This document shows, piece after piece, positions 1-64,000 of a stretch of 64,000 bases of DNA (position 1 is its first letter; every line of letters starts with the position of its first letter). A program made the position numbers and the translations under genes. The notes under the pieces are model-generated. The model had not been told where the DNA came from. It ran no database searches and saw only the letters and a list, made by a program, of their open reading frames with translations. Where the stretch lies: contig NC_056538.1 of the NCBI RefSeq assembly GCF_910596095.1, positions 7,434,001-7,498,000 on the forward strand. The letters run 5' to 3'. This stretch comes from Thunnus maccoyii (lineage: Eukaryota > Chordata > Actinopteri > Scombriformes > Scombridae).

Positions 1-1331
1 TGGATTGTCCTCATGGCGCTTAGATAAACTGATGAAATTGTGAATTGCAGTGAACAACACGGTCCATATATTGAGACATATTTATAGATTCAAACAGGCA
101 GATAAACCATCTCAGTACAGAAGACAGCACTACTCAGATAGCCCACAATTCTTCCATGCGCATTGAACATGCATGAATCCTCCACTGGCTGTGCATGATG
201 CTGTACTAAAGATGTTGTACTGGAATTGTTTTTTTTCTTTCCAAGTATTAAACAACATTGAAATGTCAAATTGAACTCTTAGCTGTATGGCTGTATGCTG
301 ACTTTGACTCCAGTTTCAGCATAGAGCGTGTGGGTGCTTTCAGAAGTGTCAAAAGGCCTGGGCCCTACAATTGAAATAAAGAAAAAAAAAAAACATTTGG
401 AATAAAATAAAGCTGTTGTCATTTTCTTCCTTTGTTCAGGTTTAACAGCTCATCTGTCAGATGTGTTAACATAAGGTGATGTACATCAGCTTGGTATATT
501 AATGTTTGACCTTTGCCCCAGTGGTTTATGTAGAGATGCCACAATGTAAAAATACTCAATGCAAGTCTTGCATTCACACATTTGTATAAGTTAAAGTTCA
601 AGTTACCAGTAAAATGTACTTAAATATCAAAAAAGTTGTCATACAGATTGGCTCCTTTGAAAGGAGGATATATACTAGCCAAACTTAGTTTTTACAAATT
701 TGCAACCCAGGTGTTGACTTTAATAAACTTAATAAATAAATAAATCCATTAATTACAGCTTGTAATAAAATATGCATTATTAAAAAGTGATACCCACCAT
801 TTGAATGTTGCAGCTGGTTGAGTTGGAGCCAATTTCTTAAATACTGTTGGGAAGTTTATTCTATAACAGTGCATCATGTTCGGAAGTTCTTTATGCGTTG
901 TATGAAAAATGTTAATCTGCAAAGTCAACAAGGTGTTAAGTTGCTCTTAAAGTGTAGTGCCTGAGTAAATGTACTCACTTACTCCACCACTGCTGAAATA
1001 ACTTTACCATCACAATAGAAAGCAAAGACCAAAGAAAGAGAAAAAAGCTATTTAAACATTAAACATTATTGGAACATTAGTGCTCTCTGGCCTGACTGGG
1101 ACACTAAATGCATCATTAACAATATTAGTTTCACCTGGACTTTTCCTGCCATGACAAATCAACGTTTCTGCGGTGAAAAAGACTTCTTGTAATGTGTAAT
1201 TAAAGACTAATACTTGAATCCAGTAACCAAAATATAATCTGGCATTCATAAGACACTGACATTGCAGTGTCTGTTTTCCATCCTCGAGGTTTGGTAAGCG
1301 GATGCAGCAGCCATTTACCATAATGACAGTT
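1..1331. other. Gene-free upstream DNA
   Basis: AT-rich sequence with short A and T runs. Short open frames here show no recognisable motif, no family similarity and no convincing splice-site chain. I see no gene, RNA gene or clear repeat. It is the distal 5' flank of itm2c. Confidence 0.6.
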
Positions 1332-1386
1332 TGAACCCTGTTTGATTAAATTGATAACTACTATCAATTTAATCAAACAGGGTTCA
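1332..1386. repeat. Perfect 25-bp inverted repeat (hairpin)
   Basis: Left arm 1332-1356 begins TGAACCCTGTTTG and right arm 1362-1386 is its exact reverse complement, with a 5-base spacer ACTAC. No arm mismatch is visible. It lies about 700 bp upstream of the itm2c start codon. No run of T follows and no transposase is nearby, so its origin (snap-back duplication, tip of a MITE, or structured RNA) is open. Confidence 0.85.
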
Positions 1387-1592
1387 TTAGCAGCATTTAG
1401 CCATTCACCTGTGCTCCAGGCCACCGTGAATCAGGTGTTTTACGCTGCTTCTTATCAATAAAACAAACAATTAACACATTTTATGCATTATTTAATCAAC
1501 ACATTTTATCATAATTTCATTCATACTTATGAAATTGGAGCTGACATGAAAGAAATTCGTGTTTTTTGAATGGAGTTTGTCCACGCTAAACG

Positions 1593-1842
1593 CTACAGTG
1601 GGTGATTTTGTTTTTCCTAGGACGGCGACGGAATGACCCGCCCTACTTTGCCTCTGATTGGCTAGTACTCGTTACCTTCTTCGGTTAGATTGGTTAGATT
1701 TAGACGAGGAGTGAGAGGGGGGTACGAATATCAAGGTCAGAGCCAATCAGAGGCAGAGTGGGGCGGGTCTTATAATTTGGGCTTATTAAATATTCATGAC
1801 TTGACTTCGCCATTCTAGGAAAAAAAAAATCGCCTACCGTAG
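1593..1842. mobile_element. Short non-autonomous inverted-repeat element (MITE-like) with two CCAAT boxes
   Basis: The outer ends match as inverted repeats of about 28 bp: CTACAGTGGGTGATTTT at the left and, reverse-complemented, CTACGGTAGGCGATTTT at the right, both running into TTCCTAG. A second inner inverted pair carries GACCCGCC and CTCTGATTGGCT on each side, giving one inverted CCAAT box near 1658 and one direct box near 1744. There is no coding capacity. The element ends about 220 bp before the itm2c ATG, so it may contribute promoter elements. Assignment to a named family is not possible by eye. Confidence 0.7.
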
Positions 1843-2060
1843 ACAGGACAGAAAGCAGCGGACTGGTCCTTTAAGGGCTGATTTAAAAAAAACAAAACAA
1901 AACAGTACACTTCCGGTGGATAAAGACAAAAACAGATAGAGAAGCAGCCCAGCGGTGAGAAGAGGGCGGCCCGTCGACGAGGTGAGGGGATCCAGTTTTA
2001 GAAAGGTGACCAGCTGTCGTTAACACAGTCGGAGAGCGCAGACAACACACACCGAGCAAC
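1843..2060 (+). promoter_or_regulatory. itm2c: itm2c proximal promoter and 5'UTR
   Basis: GC content and CpG density rise here compared with the flanks. An ETS/GABP-type site ACTTCCGG lies at 1909-1916 and no TATA box is seen close by, which fits a broadly expressed TATA-less promoter. The transcription start cannot be fixed from sequence. The 5'UTR reaches the ATG at 2061 without an evident intron. Confidence 0.55.
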
Positions 2061-5830
<3,770 letters not shown>

Positions 5831-6940
5831 ACAGGACGGTTATCCGTGTCATCCCATCTACCCAAAGGCACATCTCTAGTCACTTCCCCAGCCACTGTAG
5901 CACCCTCCTGTGGATCTGGTCATGTCTGAGTTGCACTTTACTTGTGAATTTGGTTTGATGTCCTTTGTAAAAGAAAAGTTTTGTTGTTTGTTTTTGTTTT
6001 TTAAATATAACTTCCTGTCTGTTTTTCTTTCTTTTTTCTATTTCCCACAGGTAATATTTATCCCCCAGTGTAATGCAATACTAATCTTTTGGTTCTATCA
6101 CAGGATTTTCCATGTAGCAAAGTCCTTAAGCCAATAATGAATTATAATTTCCAGACCTCTCCTCTTTGGGGATTTGTATGATGGTTACTGTTGTTGGGGG
6201 AGATGACTGCCTCCATGTGTTGTCAAGGTGACTGTCCTCTTGTTTTTTTTCTCTTGCTCTGGAGATTACTTTGTGTCAAGTGTTCTAGTAACACAGCCAG
6301 TTGTGCAAAGCATGAAATCCTGCTTTTCTGAGCAAACATTATCCATAGATTTCTATTATTATCTTTTTTCCCCCTCATGATCTCTGTAATGTAAACATGT
6401 AACTGCTGATTACTAGTTGCTTGCTTGCATCTTTATCCTGTTGCCTGCTTGTCGCTTCCTTGCTCTCCTTTCTGCTTAAAAAGCATCACACAGTAGAAGT
6501 TCGAGAAGGTTGCGTTGGTCACTTATGTACCAATGTTTTAGCAATGAAGTAGACATTATCAGGCGTTAGACTGCATCCACTTCTTTTTGTATATTTCATC
6601 ATCATTGAAAGAGGTGAAAACCCATATTTAGTTTTAAGGCTCTCATTTGTTGTCAGCTTTTCTCTTATGTGTTTTGCATACTTCAATGCATTTGTGAATC
6701 ATTTTAAGGTTATGTAATTTTTTTCCCTTGCATGTGTTTATCTATAAGAGAGCACTGTTAGAATGTTTTGTAAAACCACGTTTAAAGCCTTAGTCCAGAG
6801 TCAGAGACTGGACTAACGTCAATACTACTGAAAGGGAGCATATTATATGACATGTTAGTTCAACAAAACCAACTTTGATCTGTATATTTTGTCTGCCGAT
6901 GAAATCTGTCTGTGAATAAAGTAGTGAAAATCACTATGTA
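5831..6940 (+). other. itm2c: itm2c 3'UTR with polyadenylation signal
   Basis: No further coding exon is seen after the TAA at 5828-5830. A canonical AATAAA lies at 6915-6920 and would give a 3'UTR of about 1.1 kb. Several T-rich stretches are present. The exact cleavage site is inferred. Confidence 0.65.
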
Positions 6941-8597
6941 CCTGTTGATGTTTAATTTAGTTAATGAAGACTGTGAGATGTGGTTGATAGCTCCAGAAAG
7001 AAGCTGGTAGGTGGACCTTGAGTTTAACTGTTTTGTCAAACTACTGTTTTCAAGATCAAGAATGAATTCAACTATTTAAAGGTGTCTATTCCTAAAGGCA
7101 TTATCGAATTTGAAAACATCTTTATGTTATTGTTAAATAGTCAACAATATGTATTATAATCCAGCTGGTTATTAAAGGCTCTATTAACCCAAATTACAAA
7201 AACATACAGTATCTTCTCACTTACATCTGGTGGTAGTTTTAGTTTTGCAAAAGTTTTGAGATATCTGTCACAGAGATGAATAGAACTTTATCTGCAATTC
7301 AGAGAATCAAGGACATTAATTCTGGAAAGACGTTGCAGCTGAATTTTTTTGTTGAGAAGTTTCAATGCTGCAAACAAATTAAGTCGCATTCACCTCCATT
7401 GTATTGAAAAATCTCAGAGATGGATATTTCACGCACTCTGACAAATAAAAGCTAAACTTGAGTGAACTTTCAAGGTTCATTCTTGACCTTGAAAACTGTT
7501 TGTGTGACAAAATATCTCAACTCAGAGGTCCACTTACATGCTTTAATGTGATCTCTCAACTATCCTCCTGTGTCTTCACATGACCTGAGTATAGAATGCC
7601 AATTTACACTGATAACAAGTGGTCATAGTTTAAGTTTTCGGTGAATTGACCCTTTCAAATTTCTACAAAAGGTTTTGATTATTTGAAGATGTGAAGTACA
7701 TTTCCATGATTCAAACATGGAATAATTTTGGTAAGCCACAAAAAAAACATGTTGTCATCTTGTGTTAACATAGAGGGAAAATACTGTGCATGTGGTTGCA
7801 GAATAGATTACAAACATGCTTTATACAGTAAACATTCCATTTGTTCAGCAAAAAGAATTATGAGCATGTCAGTTTCTGGGCCACTATAACAAACTAATTA
7901 ACCATGAATGAAAAATATAACTCTGAATTTTCTGACGTGGATTATGGCTTCTATGTTGTAAAATGGGTTTCTGCAAGGTATTGCATAAGTAGCTAACTTG
8001 AACTTGTTTTCTAATGTCATCATCCTTATCTAGCTCTTGCATCACACCGCTTTGCTACAACAAAGCGTGTGAGAGCAGTCATATTATTATCTAAGTTTCC
8101 GCTGTTGATGTTTGATGAGTGATTTGGAGACGAAAAAAGATTAAACAAATATGTACATGTTCTACCATGGCCTCATTTGACAGGGCGATTTGTACTATTA
8201 GGTTAATATAAAGCCACTCAGAGATGATACCTACTATAGACCACTCTGCCACTCCTCAATGGCTAATTGCATTTGCAGTGTTTACTTTTAGATCATTTAA
8301 AATCTGCAGATGAGGTAATCTAGATCCTTACAGTCTGCTGCAGGCTTACACCGACAGCCTTCCATCTGGCAAGGCTTAGGACTCGAGAGCTGCTCGCTCT
8401 GCAATTGAAGTGCTCACAAATAAGACAAAAACCTTAGTAACATCAAATGATTTATAACATATAAGAATAAAGTCAAACAGTGCACATTATGTTAAGCAAG
8501 CTACAGTGAGAGGAGGAAGGTGCTCATGTAATGATTCTCACCTCAAATCTTTGGTGTTGTTTCTTTCTCAAATGCACAAAAGTCATCTTGGAGGTTT
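6941..8597. other. Gene-free spacer between itm2c and the receptor array
   Basis: No exon with splice sites and no family-like reading frame is visible. It contains the inverted-repeat element at 7011-7533 and otherwise AT-rich single-copy-looking DNA. Confidence 0.6.
7011..7533. mobile_element. Inverted-repeat MITE-like element
   Basis: Left arm 7011-7076 begins GTGGACCTTGAG and carries TCAAGATCAAGAATGAA. The reverse complement of right arm 7476-7533 begins GTGGACCTCTGAG and carries TCAAGGTCAAGAATGAA. The two arms are about 60 bp each with moderate divergence. The interior is non-coding. A related piece with AGTGGACCTTGTG and CCAAGGTCAATAATGAAC lies at about 48917-48985, so the family is dispersed. 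Confidence 0.6.
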
Positions 8598-8705
8598 AAC
8601 ATCAGAAGATCAATACCACTCTCATATCTGTCTGTTAAATATGAAGCTACAGTGAGGAGACAGGTAGCTTTGCTTAGGACAAAGACTGGAAGCAGGGAGA
8701 AACAC
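8598..8705 (-). repeat. Dispersed teleost repeat, inverted copy at the left border of the array
   Basis: It contains ACCACTCTCATATCTGTC, AAATATGAAGCTACAG and CAAAGACTGGAAGCAGGG. This is the reverse complement of the block that occurs in direct orientation at 8862-9068 and again at 9230-9450. It lies just outside unit 1. Confidence 0.65.
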
Positions 8706-8861
8706 TGGATTTGTCCGAAGGTTTTAAAAAAAATCTGCCATATGTTATATCTTATTTGTTTCATCTGTCCGAAAAACAAAGTGTCAAAACCTCAAGTAGT
8801 GGTTTTACAAGTTGTCGTGTTATGTGCTGTTATGTATTTCTTGGTCGTGTGCAGTGACTTT

Positions 8862-9068
8862 CTGGAGTCTTGTTGGAGGTGCTGGTAGGTGGATTTTTTT
8901 ACCTTTAGACAGAGCCAGGCTAGCTGTTTCTCTCTGTTTCCAATGTTTGTGCTGACAAAGCGGTAACTTCATATTTAACATACAGACATGAAAGTGGCAA
9001 AATTCTTGGCAAGAAAGTAAATAAGTGTATATCTTAAAATGTTGAACAATTTCTTTAAAAAAGAGCCA
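8862..9068 (+). repeat. Dispersed teleost repeat, first direct copy of unit 1
   Basis: It carries AGAGCCAGGCTAGCTGTTTC and ACATGAAAGTGGCAAAATTC. The same block is present at the same place in every unit, and a second copy (CTAAGCTAAGCTAACCAGCT, TTTCCCAAAATGTCAAAC) follows at 9230-9450. An inverted third copy lies behind each gene (11020-11180 in unit 1). I recognise it as a common teleost interspersed repeat; its class is not resolved. Confidence 0.65.
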
Positions 9069-9497
9069 TCACAAGAATTTAACCAGCTATCTTCAATTAC
9101 AGTTTATTGAAAATTTGAATTGAATTGAATTATTAAATAAAATAATGCTTCAAAGTTCCAGACACTAGCTTTGTAGACTCTTGTTGTCATAATGATAAAA
9201 CATTAAGTCATCATGTTATGGGAATAGTTAATTAGCGAGCTTTAGAAGTACTGGTACACAAATTTTGTTACCTTTGGACAGAACCACACTAGCTGTTTCC
9301 CCTACTTTCAGTCTTTGTGCTAAGCTAAGCTAACCAGCTGCTTGCTCCAACTATAGATTTATCCTACAGACATGAGCATGTTATCAATCTTCTCATCTAA
9401 CTCTCACTAAGAAAGCAAGCATATTTCCCAAAATGTCAAACAATTCATATAAAGATTCATAAGATTGATATGGATACTTTGGGAAATTTATGCCATC

Positions 9498-9866
9498 TCA
9501 TGAAAATAGATTGTCCCATGTCTGCTGTTCTCTTGCAAGATCCACATCCTCTTTTTTCTTCCAGAAGGCATCCAAAGAAAAGTAGTACAACAGCGGATCC
9601 AGACAGCAGTTCACAGAAGCAAGACATACCAAAGGCGTAATCTTATCTCTCTTAATTGTAAGCACACCAACCGACACAGGCAAGAAACATATGGTGAACA
9701 TCACCAAGTTCATGGCAAAAATCAGCATGACATTCACCTTGTTGTTGACCTTTGCAGAGTCATTGAGACGTCTGTGTAGACTGCAAGACACCAAAACAGT
9801 GGACACAAGGTTGACTGTCAGCAGGGTGACCACTAGCACAAGATGAAAGTATGACAGTGCTGATCC

Positions 9867-9899
<33 letters not shown>

Positions 9900-10406
9900 A
9901 TGCTGTCCACGAAATTCAAAACAGGTAGATTCACTGGAGTTGTTCAAGTTTTTTGCAAGGACCAGTCCCTCTGGTATGTTCACCACGAGCACAAACAGCC
10001 ATACGAGTGCAACAGATTTCCAGGCGTTGGAAGCAGTTCGCAGATGGCGTGACCTCAGAGGATAAACCACAGCCAGCAGCCGATCCACGCTGATGAGGGT
10101 GATGAAGATGGAGCTCGAGCGGATGTTGTTGCGAAAGAGCATCGTGATACAGTTGCATGCCTTTGAGCTCAGAGGCCAGGTTCCTGTGGTGTAAAAGTAG
10201 ACCTTCATGGGCAAGGAGATGACCAGCAGCAGGTCTGAGATCGCCAGGTTGACCATGAAGATGGCATTGGAGGATTTGAGGCTGTGGCGGCGAAGCAGAA
10301 TCCACAGTGACACAGCATTGAGAGGCAAACCCAGCACCATAACAGATCCAAACACCACAGCATAAGCCTGATTTGGCTCAGGTCTATACTCCTCACTGTT
10401 GTTCAT
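9498..10406 (-). CDS. P2Y-like class A GPCR (GPR55/LPAR-type), copy A, 302 aa
   Basis: Single-exon coding sequence with seven hydrophobic helices (TM1 about 15-38, TM2 48-68, TM3 85-113, TM4 129-147, TM5 184-208, TM6 226-250, TM7 256-277). Class A landmarks: N30 (1.50), D58 (2.50), C84 (3.25) paired with C162 in loop 2, DRL at 108-110 in place of DRY, CFLP at 240-243, DPLLY at 270-274. CFLP and DPxxY point to the purinergic/lysophospholipid branch. The TM5 proline is missing. N2, N155 and N156 are sequons. Ten consecutive Gln follow RGQH in loop 2, coded by a CAG tract. The tail ends REQQTWDNLFS, eight residues longer than all other copies. Upstream of the ATG the minus strand reads TTTTTCTCATCAG then GTAGAC, a good splice acceptor, so a 5'UTR intron is likely. 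GPR55 identity rests on position beside itm2c and is tentative; ligand unknown. Confidence 0.88.
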
Positions 10407-11473
10407 GTCTACCTGATGAGAAAAACAATGTTTGTGTGTGCTTTATTGAACACTGCAGCCAAACACGACACATTAGTTCCTCCCTCTGCTCTTGTTCTGG
10501 GTGAAGTAGGCTGGTGAGAAATGTAACAGGAAAGCTGTGCGACTCAACTCAGGAACTGTGATCATAATCATGATTATTGATGATGACTGTCATTATTTTG
10601 ATGACAATTTTAAAGGTCACATGATCTGAAATGTCTTACGCACATAGACCCCTCTTATCAGGGTGTGGGTTAACCATCACAGCTCACATAGAGGAAACTG
10701 CATCTGTGTCTCCATTTTAATGTAATACTGAAGATAATCAAGATACTTGATCTCAGTATATTGAAGAGTTTTTTTATTGTCGGAGGTGGACCGAATCTAT
10801 ATTTAGTATTTAAATCTATATTTAATTGATACTTAATACAATTAATATTTACAATGCTTGTCTCAACAAAAAATAATGTAAGATTTACAGAAGAGACACA
10901 CAAGAAAGTTCTCCTCAAATATACTGTATGTAATAAAACTTTAAAGTAGCAGTCAAATTTCCTTATTTCTGTATTTAAGATGAAAAAATCAACCCATGTT
11001 TTCTATTCATTTTAAAGGAATAGTTCTATAAATATGCTTATTCACTTCCTTGCAGAGACATCACTGACTCTAAATATGAAGCTAGAGTCAGTCGTCAGTT
11101 AGTTTAGTTCAGAGCAACCAGCCAGGCTCTGTCTGAAGCTACCAGCACATCTAAAGCTCACTTTAGGCTTTCCTCAGCGTTACTTTTGCTGAGAAAAGCT
11201 TAGGGCTGAAACGCGTGCATCATTAAAGAAGTGATGTAGACTTATCTGTGAGTGTTGACGACTCCTTTTGTTATTTTTGTGGTGGGCATCCATTACTCTG
11301 TAAAGACTGTGAGTTGAGTACGCCAGTTCTGTTGTTTAAGTGTAAAGACAAAACAGCACAATCTTGTCTCCAAGAAATTACCTCCATATACTATTAATTT
11401 GTTTTGCCAATAATATTTTGAAGAGAAGCATTAATTGCTGCCTGGATTATGTTTATTTGCAATGTTTTTTCAG

Positions 11474-13070
11474 AAGGGGGGAACAGGGTAACATGAGCCA
11501 ATGTTTACATTTGATGATTTTACTGTAAAATAAAAGTGTGTTTGTTTCAAATAACAGTAACTATATATACCTCAGGTTGTTGTGTACCCATGGAAATTAA
11601 AACAATTTATCTAATTATTATGGTTTTAGAACAATGACTCATCAAAAAAGTTAGTGCTATGGCATAACTTACACCAAGGTAGGGGTAAAATGAGCATGGG
11701 AATGAGGTAAATTGAGCACTCTAGCAGTGAATAGTGCTACCATTAAATACTGACATAAAAATGACACAAAATCAAACACTTTTGAGATAATTTGGAACTT
11801 TATTAATGCCATCAATTTAACAAAGGCAAAAACACATATTTTTAAATAAATTATATGTTTGTATCCTGTTGTTCAACATGTTACCTCAACATTTTCCGTA
11901 AAGATTATACTGTGATCTTTGTGTGTTAGATACAGAAAGAATGTGTGTGTAAATGTACAGACAGGTGACAAATTAAAGGAAAAACTGGTCCAGGTCTGAA
12001 TGCTTGACCCCTACAGTGAGGGGATCTGGTGACTCTGTTATGCTTTGGGGGGCATTTTGCTGGCATGGTTTGGGTCCATTTGTCCACTTAGAGGGAAGGA
12101 TCACTGCTGATCAATACAAAGTTGTTGTGAGTGATCACCTTTATCCTAAGATGAAACATTTCTATCCTGATGGGAGTGGTCTCTTCCAGGATGACAATGC
12201 CCCCATCCATAGGGGCACGAGAGGTCACTGAATGGTTTGATGGGTATGAAAATGATGCGAATCATATGCTATGGCCCTCACAGTCACCAGATCTCAACCA
12301 ATTGAAAACTATGGGAGATTTTGGACTGAGGTGTTAGACAGCGCTCTCCACCACCATCATCAAAACGAGGGAATATCTTTTTGAAGATTGATGTTCATCC
12401 CTCCAGAAGAGTTCAGAGATTTGTAGAATCAATGCTAAGGTGTATTGAAGCTGTTCTGGCAGCACATGGTGGCCCAACACCTTACTAAAACACTTTATGT
12501 TGGCTTTTCTTTTAATTTGTCACCCGTCTGTATGTAGAGCATGTTTGTGTGTGGCTTAAACTTAACATTAGTCAACAATTAGGTATTTATTCATCAACAT
12601 TGTAATACTTGTAACAGTGATCAAACATTAACATGAACATTATCTCTAGTCTCTAGAATATCAGAAAATAATTTGGGGGGTAAATTAAGCTTGGACTCAA
12701 CTTGCCCCAACATCTCTGGCACGTTTTACCCCACAAAACTGTTTCACACAGTGGCTCAGATCCACAATTACGCTAAGTTTATGACATTGTTTGGTAGCTT
12801 ACACTGCCTTAAATTAACATGTAACAATGTCCAAAACTTATCTATTGCAATTAAGATACAAGACTGATAACTTTAGCAACATGATGAATTCACTTGGCAT
12901 GAAAAAAAACATTTTTTTTGTTCTGTTTTGCTGACGACTCTCTCCATGTGCTTGAGTCCAAGATGGATTGAGTAATGTGAACTATACTTTCTTAATTTGT
13001 TGTCACATGATTACTTTTGTTTATGGTTACCTAGATAAATGGGGTGGCTCATTTTACCCCGTTCTCCCTT
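11474..13070. mobile_element. TIR transposon (TA target), unit 1, with nested Tc1 derivative
   Basis: The left end reads AAGGGGGGAACAGGGTAACATGAGCCA-like and the right end, reverse-complemented, AAGGGAGAACGGGGTAAAATGAGCCA-like: inverted repeats of about 26 bp. In units 5 and 7 the left end directly follows TA, and TA follows the right end, which fits a TA duplication (Tc1/mariner type). Without the 573-bp insert the element is about 1.0 kb. No transposase of its own is readable, so it is non-autonomous. Internal motifs such as GGGGTAAAATGAGC (near 11685) and AGGTAAATTGAGC (near 11707) echo the ends. Confidence 0.75.
11958..12530 (+). mobile_element. Deleted Tc1-type transposon, copy 1
   Basis: Bounded by TA on both sides (11956-11957, 12531-12532). 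The left TIR begins CAGACAGGTGACAAATTAAA and the right TIR ends TTTAATTTGTCACCCGTCTG. Inside is only the C-terminal part of a DD34E transposase: VMLWGAFCWHG, then FQDDNAPIH with the second catalytic Asp, then further on SPDLNP around the Glu region. The DNA-binding domain and the first Asp are absent and the frame shifts after DNAPIH. It is immobile without help. It shares with copy 5 the loss of one base in the segment before the Glu region. Confidence 0.85.
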
Positions 13071-13855
13071 AAGTGGATTTTGTATCAAACAAGTGGATAT
13101 TGTAGTCAAAAAAACTAATATGTTGTCAATGAACATGTTCAGTGTCGACATTCTGCGACTTGGTAAATGTGTCAAAACTTCAAATTGTGGTTTTACAAGT
13201 TGTCGTGTTATGTGCTGTTATGTATTTCTTGGTTGTGTGCAGTGACTTTCTGGAGTCTTGTTGGAGGTGCTGGTAGGTGGATTTCTTTTACCTTTGGACA
13301 GAGCCAGGCTAGCTGTTTCCCTCTGTTTCCAGGTTTTGTACTTAGATAAGCGGTAACTTCATATTTAGCATATAGACATGAAAGTGGCAAAATTCTTGGC
13401 AAGAAAGTAAATAAGTGTATATCTTCAATGTTGAACAATTTCTTAAAAAAAGAGCCATCACAAGAATTTAATCCGCTACCTTCAATTACAGTTTATTGAA
13501 AAAAAGGAATAAAATAATGCTTCAAAGTTCTAGGCACAAGTCATCATGTTATGGGAATAGTTAATTAGTGAACTTTAGAAGTACTGGTACACAAATTTTG
13601 TTACCTTTGGACAGAACCAGACTAGCTGTTTCCCCCTACTTTCAGTCTTTGTGCTAAGCTAAGCTAAGCAGCTGCTTGCTCCAACTATAGATTTATCCTA
13701 CAGACATGAGCATGTTATCAATCTTCTCATCTAACTCCCACTAAGAAAGCAAGCATATTTCCCAAAATGTCAAACAATTCATATAAAGATTCATAAGATT
13801 GATATGGATCCATTGGGAAATTTATGCCATCTCATGAAAATAGATTGTCCCTTGT

Positions 13856-14704
13856 CTACTGTTCTCTTGCAAGATCCACATCCTCTTTTTTCTTCCAGAA
13901 GGCATCCAAAGAAAAGTAGTACAACAGTGGATCCAGACAGCAGTTCACAGAAGCAAGACATACCAAAGGCGTAATCTCATGTCTCTTAATTGTAAGCACA
14001 CCAACCGACACAGGCAAGAAACATATGGTGAACATCACCAAGTTCATGGCAAAAATCAGCATGACATTCACCTTGTTGTTGACCTTTGCAGAGTCATTGA
14101 GATGTCTTTGTAGACTGCAAGACACCAAAGCAGTGGACACAAGGTTGACTGTCAGCAGGGTGACCACTAGCACAAGCTGAAAGTATCGAGGCCACTGCTG
14201 CTGTCTACGAAATTCAAAACAGGTAGATTCACTGGAGTTGTTTAATTTTCTTGCATAGGCCAGTCCCTCTGGTATGTTCACCATGAGCACAAACAGCCAA
14301 ACAAGTGCAACAGATTTCCAGGTGTTGGAAGCAGTTCGCAGATGGCGTGACCTCAGAGGATAAACCACAGCCAGCAGCCGATCCACGCTGATGAGGGTGA
14401 TGAAGATGGAGCTCGAGCGGATGTTGTTGCGAAAGAGCATCGTGATACATGTGCATGCCTTTGAGCTCAGAGGCCAGGTTCCTGTGGCGTATAAATAGAC
14501 CCTCATGGGCAAGGAGATGACCAGCAGCAGGTCTGAGATCGCCAGGTTGACCATGAAGATGGCATTGGGGGATTTGAGGCTGTGGCGGCGAAGCAGAATC
14601 CACAGTGACACAGCATTGAGAGGCAAACCCAGCACCATAACAGATCCAAACACCACAGCATAAGCCTGATTTGGCTCAGGTCTATAATCCACACTGTTGT
14701 TCAT
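13856..14704 (-). CDS. P2Y-like class A GPCR, copy B, 282 aa
   Basis: Intact single-exon receptor, start MNNSVDYRPEP, all landmarks of copy A retained (N30, D58, C84, DRL, CFLP, DPLLY). Loop 2 is short, FRRQQQWPRYF, without a glutamine expansion. Differences near the pocket include L71, A73 and T85. Two cytoplasmic changes, VSCSLQRHLND in loop 3 and M141 in TM4, are private to this copy. The tail stops at REQ because the CAG codon that copy A reads as Gln is TAG. The 3' flank and the last part of the gene match copy D almost perfectly at an offset of 10,931 bp, which suggests recent gene conversion or duplication. Function as for copy A by similarity only. Confidence 0.88.
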   Translation of the reverse strand: MNNSVDYRPEPNQAYAVVFGSVMVLGLPLNAVSLWILLRRHSLKSPNAIFMVNLAISDLLLVISLPMRVYLYATGTWPLSSKACTCITMLFRNNIRSSSIFITLISVDRLLAVVYPLRSRHLRTASNTWKSVALVWLFVLMVNIPEGLAYARKLNNSSESTCFEFRRQQQWPRYFQLVLVVTLLTVNLVSTALVSCSLQRHLNDSAKVNNKVNVMLIFAMNLVMFTICFLPVSVGVLTIKRHEITPLVCLASVNCCLDPLLYYFSLDAFWKKKEDVDLAREQ

Positions 14705-16068
14705 GTCTACCTGATGAGAAAAACAATGTTTGTGTGTGCTTTATTGAACACTGCAGCCAAACACGACACATTAGTTCCTCCCTCTGCTCTTGTTCTGGGT
14801 GAAGTAGGCTGGTGAGAAACGTAACAGGAAAGCTGTGCGACTCAACCCACAAACTGTGGTCACTGTGGTATTAAAAAATGGAACAGTTTATATTCTGTAT
14901 GTTTAGTGTAATTTTAAAATGTAATACCTTGTTACTACCTAAATAAAGATATATATTTTTAATCATATAACCTTAGTAGTTTGGAGAGAATTGACATTTA
15001 TGGTTAATCAGTAAATGATTTATTGAAGTTCATGGTAACAGGTGTAATAATTAAGCACATCTGTGACGATTTCTTACCAACAGCATCAAAATAATCAGTT
15101 ATTATGCTGAAAATTTTAAAGGTCACACGATCTAAATGTGTACATTTGAAAATACCCCTGAGATTTACAGTGACTAGTATGATGAGAATATGTATCTATT
15201 AGGCCTATGTTGAGGAAATGTCTTACACACATAGACCCCTCTTATCAGGATGTGGGTTAACCATCACAGCTCACATAGAGGAAACTGCATCTGTGTGTCC
15301 ATTTTAATGTAACACTGAAGATAATCAAGATACTTGATCTCAGTATATTGAAGAGTTTTTTTCTTGTCAGAGGTGGACCGAATCTATATTTAGTATTTAT
15401 ATCTATATTTAATGGATACTTAATACAATTGATATTTGTAATGCTTGTCTCAACAAAAAATAATGTAAGATTTACAGAAGAGACACACAAGAAAGTTCTC
15501 CTCAAACATACTGTATGTAATAAAACTTTAAAATAGCAGTTGAATTTCCTTATTTCTGTATTTAAGATGAAAAAAAATTAACCCATGGTTCCTATTCATT
15601 TTAAAGGAACAGTTCTATAAAATATGCTTATTCACTTTCTTGCAGAGACATCACTGACTGTGCGCTAAATATGAAGCTAGAGTCAGTCGTCAGTTAGTTT
15701 AGTTCAGAGCAACTAGCCAGGCTCTGTCTGAAGCTACCAGCACATCTAAAGCTCACTTTAGGCTTTCCTCAGCGTTACTTTTGCTGAGAAAAGCTTAGGG
15801 CTGAAACGCATGCGTCATTAAAGAAGTGATGTAGACTTATCTGTGAGTGTTGACGACTCCTTTTGTTATTTTTGTGGTGGGCATCCATTACTCTGTAAGG
15901 ACTGTGAGTTGAGTACGCCAGTTCTGTTGTTTAAGTGTAAAGACAAAACAGCACAATCTTGTCTCCAAGAAATTACCTCCATATACTATTAATTTGTTTT
16001 GCCAATAATATTTTGAAGAGAAGCATTAATTGCTGCCTGGATTATGTTTATTTGCAATGTTTTTTCAG

Positions 16069-17665
16069 AAGGGGAGAACGGGGTAACATGAGCCAATGTT
16101 TACATTTGATGATTTTACTGTAAAATAAAAGTGTGTTTGTTTCAAATAATAGTAACTATATATACCTCAGGTTGTTGTGTACCCATGGAAATTAAAACAA
16201 TTTATCTAATTATTATGGTTTTAGAACAATGACTCATCAAAGTCCTAGTCCTATGGCACAACTTACACCAAGGTAGGGGTAAAATGAGCATGGGAATGAG
16301 GTAAATTGAGCACTCTAGCAGTGAATAGTGCTACCATTAAATACTGATATAAAAATGACACAAAATCAAACACTTTTGAGATAATTTTGAACTTTATTAA
16401 TGCCATCAATTTAACAAAGGCAAAAACACATATTTTTAAATAAATTATATGTTTGTATCCTGTTGTTCAACATCTTACCTCAACATTTTCAGTAAAGATT
16501 AAACTGTGATCTTTGTGTGTTAGATAGAGAAAGAATGTGTGTGTAAATGTACAGACAGGTGACAAATTAAAGGAAAAACTGGTCCAGGTCTGAATGCTTG
16601 ACCCCTACAGTGAGGGGATCTGGTGACTCTGTTATGCTGTGGAGGCCATTTTGCTGGCATGGTTTGGGTCCATTTGTCCACTTAGAGGGAAGGATCACTG
16701 CTGATCAATACAAAGTTGTTGTGAGTGATCACCTTTATCCTATGATGAAACATTTCTATCTTGATGGGAGTGGTCTCTTCCAGGATGACAATGCCCCCAT
16801 CCATAGGGGCACGAGAGGTCACTGAATGGTTTGATGAGTATGAAAATGATGTGAATCATATGCTATGGCCCTCACAGTCACCAGATCTCAACCCAATCGA
16901 AAACTATGGGAGATTTTGGACTGAGGTGTTAGACAGCGCTCTCCACCACCATCATCAAAATGAGGGAATATCTTTTTGAAGATTGATGTTCATCCCTCCA
17001 GAAGAGTTCAGAGATTTGTAGAATCAATGCTAAGGTGTATTGAAGCTGTTCTGGCAGCACATGGTGGCCCAACACCTTACTAAAACACTTTATGTTGGCT
17101 TTTCTTTTAATTTGTCACCCATCTGTATGTAGAGCATGTTTGTGTGTGGCTTAAACTTAACATTAGTCAACAATAAGGTATTTATTCATCAACATTGTAA
17201 TACTTGTAACAGTGATCAAACATTAACATGAACATTATCTCTAGTCTCTAGAATATCAGAAAATAATTTGGGGGGTAAATTAAGCTTTGACTCAACTTGC
17301 CCCAACATCTCTGGCACGTTTTACCCCACAAAACTGTTTCACACAGTGGCTCAGATCCACAATTACGCTAAGTTTATGACATTGTTTTGTAGCTTACACT
17401 GCCTTAAATTAACATGTAACAATGTCCAAAACTTATCTATTGTAATTAAGATACAAGACTGATAACTTTAGCAACATGATGAATTCACTTGGCATGAAAA
17501 AAAACATTTTTTTTGTTCTGTTTTGCTGACGACTCTCTCCATGTGCTTGAGTCCAAGATGGATTGAGTAATGTGAACTATACTTTCTTAATTTGTTGTCA
17601 CATGATTACTTTTGTTTATGGTTACCTAGATAAATGGGGTGGCTCATTTTACCCCGTTCTCCCTT
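16069..17665. mobile_element. TIR transposon, unit 2, with nested Tc1 derivative
   Basis: Same ends as the unit 1 element, here in the cleanest form: left AAGGGGAGAACGGGGTAAC, right GGTAAAATGAGCC on the opposite strand up to CCCTT. Full length with the insert. Confidence 0.75.
16552..17125 (+). mobile_element. Deleted Tc1-type transposon, copy 2
   Basis: TA flanks at 16550-16551 and 17126-17127 and the same TIRs as copy 1. The segment around SPDLNPIEN, with the third catalytic residue, is in frame here as part of a 72-aa stretch, but the join to the FQDDNAPIH frame is shifted as in the other copies. Confidence 0.85.
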
Positions 17666-18489
17666 AAGTGGATTTTGTATCACACAAGTGGATATTGTAG
17701 TCAAAAAAACTAATATGTTGTCAATGAACATGTTCAGTGTCGACATTCTGCAACTTGGTAAATGTGTCAAAACTTCAAATTCTGGTTTTACAAGTTGTCG
17801 TGTTATGTGCTGTTATGTATTTCTTGGTCGTGTGCAGTGACTTTCTGGAGTCTTGTTGGAGGTGCTGGTAGGTGGATTTCTTTTACCTTTGGACAGAGCC
17901 AGGCTAGCTGTTTCCCTCTGTTTCCAGGTTTTGTACTTAGATAAGCGGTAACTTCATATTTAGCATATAGACATGAAAGTGGCAAAATTCATGGCAAGAA
18001 AGTAAATAAGTGTATATCTTCAATGTTGAACAATTTCTTAAAAAAAGAGCCATCACAAGAATTTAATCCACTACCTTCAATTACAGTTTATTGAAAAAAA
18101 GGAATAAAACGATGCTTCAAAGTTCCAGACACTAGCTTTGTAGACCCTTGTTGTCATAATGATAAAACATTAAGGTATCATGTTATGGGAATAGTTAATT
18201 AGCGAGCTTTAGAAGTACTGGCACACAAATTTTGTTACCTTTGGACAGAACCACACTAGCTGTTTCCCCCTACTTTCAGTCTTTGTTCTAAGCTAAGCTA
18301 AGCAGCTGCTTGCTCCAACTACAGATTTATCCTACAGACATGAGCATGTTATCAATTTTCTCATCTAACTCCCACCAAGAAAGCAAGCATATTTCCCAAA
18401 ATGTCAAACTATTCATATAAAGATTCATAAGATTGATATGGATCCATTGGGAAATTTATGCCATCTCATGAAAATAGATTGTCCCTTGT

Positions 18490-19347
18490 CTACTGTTCTC
18501 TTGCAAGATCCACATCCTCTTTTTTCTTCCAGAAGGCATCCAAAGAAAAGTAGTACAACAGCGGATCCAGACAGCAGTTCACAGAAGCAAGACATACCAA
18601 AGGCGTAATCTCATGTCTCTTAATTGTAAGCACACCAACCGACACAGGCAAGAAACATATGGTGAACATCACCAAGTTCATGGCAAAAATCAGCATGACA
18701 TTCACCTTGTTGTTGACCTTTGCAGAGTCATTGAGACGTCTGTGTAGAGTGCAAGACACCAAAGCAGTGGACACAAGGTTGACTGTCAGCAGGGTGACCA
18801 CTAGCACAAGATGAAGATAAGACATTGCTGATTGAGGCCACTGCTGCGTATTAAATTCAAAACAGGTAGATTCATTGACACTTTTTAAGTTTTTTGCAAG
18901 CTCCAGTCCCTCTGGTATGTTCACCACGAGCACAAACAGCCAAACAAGAGCAACAGATTTCCAGGCGTTGGAAGCAGTTCGCAGATTGCGTGACCTCAGA
19001 GGATAAACCACAGCCAGCAGCCGATCCACGCTGATGAAGGTGATGAAGATGGAGCTCGAGCGGATGTTGTTGAGAAAGAGCATTGTGATATATATGCATG
19101 CCTTTGAGCTCAGAGGCCAGGTTCCTGTGGCGTAATAATAGACCCTCATGGGCAAGGAGATGACCAGCAGCAGGTCTGAGATCGCCAGGTTGACCATGAA
19201 GATGGCATTGGGGGATTTGAGGCTGTGGCGGCGAAGCAGAATCCACAGTGACACAGCATTGAGAGGCAAACCCAGCACCATAACAGATCCAAACACCACA
19301 GCATAAGCCTGATTTGGCGCAGTTCTATACTCCTCACTGTTGTTCAT
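18490..19347 (-). CDS. P2Y-like class A GPCR, copy C, 285 aa
   Basis: Intact receptor, start MNNSEEYRTAPNQ. Relative to copy A the pocket-facing positions differ: Y71 and A73 after TM2, I85-Y86 and L92 at the outer end of TM3, F104 deeper. Loop 2 is of a second type, KSVNESTCFEFNTQQWPQSA, with one sequon. H121 after the DRL region is N here. TM6-TM7 are identical to copies B, D and F. The tail ends at REQ. The 5' flank is the short type (ATCATAATCATGATTATGAT). Confidence 0.88.
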   Translation of the reverse strand: MNNSEEYRTAPNQAYAVVFGSVMVLGLPLNAVSLWILLRRHSLKSPNAIFMVNLAISDLLLVISLPMRVYYYATGTWPLSSKACIYITMLFLNNIRSSSIFITFISVDRLLAVVYPLRSRNLRTASNAWKSVALVWLFVLVVNIPEGLELAKNLKSVNESTCFEFNTQQWPQSAMSYLHLVLVVTLLTVNLVSTALVSCTLHRRLNDSAKVNNKVNVMLIFAMNLVMFTICFLPVSVGVLTIKRHEITPLVCLASVNCCLDPLLYYFSLDAFWKKKEDVDLAREQ

Positions 19348-19902
19348 GTTTACCTGATGAGAAAAACAATGTTTGTGTGTGCTTTATTGAACACTGCAGC
19401 CAAACACGACACATTAGTTCCTCCCTCTACTCTTTTTATGGGGGAAGTAGGCTGTTGAGAAATTCAACAGAAAGCTGTGTGACTCAACTCAGGAACTGTG
19501 ATCATAATCATGATTATGATGATAAGTTGTATGGTGAGAATATGTATCTATTAGGCCTATGTTGTGGAAATGTCTTATGCACATAGACCCCTCTCCTATC
19601 AGGATGTGGGTTAACCATCACAGCTCACATAGAGGAAACTGCATCTGTGTGTCCATTTTAATGTAATACTGAAGATAATCAAGATACTTGATCTCAATAT
19701 ATTGAAGAGTTTTTTTATTGTCGGACGTGGACAGAATCTATACTTAATATTTATATCTATATTTAATCTATACTTAATACAATTAATATTTAAAATGCTT
19801 GTCTCAACAAAAAATAATGTAAGATTTACAGAAGAGACACACAAGAAAGTTCTCCTCAAATATACTGTATGTAATAAAACTTTAAAATAGCAGTTGAAAT
19901 TC

Positions 19903-21028
19903 CAAAATCAAACACTTTTGAGATAATTTTGAACTTTATTAATGCCATCAATTTAACAAAGGCAAAAACACATACTTTTAAGTAAAATCATTTGTTTGTA
20001 TCCTGTTGTTCAACATCTTACCTCAACATTTTCAGTAAAGATTATACTGTGATCTTTGTGTGTTAGATAGAGAAAGAATGTGTGTGTAAATGTGCAGACA
20101 GGTGACAAATTAAAGGAAAAACTGGTCCAGGTCTGAATGCTTGACCCCTACAGTGAGGGGATCTGGTGACTCTGTTATGCTGTGGAGGGCATTTTGCTGG
20201 CATGGTTTGGGTCCATTTGTCCACTTAGAGGGAAGGATCACTGCTGATCAATACAAAGTTGTTGTGAGTGATCACCTTTATCCTAAGATGAAACATTTCT
20301 ATCCTGATGGGAGTGGTCTCTTCCAGGATGACAATGCCCCCATCCATAGGGGCACGAGAGGTCACTGAATGGTATGATGAGTATGAAAATGATGTGAATC
20401 ATATGCTATGGCCCTCACAGTCACCAGATCTCAACCCAATTGAAAACTATGGGAGATTTTGGACTGAGGTGTTAGACAGCGCTCTCCACCACCATCATCA
20501 AAATGAGGGAATATCTTTTTGAAGATTGATGTTCATCCCTCCAGAAGAGTTCAGAGATTTGTAGAATCAATGCTAAGGTGTATTGAAGTTTTTCTGGCAG
20601 CACATGGTGGCCCAACACCTTACTAAGACACTTTATGTTGGCTTTTCTTTTAATTTGTCACCCGTCTGTATGTAGAGCATGTTTATGTGTGGCTTAAACT
20701 TAACATTAGTCAACAATTAGGTATTTATTCATCAACATTGTAATACTTGTAACAGTGATCAAACATTAACATGAACATTATCTCTAGTCTCTAGAATATC
20801 AGAAAATAATTTGGGGGGTAAATTAAGCTTTGACTCAACTTGCGCCAACATCTCTGGCACGTTTTACCCCACAAAACTGTTTCACACAGTGGCTCAGATC
20901 CACAATTACGCTAAGTTTATGACATTGTTTTGTAGCTTACACTGCCTTAAATTAACATGTAATGATGTCCAAAACATATCTATTGTAATTAAGATACAAG
21001 ACTGATAACTTTAGCAACATGATGAATT
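19903..21028. mobile_element. TIR transposon remnant, unit 3
   Basis: The left end and about 1 kb of 5' flank are deleted (junction near 19900-19905, where GAAATTCC runs straight into AAAATCAAACAC). The right end is cut at 21028, where GATGAATT is joined to GAACACTGTTGTTCATG of the next unit. Only the middle with the nested Tc1 remains. Confidence 0.75.
20095..20668 (+). mobile_element. Deleted Tc1-type transposon, copy 3
   Basis: TIRs as in the other copies. The left TA is changed to TG, while TA is kept at the right (20669-20670). The transposase remnant is the same C-terminal fragment. Confidence 0.82.
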
Positions 21029-22407
21029 GAACACTGTTGTTCATGTCTACCTGATAAGAAAAACAATGTTTGTGTGTGCTTTATTGAACACTGCAGCCAA
21101 ACACAACACATTAGTTCCTCCCTCTGCTCTTGTTCTGGTTGAAGTAGGCTGGTGAGAAACGTAACAGGAAAGCTGTGCGACTCAACCCACAAACTGTGGT
21201 CACTGTGGTCTTAAAAAATGGAACAGTTTATATTCTGCATGTTTAGTGCAATTTTAAAATGTAATACCTTGTTACTACCTAAATAAAGATATATATTTTT
21301 AATCATATAACCTTAGTAGTTTGGAGAGAATTGACATTTATGGTTAATCAGTAAATGATTTATTGAAGTTCATGGTAACAGGTGTAATGTTTAAGCACAT
21401 CTGTGACGATTTCTTACCAACAGCATCAAAATAATCAGTTATTATGCTGAAAATTTTAAAGGTCACACGATCTAAATGTGTACATTTGAAAATACCCCTG
21501 AGATTTACAGTGACTAGTATGATGAGAATATGTATCTATTAGGCCTATGTTGAGGAAATGTCTTATGCACATAGACCCCTCTTATCAGGATGTGGGTTAA
21601 CCATCACAGCTCACATAGAGGAAACTGCATCTGTGTCTCCATTTTAATGTAACACTGAAGATAATCAAGATACTTGATCTCAGTATATTGAAGAGTTTTT
21701 TTCTTGTCAGAGGTGGACCGAATCTATATTTAGTATTTAAATCTATATTTAATTGATACTTAATACAATTAATATTTGTAATGCTTGTCTCAACAAAAAA
21801 TAATGTAAGATTTACAGAAGAGACACACAAGAAAGTTCTCCTCAAACATACTGTATGTAATAAAACTTTAAAATAGCAGTTGAATTTCCTTATTTCTGTA
21901 TTTAAGATGAAAAAAAATTAACCCATGGTTCCTATTCATTTTAAAGGAATAGTTCTATAAATATGCTTATTCACTTCCTTGCAGAGACATCACTGACTGT
22001 GCGCTAAATATGAAGCTAAAGTCAGTCATCAGTTAGTTTAGTTCAGAGCAACTAGCCAGGCTCTGTCTGAAGCTACCAGCACATCTAAAGCTCACTTTAG
22101 GCTTTCCTCAGCGTTACTTTTGCTGAGGAAAGCTTAGGACTGAAATGCATGCGTCATTAAAGAAGTGATGTAGACTTATCTGTGAGTGTTGACGACTCCT
22201 TTTGTTATTTTTGTGGTGGGCATCCATTACTCTGTAAAGACTGTGAGTTGAGTATGCCAGTTCTGTTGTTTAAGTGTAAAGACAAAACAGCACAATCTGG
22301 TCTCCAATAAATTACCTCCATATACTGTTAATTTGTTTTGCCAATAACATTTTGAGGGGAAGCATTAATTGCTGCCTGGATTATGTTTATTTGCAATGTT
22401 TTTTCAG

Positions 22408-24001
22408 AAGGGGAGAACGGGGTAACATGAGCCAATGTTTACATTTGATGATTTTACTGTAAAATAAAAGTGTGTTTGTTTCAAATAATAGTAACTATAT
22501 ATACCTCAGGTTGTTGTGTACCCATGGAAATTAAAACAATTTATCTAATTATTATGATTTTAGAACAATGACTCATCAAAAAAGTTAGTCCTATGGCACA
22601 ACTTACACCAAGGTAGGGGTAAAATGAGCATGGGAATGAGGTAAATTGAGCACTCTAGCAGTGAATAGTGTTACCATTAAATACTGACATAAAAATGACA
22701 AAATCAAACACTTTTGAGATAATTTTGAACTTTATTAATGCCATCAATTTAACAAAGGCAAAAACACATATTTTTAAATAAATTATATGTTTGTATCCTG
22801 TTGTTCAACATCTTACCTCAACATTTTCAGTAAAGATTAAACTGTGATCTTTGTGTGTTAGATACAGAAAGAATGTGTGTGTAAATGTAGAGACAGGTGA
22901 CAAATTAAAGGAAAAACTGGTCCAGGTCTGAATGCTTGACCCCTACAGTGAGGGGATCTGGTGACTCTGTTATGCTGTGGAGGGCATTTTGCTGGCATGG
23001 TTTGGGTCCATTTGTCCACTTAGAGGGAAGGATCACTGCTGATCAATACAATTGTTGTGAGTGATCACCTTTATCCTAAGATGAAACATTTCTATCCTGA
23101 TGGGAGTGGTCTCTTCCAGGATGACAATGCCCCCATCCATAGGGGCACGAGAGGTCACTGAATGGTATGATGAGTATGAAAATGATGTGAATCATATGCT
23201 ATGGCCCTCACAGTCACCAGATCTCAACCCAATTGAAAACTATGGGAGATTTTGGACTGAGGTGTTAGACAGCGCTCTCCACCACCATCATCAAAATGAG
23301 GGAATATCTTTTTGAAGATTGATGTTCATCCCTCCAGAAGAGTTCAGAGATTTGTAGAATCAATGCTAAGGTGTATTGAAGTTTTTCTGGCAGCACATGG
23401 TGGCCCAACACCTTACTAAAACACTTTATGTTGGCTTTTCTTTTAATTTGTCACCCGTCTGTATGTAGAGCATGTTTGTGTGTGGCTTAAACTTAACATT
23501 AGTCAACAATTAGGTATTTATTCATCAACATTGTAATACTTGTAACAGTGATCAAACATTAACATGAACATTATCTCTAGTCTCTAGAATATCAGAAAAT
23601 AATTTGGGGGGTAAATTAAGCTTGGACTCAACTTGCCCCAACATCTCTGGCACGTTTTACCCCACAAAACTGTTTCACACAGTGGCTCAGATCCACAATT
23701 ACGCTAAGTTTATGACATTGTTTGGTAGCTTACACTGCCTTAAATTAACATGTAACAATGTCCAAAACTTATCTATTGCAATTAAGATACAAGACTGATA
23801 ACTTTAGCAACATGATGAATTCACTTGGCATGAAAAAAAACATTTTTTTTGTTCTGTTTTGCTGACGACTCTCTCCATGTGCTTGAGTCCAAGATGGATT
23901 GAGTAATGTGAACTATACTTTCTTAATTTGTTGTCACATGATTACTTTTGTTTATGGTTACCTAGATAAATGGGGTGGCTCATTTTACCCCGTTCTCCCT
24001 T
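22408..24001. mobile_element. TIR transposon, unit 4, with nested Tc1 derivative
   Basis: Both ends present: left AAGGGGAGAACGGGGTAAC, right ending CGTTCTCCCT. Full length. Confidence 0.75.
22890..23461 (+). mobile_element. Deleted Tc1-type transposon, copy 4
   Basis: TA at 22888-22889 and 23462-23463. The left TIR begins GAGACAGGTGACAAATTAAA (first base changed). A small deletion in the ACAAAGTTGTTG segment (23050) is private to this copy and breaks the upstream transposase frame. Confidence 0.85.
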
Positions 24002-24786
24002 AAGTGGATTTTGTATCAAACAAGTGGATATTGTAGTCAAAAAAACTAATATGTTGTCAATGAACATGTTCAGTGTCGACATTCTGCGACTTGGTAAATG
24101 TGTCAAAACTTCAAATTGTGGTTTTACAAGTTGTCGTGTTATGTGCTGTTATGTATTTCTTGGTTGTGTGCAGTGACTTTCTGGAGTCTTGTTGGAGGTG
24201 CTGGTAGGTGGATTTCTTTTACCTTTGGACAGAGCCAGGCTAGCTGTTTCCCTCTGTTTCCAGGTTTTGTACTTAGATAAGCGGTAACTTCATATTTAGC
24301 ATATAGACATGAAAGTGGCAAAATTCTTGGCAAGAAAGTAAATAAGTGTATATCTTCAATGTTGAACAATTTCTTAAAAAAAGAGCCATCACAAGAATTT
24401 AATCCGCTACCTTCAATTACAGTTTATTGAAAAAAAGGAATAAAATAATGCTTCAAAGTTCTAGGCACAAGTCATCATGTTATGGGAATAGTTAATTAGT
24501 GAACTTTAGAAGTACTGGTACACAAATTTTGTTACCTTTGGACAGAACCAGACTAGCTGTTTCCCCCTACTTTCAGTCTTTGTGCTAAGCTAAGCTAAGC
24601 AGCTGCTTGCTCCAACTATAGATTTATCCTACAGACATGAGCATGTTATCAATCTTCTCATCTAACTCCCACTAAGAAAGCAAGCATATTTCCCAAAATG
24701 TCAAACAATTCATATAAAGATTCATAAGATTGATATGGATCCATTGGGAAATTTATGCCATCTCATGAAAATAGATTGTCCCTTGT

Positions 24787-25644
24787 CTACTGTTCTCTTG
24801 CAAGATCCACATCCTCTTTTTTCTTCCAGAAGGCATCCAAAGAAAAGTAGTACAACAGTGGATCCAGACAGCAGTTCACAGAAGCAAGACATACCAAAGG
24901 CGTAATCTCATGTCTCTTAATTGTAAGCACACCAACCGACACAGGTAAGAAACATATGGTGAACATCACCAAGTTCATGGCAAAAATCAGCATGACATTC
25001 ACCTTGTTGTTGACCTTTGCAGAGTCATTGAGACGTCTGTGTAGAGTGCAAGACACCAAAGCAGTGGACACAAGGTTGACTGTCAGCAGGGTGACCACTA
25101 GCACAAGATGAAGATAAGACATTGCTGATTGAGGCCACTGCTGCGTATTAAATTCAAAACAGGTACATTCATTGACACTTTTTAAGTTTTTTGCAAGCTC
25201 CAGTCCCTCTGGTATGTTCACCACGAGCACAAACAGCCAAACAAGAGCAACAGATTTCCAGGTGTTGGAAGCAGTTCGCCGATGGCGTGACCTCAGAGGA
25301 TAAACCACAGCCAGCAGCCGATCCACACTGATGAAGGTGATGAAGATGGAGCTCGAGCAGATGTTGTTGAGAAAGAGCATTGTGATACATGTGCATGCCT
25401 TTGAGCTCAGAGGCAAGGTTCCTGTGGCGTAATAATAGACCCTCATGGGCAAGGAGATGACCAGCAGCAGGTCTGAGATCGCCAGGTTGACCATGAAGAT
25501 GGCATTGGGGGATTTGAGGCTGTGGCGGTGAAGCAGAATCCACAGTGACACAGCATTGAGAGGCAAACCCAGCACCATAACAGATCCAAACACCACAGCA
25601 TAAGCCTGATTTGGCGCAGTTCTATACTCCTCACTGTTGTTCAT
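24787..25644 (-). CDS. P2Y-like class A GPCR, copy D, 285 aa
   Basis: Open along its length and close to copy C (same start MNNSEEYRTAPNQ and same loop 2 type), but with several unusual changes: R39H after TM1, W77L in the loop 1 motif that is Trp in all other copies, R96C at position 3.37 of TM3, and NECTCFEF in loop 2, which adds a second Cys beside the conserved C162-equivalent. The extra cysteines could disturb the TM3-loop 2 disulfide. The DRL, CFLP and DPLLY motifs are intact. It may be a receptor with altered function or one beginning to decay. Confidence 0.85.
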   Translation of the reverse strand: MNNSEEYRTAPNQAYAVVFGSVMVLGLPLNAVSLWILLHRHSLKSPNAIFMVNLAISDLLLVISLPMRVYYYATGTLPLSSKACTCITMLFLNNICSSSIFITFISVDRLLAVVYPLRSRHRRTASNTWKSVALVWLFVLVVNIPEGLELAKNLKSVNECTCFEFNTQQWPQSAMSYLHLVLVVTLLTVNLVSTALVSCTLHRRLNDSAKVNNKVNVMLIFAMNLVMFTICFLPVSVGVLTIKRHEITPLVCLASVNCCLDPLLYYFSLDAFWKKKEDVDLAREQ

Positions 25645-26720
25645 GTCTACCTGATGAGAAAAACAATGTTTGTGTGTGCTTTATTGAACACTGCAGCCAA
25701 ACACAACACATTAGTTCCTCCCTCTGCCCTTTTTCTGGGTGAAGTAGGCTGTTGAGAAATTCAACAGGAAAGCTGTGTGACTCAACTCAGGAACTGTGAT
25801 CATAATCATGATTATGATGATAAGTTGTATGGTGAGAAAATGTACCTATTAGGCCTATGTTGAGGAAATGTCTTATGCACATAGACCCCTCTTATCAGGA
25901 TGTGGATTAACCATCACAACTCACATAGAGGAAACTGCATCTGTGTCTCCATTTTAATGTAATACTGAAGATAATCAAGATACTTGATCTCAGTATATTG
26001 AAGAGTTTTATTATTGTCGGAGGTGGACCGAATCTATACTTAATATTTTAATCTATATTTAATCTATACTTAATACAATTAATGTTTGTAATGCTTGTCT
26101 CAACAAAAAATAATGTAAGATTTACAGAGCAGACACACAAGGAAGTTCTCCTCAAATATACTGTATGTAATAAAACTTTAAAATAGCAGTTGAATTTCCA
26201 TATTTCTGTATTTAAGATGAAAAAAAATCAACCCATGGTTCCTATTCATTTTAAAGGAACAGTTCTATAAAATATGCTTATTCACTTCCTTGCAGAGACA
26301 TCACTGACTGTGCGCTAAATATGAAGCTAGAGTCAGTCGTCAGTTAGTTTAGTTCAGAGCAACCAGCCAGGCTCTGTCTGAAGCTACCAGCATATCTAAA
26401 GCTCACTTTAGGCTTTCCTCAGCGTTACTTTTGCTGAGAAAAGCTTAGGACTGAAATGCATGCGTCATTAAAGAAGTGATGTAGACTTATCTGTGAGTGT
26501 TGACGACTCCTTTTGTTATTTTTGTGGTGGGCATCCATTACTCTGTAAAGACTGTGGGTTGAGTACGCCAGTTCTGTTGTTTAAGTGTAAAGACAAAACA
26601 GCACAATCTGGTCTCCAAGAAATTACCTCCATATACTGTTAATTTGTTTTGCCAATAACATTTTGAAGAGAAGCATTAATTGCTGCCTGGATTATGTTTA
26701 TTTGCAATGTTTTTTCAGTA

Positions 26721-28135
26721 TGGGGGAACAGGGTAACATGAGCCAATGTTTACATTTGATGATTTTACTGTAAAATAAAAGTGTGTTTGTTTCAAATAAC
26801 AGTAACTATATATACCTCAGGTTGTTGTGTACCCATGGAAATTAAAACAATTTATCTAATTATTATGGTTTTAGAACAATGACTCATCAAAAAAGTTAGT
26901 GCTATGGCATAACTTACACCAAGGTAGGGGTAAAATGAGCATGGGAATGAGGTAAATTGAGCACTCTAGCAGTGAATAGTGCTACCATTAAATACTGACA
27001 TAAAAATGACACAAAATCAAACACTTTTGAGATAATTTGGAACTTTATTAATGCCATCAATTTAACAAAGGCAAAAACACATATTTTTAAATAAATTATA
27101 TGTTTGTATCCTGTTGTTCAACATGTTACCTCAACATTTTCCGTAAAGATTATACTGTGATCTTTGTGTGTTAGATACAGAAAGAATGTGTGTGTAAATG
27201 TACAGACAGGTGACAAATTAAAGGAAAAACTGGTCCAGGTCTGAATGCTTGACCCCTACAGTGAGGGGATCTGGTGACTCTGTTATGCTTTGGGGGGCAT
27301 TTTGCTGGCATGGTTTGGGTCCATTTGTCCACTTAGAGGGAAGGATCACTGCTGATCAATACAAAGTTGTTGTGAGTGATCACCTTTATCCTAAGATGAA
27401 ACATTTCTATCCTGATGGGAGTGGTCTCTTCCAGGATGACAATGCCCCCATCCATAGGGGCACGAGAGGTCACTGAATGGTTTGATGGGTATGAAAATGA
27501 TGCGAATCATATGCTATGGCCCTCACAGTCACCAGATCTCAACCAATTGAAAACTATGGGAGATTTTGGACTGAGGTGTTAGACAGCGCTCTCCACCACC
27601 ATCATCAAAACGAGGGAATATCTTTTTGAAGATTGATGTTCATCCCTCCAGAAGAGTTCAGAGATTTGTAGAATCAATGCTAAGGTGTATTGAAGCTGTT
27701 CTGGCAGCACATGGTGGCCCAACACCTTACTAAGACACTTTATGTTGGCTTTTCTTTTCATTTGTCACCCGTCTGTATGTAGAGCATGTTTGTGTGTGGC
27801 TTAAACTTAACATTAGTCAACAATTAGGTATTTATTCATCAACATTGTAATACTTGTAACAGTGATCAAACATTAACATGAACATTATCTCTAGTCTCTA
27901 GAATATCAGAAAATAATTTGGGGGGTAAATTAAGCTTTGACTCAACTTGCCCCAACATCTCTGGCACGTTTTACCCCACAAAACTGTTTCACACAGTGGC
28001 TCAGATCCACAGTTACGCTAAGTTTATGACATTGTTTGGTAGCTTACACTGCCTTAAATTAACATGTAATGATGTCCAAAACGTATCTATTGCAATTAAG
28101 ATACAAGACTGATAACTTTAGCAACATGATGAATT
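26721..28135. mobile_element. TIR transposon, unit 5, right end deleted
   Basis: The left end follows a clear TA (CAGTA then TGGGGGAACAGGGTAAC). The right end is missing: at 28135 GATGAATT is joined to GAACACTGTTGTTCATG, the same junction as at 21028. The nested Tc1 is complete. Confidence 0.78.
27203..27775 (+). mobile_element. Deleted Tc1-type transposon, copy 5
   Basis: TA at 27201-27202 and 27776-27777. It shares with copy 1 the derived bases around GGGGGGCATTTTGCTGG, TTTGATGGGTATG and AATGATGCGAATC and the missing base before CAATTGAAAAC, so these two transposon copies share a recent ancestor although they lie 15 kb apart. Confidence 0.85.
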
Positions 28136-29601
28136 GAACACTGTTGTTCATGTCTACCTGATGAGAAAAACAATGTTTGTGTGTGCTTTATTGAACACTG
28201 CAGCCAAACACAACACATTAGTTCCTCCCTCTGCTCTTGTTCTGGGTGAAGTAGGCTGGTGAGAAACGTAACAGGAAAGCTGTGCGACTCAACCCACAAA
28301 CTGTGGTCACTGTGGTATTAAAAAATGGAACAGTTTATATTCTGTATGTTTAGTGCAATTTTAAAATGTAATACCTTGTTACTACCTAAATAAAGATATA
28401 TGTTTTTAATCATATGACCTTAGTAGTTTGGAGAGAATTGACATTTATGGTTAATCAGTAAATGATTTATTGAAGTTCATGGTAACAGGTGTAATGTTTA
28501 AGCACATCTGTGGTGATTTCTTACCAACAGCATCAAAATAATCAGTTATTATGCTGAAAATTTTAAAGGTCACATGATCTAAATACCCTTGAGATTTACA
28601 GTGACTAGTATGATGAGAATATGTACCTATTAGGCCTATGTTGTGGAAATGTCTTATGCACATAGACCCCTCTTATCAGGATGTGGGTTAACCATCACAG
28701 CTCACATAGAGGAAACTGCATCTGTGTCTCCATTTTAATGTAATACTGAAGATAATCGAGATACTTGATCTCAATATATTGAAGAGTTTTTTTATTGTCA
28801 GAGGTGGACTGAATCTATATTTAGTATTTATATCTATATTTAATTGATACTTAATACAATAAATATTTGTAATGCTTGTCTCAACAAAAAATAATGTAAG
28901 ATTTACAGAAGAGACACACAAGAAAGTTCTCCTCAAACATACTGTATGTAATAGTACTTTAAAATAGCAGTTGAATTTCCTTATTTCTGTATTTAAGATG
29001 AAAAAATCAACCCATGTTTTCTATTCATTTTAAAGGAACAGTTCTTCAAAATATGCTTATTCACTTCCTTGCAGAGACATCACTGACTGTGCACTAAATA
29101 TGAAGCTAGAGTCAGTCGTCAGTTAGTTTAGTTCAGAGCAGCTAGCCAGGCTCTGTCTGAAGCTACCAGCACATCTAAAGCTCACTTTAGGCTTTCCTCA
29201 GCGTTACTTTTGCTGAGAAAAGCTTAGGACTGTAACGCGTGCATCATTAAAGAAGTAATATAGACTTTTCTGTGAGTGTTGACGACTCCTTTTGTTATTT
29301 TTGTGGTGGGCATCCATTACTCTGTAAAGACTGTGAGTTGAGTACGCCAGTTCTGTTGTTTAAGTGTAAAGACAAAACAGCACAATCTGGTCTCCAAAAA
29401 ATTACCTCCATATACTATTAATTTGTTTTGCCAATAATATTTTGAAGAGAAGCATTAATTGCTGCCTGGATTATGTTTCTTTGCAATGCTTTTTCAGTAG
29501 CCTAAGTGGATTTTGTATCACACAAGTGGATATTGTGGGGGAAAAAATTGAAATGTTCTCAATGAACACGTTCAGTGTCGACATTCTGCTACTTGGCAAA
29601 T
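28136..29601 (-). pseudogene. Array unit 6: receptor gene body deleted and transposon absent
   Basis: It begins with the same start-codon stub and junction as unit 4, then a long-type 5' flank. At the place where the other units carry the TIR transposon it reads CAGTAGCCTAAGTGG (29495-29508): two TA dinucleotides separated by GCC. It is the shortest unit, with neither receptor nor transposon. Confidence 0.85.
29498..29504. other. Excision-type footprint TAGCCTA at the transposon site
   Basis: Filled sites read CAGTA-element-TAAGTGG. This unit reads CAGTA GCC TAAGTGG. Two copies of TA with three bases between them is what cut-and-paste Tc1/mariner excision is known to leave. A never-occupied site would be expected to hold one TA. 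Recombination between units could mimic it. Confidence 0.6.
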
Positions 29602-30344
29602 GTGTCAAAACTTCAAATTCTGGTTTTACAAGTTGTCGTGTTATGTGCTGTTATGTATTTCTTGGTCGTGTGCAGTGACTTTCTGGAGTCTTGTTGGAGG
29701 TGCTGGTAGGTGGATTTCTTTTACCTTTGGACAGAGCCAGGCTAGCTGTTTCCCTCTGTTTCCAGGTTTTGTACTTAGATAAGCGATAACTTCATATTTA
29801 GCATATAGACATGAAAGTGGCAAAATTCATGGCAAGAAAGTAAATAAGTGTATATCTTAAAATGTTGAACAATTTCTTAAAAAAGAGCCATCACAAGAAT
29901 TTAACCAGCTATCATCAATTACAGTTTATTGAAAATTTGAATTGAATTGAATTATTAAATAAAATAATGCTTCAAAGTTCCAGATACTAGCTTCGTAGAC
30001 CCTTGTTGTCATAATGATAAAACATTCAGTTATCATGTTATGGGAATAGTTAATTAGTGAACTTTAGAAGTACTGGTACACAAATTTTGTTACCTTTGGA
30101 CAGAACCAGACTAGCTGTTTCCCCCTACTTTCAGTCTTTGTTCTAAGCTAAGCTAACCAGCTGCTTGCTCCAACTACAGATTTATCCTACAGACATGAGC
30201 ATGTTATCAATCTTCTCATCTAACTCTCACCAAGAAAGCAAGCATATTTCCCAAAATGTCAAACTATTCATATAAAGATTCATAAGATTGATATGGATCC
30301 TTTGGGAAATTTATGCCATCTCATGAAAATAGATTGTCCCTTGT

Positions 30345-31229
30345 CTACTGTTCTCTTGCAAGATCCACATCCTCTTTTTTCTTCCAGAAGGCATCCAAAG
30401 AAAAGTAGTACAACAGCGGATCCAGACAGCAGTTCACAGAAGCAAGACATACCAAAGGCGTAATCTCATGTCTCTTAATTGTAAGCACACCAACCGACAC
30501 AGGCAAGAAACATATGGTGAACATCACCAAGTTCATGGCAAAAATCAGCATGACATTCACCTTGTTGTTGACCTTTGCAGAGTCATTGAGACGTCTGTGT
30601 AGAGTGCAAGACACCAAAGCAGTGGACACAAGGTTGACTGTCAGCAGGGTGACCACTAGCACAATCTGAAAGTATGACAGTGCTAATCGAAGCTGCTCCT
30701 GCTGCTGCTGCTGCTGCTGCTGATGCTGTCCACGAAATTCAAAACAGGTAGATTCACTGGAGTTGTTCAAGTTTCCTGCAAGGACCATTCCCTCTGGTAT
30801 GTTCACCACGAGCACAAACAGCCAAACAAGAGCAACAGATTTCCAGGCGTTGGAAGCAGTTCGCAGATGGCGTGACCTCAGAGGATAAACCACAGCCAGC
30901 AGCCGATCCACACTGATGAAGGTGATGAAGATGGCGCTCAAGCGGATGTTGTTGCGAAAGAGCATCGTGATACAGTTGCATGCCTTTGAGCTCAGAGGCC
31001 AGGTTCCTGTGGCATATAAGTAGACCCTCATGGGCAAGGAGATGACCAGCAGCAGGTCTGAGATCGCCAGGTTGACCATGAAGATGGCATTGGAGGATTT
31101 GAGGCTGTGGCGGCGAAGCAGAATCCACAGTGACACAGCATTGAGAGGCAAACCCAGCACCATAACAAATCCAAACACCACAGCATAAGCCAGATTTGGC
31201 TCAGGTCTATAATCCACACTGTTGTTCAT
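30345..31229 (-). CDS. P2Y-like class A GPCR, copy E, 294 aa
   Basis: Intact receptor, start MNNSVDYRPEPNLAY. Loop 2 is of the copy A type, with RGQH followed by a run of seven Gln, then E-Q-LRLALSY; the Gln run is shorter than in copy A and interrupted, so the CAG tract has changed length. In TM3, S97 is L and S99 is A. TM1 has GFVMV instead of GSVMV. N30, D58, DRL, CFLP and DPLLY are intact and the tail ends at REQ. Its 5' flank is the long type. Confidence 0.88.
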   Translation of the reverse strand: MNNSVDYRPEPNLAYAVVFGFVMVLGLPLNAVSLWILLRRHSLKSSNAIFMVNLAISDLLLVISLPMRVYLYATGTWPLSSKACNCITMLFRNNIRLSAIFITFISVDRLLAVVYPLRSRHLRTASNAWKSVALVWLFVLVVNIPEGMVLAGNLNNSSESTCFEFRGQHQQQQQQQQEQLRLALSYFQIVLVVTLLTVNLVSTALVSCTLHRRLNDSAKVNNKVNVMLIFAMNLVMFTICFLPVSVGVLTIKRHEITPLVCLASVNCCLDPLLYYFSLDAFWKKKEDVDLAREQ

Positions 31230-32595
31230 GTCTACCTGATGAGAAAAACAATGTTTGTGTGTGCTTTATTGAACACTGCAGCCAAACACAACACATTAGT
31301 TCCTCCCTCTGCTCTTGTTCTGGTTGAAGTGAGGCTGGTGAGAAACGTAACAGGAAAGCTGTGCGACTCAATTTAGAAACTGTGATCACTGTGGTCTTAA
31401 AAAATGGAACAGTTTATATTCTGTATGTTTAGTGCAATTTTAAAATGTAATACCTTGTTACTACCTAAATAAAGATATATATTTTTAATCATATGACCTT
31501 AGTAGTTTGGAGAGAATTGACATTTATGGTTAATCAGTAAATGATTTATTGAAGTTCATGGTAACAGGTGTAATGTTTAAGCACATCTGTGACGATTTCT
31601 TACCAACAGCATCAAAATAATCAGTTATTATGCTGAAAATTTTAAAGGTCACACGATCTAAATGTGTACATTTGAAAATACCCCTGAGATTTATAGTGAC
31701 TAGTATGATGAGAATATGTATCTATTTGGCCTATGTTGAGGAAATGTCTTATGCACATAGACCCCTCTTATCAGGATGTGGGTTAACCATCACAGCTCAC
31801 ATAGAGGAAACTGCATCTGTGTCTCCATTTTAATGTAATACTGAAGATAATCAAGATACTTGATCTCAATATATTGAAGAGTTTTTTTCTTGTCGGAGGT
31901 GGACCGAATCTATATTTAGTATTTATATCTATATTTAATTTATACTTAATACAATTAATGTTTGTAATGCTTGTCTCAACAAAAAATAATGTAAGATTTA
32001 CAGAAGAGACACACAAGAAAGTTCTCCTCAAACATACTGTATGTAATAAAACTTTAAAATAGCAGTTGAATTTCCTTATTTCTGTATTTAAGATGAAAAA
32101 AATTAACCCATGGTTCCTATTCATTTTAAAGAAATAGGTCTACAAAATATGTTTATTCACTTTCTTGCAGAGACATCACTGACTGTGCGCTAAATATGAA
32201 GCTAAAGTCAGTCGTCAGTTAGTTTAGTTCAGAGCAGCTAGCCAGGCTCTGTCTGAAGCTACCAGCACATCTAAAGCTCACTTCAGGCTTTCCTCAGCGT
32301 TACTTTTGCTGAGAAAAGCTTAGGGCTGAAACGCATGCGTCATTAAAGAAGTGATGTAGACTTATCTGTGAGTGTTGACGACTCCTTTTGTTATTTTTGT
32401 GGTGGGCATCCATTACTCTGTAAAGACTGTGGGTTGAGTACGCCAGTTCTGTTGTTTAAGTGTAAAGACAAAACAGCACAATCTTGTCTCCAAGAAATTA
32501 CCTCCATATACTATTAATTTGTTTTGCCAATAATATTTTGAGGGGAAGCATTAATTGCTGCCTGGATTATGTTTATTTGCAATGTTTTTTCAGTA

Positions 32596-33326
32596 TGGGG
32601 GAACAGGGTAACATGAGCCAATGTTTACATTTGATGATTTTACTGTAAAATAAAAGTGTGTTTGTTTCAAATAACAGTAACTATATATACCTCAGGTTGT
32701 TGTGTACCCATGGAAATTAAAACAATTTATCTAATTATTATGGTTTTAGAACAATGACTCATCAAAAAAAGTTAGTCCCATGGCACAACTTACACCAAGG
32801 TAGGGGTAAAATGAGCATGGGAATGAGGTAAATTGAGCACTCTAGCAGTGAATAGTGCTACCATTAAATACTGATATAAAAATGACACAAAATCAAACAC
32901 TTTTGAGATAATTTTGAACTTTATGAATGAGTACGGAAATTATGTGAATCATATGCTATGGCCCTCACAGTTACCAGATCTCAACCCAATTGAACTGTTT
33001 CACACAGTGGCTCAGATCCACAATTACGCTAAGTTTATGACATTGTTTGGTAGCTTACACTGCCTTAAATTAACATGTAACGATGTCCAAAACTTATCTA
33101 TTGTAATTAAGATACAAGACTGATAACTTAAGCAACATGATGAATTCACTTGGCATGAAAAAAAACTTTTTTTTTGCTCTGATTTGCTGACGACTCTCTC
33201 CGTGTGCTTGAGTCCAAGATGGATTGAGTAATGTGAACTATACTTTCTTAATTTGTTGTCACATGATTACTTTTGTTTATGGTTACCTAGATAAATGGGG
33301 TGGCTCATTTTACCCCGTTCTCCCTT
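32596..33326. mobile_element. TIR transposon, unit 7, internally deleted
   Basis: Both ends are present (CAGTA then TGGGGGAACAGGG; right end TACCCCGTTCTCCCTT then AAGTGG) but the element is only about 730 bp. The nested Tc1 is reduced to roughly 32925-32992 around TGGCCCTCACAG and CTCAACCCAATTGA, with deletions on both sides of that relic. Confidence 0.75.
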
Positions 33327-34111
33327 AAGTGGATTTTGTATCACACAAGTGGATATTGTAGTCAAAAAAATTAATATGTTGTCAATGAACATGTTAAGTG
33401 TCGACATTCTGCGACTTGGTAAATGTGTCAAAACTTCAAATTGTGGTTTTATAAGTTGTCGTGTTATGTGCTGTTATGTATTTCTTGGTCATGTGCAGTG
33501 ACTTTCTGGAGTCTTGTTGGAGGTGCTGGTAGGTGGATTTCTTTTACCTTTGGACAGAGCCAGGCTAGCTGTTTCTCCCTGTTTCCAGGGTTTGTACTTA
33601 GATAAGCGGTAACTTCATATTTAGCATATAGACATGAAAGTGGCAAAATTCTTAGCAAGAAAGTAAATAAGTGTATATCTCAAAATGTTGGACAATTTCT
33701 TAAAAAAGAGCCATCACAAGAATTTAATCCGCTACCTTCAATTACAGTTTATTGAAAAAAAGGAATAAAATAATGCTTCAAAGTTCTAGGCACAAGTTAT
33801 CATGTTATGGGAATAGTTAATTAGCGAGCTTTAGAAGTACTGGTACACAAATTTTGTTACCTTTGGACAGAACCACACTAGCTGTTTCCCCCTACTTTCA
33901 GTCTTTGTTCTAAGCTAAGCTAACCAGCTGCTTGCTCCAACTACAGATTTATCCTACAGACATGAGCATGTTATCAATCTTCTCATCTAACTCTCACTAA
34001 GAAAGCAAGCATATTTCCCAAAATGTCAAACTATTCATATAAAGATTCATAAGATTGATATGGATCCTTTGGGAAATTTATGCCATCTCATGAAAATAGA
34101 TTGTCCCTTGT

Positions 34112-34969
34112 CTACTGTTCTCTTGCAAGATCCACATCCTCTTTTTTCTTCCAGAAGGCATCCAAAGAAAAGTAGTACAACAGTGGATCCAGACAGCAGT
34201 TCACAGAAGCAAGACATACCAAAGGCGTAATCTCATGTCTCTTAATTGTAAGCACACCAACCGACACAGGTAAGAAACATATGGTGAACATCACCAAGTT
34301 CATGGCAAAAATCAGCATGACATTCACCTTGTTGTTGACCTTTGCAGAGTCATTGAGACGTCTGTGTAGACTGCAAGACACCAAAGCAGTGGACACAAGA
34401 TTGACTGTCAGCAGGGTGACCACTAGCACAAGATGAAGATAAGACATTGCTGATTGAGGCCACTGCTGCTCATTAAATTCAAAACAGGTAGATTCATTGA
34501 CACTTTTTAAGTTTTTTGCAAGCTCCAGTCCCTCTGGTATGTTCACCACGAGCACAAACAGCCAAACAAGAGCAACAGATTTCCAGGCGTTGGAAGCAGT
34601 TCGCCGATGGCGTGACCTCAGAGGATAAACCACAGCCAGCAGCCGATCCACGCTGATGAAGGTGATGAAGATGGAGCTCGAGCGGATGTTGTTGAGAAAG
34701 AACATTGTGATATATATGCATGCCTTTGAGCTCAGAGGCCAGGTTCCTGTGGCGTAGTAATAGACCCTCATGGGCAAGGAGATGACCAGCAGCAGGTCTG
34801 AGATCGCCAGGTTGACCATGAAGATGGCATTGGAGGATTTGAGGCTGTGGCGGCAAAGCAGAATCCACATTGACACAGCTTTGAGAGGCAAACCCAGCAC
34901 CATAACAGATCCAAACACCACAGCATAAGCCAGATTTGGCTCAGGTCTATAATCCACACTGTTGTTCAT
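34112..34969 (-). CDS. P2Y-like class A GPCR, copy F, 285 aa
   Basis: Open reading frame without breaks, start MNNSVDYRPEPNLAY, loop 2 KSVNESTCFEFNEQQWPQSA. The TM1 motif reads GLPLKAVSMWILLC: the class A hallmark N1.50 (N30) is Lys, L34 is Met and R39 is Cys. TM3 begins CIYITMFF with L92. All other hallmarks remain. Loss of N1.50 in a receptor that is otherwise well kept is unusual and may affect folding or signalling. Nearly identical to copy G. Confidence 0.87.
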   Translation of the reverse strand: MNNSVDYRPEPNLAYAVVFGSVMVLGLPLKAVSMWILLCRHSLKSSNAIFMVNLAISDLLLVISLPMRVYYYATGTWPLSSKACIYITMFFLNNIRSSSIFITFISVDRLLAVVYPLRSRHRRTASNAWKSVALVWLFVLVVNIPEGLELAKNLKSVNESTCFEFNEQQWPQSAMSYLHLVLVVTLLTVNLVSTALVSCSLHRRLNDSAKVNNKVNVMLIFAMNLVMFTICFLPVSVGVLTIKRHEITPLVCLASVNCCLDPLLYYFSLDAFWKKKEDVDLAREQ

Positions 34970-35363
34970 GTCTACCTGATGAGAAAAACAATGTTTGTGT
35001 GTGCTTTATTGAACACTGCAGCCAAACACAACACATTAGTTCCTCCCTCTGCCCTTTTTCTGGGTGAAGTAGGCTGTTGAGAAATTCAACAGGAAAGCTG
35101 TGTGACTCAACTCAGGAACTGTGATCATAATCATGATTATGATGATAAGTTGTATGGTGAGAAAATGTACCTGTTAGGCCTATGTTGAGGAAATGTCTTA
35201 CGGACATAGACCCCTCTTATCAGGATGTGGATTAACCATCACAGCTCACATAGAGGAAACTGCAACTCTGTCTCCATTTTAATGTAATACTGAAGATAAT
35301 CAAGATACTTGATCTCAGTATATTGGATATATTGAAGATTTTTTTTCTTGTTGGAGGTGGAGA

Positions 35364-35555
35364 TTTAAGATTGATGTTCATCCCTCCAGAAGAGTCATTT
35401 TTTGCTCTGTTTTGTTGACGACTCTCTCCATGTGCTTGAGTCCAAGATGGATTGAGTAATGTGAAATATACTTTCTTAATTTGTTGTCACATGATTACTT
35501 TTGTTTCTGATGACCTAGATAAATGGGGTGGCTCATTTTACCCTGTTCTCCCCTA
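35364..35555. mobile_element. TIR transposon remnant, unit 8
   Basis: A large deletion joins the 5' flank (CTTGTTGGAGGTGGAG) to GATTGATGTTCATCCCTCC from the nested Tc1 and then to the right part of the TIR element, ending CTGTTCTCCCCTAAGTGG. Only about 190 bp are left. Confidence 0.7.
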
Positions 35556-36339
35556 AGTGGATTTTGTATCAAACAAGTGGATATTGTAGTCAAAAAAATT
35601 AATATGTTGTCAATGAACATGTTAAGTATCGACATTCTGCGACTTGGTAAATGTGTCAAAACTTCAAATTGTGGTTTTACAAGTTGTCGTGTTATGTGCT
35701 GTTATGTATTTCTTGGTCGTGTGCAGTGACTTTCTGGAGTCTTGTTGGAGGTGCTGGTAGGTGGATTTCTTTTACCTTTGGACAGAGCCAGGCTAGCTGT
35801 TTCCCTCTGTTTCCAGGGTTTGTACTTAGATAAGCGGTAACTTCATATTTAGCATATAGACATGAAAGTGGCAAAATTCTTGGCAAGAAAGTAAATAAGT
35901 GTATATCTTAAATGTTGAACAATTTCTTAAAAAAAAGAGCCATCACAAGAATTAACCTGCTATCTTCAATTACACTTTATTGAAAAAAAGGAATAAAATA
36001 ATGCTTCAAAGTTCTAGGCACAAGTTATCATGTTATGGGAATAGTTAATTAGCGAGCTTTAGAAGTACTGGTACACAAATTTTGTTACCTTTGGACAGAA
36101 CCACACTAGCTGTTTCCCCCTATTTTCAGTCTTTGTTCTAAACTAAGCTAACCAGCTGCTTGCTCCAACTACAGATTTATCCTACAGACATGAGCATGTT
36201 ATCAATCTTCTCATCTAACTCCCACCATGAAAGCAAGCATATTTCCCAAAATGTCAAACTATTCATATAAAGATTCATAAGATTGATATGGATCCATTGG
36301 GAAATTTATGCCATCTCATGAAAATAGATTGTCCCTTGT

Positions 36340-37197
36340 CTACTGTTCTCTTGCAAGATCCACATCCTCTTTTTTCTTCCAGAAGGCATCCAAAGAAAAG
36401 TAGTACAACAGTGGATCCAGACAGCAGTTCACAGAAGCAAGACATACCAAAGGCGTAATCTCATGTCTCTTAATTGTAAGCACACCAACCGACACAGGTA
36501 AGAAACATATGGTGAACATCACCAAGTTCATGGCAAAAATCAGCATGACATTCACCTTGTTGTTGACCTTTGCAGAGTCATTGAGACGTCTGTGTAGACT
36601 GCAAGACACCAAAGCAGTGGACACAAGATTGACTGTCAGCAGGGTGACCACTAGCACAAGATGAAGATAAGACATTGCTGATTGAGGCCACTGCTGCTCA
36701 TTAAATTCAAAACAGATAGATTCATTGACACTTTTTAAGTTTTTTGCAAGCTCCAGTCCCTCTGGTATGTTCACCACGAGCACAAACAGCCAAACAAGAG
36801 CAACAGATTTCCAGGCGTTGGAAGCAGTTCGCCGATGGCGTGACCTCAGAGGATAAACCACAGCCAGCAGCCGATCCACGCTGATGAAGGTGATGAAGAT
36901 GGAGCTCGAGCGGATGTTGTTGAGAAAGAACATTGTGATATATATGCATGCCTTTGAGCTCAGAGGCCAGGTTCCTGTGGCGTAGTAATAGACCCTCATG
37001 GGCAAGGAGATGACCAGCAGCAGGTCTGAGATCGCCAGGTTGACCATGAAGATGGCATTGGAGGATTTGAGGCTGTGGCGGCAAAGCAGAATCCACATTG
37101 ACACAGCTTTGAGAGGCAAACCCAGCACCATAACAGATCCAAACACCACAGCATAAGCCAGATTTGGCTCAGGTCTATAATCCACACTGTTGTTCAT
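36340..37197 (-). CDS. P2Y-like class A GPCR, copy G, 285 aa
   Basis: Same protein as copy F, including K30, except for one residue: loop 2 reads NESICFEF instead of NESTCFEF. The single base behind it is shared with the neighbouring copy H, which also reads NESICF. Gene and flanks repeat copy F with a period of exactly 2,228 bp from about 34070 to 38525. The T-to-I change removes neither the sequon NES nor the conserved Cys. Confidence 0.87.
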   Translation of the reverse strand: MNNSVDYRPEPNLAYAVVFGSVMVLGLPLKAVSMWILLCRHSLKSSNAIFMVNLAISDLLLVISLPMRVYYYATGTWPLSSKACIYITMFFLNNIRSSSIFITFISVDRLLAVVYPLRSRHRRTASNAWKSVALVWLFVLVVNIPEGLELAKNLKSVNESICFEFNEQQWPQSAMSYLHLVLVVTLLTVNLVSTALVSCSLHRRLNDSAKVNNKVNVMLIFAMNLVMFTICFLPVSVGVLTIKRHEITPLVCLASVNCCLDPLLYYFSLDAFWKKKEDVDLAREQ

Positions 37198-37591
37198 GTC
37201 TACCTGATGAGAAAAACAATGTTTGTGTGTGCTTTATTGAACACTGCAGCCAAACACAACACATTAGTTCCTCCCTCTGCCCTTTTTCTGGGTGAAGTAG
37301 GCTGTTGAGAAATTCAACAGGAAAGCTGTGTGACTCAACTCAGGAACTGTGATCATAATCATGATTATGATGATAAGTTGTATGGTGAGAAAATGTACCT
37401 GTTAGGCCTATGTTGAGGAAATGTCTTACGGACATAGACCCCTCTTATCAGGATGTGGATTAACCATCACAGCTCACATAGAGGAAACTGCAACTCTGTC
37501 TCCATTTTAATGTAATACTGAAGATAATCAAGATACTTGATCTCAGTATATTGGATATATTGAAGATTTTTTTTCTTGTTGGAGGTGGAGA

Positions 37592-37783
37592 TTTAAGATT
37601 GATGTTCATCCCTCCAGAAGAGTCATTTTTTGCTCTGTTTTGTTGACGACTCTCTCCATGTGCTTGAGTCCAAGATGGATTGAGTAATGTGAAATATACT
37701 TTCTTAATTTGTTGTCACATGATTACTTTTGTTTCTGATGACCTAGATAAATGGGGTGGCTCATTTTACCCTGTTCTCCCCTA
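37592..37783. mobile_element. TIR transposon remnant, unit 9
   Basis: Identical to the unit 8 remnant, 2,228 bp further on, with the same deletion junctions. Confidence 0.7.
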
Positions 37784-38567
37784 AGTGGATTTTGTATCAA
37801 ACAAGTGGATATTGTAGTCAAAAAAATTAATATGTTGTCAATGAACATGTTAAGTATCGACATTCTGCGACTTGGTAAATGTGTCAAAACTTCAAATTGT
37901 GGTTTTACAAGTTGTCGTGTTATGTGCTGTTATGTATTTCTTGGTCGTGTGCAGTGACTTTCTGGAGTCTTGTTGGAGGTGCTGGTAGGTGGATTTCTTT
38001 TACCTTTGGACAGAGCCAGGCTAGCTGTTTCCCTCTGTTTCCAGGGTTTGTACTTAGATAAGCGGTAACTTCATATTTAGCATATAGACATGAAAGTGGC
38101 AAAATTCTTGGCAAGAAAGTAAATAAGTGTATATCTTAAATGTTGAACAATTTCTTAAAAAAAAGAGCCATCACAAGAATTAACCTGCTATCTTCAATTA
38201 CACTTTATTGAAAAAAAGGAATAAAATAATGCTTCAAAGTTCTAGGCACAAGTTATCATGTTATGGGAATAGTTAATTAGCGAGCTTTAGAAGTACTGGT
38301 ACACAAATTTTGTTACCTTTGGACAGAACCACACTAGCTGTTTCCCCCTATTTTCAGTCTTTGTTCTAAACTAAGCTAACCAGCTGCTTGCTCCAACTAC
38401 AGATTTATCCTACAGACATGAGCATGTTATCAATCTTCTCATCTAACTCCCACCATGAAAGCAAGCATATTTCCCAAAATGTCAAACTATTCATATAAAG
38501 ATTCATAAGATTGATATGGATCCATTGGGAAATTAATGCCATCTCATGAAAATAGATTGTCCCTTGT

Positions 38568-39416
38568 CTACTGTTCTCTTGCAAGATCCACATCCTCTTT
38601 TTTCTTCCAGAAGGCATCCAAAGAAAAGTAGTACAACAGTGGATCCAGACAGCAGTTCACAGAAGCAAGACATACCAAAGGCGTAATCTCATGTGTCTCA
38701 AGTATAAGTAAACCAACCGATACAGGCAAGAAACATATGGTGAACATCACCAAGTTCATGGCAAAAATCAGCATGACATTCACCTTGTTGTTGACCTTTG
38801 CAGAGTCATTGAGACGTCTGTGTAGAGTGCAAGACACCAAAGCAGTGGACACAAGGTTGACTGTCAGCAGGCTGACCAGTAGCACAAGATGAAGATAAGC
38901 CTGTGCTGATTGCATCCTATGAATTTTAAAACAGATAGATTCATTGACACGTTTCAAGTTTCCTGCAAGGACCAATCCTTCTGGTATGTTCACCACGAGC
39001 ACAAACAGCCAAACAAGAGCAACAGATTTCCAGGCGTTGGAAGCAGTTCGCAGATGGCGTGACCTCAGAGGATAAACCACAGCCAGCAGCCGATCCACGC
39101 TGATGAGGGTGATGAAGATGGAGCTCGAGCGGATGTTGTTGCGAAAGAGCATTGTGATATATATGCATGCCTTTGAGCTCAGAGGCCAGGTTCCTGTGGT
39201 GTAAAAGTAGACCCTCATGGGCAAGGAGATGACTAGCAGCAGGTCTGAGATCGCCAGGTTGACCATGAAGATGGCATTGGAGGATTTGAGGCTGTGGCGG
39301 CGAAGCAGAATCCACAGTGACACAGCATTGAGAGGCAAACCCAGCACCATAACAGATCCAAACACCACAGCATAAGCCTGATTTGGCTCAGGTCTATAAT
39401 CCACACTGTTGTTCAT
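38568..39416 (-). CDS. P2Y-like class A GPCR, copy H, 282 aa
   Basis: Intact receptor at the right end of the array, start MNNSVDYRPEPNQAY with N30 present. It is the most distinct copy on the outside face: loop 2 reads KRVNESICFKIHRMQSAQAY, TM5 has LLVSLLTVN, and the TM6-loop 3 junction reads VGLLILETHEITP where all others have VGVLTIKR. DRL, CFLP and DPLLY are unchanged and the tail ends at REQ. The loop 3 change makes a different ligand or affinity conceivable; this is inference. Confidence 0.88.
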   Translation of the reverse strand: MNNSVDYRPEPNQAYAVVFGSVMVLGLPLNAVSLWILLRRHSLKSSNAIFMVNLAISDLLLVISLPMRVYFYTTGTWPLSSKACIYITMLFRNNIRSSSIFITLISVDRLLAVVYPLRSRHLRTASNAWKSVALVWLFVLVVNIPEGLVLAGNLKRVNESICFKIHRMQSAQAYLHLVLLVSLLTVNLVSTALVSCTLHRRLNDSAKVNNKVNVMLIFAMNLVMFTICFLPVSVGLLILETHEITPLVCLASVNCCLDPLLYYFSLDAFWKKKEDVDLAREQ

Positions 39417-40209
39417 GTCTACCTGATGAGAAAAACAATGTTTGTGTGTGCTTTATTGAACACTGCAGCCAAACACGACACATTAGTTCCTCCCTCTGCT
39501 CTTTATCTGGGTGAAGTAGGCTGGTGAGAAATGTAACAAGAAAGCTGTGTGACTCAACTCAGGAACTGTGATCATAATCATGATTATGATGATAAGTTGT
39601 ATGGTGAGAAAATGTACCTGTTAGGCCTATGTTGAGGAAATGTCTTACGGACATAGACCCCTCTTATCAGGATGTGGATTAGCCATCACAGCTCACATAG
39701 AGGAAACAGCATATGTGCCTCCATTTTAATGTAATACTGATGATAATCAAGATACTTGATCTCAGTATATTGTATATATTGTTTCTATTCATTATAAAGG
39801 AACAGTTCTACAAAATATGCTTATTCACTTGTCTCTTGCAGAGACATCACTGACTGTGCGCTAATTATGAAGCTAGAGTCAGTGGTCAGTTAGCGTCACT
39901 TTTGCTGAGGAATGCTTAGGGCTGAAATGTGTCCGTTTTTTAGCTGCTGTGCATCATTAAAGAAGTGATGTAGACTTATATGTGAGTGCTGACGACTCCT
40001 TTTGTTATTTTTGTGGTGGGCATCCATTTCTCTGTAAAGACTGTGGGTTGAGTACGCCAGTTCTGTTGTTTAAGTGTAAAGACAAAACAGCACAATCTTG
40101 TCTCCAAGAAATTACCTCCATATACTATTAATTTGTTTTGCCAATAACATGTTGAAGGGAAGCATTAATTGCTACCTGGATTATGTTTATTTGCAATGTT
40201 TTTTCAGTA

Positions 40210-40796
40210 TATGAGTTTGTCACCAGATACTGCTGCTTGCATCCTGAGCCCTGTGTGTGGTTAGGTTTAGGCACTAACGTTTGAGGTAAAGTTTTTGGTT
40301 TCAGTTAAATGTTTATATGGTAAACATGTCACATCCTGTGCTTCAGGTCACGCTTGAATAATTCAATATTTAACCACAACCACAATCTTTCCCTAACCTT
40401 TACCAAGCTCTTTGAGTGCTTAAACATGACCATAAAAAGTTCAATAATGCTGTAGGAATACATAGATTAACAATGTTTTATCATTATGTTGATCAAAAAA
40501 AATCAATCCAATAGTATTATGTTGTTTTAAAACAGTTGTAGTTGTTGTAAAACTATCAAACTATGCCTTCAGATAAGATCAAGATAACTTGTTGATTCCT
40601 GCTGGGGAAATTTGATGTTATAGCAAGAGATGTTTATTATTCAGTGTTGATATATAACATAAGTGAGATATGAAAAAGAGTTTACCATAATCCTATTTTT
40701 CTGCTCTAACAATTGATTGTCTCAAAATATTATAGGAAAATAAGACCTTTATTACATTTTAAGCATTTAGTCAATACTATTACACAGTAAGTGTTG

Positions 40797-40843
<47 letters not shown>

Positions 40844-41205
40844 GCATGACAGTCCTTCTCACTGCTTATACACACTGATGCAGCACAGGAGGAAGAAAAG
40901 ACAAAATCTGCTCCTGTAACTTAACCACACCAAAAAAGCCATTACAAGGCAGAGATCTCATTACATCACCAAGCTGACGCTCTTTTCTGCTGAGCAGTGT
41001 ATATATGGTAGACACACACACACACACACACACACACACTGTTCTCATGATGTGCCAAACGCAAAGCATAATAATGCACAGGTCATTTTTCAGGGATCAC
41101 CTCATTATGCAGCCTCTTCCAGGCAGTATATAGAGAACAGAGGAGTGGTGGAGGTCTTGGATATGCATAAATTTGACCTTGAAGTCTTCTTATTTAGTGG
41201 TAAAG
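40210..41205. other. Spacer between array and prss16, with dispersed repeat and microsatellites
   Basis: Unit similarity ends abruptly at CAGTA (40205-40209), the TA used by the TIR transposon in other units. It is followed by a stretch at about 40230-40450 with GGTTAGGTTTAGGCAC and later CCCTAACCTTTACCAAG, typical of a dispersed teleost repeat. A (GT)n tract lies at 40799-40842 and (CA)n at 41013-41038. No gene is seen; the prss16 promoter must lie in the last few hundred bases but shows no clear motif. Confidence 0.6.
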
Positions 41206-43606
41206 ATGCTTTTGTCACCAACATGCTTTCTCATCTTTCTGGTCGTCTTGAACTTTGTTGACACTGGTGAGTTGATGAATGCTCCGCTGAAAACAATAGT
41301 GACTTTTACTTCTTGATTTCTGTTTGGTTTTATCCATTGTCCTGAAATTGATAACTTCAGAGCTTTTTAACAATCAAAATTAAAAGAAAAATGCAGGACT
41401 TGCCAAGGTGCTTGGAAACTTGAACTGGTAGCACAAAAAAGCTGAGGTGAAATCCTTTGCTCATCATTTCAGGCAGATTTATTTTTCAATGTTTGCAGTT
41501 GTCAAATTTGAACTGGAAGCAAAAACAAAACAGATGCTGGTGGTGACAGCGAATCTCTTGGGAAAATAATGTTGGATGTTGAGTGTTCCTGAAATAGATG
41601 ATAGATTTCAAAGGTCTAGTTTTCAGTATTTTGTCAGATGACACAAACATCAACCCCTGTGTAAATATAAAAAATATGGTTCAGCTGTTTTTATCTATTT
41701 ATTGAGCCACATAGGAGTCTTCTTATAGAGCTTCTTAGCTCTGGTATTGCATGGAGGCCAGCAGGTTTGCTGTTAATGGTTCACATCACAGAGGACTCAG
41801 CCATATTTCTACGAATATATTTCTATTTTTCAATGGCAGGCCAGGTTCTGAGGAAGATCAAGAAGAGTGTGCGTAATCTCCAGCTGCAGAAAGCCAAGCA
41901 GCATCTACTGACGGAGACAGGCAGCAGTCACCAGCCTCTCCAACATGTAAGGGAGGGCAGGATTCACCAGCAGCTGAACCACTTCAACCGACAGGATGTT
42001 AGCACCTTCCCTCAGGTAGATGAAATAATGCTTTAAACATTTATGTTTCAATTCTTGGCGTTGACCTATCCAGTGCAAGTGTGTGACGCAGATTATTACA
42101 TGATAACGGCCTGATGTTTGTGAGATAAAGAGCATTTGTACTCTTGAATTTGAAAAGTTTTGGTTATACTAAAAGTTAAGTTACATCTGAACCCCTCTCT
42201 GTGATTTCATAACCTACAAAAGGCAACATTTTATTTAAAGCATTTTAAGGCATCAAGTAACATGCTATTTCTGAGGATCTTTCAATATTTTCCTAATACA
42301 GTTAAACTGATAAAAAAAAAAAAACAGCCTATCAGCTTTAAACAAAACCAAAAATGGAGCTGCAGCAAAAATAATTCTCTTGTTCCACTAAACTGTGCTG
42401 CTGTAGGTTTGTCCTGTTTGCTCAATTTGATTTCTGGAGTTTGCAATGATCCCAGGTGGAACATTTTCCCTGCAGAAAAGAGCTTAACTGAGAAAAATCC
42501 AACAGCAGCTCTTAAGTAGCAGTGAATGTGCTTCATCCAGAGAAATCTAAACTAGTTGAACCTTTTCACCTCCCCAGCTCCAGCAGACACTGACAAGATG
42601 ACGTTTCCTGACAGCATGTATTGAAATGTTTTACTTCATTTAGCTCTCGCTCCATTAGATGCTGCCAATGTGCAAATTTGTCCATTGCAGTGTTAAATAA
42701 AGGATTACTCACACTGAGCCTATGAATGTGCGCTGCTGTTGGTTTGTGTGAATGTGAATAAAACCTTTCATTCTTTTCTTTTTTCTATTTTTCTTCCTCT
42801 CATTCTTTCTGTCTGTCTTTCTTCCAGAGGTTCTTTGTGAACGAGGCGTACTGGCAGCGTCCTGATGGTCCAGTGTTTCTCTTCATCGGAGGAGAAGGGC
42901 CCATCTTTGAGTTCGATGTTCTGGCAGGTGCAGTAGGATGCAGCACATAAAACACATTTTCAAACAGCAGATTGGTCAAACAGATGAGATACAGAAATCC
43001 CTGAATCAGGACTAGAAATCGACCTGGCTGACACACACTCAGGGTTTGGATGCGAAAGTGGAAATAAGATAAGTGAAGCATCATACCGTGTGTTAGTAAG
43101 ATGACTCTCATCTGCAAGCATATTTTTTCATCTTTCCTGCTGCTTTCCTGCTCTAAACTTTGATCTCTCATAACACATATTCTCTCACACCGTCTGCATC
43201 ATCCTCACATTCATTTCTTTGTATGTTTCCATCACTTTTCCATCATTTTAAATAAGAATATTGTCAGACCTCTTGGGAAAATATAGAAAATTTCTAGCCT
43301 GGTTGTGAGGGAAAATCATATTGTTGTCCATCATCACTCCATCAAACATTTTTGCCTTCTTTAAAAATTGCATTCACTTTTAATCCCCTCATATACTGTA
43401 GTCACACTTAAACCTTGCTGCATACTGAATCTTATCTGCTTTAACCATGTTTTCCCAGGTCACCATGTTGACATGGCTGAAGAGCACGGGGCTCTGCTAT
43501 TGGCTCTAGAGCACCGTTTCTATGGTGACAGCATCAACCCTGATGGCCTCAAAACGGAGAGCCTGGCAGACCTTAGCAGCCAGCAGGCGTTAGTGTTGGC
43601 TCTCTA

Positions 43607-43642
<36 letters not shown>

Positions 43643-46600
43643 TGTGTACATCTATGGTTGTAAATATGTCTTTCAGTCAGATTACTCACTTTCCCTCCCT
43701 CATTGCTATTTATATGTGTATGAGAGAGAGAGAATGAGTATATTTGTGTTTGAGTATTTGGTCTTTACACACTTGACATCTTGTGACCGGTCACCGTCAT
43801 TTAAAATAATGATCAAACACTTGTAACAGAGGTTTCCCAACATACTGTGCATTATAGACAACACCCAACTAATCAGATTCAAGTATATTTAACGGCCTTG
43901 CCTCTGCACATTTCATAGTAACGGTGCTATAAGCTACTTTGAAGAAAAAAATCATAAAAAACTGGAACATTTTCTGTCCCAGGATACCAAAATACATTTT
44001 CCAGGACAGTCGGTCAAAAACAAGGACATTCAAGGTAAAACCAGGACATGTGTCAACCTTATTAAATACTGTATGTGAATCTGTCTCTGACACTGTCTCT
44101 TTCTCCTCAGTCATTCATTTTCTATGTGTATATACTTTACATAAATGTCTGAAAGCTAGTGTTTTTACATGTAATTTCCATTTATGACTCTTTTTTTCTC
44201 TATGTCGCCATCTCCGTTTGTCTGTATAACTGTGCATGAATGTATATAAATGAATGAATATTTATTTTATTCGTCATACACCCAAAGGTGCCCAGCCCTC
44301 ATTGGCTTACAAGGTACCTACAGAGTCAAGAGGGACACAACAAAAAGAAAACAAGCCAATACCTCATAGTGTATACATATGTGTCAAACGCACATATCAA
44401 ACACACTTGTATGGAATAGAACTTAACAAATTAAACATACAATTCTTTGTACGTTGATGATAAGCATCCAACAAAAACTGAGCTAAGTCAAACACATTAT
44501 AAGTAAACATGTACTGTAATATACATTCATCTGTGTCAAGAGTTTGTGTTAAAAACATTACACTTTTGTGTTTCTTCCTTCTTGCTCCAGGGTAGCAGAC
44601 TTGGCTGTATTCCATGACTACATCAGCCAAAGCTTCAATCTGAGCCACAGGAACACCTGGATCAGCTTCGGAGGCTCCTACTCTGGAGCTCTGTCCGCCT
44701 GGTTCAGAGGAAAGGTGAAAGCTCCTCACTTAAAATATGTCACCTAACAAACATTAAGTTTTAACAATCATTTTTAAGAGATTATGCGGTTTTAAGAATG
44801 AATGAATCTTTGAACATAAAAACAGCACTGATTTATGTCAGACAGTGTGTTTACAGAGATTTTCTATTGGTTCTTTGTCATTTTACAAAAACATATCAAA
44901 CCCAAATCTTTGTTTTGAAATCCACTGATAACTCAGTGTTGCTAGAGAATTGTGGGACTGCAGTATTTCCTTTTCTGTCATAAAGGCTCTTTTGTTCATA
45001 CCCTAACAGAGATAAGAAAGGACAAACTGAGGCTCCTTTCTTATCATTTAGTGAATCTACAACCATCCATCATGTCTGCCATTAAGATACTTCCAGGTCC
45101 ACAAACTAAAAAAATACGTTTAATTTATTGCTAAGACATTATAGGATGTCTGGCTTTGATTCATAGTCCCTGAAGTGATCCTAAGTGTGAAGGTTTAAAC
45201 ATTTTCCAGCAAATGAGACAAACAGTTGATTCAGGACCCTTCTGGGGATGCAGATGACTTATAGTCTACCCTGTTTGTTCAGATTTAAAGGATGAGGCAG
45301 GTGTTATTCTATATTTTTCTATTTCAAATCCCATGAAAAGACCACAACCAGCAGCATGTTTGTCTGTCTCAATGTTCCTTTCTGTAGGCTTTTGTTCCTA
45401 AATAAGATGAAAATCTTCAGCGTTTGTCGCAAATATATACTTTCATATTTTGAAAAGGCTAAATAATTTCCTAAAACAGCAGAGTATTGTAGTTTGTGAC
45501 AAATGTTACTCAAACTGGAGTAAATAGTTTATTTGTTAGGGGTTATTTTTGCTGATTTGGTACTCAGGTGAGTATTTTCGGCAGCAGAATGGTATAGGTG
45601 GGATCAGCTTAAAATAAACTGGTGCCCATTTTCATGTGCCAGTGCAACAGGGTGGCTTACTGTGAAAAATATAGAATATTACCAGTCTTGTCTTTTAATA
45701 ATGCACATCTCATGTATGACTGCTTTAAAAAAAAGGGGCCTAAAACCCAGTTTTGTATCGAATCCCCTACTTTGTCAAAGGTACTAAATGCCTTCTCTTT
45801 TCTGGATTTGACACACAAGTCACAACACATTTGACCTTATATGAATGTAACTAACTATGTATTAATTCATCTTTAGCTCTTGTCATTCATCTATCTATGT
45901 CATTCTTGTATCCTTGTGCAGTTTCCCCATCTGGTGTATGGAGCTGTGGCCTCCTCTGCTCCTGTCAAGGCAAAGTTGGACTTCTCGGCCTACAACAATG
46001 TAAACTGGCATAATCCATTATCACAATATCAGCATAATAATAATAATTAAGTCTAAAAATGATCAGAATTAGTCTTATAAACCCAACATATATGATATTT
46101 GACTAATCATAAAACCCCTTCTCAAGGTCATTAAAACACCCCTAAATTGCTAGAAATATTACTGATAACATCAGTGGTAGCTATGGCCCTGCATATTATA
46201 TATACACAATTGTTAATTTACCGTGTTTACACAAGTGCTACATGTTTCCTTTAAATAACCATAATTCTCTCTCACACATCTCTTATTACTTCTGTTTCAG
46301 ATCGTGGGTTTGAGTCTGATGAATGAGGCGGTTGGTGGCTCAGTAAAGGTGTGAAGGCAGCCACTTGTCTGTGAATTATCTGAAAGACATGATGTCTGTC
46401 ACATTTTAAATTCACCCTCATCCTCTTCCTGCAGTGTCTGGCTGCCGTGCGGAAAGCCTTTGCTGCTGTAGAAGCAGCGCTGATGGGCGGTAATACCAGC
46501 CAGGTGGCCGAGGACTTTGGCTGCTGTCAGATCGCCAAGGATCCTGATGATCAGGTGACGGCTTTGGTTTTTATGTTTTAGAGGAGAGGTGGATATTAGG

Positions 46601-47076
46601 CTTGAGCATCATCTGTAGCATCTCTTTATAGGGCAGATCTTCCCTATTTTACATTATTTTATTTTTGGAGGTTTTTAGATATAATTTTTGAGTGGACAAT
46701 AACTCTTATACACTTTCACTCAAGATTGAGCTCATGCAAAGCTTGGCTGACATCTTCATGGGAACGGTGCAGTACAACGAGGAAGGTGTGCTCATGTCTA
46801 TTCATGAGGTCTGTGATGTTATGACCAATAGGAGTGAGGCATATGAGGAAGAGATGGAGGCTTACAACCGCCTTGTTAAACTCGCACAGGTATGGTAGAC
46901 ACACTTCCTCAGACAGTTTTCCATTTCTGGTGCACATGATGCACAGTTTACATCCACCAGATGTCGCTGTTGAGCTATATATATATATTCCTCATAGAGT
47001 GAGAGACAGACTTCTGGACGCCCTGGATGTTAAATTGAAAAGGTGCAAGTCAAGGAAGTGTTTTCTATGTTTTGTG

Positions 47077-47152
<76 letters not shown>

Positions 47153-47331
47153 TGTTTGTGTGTGTGTGTGTGTGTGCTCTCCAGATCTACCTTTCCACCA
47201 GTGAGGAACCCTGTCTGGATGTGTCTTATGAGAAGACAGTGAAGCATCTGATGGACACGTCACTTCAATCAGGCAGGAAAACAGAGAGACAGTGGATGTA
47301 CCAGACCTGCACCGAGTTTGGCTTCTGTAGG

Positions 47332-47362
<31 letters not shown>

Positions 47363-48319
47363 TATACAAACAGAGATACACACACAGTCAGCTATCATTA
47401 TTATCATATCCTGAACCTCTTCCATGTGTGTGTGCGTGTGTGCATAGACCAGACTTGTGAGGATGCCACCTGTCCATTCTCTGGGATGGTGACGCTGCAG
47501 AGAGAAACTAGGCTCTGTCCTGTGCTGTTTGGCATTTCCCAGCATTCCCTGCCTAGACGCATCGCCTTCACAAACACTTGCTATGGAGGAGACAACCCAC
47601 ACACACACAGGGTGCTCTACGTCAATGGTGAGACTAGGTTTCACCATCCGAGAATTGTTACTTTTTGGCAAATGACTGAACCTAAGGAATAAAGTTAAGT
47701 AAAATGGGTATATATGTTAAAATGTATGGTAGGTGTCCAAGTCATCTAAGTTAAAGAGTGCCTCTTGTTCCCTGATGGTAACAAGATATCCCTGATAGGA
47801 TAATAGTAGTGCAGGATTTTATTGACTCACTGAAAAATCTCTGTCATTGTTGCCACAGGTGGAATAGACCCCTGGCAGGAGCTGTCAGTTGTCCAGGAGA
47901 GGACTGAGGAAGCAGAGGAGGCCCAGACTGTCTTCATTAAGGACACTGCTCATTGTGCTGACATGACCAGTAGAAGAATTACAGACCGCGTCTCACTCAA
48001 GAAGGCCAAACAGGTATGTATGCTTCAATGACATGTCATTATGTACTGCATAACAAAGATGTAGATCATAAAGTCCAAAAGGTTTGTCCAAAATCCCTAA
48101 GCACCAAGTCCACTTGCTGCATAGGTACATACAGTAACAATACAAATACTGTAACATTTCTTTTTGTTGTTGCAACATAAAAGAAAATTGAAGTATATAT
48201 ATTTAGTGATCTTTAACGCATTGTTTTCCCATTTTTTCACCTCTCAGGAGATTGAGAAGCATGTGGCCAGCTGGCTGAAGACGGCTGCCGAGGAGAAGAT
48301 GGAGAAAAGAACAGTGTGA
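41206..48319 (+). CDS. prss16: Thymus-specific serine protease-like peptidase (S28 family), 523 aa, complete
   Basis: Thirteen coding exons: 41206-41266, 41840-42015, 42828-42927, 43459-43609, 44591-44714, 45922-45999, 46301-46348, 46435-46554, 46725-46889, 47185-47326, 47448-47627, 47859-48013, 48248-48319. Phases close exactly to 1572 nt. The first exon codes a signal peptide (MLLSPTCFLIFLVVLNFVD), so the enzyme is secreted or lysosomal. S28 hallmarks: GGEGPI, LEHRFYG, catalytic Ser192 in GGSYSG, Asp452 in GGIDPW, His480 in TAHC. YQTCTEFGFY and YNNIVGLSLMNEAVGGS match PRSS16 rather than PRCP or DPP7. In mammals PRSS16 acts in thymic cortical epithelium in making peptides for MHC class II. 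Exon 4 ends in a (GT)n tract that supplies the donor, giving a few residues (VLALYK) that I do not see in human PRSS16. Serine protease K12H4.7-like is an alternative database name. Confidence 0.93.
43609..43640. repeat. (GT)n microsatellite at the prss16 exon 4 donor
   Basis: The tract begins at the last bases of the exon (CTCTACAA then GTGTGTGTG), so the repeat itself forms the GT donor. Confidence 0.85.
47079..47176. repeat. Long (GT)n microsatellite before prss16 exon 10
   Basis: About 98 bp of GT repeats with one short interruption near 47151-47158. It ends eight bases before exon 10, directly at the acceptor (GCTCTCCAG). A (CA)n run follows the exon 10 donor at 47333-47356, and a GT-rich run (47425-47442) precedes exon 11. 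Confidence 0.92.
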
Positions 48320-48725
48320 TCAGGTGATTACCTGATGAGCTCTTATCACTCCTCACTAAAACTGATAAGACTCCATTTCCTCCCTAAGCTCCTCCTGTTT
48401 ACCACCCCTCACTATCTGTGTTCGACCATCTCATACCACGGCACACTCAACCTGTGAATGTCTTGTATCATTTTTTAGGATATCTTGTTATATATGATTG
48501 ACGTTTTTGCATTTACCAATATTCTGGGAAAGCTGAAAGAGTTTCCTATGTGCTGCTATTTCTTTGCTATCTGCTTTTCTTTTTTTTTTTTGACCTCCTT
48601 AGATTGGAAGTTTGCAGGGATTTTTAGGGTTTACACCTTTCGAGTTTAACAGATTTGTTAGTGTGCTTCACCCTATGATCTGATGGCTGCTTTTGTGTGC
48701 CACCATTAAAATATAATCTTATGGT
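48320..48725 (+). other. prss16: prss16 3'UTR with probable polyadenylation signal
   Basis: After the TGA at 48317-48319 no further exon is visible. An ATTAAA hexamer lies at 48705-48710. Cleavage shortly after it would give a 3'UTR of about 0.4 kb. Confidence 0.5.
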
Positions 48726-48916
48726 TTGGCTGTGGTTTTTATAATGTTCATCAGTCATCATGACCTCTTTGTACCACTAGGGTGTGATATTGCTGCATAT
48801 ATGCCAAACAGGTCTCTTGCGCTTCATATCAAAGTACAAAGATGTACTGTATATCTGAGCAAACTCCATCTGCTGAGGCCACCAGATATGGCTGAAAGGT
48901 CCTGAAAATCTCTAGT

Positions 48917-48985
48917 AAGTGGACCTTGTGCTAAGAATTTTATTCAAGCTACTATGTCCAAGGTCAATAATGAACTTTCAAGCAA
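48917..48985. repeat. Fragment related to the 7011-7533 inverted-repeat element
   Basis: AGTGGACCTTGTG, then CCAAGGTCAATAATGAAC: the same order of blocks as in the arms of the element beside itm2c. No matching second arm is evident nearby. Confidence 0.45.
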
Positions 48986-49535
48986 CTAAGTGTTTATTAA
49001 TGTATTTGGTAACAACTAGAAGTCCTCCTGTGAGCACCTATAAGTGGAGGCTAGCAGATAATGAATGATGATATAGTAAAACACAATTGTAATGATACAA
49101 AAATGTCTTCATAGGAGATATTAGAACTGCTGACAAATACTGTACATTGACAAATACTTGTCCTTATAAATGTCCTTTTATCTGCTTACATTATAGTGTG
49201 TTATAAACCATTTATTAAATACTTGTATACTGCTTATAAATGCTAAATAGGCATATTTAAAGCAAAGTCTAGAATAGTTTACCATACTGTATATACATTA
49301 TTTACATAACGTATACTGGTAATAGCTTTGGATTTTGATGAAAGGCAGCAAGTTCCTTTGATCAGGTAAAGAAACATTTATTGCAGATATATTTCTATCA
49401 ATTGGTGATTTATTTGGGGAAATTGAATATGTCATCTGTGGATGTGAGATAGTTATGTTGTTGTGAAATCATGAAGAGTTACCGAGAGAAAGGAAAGGTG
49501 AAGAAGCACCAGTTGTCCTAAAGCCATCTGTTTCC

Positions 49536-49639
<104 letters not shown>

Positions 49640-49762
49640 CTCTCAGTAGGGGGGTCAGAAGTGGGAGGTCATGACCCCGCTAACCCCGTGGGAGTGGAGA
49701 TCATCAATCAACTAGAGGCTGGACAGAGCAGCAGGAGGGGACACACATGCGCACACACACAC

Positions 49763-49800
<38 letters not shown>

Positions 49801-50317
49801 CTAGATACTCCTAGATACTGTAATACATACACTCTCACACATACCAGGAAAATGAATATTTTCTACTAAAATACATTAAAAGCTCATTTGAATGAAAGTA
49901 ATGATGAATACAATAGAATAAAAAATGAATTTCATGTTTCCGGCCACACATAAACACACACATACAAACATATACTCAAATACATGCATAATGGCCTCTC
50001 ATATATTTGCCATGTGTGTTTTTTGTTTGATAATATACACTCCAGGAATACTTTCTTATTCATTGAAAAGTCAGAGTGGGACAGATGGAAAGAAAGTAAA
50101 TCTGAAGCACTTTTTCACTGCAGTACTTCCAGTTTATCCTGTTTCTAGCATCTCCCATCTTTTTTCGCTATTGCAAACAAGCACACCTACACTAACATGC
50201 GTACACACACTCCAAGAGCCACTATCAGGGTTATCAGCCAGCACTTGCAGAGCGACAGGGCATGCTTTTTCTCTCTTCACCATTCCCCCTCCTCCTTCTC
50301 CTCCTCCTCCAGCCTGT

Positions 50318-50430
50318 CCTGTTGATCAATGAGGAAGTTCTTGGGCCTCAACTATTAATCAGAGCCTATCGGCTATCTGTCTACTGAGCCAACCAATCAC
50401 GGCCCTCAGACAGCTGGGCCATGAAAAATG
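50318..50430. promoter_or_regulatory. Candidate conserved regulatory element upstream of meis3
   Basis: A non-repetitive block between polypyrimidine and purine tracts, with TGTTGATCAATGAGG, AACTATTAATCAGAGCC and CCAACCAATCACGG. It is dense in homeodomain/PBX-like AT cores. It has no coding potential. Conservation is presumed from appearance only. Confidence 0.3.
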
Positions 50431-50649
50431 TGGCCTGGTGGACGGGGAGGTTGGAGTGGAGGGGTGGCGGGGTCGTGGAGGAGAGGAGGGAGGTGAACGA
50501 GCACTCTATCAGATCCGAGTCAGGTCACGGCTGCACAACTGCACTTTATGCACTTTACAGTTGATTCTTAGCATCGTGATGACCACCACGCACACACACT
50601 CATGTTTCAATCACTTCAGAGGACATTACATTGACATACATTAATTTCT

Positions 50650-50840
50650 TGGAGACTTACTAACCTTAACCATAACCACTATGATCTCTACAACCCTAAC
50701 TCTTATCCTAACCTACCATAATCCTAAACTTACCTTAACTTTAAACCAAATCTTCACCCTTAAATTAATGATTTACGTTGAGGCAACTTGCTTTTTGTCT
50801 CCATAAGGGAAGCGAGTCCCCACAACATGACTATGTAAAC
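50650..50840. repeat. Degenerate CCTAACC-rich dispersed repeat
   Basis: Strings such as ACCTTAACCATAACC and CCCTAACTCTTATCC, then AGTCCCCACAAC. This matches a common teleost interspersed repeat. The TAACC motifs are irregular and are not a telomere. Confidence 0.55.
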
Positions 50841-52028
50841 AGATTTACTTCCCCAAACATGAGGAATACCTGGACCACACACACGACTGAGTGCACAAGT
50901 GCATGAATGAATAAAGGAAGAAGACTCAATGAACACATTTTCTTCAAATCAAATTAAAGCTTTTTGCACAAATGTAGCAGCCTTTGCATCACCTCTGCAC
51001 CTTCAGAATAAACCAGCTTCACCCTCCACTGTTAGAAACTGTCCTGCTTTCATTCGCTGGTGGTCAGAGAGACAGAAAGACACAAAAAGTTTAATGAACA
51101 CAGTGTTTTTTATGGAGTCTTTGCAGCAGAAAGCATGACACCCCAGTGAAGACTGTTGATCTGTTGTCCAATAACGAGGCCCGTCCTCACGCCTCAAAGC
51201 TTCATCAACGCACTGCCATCTCTCTTCTGCATAATCACCATGCTCACACTCATCCATTCACATCTTATTGCCATGATTAGATTACATCTAATGCTATTAC
51301 ACCACTGCCCATCGCTCTCTCTCTCCTCCTCACTCCCACTCTCTCCCTGATCATGGATTTCTTGCAGATCTTATTAGTGTGTGATGCGGACCAGGTCTCC
51401 CACTTTGGATTTATGAACCCTCAGACTTCTCTCCTTTAATCTCTCTCCTCCTCCTCCTTTGCTCCCTTCCTGCATCTGTCCATCTATCATTCCCAGGGCT
51501 GGGCGGAAGAGTATTAATCCCTCCATCCCATCTCTCACTCCTCTGGACAGATGAGGAGGTGGAGAAGGAAGATGGGGATGGGAGAAAAAGGAGGAGGAGG
51601 AGGAGGAGGAGGAGGAGGGGTAGAGGGAAGGGGACATCAGATTACTTTTCATAATATTTCTGCAGCATTGTGGAAAAAATGGAGTGGCATTACAGGTAAT
51701 GTATGCAGATTTACTCAATCATAGGTCACTGACGCCAGTGTCTTTGATGCCTTCAACAGGTATGAGGATGAGCTGAAGATGCTGCAGAGGTGCGTGTGCG
51801 TGGGTGGAGGGCAATAACTGCAGATGAGATGATAAACAACTTAGTGTAGGAGTGTGTGTGTGTTTATGTGCGTGTGTGTTTGCGGGTTGTTTGCATATTT
51901 ATGGAGCAAGTGGTTGTGTGTATATTTGTAAAAGTGTTTATAATGGAGCTTGTGCAAAAATTTGTCCCCATGGAAATCGTGCATTTCTGCAAGAGGGCAA
52001 CTCCATCTTATGTACCTGTTGATGCCTG

Positions 52029-52073
<45 letters not shown>

Positions 52074-52299
52074 TACACAATCCCAATCCAATAAACTCTG
52101 GGAAATCAATTGGAAACATCAGGACATTTAATGAATCCAGTCCTTGCAGGCCTTATTCTCCAAAAAGAAAAAAAGTGAAGGAACAAATTCAGTGCAAAGA
52201 AAAGAAATAAACCTTTGACCAGCAGTCAGAGTAAAGCCGACTCTCCTCCCCTCACACACATTCACCCTACTGCCCCCCCAACCCCCCCTCTCCATCCAA

Positions 52300-52520
52300 G
52301 CCTGTGCAGTGACAGGTAGATTAAGGGGCGTGATAGATGCCCCTCTCCGTATCTCCCTCTCTCCATCCTCCCCCCCACCCCCCTTTCCCTCCCCTCCATC
52401 CATCATGGCGGCTGGTGTAATTGCGGCTGCGTGGGGCTGGCAGAGGGAGCCTCCATCCATCTCCTTAACAACAAACAGTCACAAGGACGGATGGCGCTGA
52501 GCTCCCCAGTTAATCTCCAT
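52300..52520. promoter_or_regulatory. Candidate conserved regulatory element with a MEIS-type site
   Basis: TGACAGGT at 52310-52317 matches the known MEIS/TGIF core TGACAG. Around it are GATTAAGG, GTGATAGATG, ATGGCGGCTGGTGTAATTG and CAGTTAATCTCC, set between low-complexity C-rich and G-rich tracts. No coding frame is credible. Possible autoregulation by meis3 is inference. Confidence 0.3.
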
Positions 52521-54326
52521 CTATAAGGGTGGAGGGGGGTGGGGGGTGGGGGGTGGAGAGGAAGAAAATAACAGAAGGGAGAAAGGTAGTGTTGGCTTAC
52601 TATAAACAAAAGGAGATGCAGAGGGGAAGCTGGAAGCTGGAAGGGAGGATGGAAAGATAGTGGTGAGCTGAATGAAGTGAGAGTCCTTGCCCAAGCAGGT
52701 AGAAACAGCGGGGGAAATAAAGGAAGAAGAATGGCCCAGGTGGGGAGAGAAACTGGAGGAAAAGTTTGCAAACAGGCTGCAGAAGCAGGTCGATAAGGGT
52801 GGATTTGCTTGGCGAGCGTGCCAGAAGAAAGCAGGAGAGATGGAGGGAGGGAGGGAGGGAGAGGGAGAAAATTTATGTCTACACGGCCAGACGACCCAGA
52901 AACTGGAGAGGCACAGGCTCATAAAAATGCACTCTGCACCCCCTCCCCAACTACCCTTCACTTTTACCCCTCTGTGTTTCTTTCCCTCATCCTCTCTTTC
53001 ACCCTTTACTTCCCTTCATCCCTCTGCTCCCTCGCTCTCTCATGCAGGCGGTGGAGGGTCACAGCTCTCTGATGTTTTGGGTGGTTGTGTGAGGTTTTCC
53101 AGAGGTCACGGCAGCCACATTTTCTTAATGGCGGAGTCACCGAAGTCAACAAGGCTGGGTGGCCTTCTAGCCTCCCTCCATCGCTCTCTCTGGTAGAGTC
53201 AAATAAACTAGACTTGTGTGGCAAGGTGACCGAACTGAGGGCAGCAGTGGTTTCTAGAGGTGGTTGTTTTTCACCATGCAGATAATTGAATACCATTTCA
53301 ACTTGTCAACTGTTGTATTTGTTTGCAGCAACAGCATCATGTTGGGCAAAGATACAGAAGAGCTGTTTGTAGTAGAATAAAGTCTGACATTTTCTGTTTG
53401 CCAACTCTATCTCTAATTACACCCAGGACGATACTGCACACCAACACACACATGCAATCTTGCAGGTAAAAATCCACATACACACTCATATTTCCTCTCT
53501 GCTTGTTGTTTGCTGTTTTCTAGCCCTTGGTATCACCTGTTCTGAGGCCCGACTTAGAGGAGGACCACCTTGACACTGAACCTCCAGCATGCAAGTGAAC
53601 AAGTAAGACACACACACACATACACACATCACTGTGCCCGCTTTCATGAACACACTTCCATGCTAGTCCGAGCACACACACTCAACAGGCCTTGACAGGG
53701 AGTGACAAATAACTGCAGCAGCCTTGACATGCAGAATGGCCCGACAGCGAACATGCCTGACTGATATTCAGCTGTGTGGTGCAGGAAAAGAGCCTGTTCT
53801 TACTGTGAAGCTCTAATCATGTAAACCTCAATTAATGTGGAAGTTATCCCTTAAACAATAAGCCTTTTCTTTATGTTTTTAATCAGCCACCATACAAGCA
53901 TTTTTACTGTCAATGAAACAGAGTGTAAATGTTGTAAACAGTCTGAAAGCACACAAGGGATATGCTGCTGAAAACATATGACATGATACTAAAGTTACAG
54001 AATTTAGATAATTCGTTTGGAAAACTTTATTCATCAGAACACTGTGTCGTTGAAGACAACGAGAAAATCTTCTAAAAGCATCAATAAAACTCTGTTTCAC
54101 ACTGGAGCAAATAAATTATTATTATGTATGTATACATAATAATAATAATAGATGCAAAATCAACCTTTTTTTCTCCTCGTTTTTTTCCTTCTTTCTGACA
54201 TTATTTTCCCAATATTTAAACAAGAATTGAAGTGATGACAAAATATGTACATGACCATAAAGTGTTGTTATCACACCCAACAAGGAAATATTTCAGGTTT
54301 TATAAGTTATAGGCCATGCATGAACA

Positions 54327-54330
54327 AATA

Positions 54331-54364
<34 letters not shown>
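54327..54364. repeat. (TA)n microsatellite
   Basis: TATATGTA followed by an uninterrupted TA tract to TATACCCC. Confidence 0.85.
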
Positions 54365-55249
54365 CCCCTGAGACTTTCTGGCTTCTTGAGCAAACAGCTA
54401 TTAAACTAGCTTGACTAACTCGAGTATATGAAAATATATTGTATTCAAACATGTTTTACAGCTGTGGTCTCTGAGACCTTTTTTTTTTTTTTGCTCTAGC
54501 AGACTTCTAAAAGATGTCACCAGTTCAAAATCATGTTTATATGCAATTCTCATGAAATTAAGAAAAGTCATGCAGCATCAAGCAATCCATGTCTTTCAGC
54601 TGTGAAAGGACTCCTGAAGCAATATAATCAATAGAAAAGGAAAAGACACTGAGAACAAACTAATGATTACATCTCTGATCAGTGAGACAGTTTAAATATT
54701 TTGCTCTTTACCTTATTCCACTTTAAATTTGAAGTCTTATTCTACCTCCTTGTTTCTAAAGACTTATGCCTGATGTCTGTATTTTGATCAAATCTTGTGT
54801 TGTTTTAAGACATCTGTGTGTATTCTTTGACACAATATAAATCACTTTTGTTACCTTTCAGCACAAACTTAACAACATATGTTGTGTTAAAACGTGTTGT
54901 CATTATGCTGATGTTGTCTCACAGACAGTGATGTGATAAAAATGACAGATCCTTTAAGTGTTTGTGATGTAAATGAGTGGACGTTTAGATAATGGTCTGT
55001 TACATCAGTGTTAGAGAGAGACTGATAATTTATGGTTCAATCCAGGCAACAAGCTGAAGCAACCTGAAGAAAAACATTGAAATCGGTTCAGGAAGTCTTT
55101 CTAAATAACACAGAAAGCAGACTAAGTTGTTTGTGAATTGTAAAGGTTTTCCAAAAGAAAATCCCTTCGTGTAAACATGAATTCGTCAGATGATGCACAC
55201 TCAAATGTTAATCCGTTTCTATTCAAACTGTTAACAAAGTGAAAACAAG

Positions 55250-56010
55250 CCTTGGATCGCCTTTTCCAGCCCATTGACGCTGTTTCATGGCTGTATTACC
55301 GGCTCAGTGTAGGCGGGGGGTTGAGCTCTGTGATCACCCCTGTAGGAAACCAGCACCCTGCAGAGTTGAAAGACCCCTGTCTGCAGGAGCGGTGCGGGCC
55401 CTCACAAGCGGCCCCACGCTCAAACTCCATGCCGCCCACGGAGACGCCTGCCCCGGCCCGCTGTTCCCCGCCAAGCCGCTGCTGATTGAAGTGCAGCCGC
55501 CTGTTGGCCCCTCGCAGCGGGACCGGGGGAAGAGACGCATTTTGAATAATTATTATGTTACTTAGGTGTCATTTACAACACAAGACTGGGAGTTAGCTAT
55601 TCCACCGACATGTGAAAGCCTTTTCTCTCTCTGGTTAAAATTAAACTTTCTCACGATAATGATTTTGTTTCCTCACTTCTCCCAATCAACAAAAAGGGGG
55701 CAGAGGGGGACATTTGGGCTGTGTCAAAAGGCTGGCCTATATAGATGTCGACAAAAACAATAAAACACTTTGAAAGCTATTATCAGCCAGTAAATTTCTT
55801 GTCATTAAGCACGCTTCAAACTTATTTATGGCCCGACATGAGCGTCAACTTGATTAAAACTCTTAATTTTTACTGTAGTTAGCCCTCCAATTAACCTTTA
55901 AATTAACTCTCATGCAGGCAAAACAACATATTTGATGGATTTTCTTTGTGCAATTTTCTCTTGTTGATAGCATTCAAATTGCATAATTTCAATGTGCTGT
56001 ATTTGAAGTC
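55250..56010. promoter_or_regulatory. Candidate conserved non-coding cluster upstream of meis3
   Basis: Two adjoining non-repetitive parts. 55250-55560 is unusually GC- and CpG-rich for this region. 55745-56010 is AT-rich with TATTATCAGCCAG, GTCATTAAGCACG, CTTATTTATGGCCCG and CCAATTAACC, the texture of developmental enhancers near transcription-factor genes. The open frame across the first part lacks splice sites and family motifs. Confidence 0.35.
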
Positions 56011-56067
56011 ACGCGAAGGATCACTGCCAGTCATGTTAAAAACATCTGTTTTGCAAGCTGCAGACAC

Positions 56068-56068
<1 letters not shown>

Positions 56069-56150
<82 letters not shown>
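56069..56150. repeat. (TG)n microsatellite
   Basis: About 82 bp uninterrupted TG, between the candidate enhancer cluster and the meis3 promoter. Confidence 0.95.
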
Positions 56151-56153
<3 letters not shown>

Positions 56154-56239
56154 GATTTCATGCATAACATATTCGTATCGTCTTAATTGATTGTCCAGAG
56201 TTTAATTCTGTTGGACATGCTCCATCCCACTAGAGTGAG

Positions 56240-57349
56240 AGTTATCACGATTCTTCTCCCGAGGTATCCCGAGATGATAATAGCGCAGCTGCAGCAAGGG
56301 TGAGGAGAAAGGAGGGAAGGATGGAGGGATGATGGAGGAGTGATAACAGCGCGGAGCTCGCAGGAGAACCGAGATTTAAAAAAAAAAAAAAACAAGCAAG
56401 GGGGTCTTCTTCTCTGGCGTTTGAGTGTGATAAGGAGGAGGAGGAGTATAAAGGAGGAAGAGGAGGAGGAGGAGGGATGGATGGAGGGGGGGCAAGAGAC
56501 CCCGTCGCGTTTTGACCCTCCGAAACCTCCCCGCACACCGCCACCATCACTCCTCCTCCTCCTCCTCCTCCTTCTTCTCCCTTCTTGAGACTGAAAACAC
56601 CATCGTTCATTCCCAGCAGTGACATTTTCCAGCCTGTCGCCGTACGCTGCGCGGACAGCGAGCACAAGGAGCCAAAAAGGAAGGACGCTTTCTATCTGTC
56701 TTCCACAGCACCGAGCATCCCGACGGCTTCGAGCCGGACAGAGAGGCGCACCAGGCGGAGGCGAGGCGCTGCAGGAAGCCGCTGCTCCCTTTCACCAGAT
56801 TTCTGGACTACACCGGACACGGCCCGAACAGGACTGGAGACGGCCAATATTTACGTTTCGGTGGGACATTTTATACCATTTACTGGAGCCTCGTTTATTA
56901 CCAACAATGTGCCCATCAACCAATAGCATTTAATAGGCTGCGAGCTTTATTATAGCGTTTATTACCGCTAAGCGTATTATAAACCACTAAGCTTACAGAG
57001 GCAATAGGGTATTTAAGGATAAAAGAAGTCCATAAAATTTCCAATCCCATCATGATATTGTAATATAAAAAGCGATGGGCTCGGAGTAAACACACGCACA
57101 CACACACACACATACACACACACACACACACAGGAGGAGCAGGTCTTGACTGTTTTCTCTCAGCCTTCTGTTTTTGTTGAAAGCCTTTGCTTGATGTCCA
57201 CCATGTTTGTAACATAATTACTAATGAATATAACAAAGAATGTTTACTTTTATTTCCAGCAGCCCAGGGACAGAGGAAGGGAGCACAGCTCGCTGGACTA
57301 GCCGAGCAGCGCATCATCATCTCCGGTGTAGGACTGGCTGTCGAGTCGC
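56240..57349 (+). promoter_or_regulatory. meis3: meis3 promoter and 5'UTR with probable 5'UTR intron
   Basis: A TATAAA box at 56447-56452 in purine-rich DNA is followed by a CpG-rich block (about 56500-56830) that reads as a transcribed leader. A good acceptor TTTACTTTTATTTCCAG ends at 57259, placing a second leader exon at 57260 onward that contains the ATG at 57350. The donor of the first leader exon is not certain; GTGGGA near 56862 is one candidate. (CA)n at 57090-57133 lies in the presumed intron. Confidence 0.5.
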
Positions 57350-58181
57350 ATGGAGAAGAGGGTAGGTCTGCTGTGTGTTGATTTTAGAGAACGATTTAAA
57401 CTAGCGCCTGTTTGAGATAAGTGATTTCATATTACTGAGCAGAAGAGCTAAACTTCATTAGAAAAACATCAACATTAAGGTTGGGGATCCTCTTTGCACT
57501 GCTGGGTCTCTGGTCGGGTTTATCAGACGCACAAAACCGCAAGGCCCAATGAAACAGACTAGTGGACCGTACTAGCACGGACTTTTATGTTTAGGGAATC
57601 ACAACAAAAACATGCCAGCACGTAGGCTGCATAAAGCATCATTTTTGGTAGGCTAATCTTAAGAACTATTCATAAATATTCTCCATATGATATCAAATGT
57701 TTCTATTTGTTGTCCATTTATGGAGCTGCAAACGATGAGAAAGAACTTTTAGCCTTTTTAAGGCATTCATGCTTTCATAAGTGCAGTTCAGAACTTGCAA
57801 TATGCCAGCAGCAGTCTCCCAAAGCAACTGATTAGGAACTGTTGGTTTGGATCTGAGATTTCCTCCTCTCCTGAAAATAATTTGTTGTTGTGTAATGTCA
57901 GTCAGGCGTTATAATGGCACATACGGGTTAGAGAGAAGTGTAGGTCATTAAGAGGAGAGGAGAGGAGAGGAGAAGCAGCTCTTCAACTCGGTAAGTAGGT
58001 CAGTTTTTTTGCTACAGTGATTCAGAGGCATGGTGGTGGTGGTGGAGGAGAAACAGGCAGAGGCTGACGGGCAGCAGGCGGACTGAGACCTGTGAGTGGA
58101 AGAGAGCAATTAGAAATGTACAGAAAATCACTGCTGTATGAAAACAGAGCAGAGAGAGAAGGCTGAGGAGCTGAGGAAGGG

Positions 58182-58232
<51 letters not shown>

Positions 58233-58245
58233 ACGCGCACGCACG

Positions 58246-58305
<60 letters not shown>

Positions 58306-60475
58306 GCACCAAAGCTTAAAAAACTGAATTTGAATATTTAAATATATTTAAAAACCAAAAAGCAGAGATAATAATATAAATTAACATACTGGTCATTTAT
58401 AGGTTGTGTAAAGGGATTACTGGCTGTTAAAAGAGAAGCACTGATGTTTCTAAATATTTCACAGTCCCATTCAACTCTATATTGCTGCATTATCTTGAAA
58501 GGTATAATGCTTCCAATCCTTCAGTTACATTGTGCAAAATTTTAAGAAAATCACATGGAGATAGGTGGTGTAATGTGTGTTGAAAGCATGTGTGGACACT
58601 GAGTTTGAGAGTTGAAAAAGTTGTTTGTGGCACTGCAACAGTCGAAGTGAAATCTGCAACAGGTCCAGCTTTATTTGTTTTGTTTAGCGTAGTTTGACTT
58701 TTTCAATCGGTCTGCCCGTATCTCCAAATGTTTTGAACTTTAAGCAACTTGCGTAATTGCCCTTTAAATTCATTATCTTCGTAAAAAAATACCTTGTATC
58801 CATTTAATGTGAAGACAATCGCCTTTTTCTTTAAGTTTGTGTCAACTTTTTGTTTTTCTCAGCCTTGTTTACTGAAAATTAGGACACTTTAGACAAATTT
58901 ATCGAGGTGCATGTTCGACATTTTAACTATTTCCTGAAGTAAAATAATCCTCAAACACACTTTCACCGTTTTATTTTTCTAAACCGACGCACCGAGAAAA
59001 CGAATGAGTTTGTTGATTTCTGCATAACTATTATTAATGTAGAAAAAAGGGCAGAACTTTTACATGATATCCATCGAGTTTAGATGTGTCCAAAGTTGAA
59101 GAGACTTGTCATTCTTAATTAATAGTAAAGGAAGTTTATTAATTCAGTTATTTGAAGAAAGTCTGAAATACAAAACGAAGCAATTTTACCCAATTTTGTC
59201 TTCATTCTTTACTTTTTCTTTGGTTTTGTCGAATATAAACTCACAGAACTGGAAGACGTTATTCATGCAGCTCATGTTGTCTCTTCTGATTATTTGTCCT
59301 CCAGTCAGAAGTAACTTACACACTCCTGTTAGGCCTCTAATAACTTTTTCTGCGTCGGTTGAAATAACGCAATTAAAACCTGTAATGAATATGTTGTCCT
59401 GCCATCTGAAGCCTGTTTACCAGCTCCGTGACTTTTAAAAAAAGGGTAAATTCGCGGAATTTGTCTTGTGGAACTTGTGCGCTTTGATCCGCTTGACGCA
59501 TAGAAACCCGATAGGGGCCGTGCGTAAAGAGAGACGCGCAATCCGATATCGGTGATTGTGTTAATAGCCAGCCTCCATAAAACTAGAAGGTGTCCCGGAC
59601 CAGGGCCTCAGAGCAGGTGCTTTCTGTGATCCCGGTGGCCATATGGGACTCTGAAATACAACAATTTGATAAGCCATTTAGGACAGTGGTTCCCAAAGTG
59701 GGGTCCGGAGACCTCCAGGGGTCCTGCAGAGGGGTTTCCGGGAAGGCAGTGCAGGCACATGAAGAGGAATAATTTAATTTCTCTATTATTTAATTCCCAG
59801 AGGTCAGCACAGAGAGAATCTGTAAAAAATAATTGCATTTATCACAGTTTCTGTCTCACCACTTTCACTGTCTCACAATATGTATGCACTCCACAAATAA
59901 TAAAAATCATCATAAATTAGACACTATTTGGATTTCTGTCAATATAATAAATTGTCAAGAATAAAAAAAATATTTAAGTGAATGTAAAGGAATCACTTTC
60001 CTCACTGTTACCTCTCCACCAACAGTGGGAACAGTCACACACTTCTGTAGTAAATCATAACCTCTTGTGGTAGCCTGCAGGGAATAGTATCCACAGAAAA
60101 ACTAGGCTAAGCAGATCATAACTTTTATGGCATGGTTAAAATAACACTGAAAAGAAGGTGTCCGGGCCAGGCCATCAAGCAGGTGCTGTCTGTCTGTGAT
60201 CCTAGTGGCCCTGTGAGACTGCGACAGGAGTCTCTTTAATCCAGCAGAAAGAGAAACAGAAGCAGATCTGCTGACCTGAGCAACGTTGCCTCAGAGACAG
60301 AAGCCGCAGTGTAGCACAAATTAGCTCTGTAACACAGAGAAAGAGTGTGAGAGAGTGAAACAAGGGAGCCAGACATGTATATTCATGATGCTATGTGTGT
60401 AAGTGCTACTGAGAGTATGTTTGTCTTTGGCTGTATATCTGTGCATATGTGTCATTGTGTCTGTGAGAGTGCAGT

Positions 60476-60512
<37 letters not shown>

Positions 60513-60867
60513 CGGGCCCCAGGGAGGCTGTCACAGCGGGTTGTGAGGGACGTCTCAGCACGGCTCCTGTCTAGCCTGAGTTTAAGAAGGAGGAGACGAT
60601 ATTAGCTGCTACAGGCTCTCCATCTTCCTCCAAGGATCTCATCTCCCCCGCTTTCCCTGTCTCCTCCTCTGCACTTTTTAAGAAATCGAGGTTATCAGAG
60701 TGTGTTTGAAAGAGTTTCGTAATCCTAAAAGTGGAAGAAATTCCAGCAGCACGGAACGGTTCAGCTGAAGTGACAACAAAAAAAAATCACTGTTCTCATG
60801 AGGGAACATCTTATAAACACACAACTGGATTGTACAGTAGACAAAGCTGCAGTGACATTAGTCCATG

Positions 60868-60928
<61 letters not shown>

Positions 60929-61823
60929 TGGGAATATATAGCCACAGTATTGTAAGTAAATTCTGAATATTGATTTTTGTTGACAATGTGTTTTGTTGTG
61001 CTTGCAATGATTGGATTACTAGAGGTTATGGTTTTCCCACTGCAACATTACTGCCATGAATGACTACAAATACATATGCATGTGCACACATTAGAGCTGA
61101 AACGATTAGTTGAATAATTCATTAGTAGACTGACAGAAAATTAATCAGGAACAAATTTTAATAATCGATTCAGTAATTCTTTAAGCAAAAAGGCCATAAA
61201 TGAATGTGATTATTTTCTGGGTTTTTTTTAGTCCTCCACGATAGTCAATTGAATATCTTTGGGTTTTAGACAAAACAAGATAATTGAATATACAACCTGG
61301 ATGTTTTTCCACTATTTTCTGACCTTTTAAACACCAAATGATTAATTGTTTAATCCAGAAAAGAATTAACAGATTTATTGGTAATTAAAAATAATTGTTA
61401 GCTGGAGTCCTGACACACATATACACAAATACATCCAGACAGACAAACATGCAACAATCAATAATCATTTTAAACTACAGCACACGGTATCTTCAGCAGT
61501 TTAGAAAACACAATCTCTGCTGTGGATGCAAAACCACAGCAGCAGATCTGTCCAGTAAGCCGAGTCGCTGAAGCCCCCTGACAGCTCAGCCACGTAATAA
61601 AATCACAATAAGATTTGATGTCAGACAGCGCAGATGTCAGACGTGTCTCATGTTTTCTGTCTTTCTATCTAATTGTGTTTCAGTATGAAGAGCTGGTGCA
61701 CTACTCAGGGTCGGAGGGCATGTCGATGGGGGGGTACGGGGACGATGTCAGGCCGCTTCCTCCCCCACAGTATGGAGCCCCCATTCCCGACTCCCTCAAA
61801 CACCACAAAGACCAGATCTATGG

Positions 61824-61866
<43 letters not shown>

Positions 61867-62134
61867 AAACCCTAGATGTGGTGGACACAATGATTTATGG
61901 AGCCTGTCAGTGGCAGAAAACAGTTTAAACTACATGTGCACTTTTAGCAAATTAACATACAGCATACATTTGTATTCTGTATATGAAGATATATGTGAAG
62001 TGTTTATAGCTGTCAGTTTTATAAATACTGTGCTATAAAGAGTCTTGTGTAACACCTTCTGTGAATGTATCATGTGTGCACTATATGTCAACTGTTACTG
62101 TGTTTATGTTTAGTATGTTAACTGTATATATATG

Positions 62135-62169
<35 letters not shown>

Positions 62170-63931
62170 GCGTGCAGTCACCCACTATTCCCACTGCTGG
62201 CCTTAGTGTTTGAGAAGTGTGAGCTGGCCACCTGCTCCCCTCGAGACTCCACCTCCCTCTCTGCCACCTCCCACCTCCCCGGCATGACCAATCACAGCGA
62301 TGTCTGCTCCTCCGAATCCTTTAACGATGACATCGCCATGTTCGCTAAACAGGTGACTGACAGCTGTGAGAGCCAATCACAGAACAATCAACGTTTGTTT
62401 TTGCGTTTTGGTTTTTTTTTTAATAATTTGTTTTATTTGTGTTGCAGATTCGTTCAGAGAAGCCCATATTTTCTTCTAATCCTGAGCTGGACAACTTGGT
62501 ATGATGCACCAACTGACATCACGATAGTATAAGAAACATACTTTTTTCTCATAGATTATATTGATCATTAATCCACGTTCTTCTCTCCACAGATGATCCA
62601 GGCCATACAGGTTCTTCGCTTTCATTTACTGGAGTTAGAGAAGGTTGGTTGGACAAAAGCACTCTTTGCTCATTCAAAATTTCAACTACTTTTCAACACA
62701 AGCACATCTTGATATGTTAAGCACGCAATTTTTCTTCCAAAAAAGGAAAAATACCAAAATTTTCCATGACGGTGCTGATTAGGATGTGGCGTTAAAGCAT
62801 GCACTAATAAGTTTATATCTGTCTTCTAAGGTGCATGACCTGTGTGATAACTTCTGCCATCGCTACATCACCTGTCTGAAGGGCAAAATGCCCACAGACC
62901 TCGTCCTGGATGAACGGGAGGGCGGCTCCAAGTCTGACATGGAGGACTTCACTGGATCCTGCACCAGTCTGTCAGAGCAGGTGAGACAAGCTGCCAAGGT
63001 ACAGAATGTCAAACATTGAGCAGTAACAGTATGTAGTGTTCATTCACCTACCCAACTCCATCCACTGAATGTCTGAATAATGGCCCCATGCTTCATGACT
63101 TCTTGTTCTCTCTCCTCCTGCTGGGAATTCCCCATCTTCCTATTACACTACCTCCAACCTCCTCTCCCTCTGTTGCTCCCTGCAGAATGCATCATGGTTA
63201 CGGGAGCCAGATGAATGTGCCACGACTCCTCTGGGAACACCAGGCACCTGTGGCCTGCCTTCACTCAGCACAGCAGACAACTGTAGTGACACAGGTACAT
63301 GGAAAATACTGTTTGTGTGAGAACAAACACATCAGCCACATCTGCAAAAACACATACAGACAACTTTCATACAGAGCCTACGTACATGCAAAGTGTGTTA
63401 TAACACTGTAGATAATAATATGGTGAGACCCATAGCTGATATTTACCTTGTGCCAGTCTGTGTTGTTATGATGAATATGATACTGTTGGTTGCAGAACTG
63501 ATCATTATCACAGTAGTTTTTACTAAACCAAAATTAAGTGTATTGCATCATATTGATATGATTCCACATAAACATAGCTTAAATAGAGATTTCATTCAAT
63601 TTCTGAATGGAATGGAAATTATTGGATAAATCCTAAGAGTTGTTATAATTTCATGGCTTGAAAAAGGTCAAATGTACAAAATATCAGCAAAAACACCATA
63701 GTGAGCATGCATCATTTGGACCCTAATTGACACAGACACACATACACAGTCGCTCAGATACAATATGTGCATGGTCTCCCTGCAGGCGATGGTCTGGACG
63801 GAGGAGTGGCCTCCCCCAGTACAGGAGAGGAGGACGAGTCCGACAGAGAGAGGAGGAATAACAAGAAGAGAGGCATCTTCCCCAAAGTGGCCACAAACAT
63901 CATGAGAGCATGGCTCTTCCAGCACCTGTCG
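57350..63931 (+). CDS. meis3: TALE homeobox transcription factor Meis3, N-terminal 278 aa (runs off the window)
   Basis: Eight coding exons in frame: 57350-57361, 61684-61823, 62178-62352, 62448-62498, 62593-62643, 62831-62980, 63186-63294, 63786-63931. The product starts [16 protein letters not shown]. The Meis/PKNOX N-terminal domain that binds PBX runs from [20 protein letters not shown] (about 51-70) through [16 protein letters not shown] and [16 protein letters not shown] to [14 protein letters not shown] Ser/acidic linker ([18 protein letters not shown]) follows. The last residues [19 protein letters not shown] are the start of the homeodomain; the exon ends at a donor GTGAGA and the rest lies outside. 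[15 protein letters not shown] and ERRNNKKRG fit MEIS3 better than MEIS1/2. As a PBX partner it acts in the nucleus, in fish notably in hindbrain patterning. The 12-nt first coding exon is very short but typical of the family. Confidence 0.95.
58185..58302. repeat. (CA)n microsatellite with CGCA interruption, meis3 intron 1
   Basis: About 118 bp CA with ACGCGCACGCACGCACGC in the middle. Confidence 0.95.
59588..60230. repeat. Pair of diverged direct repeats in meis3 intron 1 flanking another repeat
   Basis: 59588-59655 begins AAGGTGTCCCGGACCAGG and contains TCTGTGATCCCGGTGGCC. 60156-60225 begins AAGGTGTCCGGGCCAGG and contains TCTGTGATCCTAGTGGCC. Between them, from 59684, lies CAGTGGTTCCCAAAGTGGGG and CTCCAGGGGTCC, which resembles the end of a hAT-type teleost transposon; its other end is not found. 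Confidence 0.6.
60478..60511. repeat. (GT)n microsatellite, meis3 intron 1
   Basis: Uninterrupted GT run. A (CA)n run follows at 60870-60926 in the same intron. Confidence 0.92.
61091..61413 (+). mobile_element. Dispersed teleost MITE, copy 2
   Basis: It begins TTAGAGCTGAAACGATTAG and shares with 4566-4877 the strings TATTTTCTGGGTTTTTTT, ATATCTTTGGGTT and GACAAAACAAGA and the end TTAGCTGGAGTCCT, all in the same order. It is more diverged than copy 1 from the form I remember. No coding capacity. Confidence 0.65.
61824..61863. repeat. (GT)n microsatellite at the meis3 exon 2 donor
   Basis: Exon 2 ends TATGG and the intron begins GTGAGTG followed at once by the GT tract. A second GT tract at 62131-62172 leads into the exon 3 acceptor (GCGTGCAG). 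Confidence 0.9.
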
Positions 63932-64000
63932 GTGAGAGAGACACAACTTTTTCATGTTCTCATAATTTGGACAGTAATTAAACCATCCCACACGCTGTAA

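Follow-up and report, generated by a model that had tools for sequence, protein, structure and literature searches.

The window analysed here, a whole stretch of 64,000 nucleotides from Thunnus maccoyii (contig NC_056538.1, forward-strand positions 7,434,001 to 7,498,000), contains a tandem array of very similar seven-helix receptor genes beside an itm2-type gene. This raises the question of which receptor was multiplied at this locus, and whether its copies are equivalents of one another or differ in what they recognize.

Organization of the array and its surroundings

Self-BLAST blocks and a 10-copy repeat family delimit ten tandem units on the minus strand at window positions 8778..40207, practically the extent (8781..40209) given in a preliminary description of this DNA. 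Eight of the ten units carry an intact open reading frame for a rhodopsin-type receptor of 282-302 residues, and a whole-genome search recovered the same eight genes without internal stops, bearing out the earlier count of unbroken genes on this strand. Their products are indeed very similar, with 87.4-99.6% identity across the 28 pairs. All on the minus strand, they comprise c1 (9498..10406; 302 aa), with a poly-Q stretch in ECL2, a C-terminal extension of 8 residues and lysine at 2.60; c2 (13856..14704; 282 aa); c3 (18490..19347; 285 aa); c4 (24787..25644; 285 aa), with W77L and R96C; c5 (30345..31229; 294 aa), with poly-Q in ECL2; c6 (34112..34969) and c7 (36340..37197), both of 285 aa, both with N1.50 changed to lysine, and 1 aa different from each other; and c8 (38568..39416; 282 aa), with divergent ECL2 and ECL3.

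A conserved 300-nt upstream block is present in all ten units, and two of its copies (at 21517 and 28608) lack a gene, in agreement with the two gene-less units reported before. The first of these (G1; 21029..24471, minus strand) retains the upstream block as well as the initial codons, which are then joined to a distant part of the unit, and the second (G2; 28136..30025, minus strand) shares the identical deletion junction. Alignment of the 10 copies revealed a donor-like GTGAG in the upstream block of unit 6 (35152..35361, minus strand), and an acceptor-like CAG lies right before the ATG of each of the eight genes; paired with this CAG, the block is possibly a first non-coding exon or a promoter region.

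The flanks of the units are mosaic, pointing to exchange of segments between them: for instance, those of c2 and c4 show no differences over 330 positions on one side and 14 over 160 on the other. Over about 2.23 kb, the most alike adjacent units reach 99.24% rather than 100% identity, a result that speaks against a plain duplication artefact of the assembly. A long unit also contains a DDE_3 transposase remnant (16749..16979, plus strand), presumably Tc1-like, which falls below the Pfam cut-off (E 8.2e-5; 22.9 bits vs 28.6).

To the left lies an itm2c-like gene (3715..5880, plus strand; exons placed approximately), which carries a BRICHOS domain and matches a second itm2-type gene on C12 exon by exon; the reported itm2c neighbourhood therefore stands as that of an itm2-type gene, the letter "c" being putative. 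To the right, three scanned ORFs identify a peptidase S28 gene (43365..47692, plus strand), which we take to be of the PRSS16/DPP7 type.

Identity of the receptor and its relatives

The 7tm_1 domain was found at 5.8e-33 or better in all three of the eight copies that were scanned against Pfam, and the DRL, CFLP and DPLLY motifs noted earlier occur in all eight. Among the class A landmarks scored (N1.50, D2.50, C3.25, R3.50, W4.50, P6.50 and P7.50), those at 2.50, 3.25, 3.50 and 4.50 are conserved in 147/147 rows of the family, that at 1.50 in 144 and those at 6.50 and 7.50 in 146; the DRL motif is invariant. The copies are thus rhodopsin-type (class A) GPCRs.

In human, GPR55 neighbours ITM2C, and the preliminary description had accordingly read the locus as a tandem expansion of a GPR55-like receptor beside itm2c. 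The tandem expansion and the itm2-type neighbour hold; the GPR55 identity does not. The first tuna match of human GPR55 is a separate gene on C12 (C12:15788081, about 15.788 Mb; 42% identity, E 1.9e-45), and the eight array copies are only 32-33% identical to human GPR55 (E 3e-14 to 3e-11). Over 245 aa, the product of the C12 gene matches the T. albacares protein named "G-protein coupled receptor 55" without a difference, and the gene has an itm2-type neighbour of its own about 5 kb away. The phylogeny that had been called for did not group the array family with human and fish GPR55, and GPR55 as its exclusive sister was rejected (p-AU 0.019). That a GPR55 linked to itm2c was amplified here, as the adjoining itm2-type gene and the human arrangement would suggest, is hence refuted as orthology with the surviving GPR55 and retains a barely appreciable probability. 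A wider group uniting the array family with GPR55 and GPR35 was not rejected (p-AU 0.26), and array family and GPR55 may still go back, as older tandem duplicates, to one ancestral cluster. The two itm2-type neighbourhoods of the tuna genome hold different receptors, which corrects an easy error: linkage to itm2c does not make a receptor GPR55.

By sequence, the array falls within a clade of orphan fish receptors known in databases as LPAR4/5b/6-like. Among the matches listed, the closest proteins are fish lpar5b, LPAR4-like and LPAR6-like orphans, whose database names disagree, and nearly all named proteins in two lists of best 120 come from ray-finned fishes. One publication (PMC6504862) refers to an "lpar5b" group made up of gar and 15 fishes, and no paper on this expansion stood among the listed results of our literature searches. 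The clade leans weakly to LPAR5: a grouping with the one human LPAR5 row has support of 90/89 (not starred) and does not recur in a 37-row tree. Grouping with LPAR6 is absent from the best tree, at a p-AU of 0.118 that does not reject it.

Homologues drawn from the best 120 matches per protein list, a set outside which gar, zebrafish and salmon fall, define two lineages in percomorph fishes: a mostly single-copy "S" and a lineage "E", to which the array belongs. The tuna genome has at least nine members, the eight array copies and an S singleton at 79% identity about 254 kb from the array on C6; the next match among the candidates scored is at 38%, and the count is a lower bound since 136 of 575 candidates were scored. 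Among the matches listed, 59 of 61 species labels show a single S copy, and 24 of 39 a single E row. In Thunnus, Scomber, Sebastes, Centropristis and cichlids, E copies group with others of their own genus; those of Thunnus (18 rows) and Scomber (14 rows) each form one clade (SH-aLRT 100, starred, in both). Amplification of a single receptor in this fish lineage is thus upheld by the Thunnus clade; however, counting copies in related fishes showed E clusters in several other genera, so that multiplication is not confined to the tuna lineage.

Copies of one genus forming a clade apart from other genera are what a lineage-specific tandem expansion would produce, and the same picture would arise if an older array had been homogenized. 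That one ancestral E array was homogenized within each genus by gene conversion, the genus-wise clusters reflecting concerted evolution, would also accord with the exchange of segments between tuna units. We nevertheless regard this as unlikely, given the prevalence of single E rows among the matches listed and the T. thynnus counterparts that c1 and c8 retain in the tree, which indicate that homogenization is not complete.

Divergence among the copies

Codon models were run on the 8 sequences with our own script rather than PAML. M0 gave an omega of 1.41 across the tuna copies, and the positive-selection model M2a surpassed the neutral M1a with a 2dlnL of 39.8 on one tree and 38.4 on three segment trees. 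Among 60 simulated neutral mosaics, built on the 3 segment trees only, the largest 2dlnL was 13.5 and the 95% point 9.5, itself above the chi-square one. Of 24 sites flagged by M2a, 18 lie at the N-terminus, in upper TM2/TM3 or in ECL2, and 6 outside the outer regions. The pN reaches 0.171 in ECL2 and the top of TM5, compared with 0.042 for one flank and 0.052 for the other, and is 0 in lower TM2 and from TM7 to the tail. Segregating changes (N:S) number 55:12 in the outer class and 17:11 elsewhere (Fisher p 0.036, the classes having been drawn after the alignment was seen). Outer columns, 35% of the sites, hold on average 74% of the differences between tuna copies; the share spans 59-79% across ten paralogue sets, of which tuna is one, and is 52% in 151 S pairs, most of which are more distant than the paralogues. 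With S rates controlled, per-site variability agrees to a modest degree across Thunnus, Scomber and Sebastes (partial rho 0.17-0.26), and agreement with the cichlids is about 0. Judging from these sequence patterns, natural selection seems to have diversified the ligand-facing outer parts, with little change in the inner signalling parts, a pattern that fits the chemosensory or pathogen-facing candidate role put forward earlier.

Part of this divergence is explained by relaxed constraint and exchange, since pN and pS have nearly equal means (0.046 and 0.043), the former also lying near flank divergence, ECL2 has a high pS as well (0.12), and a pN of 0.067 in intracellular loop 1 comes with zero synonymous changes. 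Some copies may also be weak or non-functional, given K1.50 in c6 and c7 and the loss of W77 and R3.37 in c4. A wholly neutral account, in which copy number drifts by unequal crossing-over, exchange keeps the copies alike and loop sites are relaxed without functional diversification, can claim the near-equality of mean pN with pS and flank divergence, the change at the near-invariant N1.50 in c6 and c7 and the loss of W77 in c4, along with the gene missing from two units and the fact that outer columns vary most among S pairs too (ratio 2.1). We think it improbable on balance: M2a exceeds M1a, which already combines neutrality with constraint, far beyond the simulated null; outer pN, summed over outer rows, is about twice flank divergence; the frames of all eight remaining genes are open; and other paralogue sets show a comparable outer bias. 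Still less probable is that the array simply raises the output of one receptor for one ligand: the core, tail and upstream block are nearly constant and c6 and c7 are one residue apart, but amino-acid change is in excess at outer and pocket sites and position 3.33 is divided between Arg and Leu.

Predicted ligand recognition and related systems

The reading that we favour, with some reserve, is a birth-and-death array of an orphan class A receptor of lineage E, whose copies would be tuned to different ligands via a conserved core. Each unit would be equipped with a promoter and a first exon of its own, allowing separate expression of the copies. Each receptor would bind a small, probably anionic ligand (a lysophospholipid or another phosphate or carboxylate) in a pocket whose predicted lining includes Arg at 2.60, 3.33 and 3.37, with preferences differing through 2.63, 3.26/3.27, 3.33 and ECL2, and DRL, TM5-TM7 and the very short tail would couple every copy to one and the same G protein. 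Such a repertoire might be better suited to variable outside or microbial/dietary lipids than to one internal hormone.

Arg occupies 2.60 in 143/147 rows, 3.37 in 142 and 3.33 in 104. The best PDB matches are LPAR6 and LPAR5 (122-130 bits), solved lysophospholipid receptors whose R2.60 aligns with that of the array. The array differs from them by DRL, and where LPAR6 carries Tyr, the array copies have Arg (four copies) or Leu (four copies) at 3.33 and Arg, replaced by Cys in c4, at 3.37. A fold search with an AlphaFold model (mean pLDDT 79.7) retrieved only class A receptors of a general kind (P2RY8, GPR17, opioid and other receptors), with LPAR6 at ranks 11, 16 and 27, so that structure did not discriminate between ligand classes. 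GPR55 shares an itm2-type neighbour and a broad receptor branch with the array, yet is a separate gene of a different clade.

Lineage-specific arrays of chemosensory or innate-immune GPCRs are familiar from TAAR, OR, FPR and MRGPR, and lipid-branch receptors are usually regarded as single-copy sensors of internal mediators. Like the former, the tuna array shows birth and death of tandem copies, most of the change falling on the ligand-facing side; unlike them, it belongs to the lysophospholipid/P2Y branch, and its sensory role is putative. It is a multi-copy, diversifying E cluster, whereas S of the same orphan clade is mostly single-copy, and one conserved copy beside a multiplied, diversified sister, with selection that seems to act mostly on the ligand-facing parts, amounts to a mutagenesis experiment by nature on how ligands are recognized. 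More tentatively, and with clearly less confidence than in the array reading itself, the clade could be an unrecognized, recurrently expanding sensor family of ray-finned fishes, with S serving an internal ligand and E multiplied for variable external anionic lipids (dietary, microbial or conspecific). If so, it would parallel the TAAR or OR repertoires within the lipid branch and make a candidate repertoire for sensing or immunity in fishes of commercial importance, marked by its Arg-lined pocket and shrunken ECL3. The TM6-TM7 connection is 26-31 residues long in 145/147 rows, about 16 shorter than in relatives (28 in the array vs 44 in LPAR6 and 45 in LPAR5), and 3.33 is variable within Thunnus, Scomber and Sebastes alike.

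Organization of the receptor array

The array combines tandem units, segment exchange, gene loss, a nearly constant receptor core and a diversified outer face. It occupies 8778-40207 on the minus strand, with eight receptor ORFs of 282-302 amino acids (c1-c8) recovered by an ORF scan between 9498 and 39416 on that strand. A conserved upstream block is present in all ten units, two of which have no receptor gene. Unit length varies because inner blocks are present in some units and absent in others; a DDE_3-like transposase remnant, below the Pfam cut-off, lies within one such block, and the last three units are short, with a spacing of 2.22-2.23 kb. Both gene-less units share one junction, at which the receptor gene's first codons meet a downstream block, with the same few extra bases in each; hence, a single deletion, after which the pair was duplicated, is the simplest account of their probable origin. 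The upstream block retains a donor-like GTGAG in 10/10 units, and an acceptor-like sequence directly before the ATG is identical in 8/8 genes. One non-coding first exon is predicted per unit, each of which would have a separate promoter.

The eight proteins are 87.4-99.6% identical across the 28 pairs, and among the matches listed the nearest named relatives of the window's proteins come from Thunnus thynnus and T. albacares. The flanks are mosaic: c2 and c4 differ at 0/330 bases on one side and 14/160 on the other, and c4 and c6 at 10/330 and 0/160, respectively. Except in c1, the tail following FW comprises 12 residues without Ser/Thr. We also observed a poly-glutamine run in extracellular loop 2 (ECL2) of c1 (9498-10406) and c5 (30345-31229) that is absent from the other six copies, and a Lys in c6 and c7 (34112-37197) for the near-invariant Asn at 1.50, a position otherwise altered in 1/147 family rows.

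A peptidase S28 gene (43365-47692) lies to the right of the array, and farther right is a MEIS-type homeobox gene with its Meis_PKNOX_N exon at 62783-63016. The genome search placed the window at C6:7434001-7498000 and found at least nine family members, a lower bound because 136/575 first-look candidates were scored: the eight array copies and a singleton (C6:7188365-7189183, locus L009) about 254 kb from the array and 79% identical to it. Among the scored candidates the next match reaches only 38%. Alignment of the 30 kb surrounding the singleton with the window is confined to the coding part.

Receptor identity and the itm2c neighbourhoods

The closest solved structures by sequence are LPAR6 and LPAR5 (122-130 bits), and GPR55 is absent from the best 60 of 585 solved-structure matches. 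In a 33-row tree the family rows unite at 100/100 on a long branch, and human LPAR5, represented by one row, adjoins them with 90/89 (not starred); an earlier 37-row tree gave it no placement. Neither GPR55 plus GPR35 (p-AU 0.26) nor LPAR6 (p-AU 0.118) was rejected as its sister group, and GPR55 alone was rejected (p-AU 0.019). An orphan clade of the lysophospholipid/P2Y branch is the most fitting description of the family.

With human GPR55 as query, the top tuna match is at C12:15788081 (42%, E 1.9e-45), and the array copies match at 32-33% (E 3e-14 to 3e-11). The C12 gene clusters with human GPR55 in the 37-row tree (100/90), and fish and human GPR55 rows group at 100/97 in the 33-row tree. 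Over 245 aa it matches T. albacares 'G-protein coupled receptor 55' without a difference, and most named proteins among its best 120 matches carry this name. About 5 kb away, within C12:15780001-15790000 (locus L037), is a second itm2-type gene (BRICHOS at C12:15781931) with four exon matches (71-86%) to that of the window. This pairing mirrors the window's gene arrangement and suggests a duplicated region; thus, a single itm2c neighbourhood seems to exist twice, in the window and on C12, as would be in keeping with the teleost genome duplication. One study gives gar ENSLOCP00000021495 as LPAR5A/B, 21496 under the annotation lpar5b and together with 15 fishes, and 21497 as GPR55B (PMC6504862). 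Their consecutive numbers suggest a possible old receptor cluster.

By positions assigned here by motif, P6.50 and P7.50 are 26-31 residues apart in 145/147 family rows (exceptions: protein rows P0016, 14, and P0052, 71), versus 39-46 in 19/25 human, zebrafish and tuna non-family rows, the other six, including GPR35, not being measurable with the pattern used. Relative to LPAR6, about 16 residues are missing from the stretch made up of TM6 top, ECL3 and TM7 top. DRL is found in 147/147 rows, R2.60 in 143/147, R3.37 in 142/147 and R3.33 in 104/147. R2.60 has a role in LPA6 ligand binding. In the array receptors, basic pocket residues probably grip an anionic ligand.

Two lineages across fishes

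The 147-row tree was built from 125 earlier rows, 30 of 55 new proteins and the singleton, after nine rows had been dropped as long-branched, partial or unnamed. The mostly single-copy lineage S has 63 rows from 61 species labels, with more than one copy in two labels; the array's lineage E and its relatives have 84 rows from 39 labels, with more than one copy in 15. Copy numbers in other fishes are at least these values, as drawn from the best 120 matches in a 90% clustered database. Eighteen labels have both lineages. The deepest split is weakly supported (24) and eight rows from Centroberyx, Polymixia and Myripristis fall beside, not among, the other E rows, so the S/E division comes mainly from many species having one each. 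The tuna singleton belongs to S and is 96-97% identical to one T. thynnus protein. Two Perca species have two S copies each (P0042, P0074, P0072, P0106), so S is not always single; outer columns hold 70% and 62% of their within-species differences.

All Thunnus E rows form one clade (18 rows, 100*), as do those of Scomber (14 rows, 100*), and further single starred clades comprise Sebastes (8), cichlids (9), Centroberyx (6) and Centropristis (3). Separate expansions are the simplest reading of this tree; an older array homogenised inside each genus would yield the same picture. Within Thunnus, c8 has counterparts in T. thynnus (P0011) and T. albacares (P0004), and c1 has one in T. thynnus (P0012); hence, some copies seem to be older than these species.

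Tandem receptor expansions as such are already known; the new elements are the receptor clade involved, its short ECL3, the contrast between S and E, and the presence of clusters in several genera. The literature listings searched, in the main outside subscription journals, contained no report of this expansion. PMC12049252 regards trout 'lpar5', possibly related to the array's clade, as a tongue and gut amino-acid receptor.

Diversification of the outer face

Over the 28 tuna pairs, mean pN is 0.0459 and pS 0.0425, with flanks at 0.0418 and 0.0524. pN is highest in ECL2/TM5 top (0.171), upper TM3 (0.085) and the N-terminus (0.076); the 0.067 of intracellular loop 1 counts against a reading of outer-face selection. 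ECL3 has a value of 0.054 and upper TM2/ECL1 one of 0.042; the remaining stretches lie at 0.01-0.03, apart from lower TM2 and TM7-tail, where pN is 0. pS in ECL2 is likewise high (0.1225), which points to segments that are older or have been exchanged.

Using our own implementation of the codon models, limited to the 278 codons that none of the eight copies lacks, we found the positive-selection model M2a favoured over the neutral M1a (2dlnL 39.8; omega 6.8 on 21% of codons), also with three segment trees (38.4); neutral simulations on mosaic trees (n=60) never exceeded 13.5, and their 95% point was 9.5. A posterior >0.8 was reached at 24 sites, of which 18 are outer, in the N-terminus, upper TM2/TM3 or ECL2 (5, 6, 13, 71, 73, 85, 86 and eleven between 149 and 179), and six are elsewhere (39, 46, 104, 122, 128, 200). 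Segregating changes (N:S) are 55:12 in outer versus 17:11 in other columns (p 0.036), the classes having been drawn after the alignment was seen. Outer columns make up 35% of columns, yet on average hold 74% of tuna inter-copy differences. Their share is 59-79% in ten paralogue sets from ten fishes, tuna included (pairs below 2% distance excluded from the mean), and 52% in 151 S pairs (2-22% distance, for the most part exceeding that between the paralogues).

At residue 3.33, Thunnus has L or R, Scomber I/L/R/V and Sebastes C/H/R/S, compared with a constant R in cichlids. ECL2 and 3.33 probably shift ligand preference, with signal coupling predicted to be unaltered among copies. With S rates controlled, per-site variability agrees modestly between clusters (0.17, 0.18, 0.26), with cichlids at 0.05 to -0.06.
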